A stretch of DNA of 64,000 nucleotides from Solen grandis. Its lineage: Eukaryota > Mollusca > Bivalvia > Adapedonta > Solenidae. The stretch spans positions 38,504,211 through 38,568,210 of the forward strand of contig CM037789.1 in the NCBI GenBank assembly GCA_021229015.1, written 5' to 3'. Positions 1 through 64,000 of this stretch are shown here, one piece after another (positions within the stretch are counted from its first letter, which is position 1; every line of letters starts with the position of its first letter). Under the pieces are notes generated by a model. That model did not search any database. It saw only the letters and a list, made by a program, of their open reading frames with translations, and was not told where the DNA came from. Position numbers and translations under genes: made by a program.

Positions 1-207
1 TATAATCCCGCTTTAACGTTGTGTTCAAATGGTCCTTACATAAAATTAAAGATAAATGCACGATTTGTTTCAACAGACTGTTAACAATTAGCACTTTGCC
101 ACTCTTACTCTCCTTATTTTTATAGCCTACAATGAACAGTCGTTTATTATTTTAATATAAGTTAGATATTTGGCAAAAACTAAGTTACCCCGCATATCTG
201 CAGCTTG
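1..207 (-). repeat. Interspersed repeat R1, inverted copy
   Basis: Read on the minus strand, this stretch matches 27001-27206 along nearly its whole length, including the shared words CTGCAGATATGC, GGGTAACT and GGAGAGTAAGAGTGG. A corrupted third copy lies near 32755-32910. No coding potential is seen. The repeat class is unknown because neither end is defined here; the window begins inside it. Confidence 0.7.
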
Positions 208-212
208 ACTTG

Positions 213-950
213 AGACACACACAACTTCCTTGCCTTCAGCGCTTTGATTAATGTAGTAATTGATACTAAATGTACTGGTTGGGGGCATAATCTACAAAAG
301 TGTGAAAACTTACTGCAGCGATACTGATTTTTCGCACCCTCATGAGTGTGTCGGTATGTGTTGAGATAAACACTTAGTTTCAGGTGCGATTTTACCCTTG
401 GGGACCAAAGAAATACATCAAGACATAAAAAAAGTCGAGATTAGGATGGATTTTATATATATTTTAATAGTTGAGATAAGAATGGATTTTATATATTTTT
501 TAATATAGAAGAAATTGGGACTTTCAATGTATGTCGAGATATGCTAAATGTCGAGACTCACGATGTCGACAACGAGTCTCAACTGTTGTTTTATTAAAGT
601 GACTTAAAACGAATTTTGATATTCAGATTTTATAAACGTTTTCATTTGTTTACCTAAAGTTTTTTTGGTTTTTTTTTATATATTGAATTTAAATCAGAAA
701 AATGGATAAAAGTGTAAATTTGCATATTTTTATCAAAAATTCAACATACCTGAAATTTCTATATTGAATAAAACACCTCTTAGTGAATTAAACCTTTTGA
801 ATTTTGATATTAATTGTCTCATTTGTTTACTACATGTGTTTCTACAATGCTTTACTGATCTACACAATTGTCAACTTTGATCTTATTTTATGTTCCACCA
901 ACATGGCATATGGTGCATTATAGCCTCTTCATTATGTTGTCACACTTCAG
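213..950. other. Unassigned AT-rich sequence
   Basis: No gene is recognised. A short direct duplication (GGATGGATTTTATATAT and GAATGGATTTTATATAT) lies at about 445-500. The rest is AT-rich sequence without a clear repeat boundary. Confidence 0.5.
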
Positions 951-952
951 AA

Positions 953-1050
953 GTTCAACTGTGTCCACAAATGAAGGTTAATATGTTCAGTGCTGAAAAA
1001 CAGCATATTTTGGATCATTTCAGCATTGTTCAACATACTTTTTCCTGAAA
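953..1050 (-). repeat. Interspersed repeat R2, inverted copy
   Basis: The minus strand matches 37232-37350: both contain GGAAAAAGTATGTTG, TTTTTCAGCACTGA and CCTTCATTTGTGGACAC in that order. The short reading frame across it is incidental. Confidence 0.65.
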
Positions 1051-1318
1051 CTATGTCAACTGTACCATCCATTTTAACACCTACAATAGGTACCATCTCA
1101 CAATATTGCAGGTAATTGCTGTATTGGCCCATTTTTAAGGCACCAAATTTTACCCGTTTCTAGACACTGCAGACATTGACTGTAAAGATTAACTAGGTGT
1201 GCATATGATATATACAGAACAGTTGTTTTTTTGCCATACATAGAACACAAATCATTTTCCCAGAATACTATGTCCTGTGTCCCTGTGAAATCTACCAGAG
1301 TATTTAATGTTCCTTTTT

Positions 1319-2183
1319 AGCTCACCTGAGCACAAAGTGCGCGGGTGAGGTATTGTGATCAGTCTTAGTCCGGTGTCTGTCGTGCGTCATCAACTTTTGC
1401 TTTAAACAACATCTCCTCCTTAACTGCTGAGCAGATTTTGATGAAATTTTACAGGAATGATCATTGGGCAATACTGCACAAAAATAGCTAAAATCATTCC
1501 TATCCACAAACCAAGATGGCCACCAGAGCTAAAAATAGAAAAATCTTTAAACAACATCTCCTCTTAAACCGTTAAGCAAATTTTAGTGAAACTCATTAGG
1601 AATGATTATTGGATGATACTGCATAAAAATAGCTAAAATCGTTGGTCCACCAACCAAGATGGCCGCCAGAGCTAAAGATAGAATAATCTTTAAACGACAT
1701 CTCCTCCTAAATGTGAGCAGATTTTGATGAAATTTTACAGGAATGATCCTTAGGTGGCACTGAGCAAAAATGGTTAAAATTGTTCCAGTCTGCCTACAAA
1801 GATGGCCAACAGAGCTAAAAATAGAAAAAAAACAATTTCCTCCTAAAATGCTAAGCAAATTTTAATGAAACTCAATGGAATGATCATTGGGTTATACTGC
1901 ACAAACATCATTCGGCTAAAATCATTCCGGTCTGCTGACCCAGATGGCAGTCAGAGCGTAAAATAGAATAATCTGTAAACATAATCTTCTCATAAACTTC
2001 TGAGTTTTTTTTTGGAATGAAAATAAAAAAACCAAACAATTTTTAATGAAACTCATTAGGAATGATCATTGGGTGGTACTGAGCAAAAATAGCTAAAATC
2101 ATATATGTCTGCCTACCAAGATGGCCACCAGAACTAAAAATGAATAAGATGTAAATACTATATAATTTATTATGTGTATTTTT
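1319..2183 (+). mobile_element. Family A element A1, 5' part (outer element)
   Basis: It begins after a run of five T with AGCTCACCTGAGCACAAAGTGC, the family A 5' hairpin, here with a decayed right arm. A diverged tandem core of about 150 bp follows, with CATCTCCTC, GAATGATC and AAGATGGCC recurring near 1406, 1555, 1697 and 2050. No 3' end comes before the next 5' head at 2184. The missing 3' end is best explained by 3899-3972, after the inserted element A2. No protein is encoded. Confidence 0.65.
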
Positions 2184-3898
2184 AGCCCACCTGAGCACGA
2201 AGTGCTCAAGGTGAGCTATTGTGATCACCTTTTGTCCGTCGTCCGTCGTCCGTGCGTGCGTGCGTCCGTCCGTCGTCAACAATTTGCTTTAAAGAACATC
2301 TCCTCCTGAACCGCTGAAGGGATTTTGACCAAACTTCACAGGAATCATCCTTATGATGCCCTCTATTAAAGTTGTACAAATTATTCAGATTGGTTGAAAA
2401 AGTAGGTCACAGGAGCTAAAAATAGATTTTAAAAACTCAAACTTTGAAAATCTTCTTCTGCAAAACTGCAAGGCCTAGAGCTTAGATATTTGGTATGTAG
2501 CATCATCTTATGGGCCATTACCAAGATTGTGCAAATCATAGCCCTATGGTGATAAATGCCCCCGCACCAGGGGTCACTTGTTTTACATAGAGTTATATAG
2601 GAAAATCTTAAAAAATCTTCTTCTGTAAATCCATAAGGCCCAGAGCTTAGATATTTGGTATGTAGCATCATCTAATGGTTCATTACCAAGATTGTTCAAA
2701 TCATAGCCCTATGGTGATAAATGCCCCCGCACCAGGGGTCACTTGTTTTACATAGAGTTATATAGGAAAATCTTAAAAAATCTTCTTCTGTAAATCCATA
2801 CGGCCCAGAGCTTAGATATTTGGTATGTAGCATCATCTAATGGTTCATTACCAAGATTGTTCAAATCATAGCCCTATGGTGATAAATGCCCCCGCACCAG
2901 GGGTCACTTGTTTTACATAGAGTTATATAGGAAAATCTTAAAAAATCTTCTTCTGTAAATCCATAAGGCCCAGAGCTTAGATATTTGGTATGTAGAATCA
3001 TCTAATGGTTCATTACCAAGATTGTTCAATTCTTGCCCTATGGTGATAAATGCCCCCGCACCAGGGGTCACTTGTTTTACATAGAGTTATATAGGAAAAT
3101 CTTAAAAAATCTTCTTCTGTAAATCCATAAGGCCAGAGCTTAGATATTTGGTATGTAGCATCATCTAATGGTTCATTACCAAGATTGTTCAAATCATAGC
3201 CTTACGGTGATAAATGACCCCGCACCAGTGGTCACTTGTTTCACATAGAGTTACATAGGAAAAGACCTAGAGCTTAATCAATAGATTTGATGTGAAATAT
3301 TGTCTAGTGGTCCGTACCCACATAATTCATAATTATAGACCAATCATAAAAAAAATATTTTGCAATATTACTAGTTTGAGAGATTATGACTAGATAATGG
3401 TTAAAATTTGGCCCTTGATTGAATCACTTTTTACTTTAAATTACATACTTGATATATGTTTTATATTAAAATCAGTATCTACGATTAAATAAAATGATAA
3501 AAAGACTAAGAGAATATATTGTGTCAATTGTATATTAAATAAAGGTTTTCTTTAAGAAAGATATGAAAGTACAGATAATCGTATTGTTGGTAATAAAAAC
3601 ACATTCGGTTGTTTTAGGTTATAATATTATTAACCAATGAAAAATTAGGAAACTATTCAGCCCTCCATTTCTGGTTTCAGTTTGGTAGGTATACGATTCT
3701 CTTCAGAAATTTCAACGAATTATCGAAGATCATTAATCTAACAGACCTAAAAAGCGATTGAAAAGTAGGTCAGTAGGTCAAATCTTAGAAAAACCTTGTT
3801 TACACACTGGAGGCCACAATTTTGATTCAATCTTCCTCAAACTTGGTCAGCACAAATGTCCTCAGGTGAGCGTTTTTAGGGCCATCTTGGCCCTCTTG
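2184..3898 (+). mobile_element. Family A element A2, complete, nested in A1
   Basis: The 5' end is AGCCCACCTGAGCACGAAGTGC; GAGCAC and GTGCTC pair around GAA as a hairpin, and GTCCGTC repeats follow. The 3' side carries CTCAGGTGAGC (3861-3871), the inverse complement of the family's GCTCACCTGAG 5' arm. Then come a hairpin, AGGGCCATCTTGGCCCT, and the terminal CTTG. The interior holds a clean 165-bp tandem repeat. Both flanks are T-rich and no target-site duplication is evident. It has no open reading frame, so it is non-autonomous. Head, subterminal inverse repeat and 3' hairpin resemble Helentron-type elements; that assignment is inferred. Confidence 0.75.
2451..3270 (+). repeat. 165-bp tandem repeat, about five copies
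   Basis: TCTTCTTCTG recurs at 2451, 2616, 2781, 2946 and 3110, a spacing of 165 or 164 bases. The middle copies are nearly identical and include GATATTTGGTATGTAG and GCACCAGGGGTCACTTG. The first and last copies are more diverged, as expected for arrays that grow by unequal exchange in the middle. It is the core of element A2. Confidence 0.92.
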
Positions 3899-3972
3899 TT
3901 TTCCTTACTGCTGCATTTTCTCTCTAGCAGTTGAATTCAGGTGAGCGATTTAGGGCCATCATGGCCCTCTTG
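3899..3972 (+). mobile_element. Family A element A1, 3' terminus
   Basis: This 74-bp segment carries a second complete family A 3' end directly behind that of A2: TTCAGGTGAGCGATT, the hairpin GGGCCATCATGGCCC and CTCTTG. Two successive 3' ends preceded by two successive 5' heads (1319 and 2184) are what an insertion of A2 into A1 would leave. Confidence 0.65.
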
Positions 3973-5617
3973 TTTTGAGAGGTGTGGTACATATTTTTAG
4001 AAAGTACAGGATTATGTCAATAAATTGAAATTAAGGCCTTAACAGCAGCACATATTTTTAACCAGTTGGCCGTCAACTTTCTCTATCTTCAACTTCCTTT
4101 GTCTGGATGATAACTTTGTCATGCATTAAAATATTTTTTAATAAATACATAGAAATTGTTCAATATGCTAAGATAACAAGGATGCTGCATATATCATGCC
4201 AATGGGAGGATTGTTTAAGTGGGGTTGTAGCAAGGAGTGCCTGAGGTTTGAAACTTGGTTTGGCAGCACATTTTTCTCACCTGGCTGCTGGATAAAACTT
4301 TTATATATTTTGATCACTATTCAATCTTTACTGAAATATTTACTTTTGTATGGAACTGCTAGCTTCCAGGAACTAACAGAAACAATGGAAAGAACTCATC
4401 ATTAACTCCATAAGGAAGCTCCTAGATTAAAAAAAGGAGAGAAAAGGGAGACAATTCACTTCTGTAAAGCAGAGATAACAGTTTGAGTTTTGATTCTTTA
4501 TTTCTTTCAATTGTGTGCATTTGGTAAAGGAGAAATGAATGTCTTTGAGTTTTTTTTTTAAAGGTAACTGATGTAACTCTTGTCTAGCAAGAGTAGACTT
4601 TATTTTGATATTCTGAAAGTGTAGATCAAGTTTATGATTTTGTCAGCTTCATGATGGGATATGGATGTTGTCAGTAACTATAGTGATATGACCTGTAATC
4701 AGTATCTAAATTAAAAACACCATCAGCTATTTTCCGTAGCATTGCATGCTTAGACAAGCGACTTTAAAGGCATGCTACATTAAATTTTACATTAAAACAA
4801 ATCTTGCTTTTATGCAGAAGTATTGTTTATGTACCAAACTTACTACCAGTTACAAGAAATAAGCCTTTCAGATCCTCAATACTGGGAATTAATCATAATT
4901 AGAAAGTGCGAATTTTGAGAAAACACCTTAAAATTTAAAGTCAGCTAAATTCAGAACTTTGATCTTCAAATATTTCTGTTTTCTAAATGGAATACTTTTA
5001 AGGATATTTGTGACGATGTTGGCCTGTTCATGGTCATTTTTTTTCTGTATTGATCACAAGATTTAACTTCCATTTATAAAATGCCATTTCTTGCAAAAAA
5101 CACACTTTTGTGAATTTTGCAAATAATGACAGGAATTGGCTAAATCATTGTAACTCATTTTTGAGCCTCTTTTCTATCATTTTGACAAAAACTATGCATA
5201 AAATTGATTGTCAGCTAACGCTTTCCTTTCAGGTACATAGCATTACATTCAGCATGTGTTTTCATGAGACTCTATGGGAAAATAGCGGGTGGTGCTTAGC
5301 AAACTTTGAGTAGTATATTAGATGATATTTGTATTTGTTATACAGGAATATATTAGTTGATATTTATATTTGTTATGCAGGAATGACTATCAAACAGTAA
5401 GAATACACAATTCCATAACATTTTATTTTCACCATCTAGGCTGCTGTATCAGATAAGTTTAATACAAGAAATGGATAAAAAAAAATCCATTATCACCAGC
5501 ATCTTCTATGCTAACTGCAATGATGGTGTCATCACAACTTACACATGTGTTGTTCTCTTTTTATTTCTTTAATAAAAAAAAAAATTAATGGTTTAAATAA
5601 AAAAGACTACTACAGTT
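3973..5617. other. Unassigned sequence
   Basis: No gene, known repeat boundary or RNA is recognised. Short frames at 4196-4405 and 5110-5313 have low-complexity or arbitrary composition and no family resemblance. It could be intron or intergenic DNA. Confidence 0.5.
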
Positions 5618-6583
5618 GTTGGGCTGCTATCAGGATAATGTTCAAGGGTGGGTATCATAATGTCTGTCTGGTGCCAGGATAATGTTAAAGGGTGGGGTAT
5701 CATTCTGTGGTTCTGATGTCAGGATAATGGGGAAATAATGTTAAAGGTGGGTATCATCTGTGCTTCTGGTGTCCGGATAATGTTAAAGGGTGGGTATCAT
5801 AATGTCTGTCTGGTGCCAGGATAATGTTAAAGGGTGGGGTATCATTCTGTGGTTCTGATGTCAGGATAATGTTAAAGGGTGGGGTATCATTCTGTGGTTC
5901 TGGTGTCCGGATAATGTTCAAGGGTGGGTATCATAATGTCTGTCTGGTGCAAGGATAATGTTAAAGGGTGGGGTATCATGCTGTGGGTCTGGTATCAGGA
6001 TAATGTTAAAGAGTGGGTATCATGCTGTGGTTCTGGTATCAGGATAATGTTAAAGGGTGGGGTATCATGCTGTGGGTCTGGTATCAGGATAATGTTCAAG
6101 GGTGGGGTATCATGCTGTGGGTCTGGTATCAGGATAATGTTAAAGAGTGGGTATCATGCTGTGGGTCTGGTATTAGGATATTGTTAAAGGGTGGGGTATC
6201 ATGCTGTGGTTCTGGTGTCAGGATAATGTTAAAGGGTGGGTATCATGCTGTGGTTCTGGTGTCAGGATAATGTTCAAGAGTGGGTATCATGCTGTGGTTC
6301 TGGTGTCAGGATAATGTTAAAGAGTGGGTATCATGCTGTGGGTCTGGTGTCAGGATAATGTTAAAGGGTGGGGTATCATGCTGTTGGTCTGGTGTCAGGA
6401 TAATGTTAAAGGGTGGGTATCATACTGTCGGTCTGGTGTCAGGATAATGTTAAAGGGTGGGTATCATATTGTCGGTCTGGTGTCATGATAATGTTAAAGA
6501 GTGGGTATCATGCTGTCGGTTAGGTGTCAGGATAATGTTAAGGATGGCATTATGCTTTGGTTCCGGTGTCAAAATAATGTTAA
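5618..6583 (+). repeat. 44-45 bp minisatellite related to a SINE core
   Basis: The unit reads approximately GGTGTCAGGATAATG, TTAAAGGGTGGGTATCATG and CTGTGGTTCT, repeated about 20 times with single-base and one- or two-base length variants. Unit words such as GGTATCAGGAT and GGTATCATG also occur, in the same order and spacing, in the SINE bodies near 53671-53706 and, inverted, near 54155-54195. The reading frames that run through the array rich in Trp, Gly and Cys are products of the repeat and are not genes. Confidence 0.9.
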
Positions 6584-6615
6584 TGTTTTAAATGTATGGA
6601 CATGTAATCATTTTT

Positions 6616-7485
6616 AACCAGGTTTTCCGAAGAAAACAATTTCTTCTGTGCACAACTCCTCCTACATTTTTTAATGGATTTGGCCAAAACTTTTACAGAA
6701 GCATTATTACATAGTGGCCTGGCGCATATCGTCAGGGTTTTGTGGTTCGACTATTTTTTATGTAGTTATGGCCCTTTGTTATTTTTTCACATATGTAAAA
6801 TATAGGGAAATATTCTTCTGTGCGCAATTCCTCCTACATTCGACTATTTTTGATGCAGTTATGGCCCTTTGCCCCTTAACGGATGTAATATAAAGGGAAA
6901 TATTCTTTTGTGCACAACTTCTACATTTCTAAATAAATTTTGTCCATACTTTAACAGAAGTACCTTCACTAAGTCACCCTGGAGAATATTACCTGTGTTT
7001 TGCAGTTTGACCATTTTTGGTGGAGTTATGCCCCTTTGATAAAACTCCTTATCTGGAGCATAAGTCCTACATTATAAGAGGTATTGACTTGAAACTTTAT
7101 AGGTCCATACATCTCATTGAGGCCGAATGCAGTGCATAGGAACCTCACTCTGTGGTTCATAATTTTGGAGTTACATGTTTTGTAAAAATTCCTGATACGG
7201 AGCATAACTCCTTAATTTTAAAATATATAGTAATTATTGGTTTTGCAGTTTGACCATTTTTGATGGAGCCATTGTTGCATCATATTCATGTCTTGTTCAA
7301 AGTTAATGTGGATAAATGTAAGTTAAAAATCCTTGTTGCACATATTATGTATGTTTGCTTTATACAGAATTGCATTAGATTTAATAGACATTGAGCACAA
7401 AATTATTTGACTGATACAAATAATCTGTACTGGGACGAAACATTGCGAAAAGAAAACCTGGTTTTGTGACAATTCCTGTCACTTG
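6616..7485 (+). mobile_element. Family E element, complete
   Basis: It follows five T and begins AACCAGGTTTTCCGAAGAAA, where GTTTTC and GAAAAC form the 5' hairpin. At 7452-7463 lies GAAAACCTGGTT, the exact inverse complement of the first 12 bases. The hairpin GTGACA/TGTCAC (7466-7482) follows and the terminus is CTTG next to a T run. The interior has two to three diverged copies of a segment with TCTTCTGTGCACAACTCC. The layout equals that of families A, C and D although the sequence is unrelated. No open reading frame. Confidence 0.75.
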
Positions 7486-9389
7486 TTTTTTTCAAATTTT
7501 TTATGGATTTCACCATTTTTAAATTAAAAATGGTTAAATTTCACCTTTTTTGATAATCCTCTCCCCTTGGATAACATCTCATATCTCAGGTATTTGAATA
7601 CTTTGGTTTTGGTACAAAGACCTAAAACCAGGAGATGTGCTACTTGGTGAGATATCATAATTTATGAGCACAAATACTCAGAGTTACACATTAAAACGAG
7701 AGTAGTTTGTTGCCAAATACTTTGATGCATATCTTTGTATACTAGTTTAATCTTTTAGTTAAGTATATTATTATGGTGTCTTGTTATATCCATTATCCTG
7801 TTCTCATAAATTTGCACAATAATATGCCTGAGACAGGTTCACTGATTGATATGTAATAATTATCATAATGTGCAAAAATTATAAGTCATCAAAATGCATG
7901 CATGTTATAGATATACATTTATTTACCTTCGCAGCAAGTAGTTTTTGCAAGCAAAATTTGAAATTAAAGCCATTCAAAATTATATATATGTTCAAAAGGT
8001 ACAAATCATAAATATAAAGAAATAAATAGGACCTCACTTTTCTTAATCTCATTGAGAGCGTACAAGATTTCCTGCATAGGCTTATTGAAGTAGCACAGAT
8101 TTGTCCCTGTTACATGTATTCCCTGCTACCTTTGGTTGAATTCTGGTTAAACTTTTCAACATTGCCTAATTGCTCATATCATTTGATTTTGAATGAGGTA
8201 GCTTACTGGCTCTTTATTATATTTATTACAGATATTTCTAGGCTACCACTATTTTGATTTTACTTCAAAGCATTAATGAGTACTAAGTCTATTTGCAGTG
8301 TCATTTCGTTGGCATGTGATTGCCGGCTTGATTTTTAATAAATAAAAGCCCCTTGTCATATTTCTTAAATATATATTGCCTTTTAGGTTCTTTGGTCAGA
8401 TTTTGATATAACTTCACAGCTATGCTAGTTTAGCATATCCTTGGCACATCATATTTGGACAATTTTAGAGTTATTGCTATTTTTATATTTATTGAATATA
8501 TTTTGTCTATAAGGCCAACAATTTTTTATATTTTGTTTTATGGGAGCGCCAACACGAGTTTTCACCAAAATGAAATAAAAATAAAAGAACAATTCAGTAT
8601 TTTTATTTTCACACTCTGTGCTGACTCCATACAAAACCCTCTGTGAAAAATTAAAAAAAGCCCGACATTGATTATATAATATTTGTAAATTTTCTGTAAA
8701 CACTCATGTATAGTGCGCATCTATTTCTCTTCTATAATGCACATCCATACTTTGTATTTCGAGGAGGCCTCCATTTTGTTTAACAGTGGGTGTTTTACAG
8801 ACGTTCGATTGAACTACAGGTAACCAAAGTTCTACTGCTTCCACAAGACAGTCATGCAATGATCATTTTTCACACCTCTTGTATCCACATTTGATTTATT
8901 TTGTTATGTTAATGTTAATTATGGCCAGAAATTTGAGTAATAGTCTTCAAATGTTGACACTTTGTTGTGTGTTTGTCAGAAGTCGGTTTCAGTTGGTATT
9001 TGAAGTACACAATTTTCATAAACCAAACAGCTCTGTCCAAACTGAAATTAACTAGCTATGATATTGTCTGAAATAAATTGGTTGTATAATCAGAACATAA
9101 TGGCAGTCATGGTTGGTTTTCAGTAATGACATTGCGAACATCCCCATCAGCTATAAGTCATCAAATAATGATTTTGTAAAGTACAGTACTGTACAGGTTA
9201 TGGCGGATGAATCGCAAGTAAATACAATTAAGCTTTAATATTGCTTTAAAGTATGAAATATGCCCATAGACATCGCAAATAAGGCTTCTTAGTGGGTGGG
9301 GTCAAGTTTGAGAAAACTGTGAAGAAACTGATTTCTCGTGTATAGGGAGCGAGTCAAAATATTCCCAAATCAAAACAAACCTACTTTTT
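7486..9389. other. Unassigned sequence
   Basis: No gene or element ends are recognised. Overlapping short frames at 8449-8703 (minus) and 8455-8646 (plus) are AT-rich and show no family features. Confidence 0.5.
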
Positions 9390-10667
9390 AGCTCACTTGA
9401 GCACAACATGCTCATGGTGAGTTATTGTGATCGCCTTTTGTCCTGTGTCCGTCGTCCTTGCATGCGCACGACCGTGTGTGCGTCCGGCGTCAACAATTTC
9501 CTTTAAACATCTCGTCCTAAACAGCTGAATAGATTTTTTTACCAAATTTCACAGGATTGATCCTTATGATGCCCTCTATCAAAATTGTTCAAATTATTTT
9601 GTTTGGTTAAAAAAGTAGGTCACAGGAGCTAGAAATAGATTTTTAAAATGCAATTTTTGAAAATCTTCTTCTGTAAAACTGCAGGGCCTAGAGCTTAAAT
9701 ATTTGGTGTGTAGCATTGTCTAGTGGATCTCTACCAAGTTTATTCAAATCATGACCCTGGGGTCAAAATTGGTCCCGCCCCAGGGGTCACCTTTTTTTAC
9801 ATAGGCTAATAAAGGAAAAAATATTTAAAAAATCTTCTTGTTAAAAACCACAAGGCCTGGAAATTGGCCCTGCCCCAGGGGTCGCTTGTTTTAATATAGG
9901 CTTATATAGGAAAATCTAGAAAAATCTTCTTGTCAGAAACCACAAGGCCTGGAGTAGATATTTGGTGTGTAACATGGCAATCAAGTTTGTTCAAATCATG
10001 GCCCTGGGGTCAAAATTGACCCTACCCCAAAGGCTACTTTATTTTACATATATGGGAAAATCTAGAAAAATCTTCTTGTCAGAAACTAAAAGGCCTGGAG
10101 TTTATATATTTGGTATACATTATGGATTAGTAGACATCTACCAACTTCCTTCACATTGCCCTAGGGTCAAAATTGGCCCCTACCCGGGGTCACTTGATTT
10201 TACTTATATTGGAAAGAAAAACTAGAAAAATTGTCTTTTCAGAAGCTACAAAGCCTGGACTTTTGATGTGTTACATGTACCAAGTTTGCTCAGATCATGG
10301 CCCTGGGGTCAAAATTAGCTGCCCCAGGGGTTACTTGATTTTACATAGACTTATATAGGAGAGTCTTTAAAAGATCTTGTCTGAAACCACAAGATAATGG
10401 GTTTAGTTATTGATTAACATGGCCTTGTGGACCTGAACCAAGTTTTCAAATCATGGCTCTTGGGTATAAATTGGTCCCGCACTAGGGGTCACTTGATTGT
10501 ATAGCTATGACCATTAAAATTTGGACCGCAGGTACAGTTTTTGTGTGGAATTACAATTATTTTGCTGTACTTCTTCATGGATTTTGTATTCAGTATGACT
10601 GTTATATAAAAGGCAATGAAGGCAATATTTCTCAGGTGAGCGATTCAGGGCCATCATCGCCCTCTTG
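9390..10667 (+). mobile_element. Family A element A3, complete
   Basis: The head is TTTTTAGCTCACTTGAGCAC with a slightly decayed hairpin partner (ATGCTCATGGTGAG). The core has diverged units of about 165 bp (AAATCTTCTT, AAGGCCTGGA, TCAAAATTGGCCC, CAGGGGTCAC). The 3' end has CTCAGGTGAGC at 10631, the imperfect hairpin GGGCCATCATCGCCC and CTCTTG ending at 10667. The core is homologous to that of A2 and A5 but older by divergence. Confidence 0.75.
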
Positions 10668-11247
10668 TTGAGGTGAAAATGTACCCTTTTTTTTTTTTTT
10701 TTTTTATAATATTGTTAGTCAGGTTATAAGTTATGATTTTGTTTGAAAATATGTATCAATTTTTTATATGTGGTACAACATGAACTTATTCTTTTTTAAG
10801 TCTTTTATTGAATTCTTATTTTCCCAGCTTCTAGCTCTGGTACATGATAGTTTGAATGAATGAAATATTTTCCTTTTGTATTTTGATGATATTATCATTA
10901 AAACATAAATTATGGAATACTTTTGATGGCATTCATGAAATAATACAAGAACATATAACTTAAAAGGACATTTAGTATCAATTCATATAGTAATGAATTA
11001 TTGCATGCTATATAAAAGTTCTGTCCTTTTCATAACAAATTTATTCATACATTATATATATATATATTTGCATCACAATTTGACAATTTAAGCATGAAAT
11101 AGATAAAATATAATTTATTGGTATTACGTTAACTGCTAAAACTTGGCAAAGTTTTTAAAAATATAATCACAAAAAAATGGTACATTTTGTTAAATTACTT
11201 TGTACAATTCTTCTTAAAAAAAAAAAAAATTATGAACATTACATTTT
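10668..11247. other. Unassigned AT-rich sequence with poly-T
   Basis: Contains a run of about 19 T near 10688, a short TA microsatellite at 11055-11069 and an A run near 11217. No gene is seen. Confidence 0.5.
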
Positions 11248-11430
11248 TGGCCCAATCTTCATGACACTTCGAATTTAGGTCATGTGGGGTCAAAAAGTAG
11301 GTCATCTTAGAAAAACCTTGTTAACACTCTATAGAGGTCACATTTTTGGCCCAATCTTCATAAAAAGTAGGTCAATATGAAAAATCCAACATATGTTGCT
11401 CATTCATTCAGGGCCATCATGGCCCTATTG
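11248..11430 (+). mobile_element. Family A 3' fragment A4
   Basis: Words such as AAAAAGTAGGTCA and CTTAGAAAAACCTTGTT match the 3' portion of element A2 (about 3770-3800). The segment ends with the family hairpin GGGCCATCATGGCCC followed by TATTG, a variant of CTCTTG. The 5' part is absent. A family B head starts three bases later. Confidence 0.6.
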
Positions 11431-11432
11431 TT

Positions 11433-11987
11433 AATCCCCCGCTGCGAAGCGGGAGGGGGGTTATAGGAATGCCCTTGGTCCGTCCGTCCGTCCGTCAGTC
11501 CGTCCGTCAGTGTGTCCGAAACACTTTCTTGTCCGCTCCATATCTCATGAATGCTTGGACACATTTTCTTCAAACTCGGCTAAAGTGTTAACCTCATTGA
11601 GCTGATGTGCAGAAGGCATGAGGCGGTCACGCTGGCTCAAGGTCAAGGTCATACTTGAAGGTCAAATGTTATTTTCGTGTCCGCTCCATATCTCATGAAC
11701 GCTTGGACACATTTTCTTCAAACTCGGCTAAAGTGTTAACCTCATTGAGCTGATGTGCAGAAGGCATGAGGCGGTCACGCTGGGTCAAGGTCATACTTGA
11801 AGGTCAAATGTTATTTTCGTGTCCGCTCCATATCTCATGAACGCTTGGACACATTTTCTTCAAACTCGGCTAAAATGTTAACCTCATTGAGCTGATGTGC
11901 AGAAGGCATGAGTCGGTCATGCTGGCTCAAGGTCAAGGTCATACTTGCAGGTCAAATGTTATTTTCGTGTCCGCTCCATATCTCATT
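11433..11987 (+). mobile_element. Family B element, 3'-truncated
   Basis: The 5' end AATCCCCCGCTGCGAAGCGG forms a strong hairpin (CCCCCGCT with AAGCGGGAGGGGG) and is followed by GTCCGTCC repeats, as in families A and C. The core is a tandem repeat: GTCCGCTCCATATCTCATGA occurs at 11531, 11679, 11821 and about 11969 (spacings 148, 142, 148). One copy lacks a six-base GGTCAA. No inverse copy of the head and no 3' hairpin follow, so the element is truncated near 11987. Confidence 0.7.
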
Positions 11988-12633
11988 CAGGAGTGTTCCC
12001 CTTGCCTTACACAGACCACTTCTTGACCTGGATTGCACTTCCACAGTGATTTATTGTACTCGGTAAATAATAGTATGTCATGTTCACAATCATACAAATT
12101 ATTTCATGATATATAAAGTTTTTAATTGAGTTACACATGTACTTTGTGGTTACCTATCACATCCTTTACTTCATTGATGTTCACTTTTTGTACTGTTTCC
12201 CATGTAAAACTTGTCAGTAAACTTTTAATATATGTGCCTCCGAATTCTGAGATTCATACATAACTCCGGAAAGTTAAATTGTCTTAAACTGATCTTCTAT
12301 GTCTGCTACAACCATGCCAGGTTAAGGTGAACATAATCCTATGACCAAACAAATTCTAATATTTGGCCAGCGGCGGGGGATATAGCTGTCCTTTGGACTG
12401 CCTTGTTTATCTTATTTTTATTTGGGACACCCCACCCAGACTCAGTTTTTTTTTAAAAAAATCCTGTAAAACAAAACAAAACAAAAAAAAACGTGGGCCT
12501 CATACATGTTTAAGTGATCAGAGCTTAATCTATGTCAGTGTGCTTCAACTGTGTTAAGACTGTCTTTGACATGGTCACAGTAACTGTGACAAAGCAGTAT
12601 CTGGAGATATTCATCATCTTCAGTAATAATTAT
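11988..12633. other. Unassigned sequence
   Basis: No recognisable gene or element. A run of AAAAC repeats lies near 12470-12490. Confidence 0.5.
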
Positions 12634-13208
12634 TGTGGTTTGATTGGGGGTAGTCATAGTTTGATTTGGGATAAGTTTTTGTGGTTTGATTGAAGGTAGT
12701 CATGGTTTGATTGAGAGTAGTCCTAGTTTGATTGGGGATAGTCATGATTTGATTGGGGTAGCCATGGTTTGAATAGGGAAATCATGGTTTGATCGGGATA
12801 ATTTTGTGGTTTTTTGAGTTAGGTTTGATTTGGGCTTATCATTTGATTGGGTATGTTTTTTGGGTTTGATTTGGGGTAAGTTCTTGTATTTTGATTGGGG
12901 GTAGTCATTGTTTGATTGGGTTTGATAGGGGTAGTCATGGTTTTGGTTGGAGGTATGATTAGACTTGTATTTTTGCTGGTAGTCTTGGTTTGATTGGGGG
13001 TATGTTTTGACTGGTATTTTTGCTGGTAGTCTAATTTGATTGGAGGTATGTTTTGACTTGTATTTTTGCTGGTAGTCTGATTTTGATTGGGGGTATGTTT
13101 TGACAGGTGTTTTTGCTGATAGTCATCGTTTGATTGGGGGTATGTTTTGACTTGTATTTTTGCTGGTAGTCTTGGTTTGATTGGGGGTATGTTTTGACCT
13201 GTATTTTT
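12634..13208 (+). repeat. TGGTTTGATTGGGG minisatellite, left part
   Basis: The left half is irregular, with units of about 20-25 bp containing TTTGATTGGGG and TAGTCATGG. From about 12950 it becomes a regular unit of about 46 bp that adds GTATGTTTTGACTTG and TATTTTTGCTGGTAGTC. The array is interrupted at 13208 by element A5 and resumes at 14168. The minus-strand frame of 63 codons in it is a repeat product. Confidence 0.85.
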
Positions 13209-14167
13209 AGCTCACATGGCACAAAGTGCCAAGGTGAACTTTTGGGACCAGCCTTTGTCAGGCGTCCGTCGTCATGAGACGTCAGTGGTTAGTTGATAGT
13301 CGTCAGTCGTCAACAGTTTACTTAAAAATCTTCTTCTCTGAAACTACTGATGGGAAAGTGATCAAACTTTGCAAGGATGTTCCTAAGGTGGTCCCCTATA
13401 AAAATTAATAATAATTAGGTCACAGAAGCTAAAAACAGATCTAATATAGGAAAAACTTGAAAAATCTTCTTCTCTAAAACCACAAGGCATAGAGCTTAGA
13501 TATTTGGTTGTAGCATTGTCTAGTGGATCTCTACCAATTTGGGAAATTGGCCCCCCCCATGGGTACTTAACATAGGCAATTAGGAAAAACTTGAAAAAAT
13601 TTCTTCTCAGAAACCACAACGCCTGGAGTTTAAATATTTGGTGTCCAGTATTGTCTAGTAGATCACTACCAAGTTTGTTCAAATCATGGTGTAGCATTGT
13701 TTGGTGGATCTCTACCAAGTTTGTTCAAATCATGACCCTTGGGTCAAATTTGGCCCCGCCATAGGGGTCACCTGATTTTACAGAGGCTAATATAGGAAAA
13801 ACCTTGAAAAATCTTCTCCTCAGAAACAACAAGGCCTGGAGTTCAGATATTTGGTGTGTAGCTTTGTCTAGTGGATCTATACTAAGTTTGTTCAAATCAT
13901 GGCCCCTGGGTCAAATTTGGACCTGCCATAGGGGTTACTTGATTTAAAATAAACTAATATAGGGAAAAAAACTAGAAAAATCTTCTTCTCAGAAAACACA
14001 AGCCCTGGAGTTTAGATATTTGGTTTGTAACATAGGTTAATAGACCGCTACCAAGTTTATTCAAATCATGACCCTGGGGTCAAAATTGGCCCTGCCCCAG
14101 GGGTCACTTGATCTTACATAGCCTAATGATACCAGGTGAGTGATCCTGGGCCATTATGACCCTCATG
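13209..14167 (+). mobile_element. Family A element A5 inserted in the minisatellite
   Basis: The head AGCTCACATGGCACAAAGTG with GCCAAGGTGAAC is a diverged family A hairpin. The core repeats AAATCTTCTTCTC, TTGTTCAAATCATG and TGGATCTCTACCAAG at about 150-165 bp. The 3' end has CAGGTGAGTGATCC, then GGGCCATTATGACCC and TCATG. Because both flanks are halves of a minisatellite unit, the pre-insertion sequence can be read from neighbouring units. Apart from a TT that can be assigned to either side, nothing is duplicated. Confidence 0.75.
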
Positions 14168-14345
14168 TTGCTGGTAGTCATGGTTTGATTGAAGGTTACA
14201 TAATGTTTTGAATTGTATTATTGCTGGTAGTCTTGGTTTGATTGGGGATGGTATGGTTTGATTGAGGGTAGTCATGGTTTGATTGGAGATAGTAATGGTT
14301 TGGTTTGGGGTATGTTTTGACTGCTATTTTTACTGGTGGTTTTTG
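14168..14345 (+). repeat. TGGTTTGATTGGGG minisatellite, right part
   Basis: Resumes with TTGCTGGTAGTCATGG, in phase with the unit broken off at 13208, and decays into G/T-rich sequence near 14345. Confidence 0.8.
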
Positions 14346-15000
14346 GGGGTTTTGATTTTTTTATATATTGTGTTTTCTTTTTAGTATTTCAGTGATGCAA
14401 TATTTAACCATAAGGTACTGTATTCTCTTGATAATGAAGTTTCTTTCCACATGAATATAATGGCATTTTTATCGTCTGACTTAACTCTCATCTGACCATT
14501 GAAAAATATATAGGCTTTTTAAAGTTTTTTTTACAACTGTCTGCTGTTCTGTCAAATATGTCTACACTAAGAATTCACTTTTTGCCCATAAATTGATGAC
14601 CACACAAAAGTTGTTTGTTAATAGTTTCCAATTCTGGATGTTGGCAAGTTTTATTTTAGAAATTGACAAAGAATCCACAGGTGTCAGGCTATAATGAGTC
14701 ACTCTTAGAATAGCTGTCCAGATTTCTTGCCTTAAATATGGTAAATGTATACCAGCTGTCAGCTGCAATAAATCGAGACATATGAAATAGTATTAACTGA
14801 CAAGGGGAAAATCTTGTTTGATAAATTATTCATGGGAAATTGGTTAGAAGGATACTTTTGAGACCAGAAAGAGTAATATTGTCTGAAACTTGAGATATTG
14901 TTGGTTTGTCCATTTATTTCAGGAATGAAAAAAAAACACCAAGGTTTTGGCTTTTAAGGCCCCAACCATGAAATGTGTGCATGTCTGTGTGTGCAAGAAG
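14346..15000. other. Unassigned sequence
   Basis: No gene is recognised. The minus-strand frame at 14562-14768 has no family resemblance. CTTTTAAGGCCCCAACCATG near 14951 may be a decayed 5' hairpin of another short element; this is weak. Confidence 0.4.
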
Positions 15001-15585
15001 TTGTGTCCTGGCTTTAACTTTATTGAGTATGATCCTGCTTTGAAATAATTTGGTACAAGTGACCCTTTGGACAAGACGATATGTCTCGAAGAAGAACCAG
15101 GTCACGGTTGACCCTTAAATTTGTGTCCTGGCTGTAACTTTGTTGTGAATGAACATGTTTTGAAATAACTTAGCACAAATGGTCCCAGACAATGTGTTGC
15201 AAACAAGAACCAGTCACTTGCTTCAAGGTCAAGGTCACAACAGTTAGTTGACCTTAAAATCATGTTGGGGCTGTAATTTTGTTGTGTTTGGTCAAGTTTT
15301 GAAATAACTTGGCACAGATTATCCCTAGGACTAGGCAATATGTAGGCAAACAAAAACAAGATTGCTAGCCTCTAGGTCAGGGTCACAGCACTCAGTTCAC
15401 CTCAAAATCTGTGTGGACTTTCACTTTTTTGTGTATGATCTTGTTTAGAAATAAGTCATCCCTAGGACAAGACAGTGTTTTGCTTGTGAGCAAGATCTAG
15501 ATTACTAGCTTGAGGGTCAAAGTCACAGCACTGGGTTTGGCCCTAAAATGTGCAAGTAATCACGTCCTGACTGTTACTTAGTTAA
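15000..15585 (+). repeat. Diverged tandem repeat, about 120-155 bp unit
   Basis: Variants of GTGTCCTGGCTGTAACTTTG recur near 15003, 15123, 15263, 15410 and 15566, each followed by TTTTGAAATAACTTGGCAC-like and AAGGTCAAGGTCACA-like words. The irregular spacing shows deletions within units. It resembles the tandem cores of families B and C, but no terminal hairpins are clear. Confidence 0.7.
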
Positions 15586-18265
15586 GTAAAGTCATGTAAT
15601 CATGAGTTGCTTTTTTTGATGCCCCTGCAATGAAATTGTGATGAGCTTATGATGTTACACCTGTCTGTGTGTTTGTGTCTTTGTGTTACTGCCTGACCAA
15701 CCCCTCTGAATTAAACAACTCTCTGTCATACACTGTCATTGTTCAGACCACTCAATTCATTATCTTATATAAAGGAGCTGAATTAAGCGACTCCCTGTCT
15801 TACGTGACATGCGACTCTCAAATTTCTGTACCATCGTTTAGTTTTGGTCTGCATTTACGACTTTTGAGATGACTCCCAGTATCTGCAAATCCTGAGAGAG
15901 CCTATATCCCAAGGGAAACTACTCTTATTTGACTATTGTCATTGACGTCGCTCAGAAGCTTTTTCGTGCATTTATGATTTATGATAACTGTCAGTCATGG
16001 CGGAACGTACAAGATGTTTTGGCACTTGAGGAGAAAATAGATGCAATAAATGTTGGATCAGGGTATCCCAGCCTGCAGATTCGCAACGGACAAAAGCGTT
16101 GGTAAAACGCAAATACAGAAATTAAGAAAAAGGAAAGCAACTACTGAAAGACTTTGAAAATAATGCAAAATCTAATGCCAAACTTCACCTAGAATAATGC
16201 ATTTACATTAAATAAGCATGTATACAGCATGTTCAAAGTAAAAAACATGCATGCACATCAACATATAAAAAAGTTACGGCAAGCTAAGCTTGGAATGTAT
16301 TAAGAGACGCCCTGTCAAATGTGACCTTTTCCATAAAATCTCCTTGAAGGTCACATATGACAGTCTCGACTGTAGATATTGCCAGTTACAACCGTTTGCC
16401 TACTATCACTCAAGTGACTTTCAAAAGAAAGAGATAATTTGATTGGCTGTTTCTACCTTTTCAGCCAATCGCACTCTTAGTTACCTTAATGGTTACGTGA
16501 TTGGCAAAATGGCTCCTATTAGATGTGAAAATACGCTAACAGATAAAATTGCCAATATCTATTGAATTCCTTGCGGCCAAGGAGAGATTATGCCTTATAA
16601 TGCACTGAGTTATTAATTTGGTTAGAGGTATTATTGCATAGGTTAACCTCATCCTCTTGCAGAAATGAATTTTTACATTGGGAGACCGGGTGTACAATCC
16701 CATGTCAATATTCTTGAAAATAAGGGTAAATTTTACAATATGGGTTTTGTTGCAGGATACTTGCATTTGCATGGGTAAAAAGTTATGATTTTCTAAATGT
16801 ATAGCTTGCGATAGGTGCAAAGTATTTAAAGATACCATCATAAATGACTATTGGCATTTTTTCAAGGAGGGTAGGTCTTGGTCAATCGGAGTAGTATTGT
16901 TATAGTGATATATGACCCACCTTATGAGCCAGACCCCTTTGGCTGAGATAGTTGCAATAAGGCTGCTTATAGAAACATAGTTTGTCTCATCTTCATTGTG
17001 GCCAACCTGGGGAAAATAAATACACACAACAGCAGAGGATGCATATTATTTGAAAATATCATGCATTCATATTGCTTAGGAAAATCTCCTAATAGGATGC
17101 CAGCATTACCATTAAAGAATTCATCAATAAAGACAATCAGTTCTGTCATGACAATTCTCAACTGTATTACTGTGATGGACGGACTTGTATCGTTTTTGAT
17201 GTAAACTGCTTCAGTTTGAACACAGACACCCAGGATTGTGCTTAGACATAAATCATAAAATATTTCAATTCTATAAATGCATGTGAAAAACATTTATTCA
17301 CATTTTCTGTGCAACCTTTTTGTTTGATTTCAAATTCATTATTTTGACTTGATGCAAGAAACCAATTTCTTTTTTCCTGTTTCTCACGAATTTACCAGTG
17401 ATGGATGTATGGAATTTATTGGATTTACATTCGACACAAATTGGGCACCCTTGGGTTGGTTTCTCAATCATTTATCCAGTCTAAGGATCCCAGTTTATAT
17501 CAAATGCATTATGAAAAAATCTTCTCCAGCTAAAAACAACTTAACAATCAAGGGAAAAAAATAGTTTTAACTTTTTCACTTTTGTTATCCAAGCAGTCCA
17601 TAAGCAGGTTTTGAATGTAACAAAGTTCTTTAACATCAGTTACAAAACAAATCTTATAACTTGTTCTTATTCCTCATGACCAATACTTAATACCTGATAT
17701 CTTAGTAAAATTATCTTACCCACTGGGGATCCAACCCCAAACATTTGGATCCAGTCAGGTAACAAAAAACCCTGGACCCAGGTGCCCTGTGGTAGAGAGA
17801 AACATTAAGCTAGAAATTAACGTCTAATGTCATCAAATAAAGCGGACATGATTTCGGATCCATCTTAAGATGCAATCTGATGGACACATCTTCATGGTGC
17901 TCATTTACATATGTCCGTTCCTGACTATCCATTGAAGCCGTGGATATCTCACTTCCTGGTCTGGTCATCTGCGGGTTGACCGATTATCAATCCTGTCATC
18001 TGTATCTGAGGCTCATTTCCTTATATGGTAATAAGCACCAAACATGGGACGGACATTTCAGTGGTCTTAATGAACAATTTACATTTTCTTTTTTGAAGAG
18101 TGAGGGTGTACTGGAGTGTGTGAGAACTGGGAGGAAGATATCTAGGCATGTTGGATTCGGAAAGCTTGATCTATATGTAGAGTACAAAAAATAGCAGATC
18201 ATGGTCTTTGATCATGGCAGATCTGTATATAATTAGCATCTGTGAGTATTTGTTTCGCTGGTAGC
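15586..18265. other. Unassigned sequence
   Basis: No exon-like frame is recognised. Overlapping frames on both strands at 16536-17293 and 17349-18202 lack family features. Near 16450, GATTGGCTG and CAGCCAATC form a short hairpin. Near 15613, GATGCCCCTGCAATGAAATT may be a decayed head of a further short element. Intron or intergenic DNA is most likely. Confidence 0.45.
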
Positions 18266-19046
18266 ATATAGGATGTCAGTCCTGTATATAGGATGTCAGG
18301 CCTGTATATAGGATGTCAGGCCTGTATATATGATGTCAGGCCTGTATATAGGATGTCAGGCCTGTATATAGGATGTCAGGCCTGTATACATGTATAGGAT
18401 GTCAGGCCTGTATATAGGATGTCAGGTCTGTATATAGGATGTCAGGCCTGTATATAGGATGTCAGTCCTGTATATAGGATGTCAGGCCTGTATATAGGAT
18501 GTCAGGCCTGTATATAGGATGTCAGTCCTGTATATATGATGTCAGTCCTGTATATAGGATGTCAGTCCTGTATATATGATGTCAGTCCTGTATATAGGAT
18601 GTCAGGCCTGTATATATGATGTCAGGCCTGTATATAGGATGTCAGGCCTGTGTATAGGATGTCAGTCCTGTATATAGGATGTCAGGCCTGTGTATATGAT
18701 GTCAGGCCTGTGTATATGATGTCAGGCCTGTGTATATGATGTCAGGCCTGTATATAGGATGTCAGTCCTGTATATGATGTCAGGCCTGTGTATATGATGT
18801 CAGGCCTGTATATAGGATGTCAGGCCTGTATATAGGATGTCAGTCCTGTATATAGGATGTCAGTCCTGTATATAGGATGTCAGTCCTGTATATAGGATGT
18901 CAGTCCTGTATATAGGATGTCAGTCCTGTATATAGGATGTCAGTCCTGTATATAGGATGTCAGGCCTGTGTATATGATGTCAGGCCTGTATATAGGATGT
19001 CAGTCCTGTATATAGGATGTCAGGCCTGTATATATGATGGCCTGTG
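18266..19046 (+). repeat. 20-bp satellite, about 38-39 copies
   Basis: The unit is TATAGGATGTCAGGCCTGTA. Three variable positions dominate: CAGGCCTG or CAGTCCTG, ATAGG or ATATG, and GTATA or GTGTA. One unit near 18385 carries an extra ACATGTATAG-like piece, and a few units have lost two bases. It has no unique spacers, so it is not a CRISPR array. The frame at 18937-19152 is a repeat product at its start. Confidence 0.95.
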
Positions 19047-20680
19047 TTTTATTAGACTGACTCTGAAATTGATATTTCCTGTAAGTCTATGTCAGTACAA
19101 TTTGAAATGTCTAAGTACTTTTTTCTGTTCCAACAAAGGCATGCATAGTTGAGGCATATCAGGATTTAACATATTTTGTAAGCTGCAGGCAAGTATCAGT
19201 AACAGAAGTTGGTACTTATATTTTGGAGGTGACACTTGATGTTTTTTTATAATTGTAAAGTTTTTTGAATGCATTCAGGTAAAATGTGTTAAGGAAGCTT
19301 TTTGTCAAGCTCAATATCACTAGTTCCTGAATGACCAAACAAATCCATAAGATTTTGAAGCCCAGGCTAATTTGCAATCTTAAGGTCTTGATATGGGGGT
19401 AAAGTAGTTTCAGTAAAGAAATCGCTATCGTATCAGTTGGCAAATTGGGGTTGCTATGGGAACTTGGAGAACTCAGTACTGGTTCTACGCAGGAACTTCT
19501 CTCCCATGTAATGGTCGTTGCTATTCCACTGACACGTAAAATAACCAATGTGTCTTTTCATGAAATGAGCTAGGGTATCAAACACGGACTCACTTGTATC
19601 CAACCACTGTCTTTTCTGATGCTTTTTTTTTCAGCAAAAAAAAAAAAGGAAGAAAAAAACAACAACAAAAAAACAGGACCCCTACAATAGAAGATTAACA
19701 TACTGCCTTTGAGAATAGAGGCATACGGTTTTAGTCAAATTACCGATCTGTCCTTGTCTGTAAAAACACAAATTCACTACATGATAAAAGTTAAATGGGA
19801 AAAAAAAATCTATAAATTCCATATTATTACATGCATAGTTTGCTTAAAATATATCTGATTTTTTTCTCATGTATGTACATTTATGCCTGAATGTGTATAT
19901 GTAACCAATGTAATTGTATTTCACCAGATGCGTGTCATACCTTCTTTTCAGCGGGCACAGCATGTGTTAATTTTGACCGGGATGTCACCTTTATGTAATG
20001 CCGATACAGATATACCGTCACTCACCCCCAATCCCACCCCAAGGTGAGGGAGGGACAATCAACCTTTACACAACATGAATGTTATAACCATACTAATTAA
20101 CGTGACAGAAAACCTGAAAGATGGTCGCAGGCCTATTGTGAGAACATTATCACAGAAAGAACCAGGGTGTTATGTACGTAGTGTCACTGGGTAGCTTAGT
20201 CAAAAACTGTTCCTCTATTATAATAAATATTATACAATAATTTACATGTAACTTAGAATAAGTATGTGTATATACATACATACACTATTGAGCACTTACG
20301 TAATATAAACTGTACCGACTAAATTAATACTGTCTGACTAAAAGCTCTACCGCTTAGCGTTATAGAGTATATATTCACAATATTGCGATTGTAAATAATG
20401 AAGTGTGACCCTTAATACAGAAAACTCAAAATTCTTCATCCTACCAAGGAGTGTCCTGAAGACAACAGAGGAATCTACGAGACAACAACAACATGACTAC
20501 AAGTTTCTTCCATTAATTAATTTGATTCATATTGTTTATTCCTTTTAATGTATATCATTATTACATTATTATTCTAGAATTAAATTGTCATCATAGAAGT
20601 ATTATATTCCGAAGAGGAAGACATTCTATATATCAGTATATTTCCATAGCGAATCTTGTTGATGATGATATTAATAATAT

Positions 20681-20687
<7 letters not shown>
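19047..20687. other. Unassigned sequence
   Basis: No recognised gene. The minus-strand frame at 19216-19548 (110 codons) has no family features that I recognise. A-rich runs lie at 19640-19675. Confidence 0.45.

Positions 20688-20724
<37 letters not shown>
20688..20724. repeat. (CT)n microsatellite
   Basis: A pure TC/CT dinucleotide run of about 37 bases. The Ser-Leu repeat in the overlapping frame comes from this run. Confidence 0.97.
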
Positions 20725-20728
<4 letters not shown>

Positions 20729-21660
20729 GAGGGGTGGGGTTCTTTACAAATTACAGACTAATGGACTTTTAAAAAATATAGAAATCACATACGAGTAAGT
20801 CTTAGAGTATTCTTATGATTGATAAAACAAATAAAAATATTTTTTATAGTTAAAACAGCGAGTAAAATATAGCAACAGTTCTTTTATAGCAACACATAAT
20901 ATGTGCTTATGGTTGAAAGCATATGGGAGCAATTTAGAAGTTGTTTGCAAATTAGATTTTCTGCTATCGTCATGTATAAGCTGCGACAGGATTGGCGACC
21001 TCTTCACTAATTACTTGTCTTCGAACAAGATGGCCTTCTGGTCTTCATTTTTTTAATTAAATAATTGTTTAAAGAAGCAGCAATACGGGTATCTCTTTCT
21101 TTCTGTATATAAAGTGCAGGTCGCATGCAGTTGTTCATGCATCATTACATTTTTTGGCTATTTGACAGTTAACCAGAAGTTCTCTAGCACGTGCTATACT
21201 TCTATGTGTTGGTTCAAAAGCGCTCATTGAGCCCAATTATATTCATAATTTTTTAAGAAAAGATATTATGTTAATTAACACAAGTAGCAGAGTACTAGAT
21301 ATCAGTAAAGTACTGTTATCATTTTTTTATTGTGATTGTTATTATTACACGTACTCATAAAAATATATTTATAAAATTAATAATCTTCATTTAAAAAAAA
21401 AACAACTTTCTCATTACATGTGCCGTTAACAGTGGTCTCGATGGAGATTGCAGAGTCCGTCGCTTTTTCAGGGGGACCGCCATTTAGTATGTCTCCATTT
21501 CCTGTCGCTCGCTATGTTTATTTCAGAGGAACACATGGATTACCAGTTATGTGTAACAATAAATATTGTTAACAACATGAAGTTTTTGCATATTTCTGGA
21601 CTTGTAGTCAAATCAAGCTTGCAGGTACATGTATAAAAATGTCATGTAAACTGTGCTTAC
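20725..21660. other. Unassigned AT-rich sequence
   Basis: No recognisable gene, repeat boundary or RNA. Confidence 0.45.
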
Positions 21661-21850
21661 CTAGTATCGTATATCGCATAACGTAAATCGCAGATCATGG
21701 ATCGTATATCCTATGGTATTTAAAACATTGCATTGTATCATATCGAATCGTAAAGGTAAATCAAACTTGCTATCGTATATCGCATATTGCAGATCGTATA
21801 ACGCATATCGTATATCTTTCGTATTTCAATCGTATATCAGTCGTATTTTT
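21661..21850 (+). repeat. Degenerate ATCGTATATCGCAT repeat
   Basis: Words such as ATCGTATATCGCATA, ATCGCAGATC and ATCGTATATC recur irregularly across about 190 bases, interrupted by 21715-21770. A decayed short tandem repeat. Confidence 0.7.
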
Positions 21851-22698
21851 TGACAACTGATATGATAGCACCACTGTATCAAATGAATTTTATTTATTGT
21901 TTTATTTTGTTTTAACAAAGTGTTCCCATTGCACAAAAGAATTAAAGCACACATGCTGCTGATTTGCTTCATCACCTGAAGTGATAGATCTCTTTTATAA
22001 CTAGAAATGTGGGAATGCCATTCACTGATTAGAAATGAGTTATATATTGTCCCAGTGCCCAACCACAAGATAGGGACCATGGGTTTCACATGAATAAACA
22101 GTGGCACTTGGGTTTGAAGCCGAGGGTTGTGGGTTTGATCCCTGCTGGGGTCGGACACAGTCTCCATGATGAATGACCTACAATTTCTTTCTGATGGTCA
22201 TTCATCTGCTGCTTTAATAAGAGGATGTTACTTTACTACAGAGATGTGAGAAGTGTCATGATCTCGGAAAGTGTTGTTAGATTCTGGTCCTCTGTTAGCC
22301 TTAAATGGCATTAAATAACATTAAATTATTCAAATAAACCAAGTTAAACACACACAAAAAATAAATAAAAATAAAAAAGGACTCATTACTGTCACAAAGT
22401 GTGTGTTTTTAATTTCAAGGGGAAATGATAATAGTTGGAAAATAATGCAGAATGGACTCATTAATTAACACTTTCAATTGCTGTGAACAATATAAGTTTT
22501 ATGGCAACCATCACAGCAGTATATCGCAAATTCTACAGGAAAAACAAACTAAAAAAAGATCACAAATCTAAGACTTGTTAAACTTGCACTGTAGATATAT
22601 GTTGCCGGTTATTAGTGTGGTACTAAATACTATATATGAATTGGGTCCCCCTAATTACTGCACACAGCTATGAAATTGTCTTAGCCTAGGGCCATATA
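21851..22698. other. Mostly unassigned; possible SINE piece inside
   Basis: Apart from the SINE-like piece at 22096-22200, nothing is recognised. An A-rich TAAATAAAAATAAAA tract lies near 22358-22378. Confidence 0.4.
22096..22200 (+). mobile_element. Possible tRNA-derived SINE fragment
   Basis: GGGTTTGATCCCTGC near 22131 resembles a pol III B box embedded in a tRNA T arm. GATGAATGACC and GGTCATTCATC close behind form an 11-bp hairpin. No A box and no tail are identified, so this is a weak call. Confidence 0.3.
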
Positions 22699-23061
22699 CA
22701 GTGTGGCCATATCACGTGGTATATGATGTCATTTTAAGCTAACGCATAAAGCATATTTTGCATCGATTCGAAAGAGAAAACAGCTGTAAGTATTTTATTT
22801 CTTCATCAATTATAATGGGATAGAGTGCATGCAAAGCGGAAAATAGTACCCTACACATAGGTTCCAGTTATTCTTATGTCAGATGCTTAGTATTTCCAAA
22901 CATTCGGGAAAACTTTTTTAGCAATGTGCTTTAAGTGTTAGCAAACAAAATTTCATGAAATTGGAAGGTTTTCCTGAATGTTAGGGAAAACTACATCTGA
23001 CATAAGAATCACTGGAACCTATGTAACTTAAAATGATGTCATATACCATGTGGCCACACTG
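22699..23061. mobile_element. Fold-back MITE with ATATA target duplication
   Basis: The ends are CAGTGTGGCCATATCACGTG and, inverted, CAGTGTGGCCACATGGTATA. The arms continue with TATATGATGTCATTTTAAG and AGGTTCCAGTTATTCTTATG against their inverse complements at 22990-23045, so most of the right half pairs with the left half. ATATA flanks both sides (22694-22698 and 23062-23066). The left arm carries about 115 extra bases (22741-22857) that the right arm lacks. No open reading frame. Confidence 0.75.
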
Positions 23062-23468
23062 ATATATTATGCTGTATGCTGCAGGTATATGTGACATTGT
23101 GGTTTATACAGAGAGCACACCTGACTTCCATATGCAACTGTATGTTTACAATCAGCTATGAAACTATCTCAGAGTTATAAATCACGTATGTGATAATGCC
23201 CTGGTGCCTATGAACAGACTCCCAGCGATTGGGTCATATATGGCAAGAGTTATTTCTTTTTAAATAGCCTGTCACAACCAGGGTGGCAGTAGTTGATGCA
23301 GCGAGCTTCAATCTGAATGATACAACAGTGTATCAGCAGTGGTCGGAGAAAAATCTCTAGAGCACACTAGCCCTAGTCAGGTGGGAACGTTTGAGGCCTT
23401 GGACTGCCATAAGTGTCTCAAGTTAGCCAAGGAAAGGCATCCAGCTGTAAAAACCGGAAATATTTAAC
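23062..23468 (+). other. Upstream flank, perhaps RTE 5' untranslated sequence
   Basis: No gene is seen. From about 23280 the sequence becomes more GC-rich and runs continuously into the RTE reading frame, so it may be the 5' leader of that element. Confidence 0.4.
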
Positions 23469-25277
23469 ATGTCTAGTCTACAACAAACCAAACCAGGAAG
23501 TGCCAGCAGCAATAGTGCAGCTGGAAGTGTCTCTGGCTTGGCTGACCTCAGGGTGCGTGGGTCTGTAGGGTCCGGCCAAAATGGCAATCCTAAGAACGCC
23601 CAGAGAATTTACGCATTGGGTCCCTAAATGTAGGCACGATGTGGGGTAAAGCAAATGAAGTTGTGGAGACCATGTCCTGTAGGAGAATAGACCTCCTTCA
23701 CCTCCAGGAGACCAGATGGAGAAACGAAGGCACTTGATAAATTTCTGGTAAAGACACCCAGTACAAGTTCTTCTGGTCTGGAAATGATAAAGGCACAGGA
23801 GGTGTGGGAGTCCTGCTTGCTGAGAAATGTTGGGATAAGGTGTTTGAGATGAAGCGGTTATCTGACAGGATAATGCTGGTACGGATGGTGGTGGGAAAGG
23901 TAGTTTTACACACAGATAGACAACATTCTGTACTGTTGCAGCTTCCAAAACATGTGACAAATGTTAAAGTTATCCTCAGCGAAGAATGTGCGTCTCAACA
24001 CAAGCTTGTTGTTTGCAACCTTAAGGCCAAGTCTCCCAGCAAACGTAGACATAAGTTTACCCCATGTATAAAGCTGTGGAAGCTTAAGTATGTAGCCACG
24101 AAAGCAGAGTTTGCAGAACTCTTTGATTTCAAGGTTGTGGGCAACAAGGCTAAAAGTGTGGAGGAGCAATGGAAAGTGCTGAAAAACAGTCTGAATGAGG
24201 CTGCAACGGAGGTGTGTGGATTCTCAACCAAGCACCGAAGGTAAAAACAGACCTGGTGTGGAGTGACACGTTGGAGGAAGTGGTGCAGGAAAAGAGGCGA
24301 TGCTTTAAGGCCTGGAAGGCAGGTGGCAGTAGGAAAGAGTATAATGCTGCCAATTGTTATGCCAAACAAGTTGTGCACCATGCCAAAAGTGAGGCTGAGA
24401 AAGAGATTTTTCAAAACATGAGTCCCGAGTCTGGCGACATCTTCAAGTTGGCCAAGCAAATGCACCCTGACAATCAAGATGTTACAGACAAGAATGTAGT
24501 TAGGAATGATGAGGGCGAACTTCTCCTGATGAGGAAGCTATGAATGTCGCATGGAAGCAGCATTATAAGAGCCTTCTAAATATGGAATTCCCTGGAACCC
24601 TAATGATCTCTCAGATGAACCTCCCACAGAGGGCCCAACTGTTCCAATAACCACTGAGATGATCGAAAAAGCAATAAATAAGATGGGGCTGGGTAAAGCA
24701 GCTGGCCCATCTGGCATTGTGGCTGAGATGCTCAAGCCCACAGGCAAGGTTAATGTAGCATTTATTCGAGACCTCTTAGAAGCCATTGTCAGAGAGGGAC
24801 GTATCCCAGCGGAGTGGGAAAAAAGCTACATAGTCAGCCTGTACAAAGGCAAGGGTGATGCACTTAATGGGGGAAATTACCCTGGCCTAAAGCTGCTTGA
24901 CCAGGTCATGAAAATCTCTGTGAGAGTTGTGGAACAACTGATCAGAAATCAAGTACAGATTGATGGGATGTTATTTGGCTTCATGCCAGGCAGAGAGAGG
25001 AACCACGGATGTGGCAGATGCAGGAAAAACACCTCATAGTCAGCACACCTTATATATATGGCTTTCATTGACCTTGAGGAGGCGTTTGATTGCGATCCAA
25101 GGAAAGTCCTATGGTGGGTCATGTGAAAGATAGGTGTTGAAGAATGGCTTGTCCAAACTGTAAAATCAATGAGCTCCAATGCTAGAAGTAGTGTTCGGGT
25201 TGGTGATGACTACAGTGACGAAATTGATGTCAATTTGGGTGTTCATCAAGTTCATCATCATCATCATCATCATCATT
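23469..25277 (+). pseudogene. RTE-type LINE, broken endonuclease/reverse transcriptase
   Basis: A defunct non-LTR retrotransposon ORF. It starts at an ATG at 23469 with a Ser/Gly-rich leader, followed after a frameshift near 23615 by the APE-like endonuclease start (SLNVGT, QETRW). Two adjacent stops lie at about 23735. The middle of the endonuclease is missing: the frame passes from RMVVGKVV straight to QLPKHVTNVKV. A linker with SEAEKEIFQ follows. The RT domain has MGLGKAAGPSGIVAEMLK, YKGKGDALNGGNYPGLKLL, FGFMPGR and motif A as AFIDLEEAFD near 25065. Further frameshifts lie near 24238, 24535, 24590 and 25020, with a stop near 25127. The frame ends at LGVHQ, before the RT YxDD region, in a TCA microsatellite (25251-25278). 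The RTE assignment (the type often mislabelled craniofacial development protein 2) rests on these motifs. Confidence 0.85.
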
Positions 25278-25573
25278 AGGTGCATGTGAACAGCATGGTT
25301 TATGGTCCAAAGACAACTCCATAGTTGACTGTAAGCAATTAATGCATATGGTTTGGTATACTGATCCCTAGCCAGACTTCTTCCATCCAAGCATTTGTAT
25401 AAACGCCACACAACATAAACTCAAAATTCTCAAAGATTAATAATAGGGGTCATGTAGTTAAAATCATGGCTTTTAATCTCATGTAACATGGCTGTGACGC
25501 TAGTTTAAGTTCCCCCACGACACACACACTAAAAACACAGCTTGTTCTTTTAGAGTATAGGTGATGTCTTTTT

Positions 25574-26430
25574 AGCTCACCTGAGCACGAAGTGCTCGAG
25601 GTGAGCTTTTGTCATCACCCTCCGTCCATCTTCCTCCATCATTAACAACATCTCCTCTGAAACCGCTGGACAGAATTTGATTAAATTTGGCAGGGATGAT
25701 CCTTGGGTGTACCTTCACAAAAGTTGCTAAAATAAACTTAATCCATTTAGAACTCTGGTTGCCATGGCAACAGAAAGCAAAAATATGAAAACTTTAAAAA
25801 TCATCTCCTTCAAAACTACTAGCCAGATTTCAAAATGTTTTAGTACTGATGTTCCTTGGGTAACCCTCTAACAAAATTGCTAAAATTATTTTGATCCGTA
25901 AAGAACATGGCCACCACGGGCGGGACTAATTTGCCTTAAATGTATAAAGTGAAAACTTTAATCAACATCTACTCTGAAACAGCTAAACAGAATTTGATTA
26001 AACTTGGCAGGGATGACCCTTTGGTGAACCTTCACAAAAGTTGCTAAAATAAACTGGATCTGTGTAGAACTCTGGTTGCCATGGCAACAGAAAGGGGTAA
26101 CAAAATGAAAACTTTAAAAATCATATCCTTCAAAACTACTAGACAGATTTCAAAATGTTTTTGTACAGATTAATGTCTGCATTTCCAAGGCTGACTTGGT
26201 ATTGACCATTATCTCCAATTATGGCCCTTGAAGTATAAAAAATGTCATATTTAATTTTGTGTACATTCTAGCATCCACATTAATAAAGCATTCTTGATCA
26301 GCTGTATGCCTAATGATAATGAACTAAAGATTATTATGCCTTGTATGGAAGTTATGGTCCATAATATTTAAGGTTGCCTTTAGAGCAGTAATACTCAGGT
26401 GAGCGATATAGGGCCATCATGGCCCTCTTG
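25574..26430 (+). mobile_element. Family A element A6, complete
   Basis: Head AGCTCACCTGAGCACGAAGT with GCTCGAGGTGAGC pairing back. The core has two units (AACTCTGGTTGCCATGGCAA at about 25750 and 26070, with CAAAACTACTAG). The 3' end is CTCAGGTGAGCG, GGGCCATCATGGCCC and CTCTTG. It has no open reading frame. An error-rich copy is at 30743-31511. Confidence 0.78.
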
Positions 26431-26466
26431 TTTCAAACAATTAAAGAATGACAAATGTAGAAAATT

Positions 26467-26917
26467 GTGATATCTGATCAGTGATAACAATATATACAGT
26501 AAAACCTCTGTGATATCTATTCAGTGATATTAAATAATATATACAGTAAAACCACTGTCATATCTGATCAGTGATATTATATATACAGTAAAACAATACA
26601 TACAGTAAAACCACTGTGATATCTGATTAGTGATAACAATATATACAGTAAAACCACTGTCATATCTGATTAGTGATATTAAACTATATATACAGTAAAA
26701 CTATATATACAGTAAAACCACTGTGATATCTGATTAGTGATAACAATACATACAGTAAAACCACTGTGATATCTGATTAGTGATATTAAACTATATATAC
26801 AGTAAAACTATATATACAGTAAAACCACTGTCATATCTGATCAGTGATAACAATACATACAGTAAAACCACTGTGATGTCTGATTAGTGATAACATTATA
26901 CGCAGTAAAATCACTAT
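26467..26917 (+). repeat. Satellite with TGATATCTGATCAGTGATA units
   Basis: TACAGTAAAACCACTGTGAT and ATCTGATTAGTGATAACA or GATATTAAA recur about eight to ten times with an irregular period between roughly 40 and 75 bases. Some units contain an extra ACTATATATACAGTAAA piece. The second copy of this array, at 31600-32660, is more than twice as long. Confidence 0.85.
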
Positions 26918-27000
26918 AATAAATCACCTGCACTAAGCAGCCAACCTGTTTTAATCATAACACTGAAGTTATGTGTGTTTCAAGTAGAAGATGGTTTGAT

Positions 27001-27206
27001 GAGCTGCAGATATGCAGGGTAACTAAGTTCTTGCCAAATACCAAATTTATATTAAAATAATAAACAATTGTTCATTGTTGGCTTTAAAATAGGGAGAGTA
27101 AGAGTGGTGAAGTGTTAATTGTTGACAGTTTGTTGAAACAAATGGTTCGTTAATTTTAAATTTCTTGTAATGACCATGTTAACGCAGCATTCAAGGGGTG
27201 GTTATT
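27001..27206 (+). repeat. Interspersed repeat R1, direct copy
   Basis: Matches the inverse complement of 1-207 over its whole length. The opposite orientations and the large distance indicate independent dispersal rather than a tandem duplication. Confidence 0.7.
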
Positions 27207-29200
27207 GGCATTGCTAAAAAATTTGACCTGTTATTTGAAATTACTGTGATAAACTAAAGAAATGATGCAAATCAGTGGCCTTACTGTGTCCTTAGTAACT
27301 TCGGACAGTAGATATACAGGTAGTAAGCCATATTACAGAGCAACAAATAACCCATACTCCTCCGCATGGTGAAGTGAAAGTTGCAAAACATCATAGGGAA
27401 AATAGTTCTTTTGTGCTTTTATGCTACAAACAATTATTGTGTCCTGTAAATATTTATTTTTTACTCAAAATTGAGTTTCAACACTTTGGCTGAATCTCAG
27501 CATAACCTGTGTTATAGAATTCTGTTCAATTGTTTAATCATTCATACAAAATGAATGGTTATTTGGTTTTAAATGTAGAAAACAGACCCTCAGAATGCAG
27601 GTACTATAGTTGTGAGTGATACAGTTAGCAGGATTCGATCTATGATTAGATTTGGCTGTAGGAAGAAATGTGTGATGGTTTATAATACACCAGAATAGAA
27701 ACCCTGTGATTAATAATTGTCTACAGTTTAATACTTGACCAGTTGTATAACATTATTCCCATTGGTTTTTATTGAGTCACATGTCCATGAGATGCCATGA
27801 GGAATTGGTCCATTATATGATTAATTGATAAAAGTGACATTAATGCTTTCAGTTATAAGTGTTATCACATTTGTTTTGGAGTTCTCTAACACTGAGTCAC
27901 ATGTCCATGAGTTGTGCTTTGTGGGGAAGTGCATGGATTTTTGTTGTTTTTACTGATCATGTAGATGCTATTAATGTATTGATAAATGCTGCGTGCACGG
28001 AGGATTGCATGCTGGATGAAATAAATTGTATACATATTGATGATAGTGTTTAACTGTATACGTCCAAAGCCCGGTATTATGTTATGGTGTTGGATGCCCA
28101 TCCAGCTATCCATTAGCAAAAGTTTGAATATATGATCACCATGAAATGTTAATGTGGGTTATAATGTTTTACAGTCACCTGCTTAGCATGGCAGGCATAA
28201 AGGGATCCCTTTTTAGCTTGTCTGTTTTTTCAAAAAAAAAAGTCAGTTGTGTCATCACTCTGGTGTCATTGTCGTTGTTGTCATTGTCATAACACCTTCG
28301 TTAACAAACTTTACATTCCTATACACTTTCACAAGTTTCATATCTCTTGACCTTATTTATCCCCCCTTTTTAAAAATAAATTCAGTGGAAAACTTTAACC
28401 TTGGCTGAAACTTTGTTATCAAACTTCACATACTCTTAGGCCCCTGGATGCTGTTTTCTTGTCTTTTTTATGTCTATGTCCAGATTTGCTTGTCTAATCT
28501 CTAACTTGAATAAACATGAACAGATCACCATGAAACTTGTCTATAATGTTAATGCAAAAAATATCTTGGATGAGTGTGATTGCCAGTGAAATCAGCAGAA
28601 TTGAAATTATTGTTCTTTATTAATGAAATATAAATTTCACATCAAGTTTAACTTGCATTGGGCAATGGTCCCTTTTCTGAAACAAAATTATGAAAGAAAA
28701 TACAGTTTTGTGGGCTTTTTTGGAAAGCACTTGGGGATTATCAGCATCCAATGATGTATGTGATTTTGAAGATTGGATCTGATCCAGGATGAATGAGAAA
28801 CTGCAAAATCTGCATACAGTGGGACAAGTTGATGACAAAATATTTCTGTCTCCTTCAATAAGTATTTGATATATCAGGATTTCTCAGGATGCTATTGCTC
28901 AATATTTCACGTCCTGATGTGGAAGTTGTGTCATTTTCAGCAGATATTTGGAAATCTATCAATTTGCATTCCAATTTTATGGTTTGGATGTATCTGCACA
29001 GCATAATAACATGTGTTCACTTTTGGTTTTCTGTAAAATTAAACACATGAAAGATAGAAAAGTCATGATAGTATTGGTCATAATGAGATGCTCCAATCTA
29101 GATTCTAAACTATTGGTTCATTTCTTTCAGACTTTTTTTTCTCAAGCTGGTTATAGAAAAAATGAACACATGTGAAATGGCTGTTGGTGGTATGATTAAC
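27207..29200. other. Unassigned sequence
   Basis: No gene is recognised. GAGTCACATGTCCATGAG occurs twice (27774 and 27894). The plus frame at 27859-28053 and the minus frame at 27886-28119 overlap and show no family features. All of it recurs, with many small indels, at 32910-34780. Confidence 0.5.
28211..28262 (+). mobile_element. Candidate family F 5' head
   Basis: After five T comes AGCTTGTCTGTTTTTTC, then an A run and AGTCAG, which can fold into a T/A-rich hairpin, followed by GTGTCATCACTC. This resembles the head layout of the other families. No 3' end was found, so it is only a candidate. Confidence 0.28.
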
Positions 29201-29756
29201 CCAAGTAATAAACTAACAAAAGGGAAAGGGGAATGACATGTCTAAGGATAGGCATGCAAAACTGAATAAGGACATAAAAATTAAAAATTAACAAAAATTA
29301 GACAAACGAGAAACCTTAAATTGAATTAGTCCCCATTCCCCCCCCTGAAGGTGTTAATACCTCCCCAAATCTTTGATGCGGGAGGCCAGACTCCGGGTTT
29401 GACAAGATAAGAACCTGTATACTAGTTTTTTGGTTTTGATAGTAATAAAAAAATATAAAAAATTCTTTTTTTAAAAAATTGAAGAAGTATTTTATGGTTT
29501 TGGGGCCATAGTTTAAAAGTGTAGGTAAGATTCTTGGACACTGCATTTTTGGGGCCCATCTGTTTACTTTTAAGTTTCAAGAAAATACCATTATAATATT
29601 CAAGTTTTTCGGGACTAGAAAAAAAAAGAATTTAACAAGGGGGATAATTAAAAAAAGGGGAAACAGGTAAATTTACAGTTTTGGGCACTGCACTTTCCTA
29701 GTCGCCATGTTTACATTTTAAGTCATACAATTCAAATTTTTAAGACAGGAATAGAA
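29201..29756. other. End of first copy, itself irregular
   Basis: C-rich and G-rich pieces around 29337-29395 look like a broken hairpin. From 29490 a diverged unit of about 125 bases repeats (TTTTGGGCACTGCACTTT, GTTTACATTTTAAG). Homopolymer runs are uneven, as in the following segment, so error-rich sequence may already begin here. No gene. Confidence 0.4.
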
Positions 29757-30500
29757 AGAAGATAGAAGGCGAATTTCCTAATTGAGGAGCTATGAGTTGT
29801 CTTCATTGGAAGCAGTTTTAAGCGCCTTCTAATATGGAATTCCTGAACTAAGAATCTTAAGATGAATTCCCACAGAGGCCAATGTTCAATAACATGAGAT
29901 GATCGAAAAGAAATTAAATAAGATGGGGCATGGTCTAAAGCCACTGGCCCATCTCAATTGTTTAGTGCTCAAGCCTCTCCACAGGTTATTGTAGCATTTA
30001 TTAGATCTTGAAGCATTGTCAGATGAGGGACGTATACCCAGCGGGGGAGAAAATGTACCTGTCACCCGTCGCTAGCAAGGGTGATGCACATAATGGGGGA
30101 AAATACCTGCCTAAAGCTCTTGACCAGGTAATGAAATCTTGTGAAAGTTTTGGACAATTTCAGGATCAAGTAAAAGATTAGGGATGTTAATGGAATTCAT
30201 GCAGGACACTGCAACCTCGATTTGGCAATGCATGAAAAACCTATATTCAGAGTTATTTGTGAAGCTTAAAGAGTCCGCAAAACCATTCCTTGAACCCTTA
30301 AGTACCGTTAGATTGGATCCCGGGCAAGTCCTGATGGTGGGTAAGTGCACGAGTTAGGTGTTAAACCTTGGCTTGTCCAACTGTAATGAATGGCTCAGTG
30401 CTGACTAGTGTTTTCTGGTTGCGGTGATGACTATAGTTCGAAATGGTTGTCAATTTGGGTGTTATCAATTCCCACATCATCATCTTCGTGCATAGGTGCA
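29757..30500 (+). pseudogene. RTE reverse transcriptase fragment, error-rich copy
   Basis: Corresponds to 24505-25280 of the first copy. AAGATGGGGC, ACTGGCCCATCT, GTAGCATTTATT, AAGGGTGATGCACATAATGG and CTTGACCAGGTAATGAAATC are recognisable, but no frame stays open beyond a few dozen codons. It shares the first copy's truncation inside the RT domain, so it is not an independent retrotransposon insertion. Confidence 0.75.
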
Positions 30501-30742
30501 TGTGAAAAAGCCATGGTTCAGGGTCGGACAACTCTTTCGAAAAGGTAATGCATATCTTTGTCTCCTTTCCCTGGTCAGATTCTGCGCGACCCGGCATGTC
30601 CTAACCCACACAACAGAAAACTCAATTCTCCAAAGATGCCTTTAGGGTCCTGTCATCTGGCTTTTATCTCAGACTGGCTGTCAGGCTACTCAAGTTCCCG
30701 GCACGCAACGTACAAATACGTTGATCTTTTAGAGTATAGGAG

Positions 30743-31511
30743 TCTTACGACCGAGCACGAGTGTCGAGGTGAGCTCTTCACCCTCCGTCCATCTTCCTCC
30801 GATCGTTCACAGATTTTTTGCCACGTGGACAGATATTGGATCAATTGGCAGGCATGATCCTGGGACCGTACCTTCACAAAAGTTGCTAAATAAACTTATC
30901 CATTCTAGAACCTGGTTGCCATGGCAAACAGAAAGCAAAAATTGAAAACTTTAAAATCATCTCCTTCAAAAATACTAGCCAGATTTCACCGGTTTCTGAG
31001 TCCCTTGGGACCGTTACAAAATTCGCAAAGATCGCCACCGATAACATGGCCAACGGGCGGCTAAGCCTTAAATGTAAGTAAACTTTATTCACATTTTCTC
31101 TGAAACGATACAGAATTTTTCAGAACCTGCGGTATGCCCTTTGGTCGAACCTTCCTAAAGTTGCTAAAAAACGGATTGTGTAGAACTACTGGTTGCCATG
31201 GTCAACAGAGGGTTAACAATGAACTTTACAAATCATTCCTTCAACTACTAGACGATTTCAAAATGTTTTTGTACGGGTAATGTCTGCATTCACAACTGAC
31301 TTGGTATTGACCTTATCTCCAATTATGGCCCTTGGAGTATAAAAATGTAAATTTCAATTTGTGTACCTTCTACATCGAATAACAGATGCAGTTGATCAGC
31401 GTTTCGTTGTATGAACTAGATTATTATCCTTGTATGGAAGTTGGTCCATATTTTAGGTTGCCTTTGAGGTATACTCAGGTGAGCGTTATAGGCCTTCCAT
31501 GGCCACTCTTG
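30743..31511 (+). mobile_element. Family A element A6, error-rich copy
   Basis: Counterpart of 25574-26430. The head survives as CCGAGCACGAGTGTCGAGGT and the 3' end as CTCAGGTGAGCGTTATAGG with GGCCACTCTTG. At 769 bases it is about 10 % shorter than its counterpart. Confidence 0.7.
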
Positions 31512-31599
31512 TTTACAATTTAGAATGCAATCCTGGTCAATGTGATCTTCTTCAAAGCCCATGTAACCTTTTTCTCCATTCGATTTTAAAACTATATAC

Positions 31600-32660
31600 T
31601 AAACACTCCCCCATCTGATCAATGATATTTCTCCTCTAAACTCATCCCCTAAACCTGTGTTCTGATCAGTGACAATTAGCATGAAACCCCTTCATGTCGT
31701 GATTGTGATCCAATTATACGTAAACGACTGTCATCTGATTCGTATTTAACTTAGACAGTAAACTATACTACAGTAAACCCACTGGATATCCTTCGATCAG
31801 TGATAACAATATACAGTAAACACGTTTTATGATTTGTGATACAATATCAGTTTTGCTACCTGTCATCTCATTATAAATATAACTATATTACCTAACCGAA
31901 GAGGTGAAAGTCCTGTCAACCTCGTTAGTGATACAATACATATCAGTCAAACCCTGGTGTTCTGATTGTGTAACAATCGTTACGTAAACCTCTGGTGATT
32001 TGATTTCTCTTAGAACTTATCATTTAAAACTATTTACAGACCTGTGCTTTGGTTTATACCCAAGACCTACAGTATACCGAGTCATTTGATCCAATGCTAT
32101 AAACTATTATACAGTAAAACTAGTTCAGTAAACCCCCACTTTCATTCAGATCAGGTATCGGATACTGACAGTAAACCACGCTTTCATATCGTTAGTGCTA
32201 TTAAACTATTTCGTAAACCCTCTTTCGGTAAACACTGTGCTATCGAATAGGATAACCTATTCATACAGTAAAACGCTTGATATTATGAGATGATATTAAA
32301 CTATAATACATTATTTAGCTAATCTCAGTCAAAACCACTGTGAGATGATCAGTTAACATATATCAGAAACGACGTCATATGGCCAATATATTCTATATAT
32401 ACGTAAAACTATATATACAGTAAACCCACTGTCATATCTGATCGTTGATACATACTCGTTAGCCCAAATCAGAATCTGAGTGCTAACAATATAAGTAAAT
32501 CCACTGTGTTGATTAGTGCCTCACTATACAGTAAAACCCAACTGTCTTTTATCAATGATATTAGACTTAAAACCAGTAAAACCATAGGACTCGTAAACAC
32601 TGAATCTGATCAGTGATTAACAATACATCGTTAACCACTGGCGCTGTCATTATGATACAG
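31600..32660 (+). repeat. TGATCAGTGATA satellite, error-rich and longer copy
   Basis: Fragments such as ATCTGATCAGTGATAACAAT, ACAGTAAAAC and ACCACTG recur throughout. It is about 1.06 kb against 0.45 kb in the first copy, although neighbouring intervals are shorter, so the unit number really differs between the two sources or was collapsed in one of them. Confidence 0.7.
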
Positions 32661-35320
32661 ACCAGAAATTCCTATTCATCCCCCGCACTAATGCAGCACC
32701 TGTTTAATCATAACTGAAGTTATGGTGTTCAGTAGCATCGCTTTTTCCAGCTGCAGATTGAGGGGAAGAGTGTTCTGCCAAATCCAATTAGTAAATAATA
32801 AAACATTTTCATTGTGGCTTTAAAATACGGAGAGTAATGGTGGGTATTGTTGACAGTTTGTTAACAATGGTTCGTTAAGTTTCCCCTCATTATCAGCCCA
32901 TGTTCACTCACTCAATCATTCGTTGGGCATTGCTAAAATTTCATGTTATTTGAAATATGTGAGAAATAAAGAAATGATTGCAAATCAGTGGCCTTACTGT
33001 GTCTTCGTAATTCGTCAGTAGATTACGGAGAAGCATTTACAGGCAACAAAACCTGTACTCCTCAATGCGTGATGTCGAAGGCAACACATTAAAGGAAAAA
33101 CTTTGTGCTTTTCATGCACAAACAATTTTGTGTCCTGTAATTTTATTTTACTCAATTGAGTTTTCAATCACTTGGCTGATATTCGAAATACCTTGTTTTA
33201 GATTTGGCCAATTGTTTAACCAGTTACAAAGGACGGTTATTTGGTTTATGAAAACAGACCCCGATCAGAATGCAGGTATTTAGTTCTGGTGACTAGGGTT
33301 AGCAGATTCGAGCTCAGCTTAGATGGGCTTTAGGAAGACGTCTTGTTGCTGGTATAATACACCATTGAAACCTTGTGATTAATACCTAGCTCTACAGTTT
33401 TGGACAGTTGTAACATTATTCCAATGATTTATTGAGTCACATGTCCATGAATTCCATGAGGAATTGGTCATTTCTTGATTCAATTAAAACTGGAATAATG
33501 TTCAGTAATTAGTGTTTAACTTGTTTGGAGTTTCTCACGCGTAGAAATTCTCACCCATTGCAATCCTCTTGTGCTTTGGGGAAAGTGCATGGATGTTGTT
33601 TCTGTTCTGTAGATGCTTTATTGACTATGCTCTGTGCAGAATGCTGCTGGATGAAATACATTGTATCATATTTATAGCTTTCTGTATACCCCAAAATTGG
33701 TTATTATGTTATGGTTGTGGAATGCCCACCCTGCTTCCATTGAAAGGTTCTGAATATATCTCACCTGAAATGTTAATGTGTTCTGATGTTTCAGTCAGCT
33801 GGGTAGCTCAGGCATAAACGGGTCTCACGAGCTTGTGTTTTTTCCACAAGAAAAGTCAGTTGTGTCATCAACTCGGACTAAATTGCGTTGTTGTCTTTCA
33901 TAACTTTTCGTCTACAACTTTACATTCCTATACACTTTCTCAGTTTCATAACTCGACTTATTTCCCCTTTTAAAACAAATTGTGGGAAAACTTTAACCTT
34001 GGATGGAACTGTACAATTCTCATTGGTGTCAGGTCCTTGTGCCCAAATTTTTAGACCCTTTAGGAAAACAAACTAAAACTAACAACTTTGGCCCGCAGCA
34101 TTCTCTTGTTTCTTTATGCTTGTCCGTATGCTTCTATTCTCTAATCTTGATCTGACCAGATCACCATGAAACTTGTCAAAGTGTTAAGCAAACAAGCTTC
34201 TTGGATGAGTGTCACTTGCAGTGATCAGCAGGTTGAATTATTTTTCTTTATTAATGAAATAATTTACATCATTAGCTTATTGGGCTGTTCCCTTTTCTGA
34301 AACTTAATTTGAAAGGAAAATCCAGTTGTACTTTTGGAACCACTTGGGATATCACATCCAATGAGATGTCGTTTTGAAGATTGTTCTGATCCAGGATATG
34401 ATAGAAACTCCAAAGTTGCTGACCTTGGTACAAGGATGGAAAAGTTTCTTTCCGTCAATCTTGGGTTTGTTTCACGGATTTTAAAGGAGCTATTGCTCAA
34501 CAGAAATTTCCTATGGAAGTTGTTCATTTTATCTAAGATTTGGGAAATCCTTCAATTTGCATTCAAATTGATGGTTTGGTGTTCTGCACTGCTATAACTG
34601 TAGTTCAACTTGGTTCTGTAAATTCCTACAAGAAAATCGAATCATGATAGTATTTGGTTAACAAAAGAAACTCAATCTAGATTCTTTCAAGGGTTGGGTT
34701 TCTTTCTTTCAGACTTTTATTTTCAAGCATGGTTTAGAAAAATTGAACACATTAATTTCGGTTGTGTTGATTAAAGTGTCTAAAGGCCAGATATATGTGT
34801 GGAATCCAAATGTGAAGATATCATGTTAACTGGCTACGGGTCACAAAATTAATAACTTTTGAGGAATTACACCTGCAACTTAACATGGAACTTAGGTCCC
34901 CTTTCTCCTCTGGAGGTTTAATACCCCATTACATGCCTTTTTGCAGGGGGAAGGCATCTTTAGAAAACTAAGCTCAGTAGCTTAGATAATGAACCTGTAT
35001 ACTTAGATACGTTTGATAGTAAGTATAGTATGAAAAGTTTTATTTAAAATTGCTAGAGTCAGTTATGGTGTTGGCATCTTTGCAAGAAGTGTACTGAAGT
35101 TTATTTCCCTTGAAGGCTTAATCTTCTAGTGCAGTCTGTTTACATTTTAACGTTCAATAATACGTATAAGATTCAGTTATGTTCGACTAGTACAAAAGCA
35201 ATTTAAAGGGCAAAATTGGAAATTGGGACCAGGTAAGTTCAGTTTTTGGAATTGCACTTGTCCAGTCGCTCTGTTTACATTTAGCAATACCTTGTATAAC
35301 TTTAGTTACATTCGGACAAG

Positions 35321-36242
35321 AAACAGATTAGAAAGATTATTTCCTTTATTTAGGACCATAGAGTAAAGTTCTGGATTGCTGCACTTTTTATGCTCATCAT
35401 ATATTTAATTTAGTCACCCTTTGGGGTTATTGATTTAATTTTCTGGCAAGAATACGAATTAACCAACGGAGTAATGTAAACTTGCGACCAGGCAAACTCT
35501 ATCATCCTTGAAGACAACTCAAGGTAACATTTATGCTATAACCTCTCCATTTGAATAATGCACAATGTTAAATTAGAATTGACGTTGTTAAAATGTGCCT
35601 CCCAAGTCAGTTCTGGGGCGTAACCTGTAATCTTGAGATACAACTCGTGAAATTGATGTCACACACTCGCTACTGGTTTTAGGAACATTATATTTGCGGA
35701 CTCAGCTTTGGAAATGTAAAGAAGTTTGCGTCACAGATATTAATAATCAGGGCAAAACTTTTAATCCTTAAATAATACTTCAAAAATTTATGCATAACCT
35801 CTCCAACCAGAATTTAACCACACAAAAATTGAACCAAATCGTGTAAAGAATTGTGCAGATGCATCACAGATTTGCAGATGATACAGCCTCATAAAAACTG
35901 ACTCAACTCTTTTGCCCTACTAATTAATGGGATATAAAAAGTTAGAAGAAACGTTAGAGGAAGCATGCTTAGGCAGCATCCTAGCTGACCTGTCAACTAA
36001 TCGCTAGTTCTGTCAGATGAAATTTTGGGCAGAGCAAAGTCCTCATAATGTAAGCAATTATCTTCATAATAAGCAATACTCCCCCAAACTCTTCCACAAA
36101 CTCACACCAAGTCTAAGTACATATACTTGTATAAGAATATAAATATAAAATTTTGTGAATGGGGGGGGGGGGGAGGAATGGTTGTGTCAAGGTCAAGTCT
36201 GAATCATGATGTACCTTTTATTGATTAACTTGTAATCTTATT
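35321..36242. other. Unassigned; diverged repeats and a G run
   Basis: From about 35090 to 35420 units of about 125 bases (ATTGCACTT, CTGTTTACATTT, TTATGTTCG) continue the series seen at 29490-29750. A run of about 13 G lies near 36160. No gene is recognised. Confidence 0.4.
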
Positions 36243-36905
36243 AGTCCCCACCGGTGAAACTGGTTGGGGATTCTAGGTTTGCGCACATCCTTCCCTCCAT
36301 ACGTCATTCCGTCCATCTGTCAGTCCTACTGTAGTGATTGTCATTACATGTCATACATGAAGATGTGTTGTTTTAACAACCATATGCAAGCTTGAAAGGT
36401 CAAGATCACTGGAGTTGTTAGAAATTGTCTTTAGTATTCATTCTTAGTTTCATGTCCGCTGTATAACTTCCATATCAATATATGGATTTTCATAAAACTT
36501 TACAGAAGTGTTTGTTATACACAAAGATGAGTTACATGCATCAACCATATTTGTGCTTGAAAGGTCAAGGTCACAGGAGATGTTAGGAGTTGTCTTTGGT
36601 GTTCAAAGGCTATGTCTTCGTGTCCGCTGTATAACTTCCATATCTATGGATGGATTTTCATTAAACTTTACAGAAGTGTCTGTTAAAACACAAAGATATG
36701 TCATGTGCATCAACCATATGCACGCTTGAAAGATCAAGGTCACAGGAGTTGTTAGAAGTTGTCTTTGGTATTCATAGGCTACATTTTCATGTCTGCTCTC
36801 TTACTTCCATATCTATGTTTGGATTATTATGAAACTTTACATAAGTGTTTTTCATAACACAAAGGAGTGTCGCGTCCATCAAACCATATGCATGCTGGAA
36901 AGGTC
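36243..36905 (+). mobile_element. Family C element C1, 3'-truncated
   Basis: The head AGTCCCCACCGGTGAAACTG folds back on GGTTGGGGA. CCTCC/CGTCC-like words follow, then a tandem core: GTCCGCTGTATAACTTCC near 36454 and 36622 and a variant near 36791, a period of about 168. No inverse copy of the head and no 3' hairpin follow. It is related in its head to C2 (46833-47455). Confidence 0.68.
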
Positions 36906-38100
36906 AGTGCAGTTCGGGAATCATAACCTATTTCCAATATTTTCTTGTTTCTATCACTGGTAAAAAGACTCCTGACAATATTGCATGCTGTACTGACAGA
37001 GCCTTGTTCAGACATGCTTTGACATGTTCGCATATCAAATAAGCAGACCAAGATTAGACAGCTCCTCCCAGCATATATACTGCTGCCTCACTGTGATAGT
37101 GACATGATATCCTTTGATCAACTGGCACATCCTTACAGAGAATTCCTGTAGCATAAAACAGGCCAATATTTACAGCGAATAATGAGAGGGTGCCTTTTTG
37201 CAGGTTTAAAACCAGAAGTGAGATTTGACATATTTTTAGGAAAAAGTATGTTGGACAAAGTTAAAATGAATCCAAATATGATATTTTCGATTGTCACTGT
37301 TTTTCAGCACTGATTTATCAACCTTCATTTGTGGACACGGTTGAACTACATGTACTTAAGTGTATGAATAGATATGTAAAGGCTAGAATGCACCATACAA
37401 GATGCTTACAAATGTTTAATATTTTGATAAAACATAGAATTTTCGCAAAAGCCTTCGGCTTCGCATGTATACTGAGCATCTTTAACATTGTCAACAAAAT
37501 AAAAGTAAACACAAGAAATCTGAATAACAAAGTTTATATTCAAAAACACAACCCAAAATCAGGTATGATATATCTTCATCAAATAAATCGGATTTATCTC
37601 TAAGAAATAAACCTGATTCATCCCTATGAAATTATCATAATTCACAGACTGCATAACAATCACTGCATAACAATCAACCGCATTCAAAAGCAAATACATT
37701 ATCCATACAATGATCTAACAAAAGAGATATTGTCATTATTCACTGCTGGCCGATGGTAAAATTTAACAAAGGTCTTAACCGATTTCCAGTCGGCCGTATC
37801 CAAAATAGCTACAGTAATAGTAGTAATCTTCTCAAAAGTCACATAAGAAATCAGCAACTGATTTGCTTTCCTCAAATGTCTGGTTTTCACAATATAAATA
37901 ACAATGTATGATAAACACATAGAGGTTCTTCCTCAAAATGTTCCAACAGAAACACAACAGAAAAACATGATTTAACCTGCCAAAGTTGTCTTCAACAGAT
38001 CTGGAAAGAAGAAAGTCACCTTATTCTTACCCCTGCACATATTTCTTAAATTCATACATGTAGCTACCAAAGTCTGTGCTCTTGGTGCACAAAGATAAAG
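36906..38100. other. Unassigned; includes repeat R2
   Basis: Apart from R2 at 37232-37350 nothing is recognised. Frames at 37318-37603 on both strands overlap and have no family features. The segment ends in the 100-N gap. Confidence 0.45.
37232..37350 (+). repeat. Interspersed repeat R2, direct copy
   Basis: Matches the inverse complement of 953-1050 (GGAAAAAGTATGTTG, TTTTTCAGCACTGA, CCTTCATTTGTGGACAC). Confidence 0.65.
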
Positions 38101-38200
38101 NNNNNNNNNNNNNNNNNNNNNNNNNNNNNNNNNNNNNNNNNNNNNNNNNNNNNNNNNNNNNNNNNNNNNNNNNNNNNNNNNNNNNNNNNNNNNNNNNNNN
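38101..38200. other. Assembly gap of 100 N
   Basis: Exactly 100 N, a conventional placeholder rather than a measured length. Sequence type changes across it, from non-repetitive to TGACGTCA repeats. Confidence 1.
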
Positions 38201-40290
38201 TTTTAGACCCATGACGTCACATGACGTCACAGCTAAAAAATAGTGAAAAATGGTGTTCGCGCTCTACAGCCGTCATTTATGGTCGGATTTTCTTCAATTT
38301 TCACAGATGGTACATCTTGAATCAAGGTGTGCATATCCTGTCAGCTAACCGAAAATTCCGAAAGACCGAAGTTCTGTGGCTGAAATAAGATTCGAACATA
38401 GGACCGAAAATTTCATTTTAGGATTAAAGAGCTTCAGGATGAGATAGAAAGTTGAAACTTACACAGTTTGCAGTTCTGCAGAATTTCTACAAATATTTTC
38501 AGTCAGAACGTCATATGACGTCATGTGACGTCATAAGCATACTTCTTAATTTTCATATTAGGGCAATGAATTTGACATGATGCCAGTTGTTCAGAATAAT
38601 GAAAATTTCAGAGATATGAAAGTAACGTAGCGCTTTTGAACAAAAGCATTTTGAGCACCCTAATGACGTCACATGACGTCCAGCTAAAAATAGTGAAAAA
38701 TGGTGTTCGCGCTCTACAGCCGTCTTTATGGTCGGATTTTCTTCAAATTTTCACAGATGGTACATCTTGAATCAAAGATGTGCATATCCTGTCAGCAAAC
38801 CCGAAATTCCGAAAGACCGAAGTTCTGTGGCTGAAGTAAGATTCGAACATAGGACCGAAAATTTCATTTTAGGATTAAAGAGCTTCAGGATGAGATAGAA
38901 AGTTGAAACTTACACAGATTGCAGTTCTGCAAAATTTCTACAAATAGTTTCAGTCAGAACGTCATATGACGTCATGTGACGTCATAAGCATACTTCTTAA
39001 TTTTCATATTAGGGCAATGATTTCGACATGATGCCAGTTGTTCAGAATAATGAAAATTTCAGAGTTATGAAAGTAAAGTATGCGCTTTTGAACAAAAGCA
39101 TCTTGAGCACCCTATGACGTCACATGACGTCACAGCTAAAAATAGTGAAAAATGGTGTTCGCGCTCTACAGCCGTCATTTATGGTCGGATTTTCTTCAAA
39201 TTTTCACAGATGGTACATCTTGAATCAAAGGTGTGCATATCCTGTCAGCTAACCGAAATTCCGAAAGACCGAAGTTCTGTGGCTGAAATAAGATTCGAAC
39301 ATAGGACCGAAAATTTCATTTTAGGATTAAAGAGCTTCAGGATGAGATAGAAAGTTGATACTTACATAGTTTGCAGTTCTGCATAATTTCTACTTATATT
39401 TTGAGTGGTGACGTCAAATGTCGTCATGTGACGTCATAAGCATATTTCTTAATTTTCATATTAGGGCAATGATTTCGACATGATGCCAGTTGTTCAGAAT
39501 AATGAAAATTTCAGAGTTATGACAGTAAAGTATGCGCTTTTGAACAAAAGTATATTCAGCACCCTATGATGTCATGTGACGCCAGAGCTACAAATATTGA
39601 AAAATGGTGTTCGCGCTCTACAACACCAGTTATGGTCGGATTTTCATCAAATTTTCACATATGGTATATCTTGAAAACTATGGTCTGCATATCCTGTCAG
39701 CTAACCGAAATTCCGAAAAACCGAACTTCTGTGGCTGAAATAAGATTCGAACAAAGGACCAAAAATTTCATTTTAGGATTGAAGAGCTTCAGGATGAGAT
39801 AGAAAGTTGAAACTTACACAGTTTGCAGTTCTGCAGCATTTCTACAAATTTTTTGAATCGTGACGTCATAGGACGTCATAAGCATACCACTTAATTTTAA
39901 TTTGAGGCTGATTTCGACATGATGCCAGTTGTTCAGAATAATGAAAATTTCAGAGTTATAACAGTAAAGTATGCGCTTTTGAACAAAATAATTTTCAGCA
40001 CCCTTGACGTCATGTGACGTCACAGCTAAAAATAGTGAAAATTGGTATTTGCGCTCTACAGCGCCATTTTGATCAGATTTTCTTCAAATTTTTACAGATG
40101 GTACATCTTTAAACTAAGGTGTGAATATTTGTCAGATAACCTTAATTCCGAAAAACCGAAGTATTGCGGCTGAAGTAAGATTCAAACATAGGACCTTTAA
40201 AGTAGAAATCAAATTTGCAGTCATGTCCTGACGTCATATGACATCATGTTACGTCACAGACTAATACTTAGTTCTTATCATTTGCACTAA
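38201..40290 (+). repeat. TGACGTCA satellite, subfamily I, about five units
   Basis: Units of about 450 bp start at 38211, 38663, 39114, 39569 and about 40004. Each opens with TGACGTCACATGACGTCA or a variant, followed by AGCTAAAAATAGTG, GTTCGCGCTCTACAGCC, TCAAATTTTCACAGATGG, AAGATTCGAACATAGGACC, GAGATAGAAAGTTGA and a second set TGACGTCATATGACGTCA. Recurrent frames of about 78 codons beginning MTS or MMS come from the unit and are broken by indels in other copies. TGACGTCA is the CREB/ATF consensus. Confidence 0.93.
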
Positions 40291-40433
40291 TTTCGGAATA
40301 TAATGTCAATTGTTCAGCATGAACATGAAATACTACCAGAGGTGAGTCATTACATGAAACTTCTATCTCCTGCTTTTTGCATTAACACAGCTTGCAGAAA
40401 GTCCTATCATTCGTTTTCACGAATGACATCTAG

Positions 40434-41921
40434 TTATTATTATTATTATTATTTGTCCTCCTTTTGAGGTTCAAATTAAAACAGGTTGCCAATAAGCCAG
40501 CAGCATGAAATTTTAACAGTGATCAGAGTGACTTTGGCCCTTTTGAATGCACTAATTGTCATCTTCATATGACGTCATGTGACGTCACAGCTAAAAATAG
40601 TGAAAAATGGTGTTCGCGCTCTACAGCCGTCATTTATGGTCGGATTTTCTTCAAATTTTCACAGATGGTACATCTTGAAACTAAGGTGTGCATATCCTGT
40701 CAGCTAACCGAAATTCCGAAAGACCGAAGTTCTGTGGCTGAAATAAGATTCGAACATTTGGACCGAAAAGTTCATTTAGGATTAAAGAGCTTCAGGATGA
40801 GATAGAAAGTTGAAATTACACAGATTGCAGTTCTGCAGAATTTCTACATATATTTGAGTCGTGACGTCATATGACGACAAGTGACGTCAAAGCATACTTC
40901 TTAATTTTCATTTTAGGGCAATGATTTCGACATGATGCCAGTTGTTCAGAATAATGAAAATTTCAGAGTTATGACAGTAAAAGTATGCGCTTTTGAACAA
41001 AAGCATCTTCAGCACCCTATGACGTCACATAACGTCAGAGCTAAAAAAAGTGGAAAATGGTGTTCGCGCTCTACAGCCGTCATTTATGTCGGATTTTCAT
41101 CAAATTTTCACAGATGGTACAAAATGAAATTAAGGTGTGCATATACTGTCAACTAACAGAAATTCCGAAAGACCGAAGTTCTGTGGCTGAAATAAGATTC
41201 GAACATAGGACCGAAAATTTCATTTTAGGATTAAAGAGCATCAGGATAAGATAGAAAGTTGAAACTTAAACAGTTTGCATTTTCTGCAGAATTTCTAAAT
41301 AAATTTTGAGTCATGCGTCATATGACGTCATGTGACGTCATAAGCATTCTTCTTAATTTTCATTTTAGGGCAATGATTTCGACATGATGCCAGTTGTTCA
41401 GAATAATGAAAATTTCAAAGTTATGACAGTAAAGTATGCGCTTTTGAACAAAAGCACTTCAGCAACCTATGACGTCACATAACGTCAGAGCTAAAATAGT
41501 GGAAAATGGATTTCACGCTCTTAAAAGGCCATTTATGGTCGGATTTTCTTCAAATTTTCACAGATGGTACATCTTGAAACTAAGGTGTACCTATCCTGTC
41601 AGCTAACCGAAATTCTGAAAGACCGAAGTTCTGTGGCTTAAATAAGATTCGAACATAGGACCGAAAATTTCATTTTAGGATTAAAGAGCTTCAGGATGAG
41701 ATAGAAAGTTGAAACCTACACAGTTTGCTGTTCTGCAGAATTTCTTAAAATATTTTGAGTCGTGACGTCATTTGACGTCATGTGACGTCATAAGCATACT
41801 TATAATAAGGATTTTCTTCAATATTTGAAGAAGGTGTATGTCAGAAAAGTAAATAAGTATGATCAGGTTTGACATAGTTAGCAGAAAGCCCTTTCTTTTG
41901 TTCAGAACAAAAGGAGTCTAG
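40434..41921 (+). mobile_element. Family D body X1 with 3' end
   Basis: Follows the 3' terminus of the preceding body (GCAGAAAGTCCTATC at 40393, hairpin ATTCGT/ACGAAT, CTAG at 40430-40433). It begins with an ATT run and ends with its own terminus: GCAGAAAGCCCT at 41881, hairpin CTTTTGTTC/GAACAAAAG, CTAG at 41918-41921. Inside are three subfamily I units (40569, 41020, 41469). Its 5' head is not adjacent, which is expected if younger elements sit between head and body. Confidence 0.55.
40555..41800 (+). repeat. TGACGTCA satellite, subfamily I, three units
   Basis: Units at 40569, 41020 and 41469 with a period of 450, the same unit as 38201-40290, with several palindromes decayed (for example ACATAACGTCA). 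Confidence 0.92.
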
Positions 41922-44900
41922 TTCTTCTTCTTCTTTTTTTCTTCCTCTTATATTTGTGTTAATTTCGAGGTGTTGCCATTGACTCAGAACAATGAAAATT
42001 TTATGGCATATATTTCAAAACCATGAGCTTTCGGATGCAATGAATTTTATATTCACACGACGTCATATAACGTCAGATTTGACGTCAGGTGAAAACGTTT
42101 GTACGCGGTCTACAGCCATTATTTCTGGACCGATTTTCATCAAAGTTTCACAGAATGTGTATGTTAGGCTCCAGTTGTGCATCCCGGTCCATGGTTCTAT
42201 AGCGAATCCAAGATTCGAACCAAGGTCGTAATTTTTAAATGCTCATAAAATCTGTCCTATTTCAGATAGAAAGTTGATATTTAGTCAGTATATAGGTCTC
42301 TAGAATTTTTAAAGATTTTGAAAATAAATTTATATTTTCTATATGTTGAAATTGTCGAAGGGCAATGAAAATTTTATGACACATGCTTCAAACGCTGAAA
42401 TTTTGATTTCTATAATTTTCATATGCCTATGACGTCATATGACGTCACACTTGAAATATGCAACAAAAGTTTGTACGCGGTCTACAGCCATTGTTTATGA
42501 AACGATTTTCATCAAATTTTCATAGAATGTGAATATTAAGTTCTAATTGTGCAAACCGGTGTCCGTTTTTCAAAATTCGAAAAGTCCATGGTTCTATAGC
42601 GAATTCAAGATTCGAACCAAGGTCGTAAATTTTTAAATGCTTATAAAATCGGTCCTATTTGAGATAGAAAAGTGATATTTGGTCAGTATATAGGTCTCTG
42701 GGAGTCTTAAAGATTTTGTGAAAATAAACGTCATATGAACGTCACGTGACGTCATTATATGATAATGTATTTCTAATATTAACAAGAATATTTCTATATG
42801 TTGAAATTGTCGAAGGGCAATGAAAATTTTATGACACATGCTTCAAACGCTGAAATTTTGATTTGTATAATTTTCATATGCCTATGACGTCATATGACGT
42901 CACACTTGAAATATGCAACAAAAGTTTGTACGCGGTCTACAGCCATTGTTTATGAACCGATTTTCATCTTATTTTCATAGAATGTGAATATTAAGTTCTA
43001 GTTGTGCATACCGGTGTCCGATTTTCAAAATTCGAAAAGTCCATGGTTCTATAGCGAATTCAAAATTCGAACCAAGGTCGTACATTTTTAAAGGCTTATA
43101 AAATCGGTCCTATTTGAGATAGAAAAGTGATATTTGGTCAGTATATAGGTCTCTGGGAGTCTTAAACATTTTGTGAAAATAAACGTCATATGACGTCACG
43201 TGACGTCATTATATGATAATGTATTTCTAATATTAACAAGGGTATTTCTATATGTTGAAATTGTCGTAGGGCAATGAAAATTTAATGACACATGATTCAG
43301 ATGTTGAAATTTCGATTTCAATCATTTCAGAAGCCCATGACGTCATATGACGTCACATTTTAAATTGACTACGAAAGTTTGTACACGGTCCAGAGCCATT
43401 ATTAATGGGCCGATTTTTATCAAATTTTCACAGAATGTGATATTACGTTCTTATTGTGTATACCGGTGTCCGTTTTTTCAAAATTCGAAAAGTCCAAGCA
43501 TCTATGGCGGATCCAAGATTTCGAACCAAGGACGTCAATTTTAAATGCTTATAAAAACCGTCTATTTGAGAATAAAAAGTTGAAATTTTGTCAGTTAGTA
43601 GGTCTCTGGGTGTCCTTAACAATTATGTGAAAATAAACGTCACGTGACGTCATTTTATTATTATTATTATTCTTTTCTTCTTCCTAACTAAACGCTTATT
43701 TTAGTATGTTGCAATAGTCCTCGGGACGATGAAATTTTTGTGGGTTATTAGGCACGTGAGGAATTTTTGATTTCACCCCTAACTGCATATATGTAGCCAT
43801 ATCTCAATAAATATCGATTTTTGTAAATATATGTATGAATAAGAATTATAGCTGAATAATTGACGTTTCCAAAGATATTTAGTTTATAAGCAAAAAAACT
43901 AAATGAAATTTAAAAAAAATTAAAAGGTAATTTTGCTACTAATATGCTGTTTTCTTGAGGTTTAACAGTTAATATCTCAGAAACGACTGAAGATAAGTTT
44001 ATACATTATGCTTATAAAATGTAGCATGTTTTAAGAGCTTTCTAACGGTACCAAGTTTATTGAAATTGAACTTCACATAAGAAAGTTACATGGAAAATAA
44101 GATATTTCATAATCATGCATCATAAAAATATGGAAAAGGTCACGCGCAGGGGTCACCAAGCTTAAATACTAGCGCAACGACTTAAAAAAATAAAAATATA
44201 TATATATATATCAAATTGCAATTGATGGGCTATATCTTGATATTTTTTTTTGATTTTTTTTTTGTCGAATGTTGACTGTTTCCAAAATAAGCATTGAAGT
44301 TAATACATGTACAACGGCACAAGACAAAAATCCGTATTTGCAACACTATGTAGCTAGCGAGCAGTTTGCAAGCCTTGAAAAATTCACACGCAGCCCCACA
44401 TTTTAGACCATCTAAAAACTGCATTGTTATGCTAACGATATTCATATTGCATCAGTTTGTAGGCTGGGATGTTACCTTTCAAAATATCACCATAGTTCGA
44501 AATTCCAGGAATTTATGGCAAAACTACGGAAGCCCAAACACGCCAAAATCGCTAAATACGTTTAACTACGTTACAGGTGTCGAAAGGATATAGCACTATA
44601 CAAATATTCAATACTTCTTCCTACTGAGGCTAAAATTAAACAAGGTTACAACTGAGCTGGAGTGATGAAATTCTATGTGTGATGAAAGTTAGAAACTTAC
44701 ATTTGAACACTGTTTCATTTTTCTTTCATGTCATATGACATAGTAATAAATTTTGTATGTAAACTACATGTGCAAGATATGGGCGGACTTTTATTAAAAT
44801 TCACAGAATGTGTTCTATTTGTGCTATTTTATATAAAAAAAGAGGAGATAGAAAGTTGCAATTTGGACAGATTATCTATTATGTCATCTTCTATATATAC

Positions 44901-44957
44901 TATATAAAGCAGATGTTGCAGAAAGTCCTATCATTCGTTTAAACGAATGACATCTAG
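41922..44957 (+). mobile_element. Family D body X2 with 3' end
   Basis: Begins TTCTTCTTCTTC directly after CTAG and holds four subfamily II units to 43660. After an internal ATT run at 43655-43675 it has about 1 kb without palindromes, including 'TATCTCAGAAACGACTGAAG' and 'GTACCAAG' words also seen in variant form near 53036-53350. It ends at GCAGAAAGTCCTATC, hairpin ATTCGT/ACGAAT, CTAG at 44954-44957. Confidence 0.5.
42055..43660 (+). repeat. TGACGTCA satellite, subfamily II, four units
   Basis: Units near 42060, 42428, 42892 and 43338. The shared core is AAAGTTTGTACGCGGTCTAC with AGCCATTATT or AGCCATTGTT, CGATTTTCATCAAATTTTC, AGATTCGAACCAAGGTCG and TCAGTATATAGGTCTCT. They are homologous to subfamily I in order of words but clearly diverged. 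Confidence 0.9.
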
Positions 44958-45074
44958 TTCTTTTTTTCTTCCTCTTATATTTGTGTTAATTTCGAGGTGT
45001 TGCCATTGACTCAGAACAATGAAAATTTTATGGCATATATTTCAAACCATGAGCTTTCGGATGCAATGAATTGT

Positions 45075-45410
45075 ATATTCATATGACGTCATATAACGTC
45101 AGATTTGACGTCAGGTGAAAAAGTTTGTACGCGGTCTACAGCCATTATTTCTGGATCGATTTTCATCAAAATTTCACAGAATATGTATGTTAGGCTCTAG
45201 TTGTGCATCCCGATGTCCGTTTTTCCAAATTCGAAAAGGCAAAGGTTTTATGGCGAATCCAAGATTCGAACTAATGACGTCAAATTTCAAATGCGTATAA
45301 AATCGCTTCCAGAAAAGCTAGAAAGCTGAGATTTGGCTGATATTAGTTTCCAGATCTTCTATACATTCTTAAAAGATGAACGCCATATGACGTCACATGA
45401 CGTCATAATG
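45075..45410 (+). repeat. TGACGTCA satellite, subfamily II, single unit
   Basis: Begins ATGACGTCATATAACGTCAG near 45083, contains AAGTTTGTACGCGGTCTACA, and ends in a TGACGTCACATGACGTCA pair near 45388. Its partner in X4 is 52160-52500. Confidence 0.88.
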
Positions 45411-45825
45411 CTCTTAAAACTTTCGTATTAAAACTTAACGGTTTTTAAGCCCTGTAGGCTTTATTTTTTGCATGATTTACTTGAAATTTTGTCTGAAGAT
45501 GCAGTATTAGAATCTATAGAGCCATGTCACTTCCGTTTCCGGAAAATCCCAAAGGTCAAGGTCATATATCAATTATCGGGTTTTTCTTCGGCCTTAAATA
45601 TCTCAAAAACGGTAAATATTCTATCGAGACACTGCGTATAATTTGTAGTGCTTAGAAAGACCTTTCAGATGATATTTAGTTTTTGATGATCGGGGTTGTA
45701 TCGGTTTATGGCGGAAAAAACAAAATTCGGTAACCCTCAGTGTGTTTAACAGTTTATATCTCGAAATCCTTTGATTTTTGAAAATATGATGATGAATATT
45801 ATTTGTAGAACAATGTTTGGCCGTT

Positions 45826-45952
45826 TCACAGGGATTTGAAGTTCAGTAATTTAAAATAAAATTCTGAAAATAATAGTACTCCATACATACAAAACATGTT
45901 TTTTCTTATATATACGGAATACTAAATTCTACTGAGCTTCAAATCCCTGTGA
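45826..45952. mobile_element. 127-bp palindrome, MITE-like, at a homology break
   Basis: Begins TCACAGGGATTTGAAGTTCA and ends with the inverse complement, TGAGCTTCAAATCCCTGTGA; the arms are about 25 bases. The left end coincides with the point where X3 stops matching X4 (after TTTGGCCGTT at 45825 and 52919). No clear target-site duplication. Confidence 0.6.
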
Positions 45953-46440
45953 TATTTATTTCAATTTAAAAACACACACTCACAGACAAGTGAATTTATA
46001 TCTAAGTCTTTAAATAATTTATTTTACAACAAGAAAATTACCAAGAAACAGCTGATTTCTCCATACTGCCTGGGTTTTTTTTTCTTTCAACGCCCGAATA
46101 GTCAGCCCTTTAATAATTTAAATTTACCGGTTTGACAGATTGCGGGAAAATAATCGCAATATCGCTGACCAATTTCGCAGCGTAAAAATCCTAATCATCC
46201 CGAAATGTACTGCGCTGCTGGTCCAGGTTGTTGTCCTTTTTTCGGATTCGCATATATTTCAAACAAATAAACATACAAAGGAGGATTATTTTCACGACAA
46301 TTTTGTATATTTCGATAGAGAAATATATATTTGATGATTCCGTATGTTAACTTCATAGATTTATTTGAATGATTTGAAAAAACGGAGTTGAAGCGAGTCG
46401 ACCCCTGAAAAGATGTCCACCCTTGTTGATAGTGTATGTA

Positions 46441-46480
46441 CAGTGTGTGTGGTGTGTGTGGTGTGTGTGTGTGTGTATGG
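46441..46480. repeat. (GT)n microsatellite
   Basis: GTGTGTGTGG units followed by a pure GT run. The His/Thr-rich minus frame over it is not a gene. Confidence 0.95.
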
Positions 46481-46832
46481 GAGCAAGTCCCTGTGCGTAG
46501 GCATTAGCTAAAAGCGCAAAATTTAGTAACTTTGTGTAATACAGTCGTCTCGATCGTATGTACAAGTGTTATTTGAATTTTACTCACGAGGCTACACGCG
46601 TCGACGATTCTATTACATGGTAGCATTTACTATTTCATTCCCGCGACTGTAAATGAAAAAAAAAAAAAAGATATGCAGAATTAAGAGGTTTAAGTTTAAT
46701 TGTTTATATTTTGAATACCTATAAAACTAGACCCAAATATGCTACAATGGAATTTCAGGTCATTTATTTTGGTACCTAGAATAGTAAAATTGGTCAAGTT
46801 ATAAGAAAGCGATATCAAAATAAAGATTTATT

Positions 46833-47455
46833 AGTCCCCTACCGGTGTTCACACCGGAGAGGACTATAGGTTTGCCCTCCGTCTGTCCGTCCGTCTGTCT
46901 GTCCGCTCAAATCTGGATCCCGCGATAACTTAATAACTAAGCAAGCTAACTTGATGAAACTTGGTTTATGACTTGATGGCAATGTGTAGATTATGCACAT
47001 TGTTTTATTTTTTTTATTCGACTAAAATTGTGGTTGCTATGGTAACGGAAATAGTGAAAATATGGCAAAAAATGGGATCACGCGACCGCGATAACTTTAT
47101 AATAAATTTTATAAGGCATGTATATAGTCAGGGTGGTGATGCAGAGTGAAAGTTCTCATTTCTCATCAACAAGACTAAAGACTAAAGAAAAACATTTTGG
47201 ATCAGGCAAGCTAACTTTTATTAATTCTATTTCTTGCATCTGTCTTGCTTGCATGAATTGTATAGTGGGCACAGCAGAGACAACAACTCTACATGTAAGT
47301 CTTGCTTAAATGGACATAACTTAAATATTCCCTTACATTTACTTTAACCAAAGTCTTGTTTTTCTTGGACCAAAATTCTGGTTGTTGTGGTAATGGAAAA
47401 ATTATGCACCTCACCGGTAGGGGACTCAAGTGTTGCTTGCAACACCAGTTACTTG
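46833..47455 (+). mobile_element. Family C element C2, complete
   Basis: Starts AGTCCCCTACCGGTGTTCAC, with ACCGGTG and CACCGG as hairpin arms, then TCCGTCTGTCC repeats. At 47412-47426 lies CACCGGTAGGGGACT, the exact inverse complement of the first 15 bases. The hairpin GTGTTGC/GCAACAC follows, then CTTG. The paralogous segment at about 56850-56880 lacks the element. Joining the C2 flanks recreates that empty site exactly except for an ambiguous TT, so no other target duplication exists. The interior has short repeated pieces but no frame longer than about 63 codons. Confidence 0.85.
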
Positions 47456-47681
47456 TTTATTTTTGGAATATGGCTTATTTCAAAAAGTTCATGCATGAGA
47501 AGTCCATACGAAAAAAAAAAGTAAAAGGTAAGGACTTTAATATATATTCTTTCTAACGGAATTAATCTTTATATTTTTCAATGTTAGCAGAAAGTCCTAT
47601 CATTCGTATCAACGAATGAAATCTAGTTAGGGCTTTCTGCTTTTCGCAGAAAGACCTATTGGGTTTGTTCTGTCTTTTATT

Positions 47682-50068
47682 AGGGCTTTCTGCTTTTCGC
47701 AGAAAGACCTATTGGGTTTGTTCTGTCTTTTATTATTATTATTCTTTTTTTTCCAACCTTTTCATGTTGTTATTTCATTAAGTTGCTGAAGGTCTAGGAC
47801 AAAGAAATTCTATCAACAGACACCTGAAGCAATGGCATTTTGGAATATATTATTTTAATCTTCACATGACGTCACATGATGTCAGAACTAAAAATAGCTA
47901 CCAAAGTTTGTACGCACTGTACAGCCGTCATTTATGGACGGATTGTCATGGAATTTTCACAGAAGTTATATATTAAGACCTCATTGTGCAGGATTATATA
48001 GGTTTGCCAAGATTCGAAAGAACTAATGCTTAAAATTTTCATATGACGTCACATGACGTCAGAACTATAAATAACTACCAAAGTTTGTCCGCTCTGTACA
48101 GCCGTCATTTATTGATAGATTGGCATGGAATCTTAACAGAAGTTATATATTACGACCTCATTGTGCAGGATTCTATAGGTTTGCCAAGATTCGAAAGAAC
48201 TAAGGTTCTTTGACGAATCCAAGATTCGAACCAAGGACGTCAAATTTTAAATACGTATAAAATCGTTTCTAGATGAGATAGAAATTTGATATTTGGCGAG
48301 ATTATATGTCTCTGTGTTTCCTTTGCATTTTGTAAAGATGAACGTCATATGACGTTATATGACGTCATCAAGTTGTATAGAATTTCCGATTTCTTGATGT
48401 CAATTTACTCATGTCAATTTACTCATGTTGCAAGGATTCATAAACAATGGAAATTGAAAGTCCTTTGTAGGTGATCATGTTCATTTTTATCCAATGTTTA
48501 AAATTTTCATATGACGTCACATGACGTCAGAACTAAAAATAGCTACCAAAGTTTGTACGCGCTGTACAGCCGTCATTTATGGACGGATTGGCATGGAATT
48601 ATCACAGAAGTTATATATTACGATCTCATTGTGCAGGATTATATAGGTTTGCCAAGATTCGAAAGAACTAAGGTTCTATGGCGAATCCAAGATTCGAACC
48701 AAGGACGTCAAATTTCAAATCCATATAAAAAACGTTTCTAGATGAGATAGAAAGTTGATATTTGGCGAGATTATACGTCTCTGTGTTTCCTTTTCATTAT
48801 GTAAAGATGAACGTCATATGACGTCATTTGACGTCATCAAGTTGTATAGAATTCCGATTTCTTGATGTCAATTTACTCATGTTGCAAGGATTCATAAACA
48901 ATGGAAATTGAAAGTCCTTTGTAGGTGATCATGTTCATTTTTATCCAATGTTTAAAATTTTCATATGACGTCACATGACGTCAGAACTAAAAATAGCTAC
49001 CAAAGTTTGTACGCGCTGTACATCCGTCATTTATGGACGGATTGGCATGGAATTATCACAGAAGTTATATATTACGATCTCATTGTGCAGGATTATATAG
49101 GTTTGCCAAGATTCGAAAAAGCAAAGGTTCTATGGCGAATCCAAGATTTCAAATAGGTATAAAGTCGTTTCTAGATGAGATAGAAAGTTGATATTTGGCG
49201 AGATTATATATCTCTGTTTTTCCTTTGCATTTTGTAAAGATGAACGTCATATGACGTCATAATTATGACGTCATCAAGTTGTATAGAATTTCCGATTTCT
49301 TGATGTCAATTTTCCTCATGTTGCAAAGCTTCATAGACAATGCAAATTAAATGTCCTTTGTACATAATCAGGAACATTTAGATTCAATGTTTAAAATTTT
49401 CATATGACGTCACATGACGTCAGAACTATAAATAACTACCAAAGTTTGTCCGCTCTGTACAGCCGTCATTTATTGATAGATTGGCATTGAATCTTAACAG
49501 AAGTTATATATTACGACCTCATTGTGCAGGATTCTATAGGTTTGCCAAGATTCGAAAGAACTAAGGTTCTTTGACGAATCCAAGATTCGAACCAAGGACG
49601 TCAAATTTTAAATACGTATAAAATCGTTTCTAGATGAGATAGAAATTTGATATTTAGCGAGCTTATACGTCTCTGTGTTTCCTTTGCATTTTGTAAAGAT
49701 GAACGTCATATGACGTCATCAAATTGTAGAGAATTTCCGATTCCTGAATGTCAATTTACTCATGTTGCAAAGGTTCAAAGACAATGAAAATTTAATGTCC
49801 TATGTAGGTAATCATGATCATTTAGATTCAATGAGTAAAAATTTCATATGACGTCACATGACATCAAAACTTAAAAAAGCTACCAAAGTTCATCCGCGCT
49901 GCACAGCCGTCATTTATGGACGGATTGGCATGGAATTTTCACAGAAATTATATATTAAGACTTCATTGTGCAGGATTATATAGGTTTGCCAAAATTCGAA
50001 AAATACCAGGTTTGTCATGGTTTGCAGTGCAGAAGCCCTATCTTTTGTTCAAAACAAAAGAAGTCTAG
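47682..50068 (+). mobile_element. Family D inner element, complete
   Basis: The same head as the outer element starts again 53 bases downstream, and the same body start (CCAACCTTTTCATG, TTGCTGAAGGTCTAGGAC) follows at 47755. About 5 subfamily III units precede the terminus GCAGAAGCCCTATC, hairpin CTTTTGTTC/AAACAAAAG and CTAG (50065-50068). Immediately afterwards the outer body starts with near-identical sequence. It inserted in the ATT run just behind the outer head. High identity between inner and outer suggests recent activity. Confidence 0.78.
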
Positions 50069-51830
50069 TTATTATTATTATTCTTTTTTTCCAACCTTTT
50101 CATGTTGTTATTTCATTAAGTTGCTGAAGGTCTAGGACAAAGAAATTCTATCAACAGACACCTGAAGCAATGGCATTTTGGAATATATTATTTTTATCTT
50201 CACATGACGTCACATGACGTCAAAACTAAAAATAGCTACCAAAGTTTGTACGCGCTGTACACCCGTCATTTATGGACGGATTGTCATGGAATTTTCACAG
50301 AAGTTATATATTAAGACCTCATTGTGCAGGATTATATAGGTTTGCCAAGATTCGAAAGAACTAAGGTTCTATGGCGAATCCAAGATTCGAACCAAGGACG
50401 TCAAATTTCAAATCCATATAAAATCGATTCTAGATGAGATAGAAAGTTGATATTTGGCGAGGTTATATGTCTTGTGTTTCCTTTGCATTTTGTAAAGATG
50501 AACGTCATATGACGTCATATGACGTCATCAAGTTGTATAGAATTTCCGATTTCTTGATGTCAATTTACTCATGTTGCAAAGGCTCATAGACAATGAAAAT
50601 TTAATGTCCTATGTAGGTAATCATGAACATTTAGATTCAATGTTTAAAATTTTCATATGACGTCACATGACGTCAGAACTAAAAATAGCTACCAAAGTTT
50701 GTACGCGCTGTACAGCCGTCATTTATGGACGGATTGGCATGGAATTTTCACAGAAGTTATATATTACGACCTCATTGTGCAGGATTATATAGGTTTGCCA
50801 AGATTCGAAAGAACTAAGGTTCTATGGCGAATCCAAGATTCGAACCAAGGACGTCAAATTTCAAATCCATATAAAAAACGTTTCTAGATGAGATAGAAAG
50901 TTGATATTTGGCGAGATTATACGTCTCTGTGTTTCCTTTGCATTATGTAAAGATGAACGTCATATGACGTCGACGTCATCAAGTTGTATAGAATTTCCGA
51001 TTACTTGATGTCAATTTACTCATGTTGCAAGGGTTCATAAACAATGGAAATTAAAAGTCCTTTGTAGGTGATCATGTTTATTTTGATCCAATGTTTAAAA
51101 TTTTCATATGACGTCAGAACTAAAAATAGCTACCAAAGTTTGTACGCACTGTACAGCCGTCATTTATGGATGGATTGGCATGGAATTTTCACAGAAGTTA
51201 TATATTACGATCTCATTGTGTAGGATTATATATGTTTGCCAAGATTCGAAAAAGCAAAGGTTCTATGGCGAATCCAAGATTCGAACCAAGGACGTCAAAT
51301 TTTAAATACGTATAAAATCGTTTCTAGATGAGATAGAAACTTGATATTTGGCGAGATTATATATCTCTGTGTTTCCTTTGCATTTTGTAAAGATGAACGT
51401 CATATGACGTCATATGGCGTCATCAAGTTGTATAGAATTTCCGATTTCTTGATGTCAATTTTCCTCATGTTGCAAAGCTTCATAGACAATGCAAATTAAA
51501 TGTCCTTTGTACATAATCAGGAACATTTAGATTCAATGTTTAAAATTTTCATATGACGTCACATGACGTCAGAACTATAAATAACTACCAAAGTTTGTCC
51601 GCTCTGTACAGCCGTCATTTATTGATAGATTGGCATGGAATCTTCACAGAAGTTATATATTACGACCTCATTGTGCAGGATTCTATAGGTTTGCCTAGAT
51701 TCGAAAGAACTAAGGTTTTTGACGAATCCAAGATTCGAACCAATGACGTCAAATTTTAAATACGTATAAAATTTTAAATTTAAGCTTATATTTTTTTTTT
51801 AAAGAACGTCATATGACGTCATCAAATTGT
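47855..51830 (+). repeat. TGACGTCA satellite, subfamily III, about ten units in two elements
   Basis: Unit starts near 47868, 48043, 48513, 48963, 49405, 49852 (inner element) and 50205, 50657, 51108, 51553 (outer element), mostly 440-450 bp apart. Words include CATATGACGTCACATGACGT, TAGCTACCAAAGTTTGTACG, TGGACGGATTGGCATGGAAT, CCAAGATTCGAACCAAGGAC and GTCAATTTACTCATGTTGCA. Recurrent frames of 62-76 codons starting MTSHDVRTKNSYQSLYALY are by-products; neighbouring units carry indels that break them. Confidence 0.93.
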
Positions 51831-52159
51831 AGAGAATTTCCGATTCCTGAATGTCAATTTACTCATGTTGCAAAGGTTCATAGACAATGAAAATTTAATG
51901 TCCTATGTAGGTAATCATGAACATTACATGATTATATAGGTTTGCCAAAATTCGAAAAACACCAGGTTTGTCATGGTTTGCAGTGCAGAAAGCCCTATCT
52001 TTTGTTCAAAACAAAAGAAGTCTAGTTCTTCTTCTTCTTCTTATTCTTTTTTTCTTCCTCTTATATTTGTGTTAATTTCGAGGTGTTGCCATTGACTCAG
52101 AACAATGAAAATTTTATGACATATATTTCAAACCATGCGCTTTCGGATGCAATGAATTT

Positions 52160-52500
52160 TATATTCATATGACGTCACATAACGTCATATTTGACGTCAG
52201 GTGAAAAAGTTTGTACGCGGTCTACAGCCATTATTTCTGGACCGATTTTCATCAAAATTTCACAGAATTTGTATGTTAGGCTCTAGTTGTGCATCCCGAT
52301 GTCCGTTTTTCCAATTTCGAAAAGACAAATGTTTTATGGCGAATCCAAGATTCGAACTAATGACGTCAAATTTCAAATGCGTATAAAATCGCTTCCAGAT
52401 GAGCTAGGAAGCTGATATTTGGACTGAGTATTAGTCTCTAAGTCTTCTTTACATTCTGAAAAGATGAACGCCATATGACGTCACATGACGTCATAATGCT
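52160..52500 (+). repeat. TGACGTCA satellite, subfamily II, single unit
   Basis: Begins ATGACGTCACATAACGTCAT near 52170 and contains AAGTTTGTACGCGGTCTACA, CCAAGATTCGAACTAATGAC and a terminal TGACGTCACATGACGTCA near 52477. Partner of 45075-45410. Confidence 0.88.
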
Positions 52501-53035
52501 ATTAAAACTTTCGTATGAAAACTTAACGGTTTTTAAGCCCTGTAGGCTTTATTTTTTGTATGATTTGCTTGAAATTTTGTCTGAAGATGCAGTATTAGAT
52601 TCTATGGAGCCATGTCACTTCCGTTTCCGGAAAATCCAAAAGGTCAAGGTCATATATCAATTATCGGGTTTTTCTTCGGCCTTAAATATCTCAAAAACGG
52701 TAAATATTCTATCGAGACACTATGCGTATAATTTGTAGTGCTTAGAAAGACCTTTCAGATGATATTTAGTTTTTGAAGATCGGGGTTGAATTGGTTGAGT
52801 TATGACAGAAAAATGAACATTTGGTAACCCCCAGTGTGTTTAACAGTTTATACCTCGAAAACCTTTAATTTTTCAAAACATGATGATGAATATTATTTGT
52901 AGAGCAATGTTTGGCCGTTCTTTTGATGCCTAAACTTTAATGATTGGCCAAAGATTGATGGAGTAATGTGAAAAAAACGAAATTCGTGTATGTAGCTTTG
53001 GTAAATTTTTCATTTTTCAGGTGGTTTAAGAGCTT

Positions 53036-53350
53036 GTATCTCAAAAAGTATTAGTAATATTCCTAAACATAAAGCGTGTGAAATGTTGAGAATTTTCAGA
53101 CGATTATTTTGGTACCTTAATTTTTTGAACAAAGTATAAGGAAGTTACATCAAAAATAAGAATTTAAACATGTAGAACTTCAGCGATTCTGCCGTGTTGT
53201 CAAAGTTCTGTGGCTAATATCTCAAAGCTCATTAGAAATAAGTCCAAACCTTAAGCGAGTGGGATGTAGAGAATTTTAAGACGATTATTTTGGTACCTAG
53301 AGTTTTAAAATTAATTAAAGTATGAGGAAGTTACATCAAAAATACGAATA
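53036..53350 (+). repeat. Two diverged copies of a unit of about 180 bp
   Basis: TATCTCAAA, CGATTATTTTGGTACCT, AGTATAAGGAAGTTACATCA and CAAAAATA recur about 180 bases apart. Related words (TTTTGGTACCTAGAATA) occur at 46770 and 56565. Confidence 0.6.
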
Positions 53351-53520
53351 TAAACCCAAGTGTAAGAATTTTCGAGAAATATCCTACTTTCGCTTTCACG
53401 TTAATTGAAGCATTTTCGAAGAAAATATGTAAGTTTACAGCTATGTATTAGTCATATAAATTGCAAACAACTTTTTACTTATATCATATTGATATTACTA
53501 GCTAAACAAGCGTACCCTTT

Positions 53521-53819
53521 CCGGTGGCCGAGTGGTTAGAGCGTCCGCCTCGGGAGCGGAAGGTCGTGGGTTCGATCCCCGACCCGACATACCAAAGTCG
53601 TAAAAAATGGTACTGTTATAGCTCCCTTGCTTGGCGCTCAGCATATAAGGGTATTTGCAGGACTGGTTGGCTCGGTATCAGGATGATGTGACTGGGTGTG
53701 GTATCATGTCACATGTCTACGGCGTGATACTGCAGTGTGGTAGTCCTATACCCGCATGAAGTAGACATCGTGACTGGCTGAATTACTGTCGGTGGGACGT
53801 TAAACCCAACAAACAAACT
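53521..53819 (+). mobile_element. tRNA-derived SINE, full length
   Basis: The head is tRNA-like: A box TGGCCGAGTGG (53525-53535), an anticodon arm TCCGC-CTCGGGA-GCGGA with CGG in the anticodon position (Pro-like), and B box GGTTCGATCCC (53569-53579). The acceptor arm does not pair. The body has GGTATCAGGATGATGTGACT and GGTATCATGTCACATG; the tail is GTGGGACGTTAAACCCAAC and AAACAAAC. This matches the plan of molluscan tRNA SINEs whose 3' tail has GACGTTAAACCC (V-SINE-like, such as RUDI); membership is inferred. Confidence 0.85.
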
Positions 53820-54042
53820 GGTATCATATATAGCAGTGTTTATTACACCGATCCCTACACACGAGGTGTGCACACTGGCGCATGTTGACGTCTTTTGTAA
53901 ACATTTATTAAAGTTTCTTAAATAATCATGTTTATAGATAAACATTTACATAAGAATGAGGAGTTTCGGAAATATTTTTTGCAAAGGGACTCCTAAGGAA
54001 AGAAAAAGATGCTAAATTAAATACTAAAATACAAGAATAGTT

Positions 54043-54275
54043 TATTAGGTTTAACGTCCCACCGACAGTTTTTAAGTCTTTTGGAGACAATGTCTACTTG
54101 AGACAAATGTAGTGTTGTCACACTGCACAGTATCACGTCGTAGACAGTTGGCATGATATCACACCCAGTCACATTATCCGGACACCGGGCCATCAGTCCT
54201 AGAACTACCCTTATTAAGCTGAGCGCCAACCAAGGGAGCTATACCAGTACCTATGTTTACGAATTTGGTAAATAC
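54043..54275 (-). mobile_element. Same SINE family, inverted, lacking its tRNA head
   Basis: On the minus strand it runs from ACCAAATTCGTAAACATAGG through TATAGCTCCCTTGGTTGGC, GGTGTCCGGATAATGTGACT and CTGTCGGTGGGACGTTAAAC to the A-rich end. The tRNA-like head present at 53521 is absent, so the copy is 5'-truncated at the head/body border. With 53521-53819 it forms an inverted pair. Confidence 0.8.
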
Positions 54276-54716
54276 AAGAATTGAATAATTGATATAACGT
54301 TTTTAAACAACCTACAGATCATGTGTTATCTCGTTTAATTTGGTATTTACGGGGTATTCCTAGCCTTGATATCTTCCGCTGAAACCGACTTTTTTAAACG
54401 ATTATTTTTTACATATTTCGTTCTTTCTTAATGTCAATCAGTTGATATTTTCTGATTTCTCAACTAATTCAAACAAGATAAATAAATTTAAAAAAAACAG
54501 CCATCACATAAATTGATTGAAATCTGAAAAAGAAATGAGCCGACAGTCAAAAAATGCGCGAAATTTATGTGTTACATCCATATTTGGAAAGCACGTGCAC
54601 GTGTGTGAATACTTTAACAACACGCTGACGTAACACTTATATGGCGCCATCTTCTGATATAGCAGCATAACGTAGTAATAGGGCGAGGCAAACTCTAAGT
54701 TAGTCAGTGTTAATTA

Positions 54717-54836
54717 AGTATAGGTTAGTGTTTTTTTAGTAAGCATTAAGTCCATTAAATCGGTGTGGCGCGGCAAAGCCGCGCGACCGATTTAATGGAC
54801 TTAATGCTTACTAAATAACACTAACCTATATGTACT
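54717..54836. other. Near-perfect 120-bp fold-back hairpin
   Basis: TAGTAAGCATTAAGTCCATT, AAATCGGT and GCGCGGC are followed by AAA and then their inverse complements (GCCGCGC, ACCGATTTAATGGACTTAAT, GCTTACTA). The outer part AGTATAGGTTAGTGTT pairs with AACACTAACCTATATGTACT with two or three mismatches. The stem is about 58 bases with a three-base loop. The near identity suggests a recent origin or gene conversion between the arms. Confidence 0.85.
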
Positions 54837-55600
54837 TAGTGTTTGAAATTATGTTTTGAAATTTAACGCAGTCGCACATTCCAAATATAGTATTGAATTT
54901 TTAGACTCCGCCCTATCAACCTTTTCCCGGCGTTAATTACATCACGTGACATGTAACATGTTATGTCAAAGGTCAATGCGTCGCTCTAGCTGTGTATATC
55001 TGTGTAGATCTACGCTCCAAATGAGCATTGAACCGGAAGCCGACTTTGATCTCTTCGGCAAAAAAGTGGTGATTGAAATTTGAATAAAAGATACTGTTTA
55101 GAAAGGTTCATATATCTGCACCTATATATGTTGTGGTTTGGACATTAATTTTTTTTATTTAAGCAACCCTTGTTTGTAAGTGTTTTTTTTCCTTCTCTTC
55201 TCATTATTTATATACATTTTTTCAATTTGAATTTATTTAATTGGATATTTACTTAATCGCTTTGTTTAGCAATTAGTTATATATTGCCCATTCTTTGTTA
55301 ACATGTGTAGACATTGAAATTACACAAGTGTCTTTAAAGCGATGACCCATACTAATGTTGTTAGAACTTGTGGTCAAACCCTCTTACTTATTTTTTGAAA
55401 TCTTCAATGTTGTATCATCATTACTTAGGCAATAATACATGTTTAAACTAAACTAAGCGGAAGGGTAGAGTTCTTTTGTTATTTTGGATTAATCAGAATC
55501 CTGGTGAGTAAATGTTTGTTTCTTTATGGTTGCTGTGTATTATTTTTTGTCGATGTTCATGCGTTCACATCAAAAATCCCTGTAACACGTTACACATGCG

Positions 55601-56057
55601 TGGACTAAGACCACAATTTAAATTTACTATATGTTTTATATAAGCATATATACAAATGACAATTTCTGTAAGGGACATTGGCATCCAAACTTACCCTAAT
55701 TAGATAGATCTATTCAAGAGAAATAATTCTGTACATTTTAAACATGGAGTCACCCGACTACTTTTTGACCTATTTAAGGCCAAATAACATGCGTATGAAT
55801 TTAGTGCACCGGTCGGCCATTTCACGCCAATTTTCTCAAAAACTCACCCCCTCAGTAATGCTAAACTATTAAGATTTTTGTGCAATAAGGCCTCCAAATT
55901 GGGCATTTTATGACTATTTTAACTGTTCTATAGAATTCAATCCTTTATTGCATGTCTTTCAGTCAAAATCTCACCTTAATTCAGCATTAAATAGGGTCAC
56001 TTTTTTCTGTGTAGGCACATCCGGTAACCAAGGGCAGGTAACTGTGGTCTTAGTCTA
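55601..56057. mobile_element. Non-autonomous DNA element with 15-17 bp inverted repeats
   Basis: TGGACTAAGACCACAATT at the left and AACTGTGGTCTTAGTCTA at the right are near-exact inverse complements 457 bases apart. The interior is AT-rich and non-coding. A target duplication is not evident, so the outer limits are approximate. Confidence 0.5.
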
Positions 56058-56582
56058 TTTTGGTGAACACATAAAGCTCCGCTTCTCGACACATCTTGAC
56101 GCACATGCGCAGTGAAGGTGCTTGAAGCTGGTTTTAAATTGATCAGTTGATTTAGCGGAATAGTGTTAAGTGACAAGTTGATGCCGATTTAATGAATTAA
56201 ATGGAGACAAAATTTTGAAAAAATGGAATGATTTCATTGGACAAAATATAATCGCTACGCTCGTTCCGGCTTCTTAACTGTTAAATTCTCTCTTAATAAA
56301 CACTAAACTATAACGAATACAGTTGTCTCCATCGTATGTACAAGCATTATTGAAATTTAACTCACGAGGCTACACGCGTCGACGAATCTATTGCATGGTA
56401 GCATTTACGGTTTTATTCCCGCGACTGTACACGAAATAAAAAAAAACAGAATTTTGATATGCAGAATTAATAAGTTTAAGTTTAATTGCTTATATTCTGA
56501 AAACCTATAAAACTAGACCCAAATATGCTACAATTGAATTGTAGGGATTTTCAGGACATTTATTTTGGTACCTAGAATACTA

Positions 56583-56812
56583 AACTTGGAATCTCTCAGC
56601 CCCTCACCGCTGTGGGTTCGAATTCCGGTAGGGACTTCGGATTTTTCATGTGAGGAAGCCTTCCAGCTGGCTTGCGGTAGGTCGGTGGTTATATCCGCGT
56701 ATCTCTGTGTACTCGGGGTCTTCCTCCACCTGTAATTAGCTGGAGTGTCTATATGATTGAAATACTACCACAGCGACGGTAAACCCCAATACAACAACAA
56801 CAACAACAACAA
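56583..56812 (+). mobile_element. Second SINE family, 5'-truncated
   Basis: The B box GGTTCGAATTCC (56615-56626) is followed by a body with GTGAGGAAGCCTTCCAGCTG, GGTAGGTCGGTGG and GGTCTTCCTCCACC and a tail GGTAAACCCCAATA plus an AAC microsatellite. The A box is missing. X3 lacks this element between TAGAATAGTA and AAATTGGTC (about 46788), which gives the empty site; TAAA appears on both sides and may be a short target duplication. Confidence 0.8.
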
Positions 56813-57164
56813 TTAAAATTGGTCAAGTTATAAGGAAGCGATATCAAAATAAAGATTTATTTATTTTCGACATATGGCTTACTTCACAAAGTTCATGCAT
56901 GAGAAGTCCATACGAAAAAAAATAGTAAAAGGTAGGAAATATAATATATATTCTTTCTAACGGTATTAATCTTTAAATTTCAAAATGTTGCAGAAAGTCC
57001 TATCATTCGTATCAACGAATGAAATCTAGTTATTCTTCTTCTTATTCTTTTTTTCTTCCTCTTATATTTGTGTTAATTTCGAGGTGTTGCCATTGACTCA
57101 GAACAATGAAAATTTTATGGCATATATTTCAAACCATGAGCTTTCGGATGCAATGAATTTTATA

Positions 57165-58405
57165 TTCATACGACGTCATATAACGTCAGATTTGACGTCA
57201 GGTGGAAAAGTTTGTACGCGGTCTACAGCCATTATTTCTGGACCGATTTTCATCAAAATTTCACAGAATGTGTATGTTTGGCTCTAGTTGTGCATCCCGG
57301 TGTCCGTTTTTCAAAATTCGAAAAGTCCATGGTTCTATAGCGAATCCAAGATTCGAACCAAGGTCGTAAATTTTTAAATGCTTATACAATCTGTCCTATT
57401 TCAGATAGAAAGTTGATATTTAGTCAGTATATAGGTCTCTAGAAGTTTTAAACATTTTGTGAAAATAAATGTCATATGACGTCACGTGACGTCATTATAT
57501 GATAATGTATTTCTAATATCAACAAGAATATTTCTATATGTTGAAATTGTTGAAGGGCAATGAAAATTTAATGACACATGCTTCAAATGCTGAAATTTTG
57601 ATTTCTATGATTTTTATATGCCTTTGACGTCATATGACGTCACACTTGAAATATGCAACACAAGTTTGTACGCGGTCTACAGCCATTGTTTATGAACCGA
57701 TTTTCATCAAATTTTCACAGAGTGTGTATATTAAGTTCTAGTTGTGCATCTCTGTGTCCGTTTTTCAAAATTCGAAAAGTCCATGGTTCTATAGCGAATT
57801 CAAGATTCGAACCAAGGTCGTAAATTTTTTAATGCTTATAAAATCGGATTTATTTGAGATAGAAAAGTGATATTTGGTCAGTATATAGGTCTCTGGGTGT
57901 CTTAAACATTTTGTGAAAATAAACGTCACATGACGTCACTTGACGTCATTATATGATAATGTATTTCTAATATTAATAAGAGTATTTCTATATGTTAAAA
58001 TTGTCGAAGGGCAATGAAAATTTAATGACAAATGATTCAGACGCAGAAATTTTGATTTCAATGATTTTCAGAAGCCTATGACGTCATATAACGTCACATT
58101 TGAAATTGACTACGAAAGTTTGTACACGGTCCAGAGCCATTATTAATGGGCCGATTTTTATCAAATTTTCACAGAATGTGTATATTACGTTCTTATTGTG
58201 TATACCGGTGTCCTTTTTTCAAAATTCGAAAAGTCCAAGCATCTATGGCGGATCCAAGATTCGAACCAAGGACGTCAATTTTTAAATGCTTATAAAAACT
58301 GTCCTATTTGAGATAGAAAGTTGAAATTTCGTCAGTTAGTAGGTCTCTGGGTGTCTAACAATTATGCGAAAATAAACGTCATATGACGTCACGTGACGTC
58401 ATTTT
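57165..58405 (+). repeat. TGACGTCA satellite, subfamily II, three units
   Basis: Units near 57170, 57625 and 58078 parallel those at 42060, 42892 and 43338, including the ATT run and CCTAACTAAACGCTTATTTT at the right end. Confidence 0.9.
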
Positions 58406-58534
58406 TTTATTATTATTATTCTTTTCTTCTTCCTAACTAAACGCTTATTTTAATATGTTGCAATAGTCCTAGGACCATGAAATTTTTATGGGTTATTAGT
58501 CACGTAAGTAAATTTTGTTTTCAATGATTGTCAG

Positions 58535-59200
58535 CAGCCTATGATGTCACATGACGTCACAGCTAAAAGTAGTGAAAAATGGTGTTTGCGCTCTACAGCC
58601 GTCATTTATAGTCGGATTTTCTTCAAATTTTCACAGATGGTACATCTTGAAACTAAGGTGTGCATATCCTGCCAGCTAACCGAATTTCCGAAAGACCGAA
58701 GTTCTGTGGCTGAAATAAGATTCGAACATAGGACCGAAAATTTCATTTTAGCATTAAAGAGCTTCAGGATGAGATAGAAAGTTGAAACTAACACAGTTTG
58801 CAGTTCTGCAGAATTTCCCAATATATTTTGAGTCGTGACGTCAAATGTCGCCATGTGACGTCATAAGCATACTTCTTAATTTTCATTTTAGGGCAATGAT
58901 TTCGACATGATGCCAGTTGTTCAGAATAATGAAAATTTTAGAGTTATGACAGTAAAGTATGCGCTTTTGAACAAAAGCATCTTCAACACCCTATGTCGTC
59001 ATATGACGTCAGTTCTAAAAATAGTGAAAAATGGTGTTCACGCTCTACAACCGCCATTTATGGTCGGATTTTCTTCTAATTTTCAAAGATGGTACACCTT
59101 GTTACTAAGGTGTACATATCCTGCTAGCTTACCGAAATTCCGAAAAACCGAAGTTCTGTGGCTGAAGTAATATTCGAACATAGGACCAAAAATTTCATTT
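58535..59200 (+). repeat. TGACGTCA satellite, subfamily I, one and a half units
   Basis: Units near 58540 and 58993. The second stops mid-unit (AAAATTTCATTT) at the gap. Confidence 0.9.
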
Positions 59201-59300
59201 NNNNNNNNNNNNNNNNNNNNNNNNNNNNNNNNNNNNNNNNNNNNNNNNNNNNNNNNNNNNNNNNNNNNNNNNNNNNNNNNNNNNNNNNNNNNNNNNNNNN
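59201..59300. other. Assembly gap of 100 N
   Basis: Exactly 100 N. The sequence type changes across it from TGACGTCA satellite to Tc1-like transposase. Confidence 1.
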
Positions 59301-59695
59301 GTAGACACAAAAGAAACAATCGTATCACTTTTCTATTCCGGCATTTGTCAAACTGAAATATCACTTAGATTGGGGATTCCGAGAACTACATTGGCAAGTA
59401 TTTTAAATAGATATAGACATTGTGTTTGCGTAGAAAACAGGGCAAGATCTGGTGCACCCTTAAAGCTGACTGACCGGGATACTTGCATACTTCTTAAGTT
59501 GTAAAGCAGAACAGAATGAGATCTTTGTCGGACATTACCAATGTTTTTAATCAGTTTAATGATTCAGTTATTTCCAAGTGTACGATTCAAAGAAAATTGT
59601 ACAGTGAAAGATATCACAGAAGGGTGGTTCGGAAGTGTATCCGAATAAGAGAGGTGAACAGAAAGAAGAGACTAAACTGGTCTAAAGGGGTTTTC
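59301..59695 (+). pseudogene. Tc1-like transposase, N-terminal fragment
   Basis: Two pieces in different frames. The first (59301 on) reads ETIVSLFYSGICQTEISLRL, then RTTLASILNRYR, a helix-turn-helix typical of the Tc1 DNA-binding domain, with a stop near 59502. After a frameshift comes RSLSDITNVFNQFN, TIQRKLYSERYHRRVVRKCI and REVNRKKRLNW, the second helix-turn-helix and linker of Tc1/mariner transposases. The catalytic DDE region is absent: the frame runs into an inverted-repeat element at 59696. The 5' part is lost in the gap. DNA-binding role inferred from the family; inactive. Confidence 0.75.
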
Positions 59696-60028
59696 TTAAG
59701 TGGACGCCCACTTGCCCATGCCAGATTAAAATCACTGCGGGCAAGTGATTTTTCAAAGAAGATAGCCCGGCAGGCAAGTTTATTTATATAAATGAAATTT
59801 TTTTTTTATTTTTTTTTTTCTAGAGTATATCAGAGGTAAAATGCTTGCAAATTGTCTTTGATACATATTGACTAAAATTCACCTTAATATTGCACATATT
59901 TAGTTTTAAACATTAACAAACACCAACTAACTTCAAGATCGGGCAACCTGTTTTCACTGGGGGCAAGTAGATATTCAAAGTAACTTGCCCCCTGGACAAG
60001 TGAAAGTCAAATCCTTAAGAAAACCCCT
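59696..60028. mobile_element. 333-bp inverted-repeat element disrupting the Tc1 fragment
   Basis: AGGGGTTTTCTTAAG (59696-59710) and CTTAAGAAAACCCCT (60014-60028) are perfect 15-bp inverted repeats at the ends. Inner pieces ACTTGCCC and GGGCAAGT recur in both orientations. T-rich middle without a frame. No target duplication is obvious. Confidence 0.65.
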
Positions 60029-60260
60029 GGCCTGCCAACCGCACCAGTTCATAAGCTTTCCAAAGATGTAAGCATTGTCTGTCAGCACCTTTCAGTTTTT
60101 GAGAACATTCAAACACTATTTTCCAAACAGGGCATGTAAACCAAGATCTCCTGCATTGGAGATTGCATTGAAATGGATAAGTAACGTAAATACAATATTT
60201 TAACATGGTATTAAGTTATTGTCAATTTATTATGCCAGTGTACAGTATTTTTTACATTGT

Positions 60261-61584
60261 ACGAGGGTCGTCCGGAAAGTCCGTAGACAATCGATATTTC
60301 TTTGTTAATTCCATTTTTTCAATCTATTTTTTTATGTTGAGCTCACCCTTGATCATAATTGCATAGCTTGATTACAATAAAAACATTAAATTGATATCGG
60401 CACTCGTGTGATCGTTTCCATGGCAACCTTGTATAGGGGTACACGGAGCACGTCAAAACTGGAGATAATTACCGGTCTCATGCGCCTTCTTTCTTTGGGT
60501 ATTTTACCTGTTAAAATTGCGGGTAACGTTATGATAAACACATCATGACGTGACGTTACACGTTGACATCATATTGTTACGAATTGAACATAATTAAATT
60601 ATCGCTTTAGAAATAAAAAAGTGAGGAGAACTATTTTCAATAAACCATGGAAGAAAACTCCAAAAAGAGGCCAAGTGTTTCTCGCGCTCTTGTATACAAA
60701 TGGTACAAGCGATTTCATGATGGTAGAGTTGAAACTACAGACGATTTACGTTCAGGAAGACCAAGCATTATTAATGAGAAATCCTTAACGTTAGTGAAGA
60801 ACGTCATTGATATTGACCGGCGCCTTACGGTACGAGATATTTCTGAACAATGTGATATTTCAAAGACAACTTCGCATAAAATTCTCGTTGAAAATGGAGC
60901 GTGTTTGTGCACGTTGGCTATCAAGATTACTTTCTAGTGATAATAAAGAGGCGCGTGTTAGAGCAGCAAAATCATTTCTTCGCAAATGGAAAACGGGCGG
61001 TGATGCATTTTTGGAAAGAATTATTACAACTGATGAATCATGGTTTCACTACATACGGCTGAAACTACTAAGCTAGAAATTCAGTTCCTGGGGTTTGAGA
61101 CTCTGTTGTATGCACCATATAGTCCGGACTTAGCGTCAATGGATTTCGGCGTGTTCCCATTGATAAAGTCGCAACTCAGAGGTAGAATATTCAGGAATTT
61201 CACTGAACTAAGAACAGCAACACTAAGCATTATTTCTGGAATTGAGAGTGACTGGTATTCAAAGGTGTATGACAAATAGGTTGATAGACAGAGGAAATGT
61301 GTGGGATGCAACGGTGAATATTTTGAAAAATAATAACGGCGCTTTAACTTCGACGTCTCATTTCAGTTAGTAAATTCAACACGTAACGCCATGGCGTGAT
61401 CCGCAAACCTCTACATTCCTTTACATAAACCCGTGGCGTTTCATTGTTTAAGAACGGAAAGTTTTGAAATTTTGTAGCATCGATCATAAAACATTGGTAA
61501 GTGATTGGAGAAACTTTCATTTAATTCTAATGCGAAATACTCGTACTAAAGAAGGTGTCTACGAACTTTCCGGACGACCCTCGT
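60261..61584 (+). mobile_element. Mariner-like element with intact terminal repeats
   Basis: ACGAGGGTCGTCCGGAAAGT followed by CCGTAGACA at the left and its inverse complement (TGTCTACGA, ACTTTCCGGACGACCCTCGT) at the right form terminal repeats of about 29 bases with one mismatch. The length, 1,324 bases, is usual for mariner. TA is present at the left (with the A shared with the repeat) and TT at the right, so the TA duplication is probably mutated. The transposase inside is defective; the ends might still be usable by a related transposase. Confidence 0.88.
60647..61333 (+). pseudogene. Mariner-like transposase, frameshifted and internally deleted
   Basis: The start MEENSKKRPSVSRALVYKWY leads into FHDGRVETTDDLRSGRPS and VRDISEQCDISKTTSHKILV, the second helix-turn-helix. 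A frameshift lies near 60895, after which CARWLSRLLSSDNKEAR, SFLRKWKTGGDAFLE and ITTDESWFHY carry the first catalytic Asp. The sequence then jumps into EIQFLGFETLLYAPYSPDLA and SMDFGVFPLIKSQL, which carries the third Asp. The segment with the second Asp (normally in an HxDNA motif) is deleted. An in-frame TAG replaces a Trp codon near 61277 before the natural end (61333). About 230 codons remain of the usual 340-350. Inactive. Confidence 0.87.
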
Positions 61585-63333
61585 TTATTACATTTTGAGA
61601 GAAAAATACTTATCTGCAAATAACACACACACAGAGCAACGTTATCCATAAATTCATGTGAAAGTGAAAATAGGATCGTAATTCTTATCTATATATATAT
61701 TGCTCAATCTACATTAGAAATGTTTAAATTACAATATAATGTGTCGACAGTGATAAAGGCACATTTAGTAGTATTCAAGCAAGCTCATGTAACTAACGTT
61801 TGGTCATATTTACAGCATGCCCATTCACCCCCTGTAGAGGGTTTTTTACCCCCAAATTTTGTCATGTACCCCCAAAATCATAGGGACTCCCTATATGAAG
61901 GGGTACAAAGTTAAAGGAAAACAGCAATTGTACTCCCAGTTTCAAAATTCAGTGGGCACCCTGATTTATACATGTATAGAACTTGGGTCTATTTGCGCGG
62001 AAGCACAATTCGCAATTTTTGGGTAAATCCTATGGTCTAGTATAGAGACTAGTGATGTCACAGTCTCTATTTATAGATTGCTATTGTTGCGTCCCTAATG
62101 ATCGAACCGAGGCTTTGGAAATGAAAAGAACAACAGAGAGAAGTTAGATTTAACTGAACGTGGGTTAATGTAAAACAAATAGAAATAATATAGAGGCATA
62201 TATATAAACATAACGGACATACTGTGGAACATAGACAAATAAAGGGAGTGAGAGAGAGGAGAGTGGAAGAAGTGGCAAAGGTGGTCTCTTACTCTGGGCT
62301 ATCTTCTGCCAAAAGATGTACTACTAAGTCTACAAGTATCTACTACTGAGATCCTTAATAGATCTGATTATTAATTTCTGAATCGGCTAGATCAAGTCTA
62401 TATATATATATATTGTAATGACGTCTCATAAAACATATCTACAATCAGATAGCCCAGAACACACAAACCACCAGGGTTCGTTCAAGACAAATCTAGAGAC
62501 TGACCACTTCTTACAGACCCTCAGCAGACTCTGTTTATATATACTGCGTTCGTGAAGGGTCTGAAATACTGCAATTTGATTGGTTTCCACGAACGCGGTC
62601 TTACAAGGAACATCACAATTGGCCGAAGCCCTACCAAGGGCATATAACGAAAAGTACAAAGTATACCGAATGTTTAATATCCAGTAGACAGGGATGCTGC
62701 GAAACTACATATTGAAGTACGGAGAACAATTCTGCTAATAAATAACAATATACAATTTATTTTATCAATAACCCTTTGTAGAATCAAAGGTAAAGGACCC
62801 ATTAAACCAAACAAACCAGCAAAAAGGTATGACACCGTGTTATTTTCGAATAATCTGTTTATCAAATGGACCAAAACTGCGAGCACATGCTCTTAGAATT
62901 GAGGGGTCGTCTCACTATTACCTTGTTCCCAATCTCTAAAATAAATAATGAATCCTGCCACCTCAAGAACCATGAAAAATATTCCTCGGTTTTCATCACA
63001 CCAGATCTTACAGCTAGCCAACGAAAGACTGCTTTCGATCTTCGTGAGGAGAAAAGAAAAAGAGAAAAAGAAAGAGAAACCAGTAGTATACAGAGTGGGG
63101 ATTCTGGACCACTTTTGTACTGAATGACCAGAAAGTTTCTGATCTTTTTTAAGGCTCAATGGACGCCATTGAGCCTCCAAGGAGTCACTTTCTCTCTTAG
63201 AGAGATCTATGACCACGGACAGAGTCTGGACCAGGGCCCGCCCCAATTCCCTGGCGGGCCCCTCAACCAATGATTTCTTTTTGAGGGTCACATAAATTAT
63301 TTAGGTGACAACTACATGTAAGAGATATTATAT
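61585..63333. other. Mostly unassigned sequence
   Basis: Contains short AC and TA microsatellites (61625, 61691, 62400), a CCCCC-rich piece at 61828-61900, and the hairpin GGCTCAATGG/CCATTGAGCC at 63153-63175. Apart from the weak LINE-like frame at 62866, no gene is recognised. Confidence 0.45.
62866..63123 (+). pseudogene. Possible LINE ORF1 fragment
   Basis: The frame includes VFITPDLTASQRKTAFDLRE followed by EKRKREKERE. An xPDLTxxQRxxxxxLRxExKxR pattern occurs in the ORF1 proteins of several animal LINEs, where it ends the RNA-binding region; this resemblance is the only evidence. The upstream and downstream parts are not recognisable. It could also be chance in an A-rich stretch. Confidence 0.28.
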
Positions 63334-64000
63334 ACGAGGGTCATCCAGAAATGAATGAGAGTCGCTTAATTACGTAAAAACTACAAGTGTTTCTCACAAA
63401 ATCTCTTCATAGTCCCTCAATATAATCTCCCGCGGATGCTATGGTCGACTCCCATCTTTTTGGCAGATCCCGAACTCCCGTTGCTAGGCAACCTTTGTTG
63501 ATGTCCCTAACAACCGCGTTCACGGCGATATATAGTTCATTCCAATTGTCATATCGGACTCCTTGTAGGGGTTCTTTAAGTTTTGGAAACAGGTCGTAGT
63601 CGGGGGTCTTAAGTCTGGTGAATATGGCGGGTGATTAAGAACTTCCCAGTGGTACCGCTCGAACATGTCCCTAACAACGCCGGACTTGTGCGGCATGGCG
63701 TTATCATGCAAAATTAATGGTGTCACCTGTAAAAGTTTCGGTCATTTGCGGCGTTCGCTGGTTGAAGAATTTTAGTCAAATACCACTCATGGTACTCTTT
63801 ATTTACCGTGCTTCCATGTGGAACTCTGTGTGTTGTCAAAATGCCGTAAATATCGTAAACGAATATCATTAATATCTTTGGACAGTTCATACTGTGGGGA
63901 TAGTTCATACTGTGGGGATATTTCACAGGTCTTTGCGAGTTTGGAGTATGCCATTTAAGCTTTGGCGTTTCAATTCTGGCTCAAATGACCGGATCCATGT
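63334..64000 (-). mobile_element. Second mariner-like element, cut by the window end
   Basis: The terminal repeat starts ACGAGGGTCATCCAGAAATG at 63334, preceded by TATAT. The first nine bases equal those of the element at 60261, the rest differs. A degenerate transposase on the minus strand fills the remainder and the other end lies beyond 64000. Confidence 0.78.
63407..64000 (-). pseudogene. Mariner-like transposase, C-terminal part, frameshifted
   Basis: On the minus strand: WHTPNSQRP near 63965-63935, then ILMIFVYDIYGILTTHRVPH, GSTVNKEYHEWYL and LQPANAANDRNFYR. After a break near 63722 come LILHDNAMPHKSGVVRDMFE (second catalytic Asp in HDNAMPH) and NHPPYSPDL. A one-base frameshift near 63615 separates this from PDYDLFPKLKEPLQG, with the third Asp, and the natural C-terminus at the stop 63407-63409. 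A YPHSMN piece is duplicated near 63890-63925 (an 18-bp direct repeat in the DNA). A stop also lies near 63983. The N-terminal half is outside the window. Confidence 0.82.

What the first reader, a model, noticed from the sequence alone, without database searches (positions are those of the whole stretch)
1319..52025. One terminal architecture shared by unrelated short element families
Families A, C, D and E have different sequences but the same plan. Each has (1) a T-rich left flank and a 5' arm that is itself part of a hairpin; (2) a core, often tandem; (3) the exact or near-exact inverse complement of the 5' arm placed subterminally (A: GCTCACCTGAG/CTCAGGTGAGC; C: AGTCCCCTACCGGTG/CACCGGTAGGGGACT; D: AGGGCTTTCTGC/GCAGAAAGCCCT; E: AACCAGGTTTTC/GAAAACCTGGTT); (4) a second hairpin of different sequence; (5) CTTG or CTAG next to TT. 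Family B and element C1 show the same head but are truncated. Helentron/HINE elements are known for asymmetric terminal inverted repeats and a 3' hairpin, and tandem cores are known in bivalve 'pearl'-type elements. That these repeats form one mechanistic class is my inference. Arm sequences can change freely so long as both copies co-vary, as if a structure is being recognised.
Basis: partly seen in the sequence, partly recalled or inferred. Interest (0 to 1): 0.87.

Follow-up and report, generated by a model that had tools for sequence, protein, structure and literature searches.

The report
Many jumping-gene families, one end-plan
Several short repeats with unrelated sequences in this genome share one end-design, already described for rolling-circle jumping genes called Helentrons, and one of these families probably has its own enzyme-coding partner.

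Summary
Families A, C, D and E share one plan: TT, a 5' arm inside a head hairpin, a core, the exact inverse arm 22-29 bases from the 3' end, a second hairpin, then CTTG or CTAG before TT. A structure-only scan finds all four in the window; reversed controls find none. All four are repeated genome-wide (1.32 Gb held). Empty sites in the window place the ends of C and D where claimed, in TT, without target duplication. Family F, outside the window, had its tail predicted from its head; a D head variant predicted from window tails exists in thousands of copies.

The plan is not new. It is Helitron2/Helentron (HINE) anatomy, published in 2013-2014 with the 5' hairpin, asymmetric inverted repeats, compensatory changes and an arm-switch model; oyster HINEs with tandem cores followed in 2020. 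Arms match between the ends of each family, but in 4 of 4 A elements with a mutated head arm the tail had not changed to match.

New here, inferred from coordinates only: a likely autonomous partner of A (A head, 1997-aa open frame with Helitron_like_N and PIF1, A tail; same strand, 13.1 kb). My own rule, that head hairpins always carry a defect, failed in D1. Verdict: new members of a known kind.

The parts
1319..1351 (+). A head hairpin (5' arm 1320-1330), after TTTTT
2184..2217 (+). second A-type head (arm with one mismatch); its element probably lies nested in the one that starts at 1319 (inference)
3861..3898 (+). A tail: inverse arm, hairpin, CTTG before TT
3936..3972 (+). second A tail (arm with one mismatch), CTTG before TT
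9390..10667 (+). A element: head 9390-9423 (arm with one mismatch), tail 10631-10667
25574..26430 (+). A element: head 25574-25607, tail 26394-26430
30753..31511 (+). A element without a recognisable head; tail 31474-31511
   Evidence: BLAST to 25574-26430
6614..7485 (+). E element: arm 6616-6627, head hairpin 6622-6637, inverse arm 7452-7463, hairpin 7466-7482, CTTG 7482-7485
46831..47455 (+). C element: TT, arm 46833-46847, inverse arm 47412-47426, hairpin, CTTG 47452-47455; both ends fixed by an empty site
47627..52025 (+). D element: twin heads 47629-47657 and 47682-47710, D2 tail 51985-52025 ending CTAG; ends fitted by empty sites. An internal tail at 50029-50068 suggests two fused units
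40394..40433 (+). D1 tail, CTAG before TT
41881..41921 (+). D2 tail, CTAG before TT
44918..44957 (+). D1 tail, CTAG before TT
47587..47626 (+). D1 tail that directly abuts the D head at 47627
50029..50068 (+). D2 tail (arm with a deletion) inside 47627-52025, CTAG before TT
56990..57029 (+). D1 tail, CTAG before TT
56814..56989 (+). paralogous empty site of C (89.9% over 178 aligned columns)
56911..57146 (+). paralogous empty site of D 47627-52025 (92.9%)

Best explanation
Families A, C, D and E have the terminal anatomy of non-autonomous Helitron2/Helentron elements (HINEs), and they likely move by rolling-circle replication driven by a RepHel enzyme supplied in trans. Shown here: the shared end anatomy; TT insertion without target duplication for C and D; many RepHel-type open frames elsewhere in the genome; none recognised by Pfam in the 10 window ORFs scanned. 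Inferred: the 5' arm first sits in its own head hairpin; when replication brings the 3' end round as single strand, the arm pairs with the subterminal inverse arm, the head hairpin opens, and the enzyme cuts at the CTTG or CTAG after the terminal hairpin, so that replication stops and the strand joins into TT. This switch was proposed by Bao and Jurka (PMC3627910). Inferred from coordinates: an A-ended element of about 13.1 kb at C1:10022986-10036127 is the source of enzyme for A. My odds: class 0.95, rolling-circle movement 0.9, arm-pairing switch 0.5, A partner 0.7.
For: End plan in A, C, D, E with zero reversed-control hits. Empty sites: C at window 56814-56989; D at window 56911-57146 and at L030 1596-1835 (96.7% over 240 bases). 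Family F in the C1 sample: the tail predicted from the head and the plan was found for 2 of 2 heads, with hairpin and CTTG before TTT, the arm with 1 mismatch. D1 heads predicted from window D1 tails (note) were found 6180+6192 times, control 0. Terminal hairpin of 7 D tails (6 distinct): 42 of 42 cells paired, 2 of 7 pairs changed on both sides between D1 and D2, covariation score reached by 1 of 500 shuffles. Calculated arm:tail duplex stronger than arm:own head partner in 6 of 6 window heads tested and, against the family's exact tail arm, for 23 of 23 A heads and 27 of 27 C heads. Helitron_like_N: 150 of 150 scored places match (228 candidates). PIF1: 150 matches, 150 of 395 candidates scored. 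Candidate partner: A head C1:10022986 +, Helitron_like_N C1:10029096-10029605 + and PIF1 C1:10031115-10031771 +, each given as lying in an open frame of 1997 aa, A tail C1:10036090-10036123 +. Published plan and model: PMC3627910 section 9; PMC4067079, PMC7492417, PMC5148889 passages.
Against: The covariation rests on one D1/D2 split (3 against 3 rows); two of the five measures are reached by 226 and 473 of 500 shuffles. Exact inverse arms would also arise as two binding sites of one protein. For D the empty site could also come from loss of units in a tandem chain, because D units here share the CTAG-TT junction. No empty site for A (3 elements tried) or E in the sequence held. D1 heads are mostly perfect palindromes (45 of 55 listed places), so a weaker head hairpin is not general. 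The A partner was not read as sequence: endonuclease domain, Rep catalytic motif, exact ends and true continuity are untested. Its chance estimate (0.1% per gene) assumes even, independent spacing and uses an 8 kb limit set after seeing the hit. A C head 7.2 kb upstream of a second RepHel (C1:34136688 -) has no exact inverse arm downstream in the listing.
Confidence: 0.88

Rival explanations
1. Same elements, other use of the arms: the two inverse arms are two binding sites that the family's own RepHel reads by sequence, and their complementarity plays no part.
For: Each family has its own arm, as expected if each enzyme has its own site. Exact inverse copies need no pairing. In A, C, D2 and E the head partner is imperfect while the two arms match exactly.
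Against: The 5' arm lies in a hairpin in A, C, D, E and F. Thousands of D1 heads are perfect hairpins. Bao and Jurka report compensatory changes that keep both features (PMC3627910 section 9).
Confidence: 0.4
2. Canonical Helitrons (Helitron1) with 5' TC, 3' CTRR and insertion between A and T.
For: Hairpin near the 3' end; the D end CTAG fits CTRR.
Against: Five-prime ends read TTAG or TTAA, A, C and E end in CTTG, insertion is in TT, and 5' hairpin and paired arms are foreign to Helitron1 (PMC3627910 passages).
Confidence: 0.03
3. Cut-and-paste MITEs with terminal inverted repeats.
For: Short non-coding elements with inverted repeats; by PMC4067079 and PMC7492417 (passages) related elements were once filed as MITEs.
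Against: Arms are asymmetric, a second hairpin follows only the 3' arm, and the empty sites of C and D show no target duplication.
Confidence: 0.02
4. The shared plan is coincidence in a repeat-rich, palindrome-rich genome.
For: The relaxed scan also picks up an unrelated symmetric repeat family; one of five shuffles gave a hit.
Against: Reversed controls give 0; thousands of copies against reversed-pattern counts of 0-40; predictions for F and D1 came true.
Confidence: 0.01

Closest known systems
Helitron2 (Bao and Jurka 2013, PMC3627910; passages and section 9 read)
   Same: [quoted passage not shown] 5' repeat part of a 5' hairpin; [quoted passage not shown] compensatory changes and the arm-switch idea.
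   Different: Private arm sequences and genome; some C tails lie slightly outside the 20-30 bp range; no target duplication seen here, while some algal members have them.
Helentrons and HINEs, including DINE-1 (Thomas et al. 2014, PMC4067079; outline and passages read)
   Same: subTIRs near the 5' end and tens of bases from the 3' end, 3' stem loop, insertion in TT, runs of T at the borders, tandem-repeat or microsatellite cores, non-autonomous partners.
   Different: The endonuclease domain that marks autonomous Helentrons could not be tested here.
Cg_HINE elements of Pacific oyster (Vojvoda Zeljko et al. 2020, PMC7492417; passages and section 7 read)
   Same: 11-12 bp subTIR with a complementary IR in the left flank, GTCY/GTCC microsatellite, tandem cores, 3' subTIR plus palindrome, TT insertion; several elements with unrelated cores and flanks in one genome.
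   Different: No autonomous partner could be linked there; here family A has a likely one.
FoHeli elements of Fusarium (PMC5148889; passages read)
   Same: Asymmetric inverted repeats; hairpins at both ends in FoHeli1 and FoHeli2; 5' hairpins with a GAA loop, as in F and some A heads here.
   Different: Other terminal sequences and insertion site; circular intermediate tested there, not here.

Membership tests
Helitron2/Helentron (HINE) | short inverse repeats placed asymmetrically (5' near the end, 3' subterminal) | tested here: met
   A, C, D, E exact; F with one mismatch
Helitron2/Helentron (HINE) | 5' hairpin that includes part or all of the 5' repeat | tested here: met
   folds; in A, C, D2 and E the partner is imperfect or partial
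Helitron2/Helentron (HINE) | 3' hairpin between the 3' repeat and the end | tested here: met
Helitron2/Helentron (HINE) | insertion in TT without target duplication | tested here: met
   C and D by empty sites; A and E have no empty site in the sequence held
Helitron2/Helentron (HINE) | autonomous RepHel element with the same ends | tested here: inconclusive
   one coordinate-based candidate for A; C has a head but no exact tail near one RepHel; none found for D or E in the part of the genome listed
Helentron in the strict sense | endonuclease domain fused to RepHel | not testable with these tools
canonical Helitron (Helitron1) | 5' TC, 3' CTRR, insertion between A and T, no 5' hairpin | tested here: not met
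   5' TTAG/TTAA, CTTG in A, C, E, TT insertion, 5' hairpins; only the D end CTAG fits CTRR
MITE with terminal inverted repeats | symmetric terminal repeats and target duplication | tested here: not met
   asymmetric arms; no duplication at C and D

The most novel reading that the evidence does not exclude
The arms are a self-addressing code: the two ends of an element find each other by base-pairing alone, so one RepHel that knows only TT, hairpin and CTNG can mobilise families with unrelated arms, and a new family is born whenever both arms change together (as D1 and D2 seem to have done).
Probability: 0.15. Interest if true: 0.7.

Novelty: new member of a known kind. Interest (0 to 1): 0.4.

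Why it matters
It shows how far one rolling-circle end design has spread in a single genome: tens of thousands of A arms and thousands of D heads. It gives a place to look for the enzyme behind bivalve-type HINEs, a link that the oyster study left unresolved (PMC7492417, passage). D1 and D2, close relatives that differ in both arms and in both sides of the terminal hairpin, are natural material for testing whether the arms act by pairing or as protein sites.

Tried and rejected
Rejected idea: 'the head hairpin always carries a central defect and the arm-tail duplex never does'. It fitted A (88 perfect against 6188+6395 bulged heads), C (0 perfect against 624+654 with a one-base deletion), the D2 heads of the window, E and F, but D1 heads are mostly perfect palindromes (45 of the 55 places in the first 100 rows; 9 of the other 10 are D2 heads read backwards), and the F tail arm has a mismatch. 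It is a family trait, possibly ancestry.

Tried without result: empty sites for A (3 elements) and E in the sequence held; Pfam on 10 of the 11 window ORFs of 100 aa or more, 0 families at E 0.01 or less (24214-24543 + was not scanned); arm covariation inside A (4 of 4 mutated head arms without a matching tail). Comparing by eye the first 100 D heads and first 100 E tails with the 150 Helitron_like_N places gave no element with both ends; one E tail (C4:36140443 -) lies 12 kb downstream of a short fragment and was not pursued.
Full report
What was checked. A scan that knows only the plan (T-rich left side, arm with local hairpin partner, inverse arm upstream of a hairpin, CTNG, TT) reports six tails in the window, three of A and one each of C, D and E; both reversed controls report none. 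A stricter scan found A twice, C and D plus one doubtful minus-strand hit, missed E, and gave 0 in reversed controls and 1 in five shuffles. On a 200 kb stretch of contig C1 the relaxed scan found one A element and eight hits at the ends of another repeat family with symmetric inverted ends, so the plan must be read together with copy number and empty sites.

Genome-wide. The window lies at G000:C13:38504211-38568210 of a 1.32 Gb genome without a name. Counts, forward+reverse, with reversed-pattern controls in brackets: A arm 35979+35955 (17+23), C arm 1753+1753 (1+0), D2 head 1158+1085 (0+0), D1 head 6180+6192 (0+0), E tail with hairpin and CTTG 189+166 (0+0), one A tail subtype 4218+4248 (0+0). 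D1 heads are mostly palindromic, so their forward and reverse counts largely name the same places. Distinct A tails in the sequence held end in CTTG followed by TT in 21 of 25; distinct C tails in 11 of 12, read from the printed rows.

Exact ends. Joined flanks of C match window 56814-56989; taking the element as TTAG...CTTG (46831-47455) restores that empty site, with no target duplication. Joined flanks of D 47627-52025 match L030 1596-1835 over all 240 bases (96.7%) and window 56911-57146 (92.9%), again at CTAG/TT. D units here form a chain in which several units lack heads, so loss of units by recombination remains a rival for D. No empty site turned up for E or three A elements in the sequence held.

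Predictions. A head of another family, F, was noticed twice in the C1 sample as a weak A-like match. Searching downstream for its inverse arm (one mismatch allowed in ten) gave one candidate tail per head, each followed by a hairpin and CTTG-TTT. D tails of the window fall into D1 and D2, which differ in one arm base and on both sides of the terminal hairpin at two of seven pairs; all 42 cells pair. From D1 tails I predicted an AGGAC head (note), and it was found. The covariation is one evolutionary split: two of the five measures are matched by many shuffles (226 and 473 of 500).

Pairing. With DNA parameters the arm:tail duplex is stronger than arm:own head partner in 6 of 6 window heads tested, and against the family's exact tail arm for 23 of 23 A heads and 27 of 27 C heads (copies chosen by an exact 5' arm; one A and two C occurrences that fitted neither class were left out of these counts, and the A tail list of that call contains two heads read backwards). 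Perfect head hairpins are rare in A (88 against 12583 bulged) and absent in C (0 against 1278). D1 breaks the rule: 45 of the 55 places in the first 100 rows are perfect palindromes. I therefore keep only this: the inverse arm at the tail matches the 5' arm at least as well as the head partner does in A, C, D and E; F has one mismatch at the tail and a bulge in the head.

Enzyme. None of the 10 window ORFs scanned (of 11 of 100 aa or more) matches Pfam. Elsewhere 150 of 150 scored places match Helitron_like_N, and 150 places match PIF1, where 150 of 395 candidates were scored. At C1 an A head (10022986 +), Helitron_like_N (10029096 +), PIF1 (10031115 +) and an A tail (10036090 +) follow each other on one strand over 13.1 kb; both domains are listed in an open frame of 1997 aa. 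Two Helitron_like_N places lie in the part of C1 covered by both end lists; one has both ends. The chance of that is about 0.1% per gene under even spacing, an optimistic figure because repeats cluster and the 8 kb limit was set afterwards. A C head lies 7.2 kb upstream of another RepHel (C1:34136688 -) whose domains fall in two frames, without an exact C tail in the listing.

Place in what is known. Bao and Jurka (PMC3627910, section 9 and passages read) define Helitron2 by these very features: asymmetric repeats of 8-15 bp, the 5' one in a hairpin, the 3' one about 20-30 bp from the end and upstream of a hairpin, with compensatory changes and the suggestion that arm pairing opens the 5' hairpin and sets the end point. 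Thomas et al. (PMC4067079, outline and passages) give the same for Helentrons and HINEs with TT insertion. Vojvoda Zeljko et al. (PMC7492417, section 7 and passages) describe 11 such elements with tandem cores in one oyster genome, with partners unresolved. Fusarium elements share it in part (PMC5148889, passages). So the class is known; the families here are new members as far as these papers show. No search of a repeat library was possible, so some may already be listed there.

Mechanism and odds. Shown: anatomy, ends, TT insertion for C and D, and RepHel-type frames in the genome. Inferred: rolling-circle movement in trans (0.9), the arm switch (0.5), the A partner (0.7). The strongest rival for the arms is a pair of protein-binding sites; exact complementarity of two arms cannot separate the two.

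Noticed in passing
window 47629-47710; contig C1 of G000: D heads are often tandem, about 53 bp apart: 11 clusters holding 27 of the first 100 D2 heads, and 39 of 73 D1+D2 heads in C1:0-12.71 Mb have another head within 120 bp. A cause is not known.
   Followed up: partly
L024 5072-5533 (minus strand): An A-like tail is itself tandemly repeated: 16 units of 30 bp, each with an inverse arm, before the final hairpin and CTTG.
   Followed up: no
window 38207-58403: A chain of D units with roughly 450-bp tandem cores; several tails run straight on into a unit without a head, and one D1 tail abuts a D2 head directly (47626/47627).
   Followed up: partly
window 46831-47455; L046, L048, L049, L050: 4 of 7 C elements fetched share the window copy's left and right flanks, so C has multiplied as a passenger of a larger, D-related repeat.
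   Followed up: partly
window 2205-2207, 25589-25591, 6628-6631; family F heads in L013 and L022: Head loops are often GAA closed by C-G (some A heads, F; CGAA in E), as in the FoHeli1 and FoHeli2 heads quoted in PMC5148889. That such DNA loops are unusually stable is recalled, not tested.
   Followed up: no
L018-L023 (C1 sample positions 92317-137069): Another repeat family with symmetric inverted ends (TGCTGTTCGCTGCTCC) and a strong terminal hairpin mimics part of the plan.
   Followed up: no
window 5630-6583 and 18266-19039: A 44-bp minisatellite directly left of element E, and a 20-bp array of 38.5 copies.
   Followed up: no
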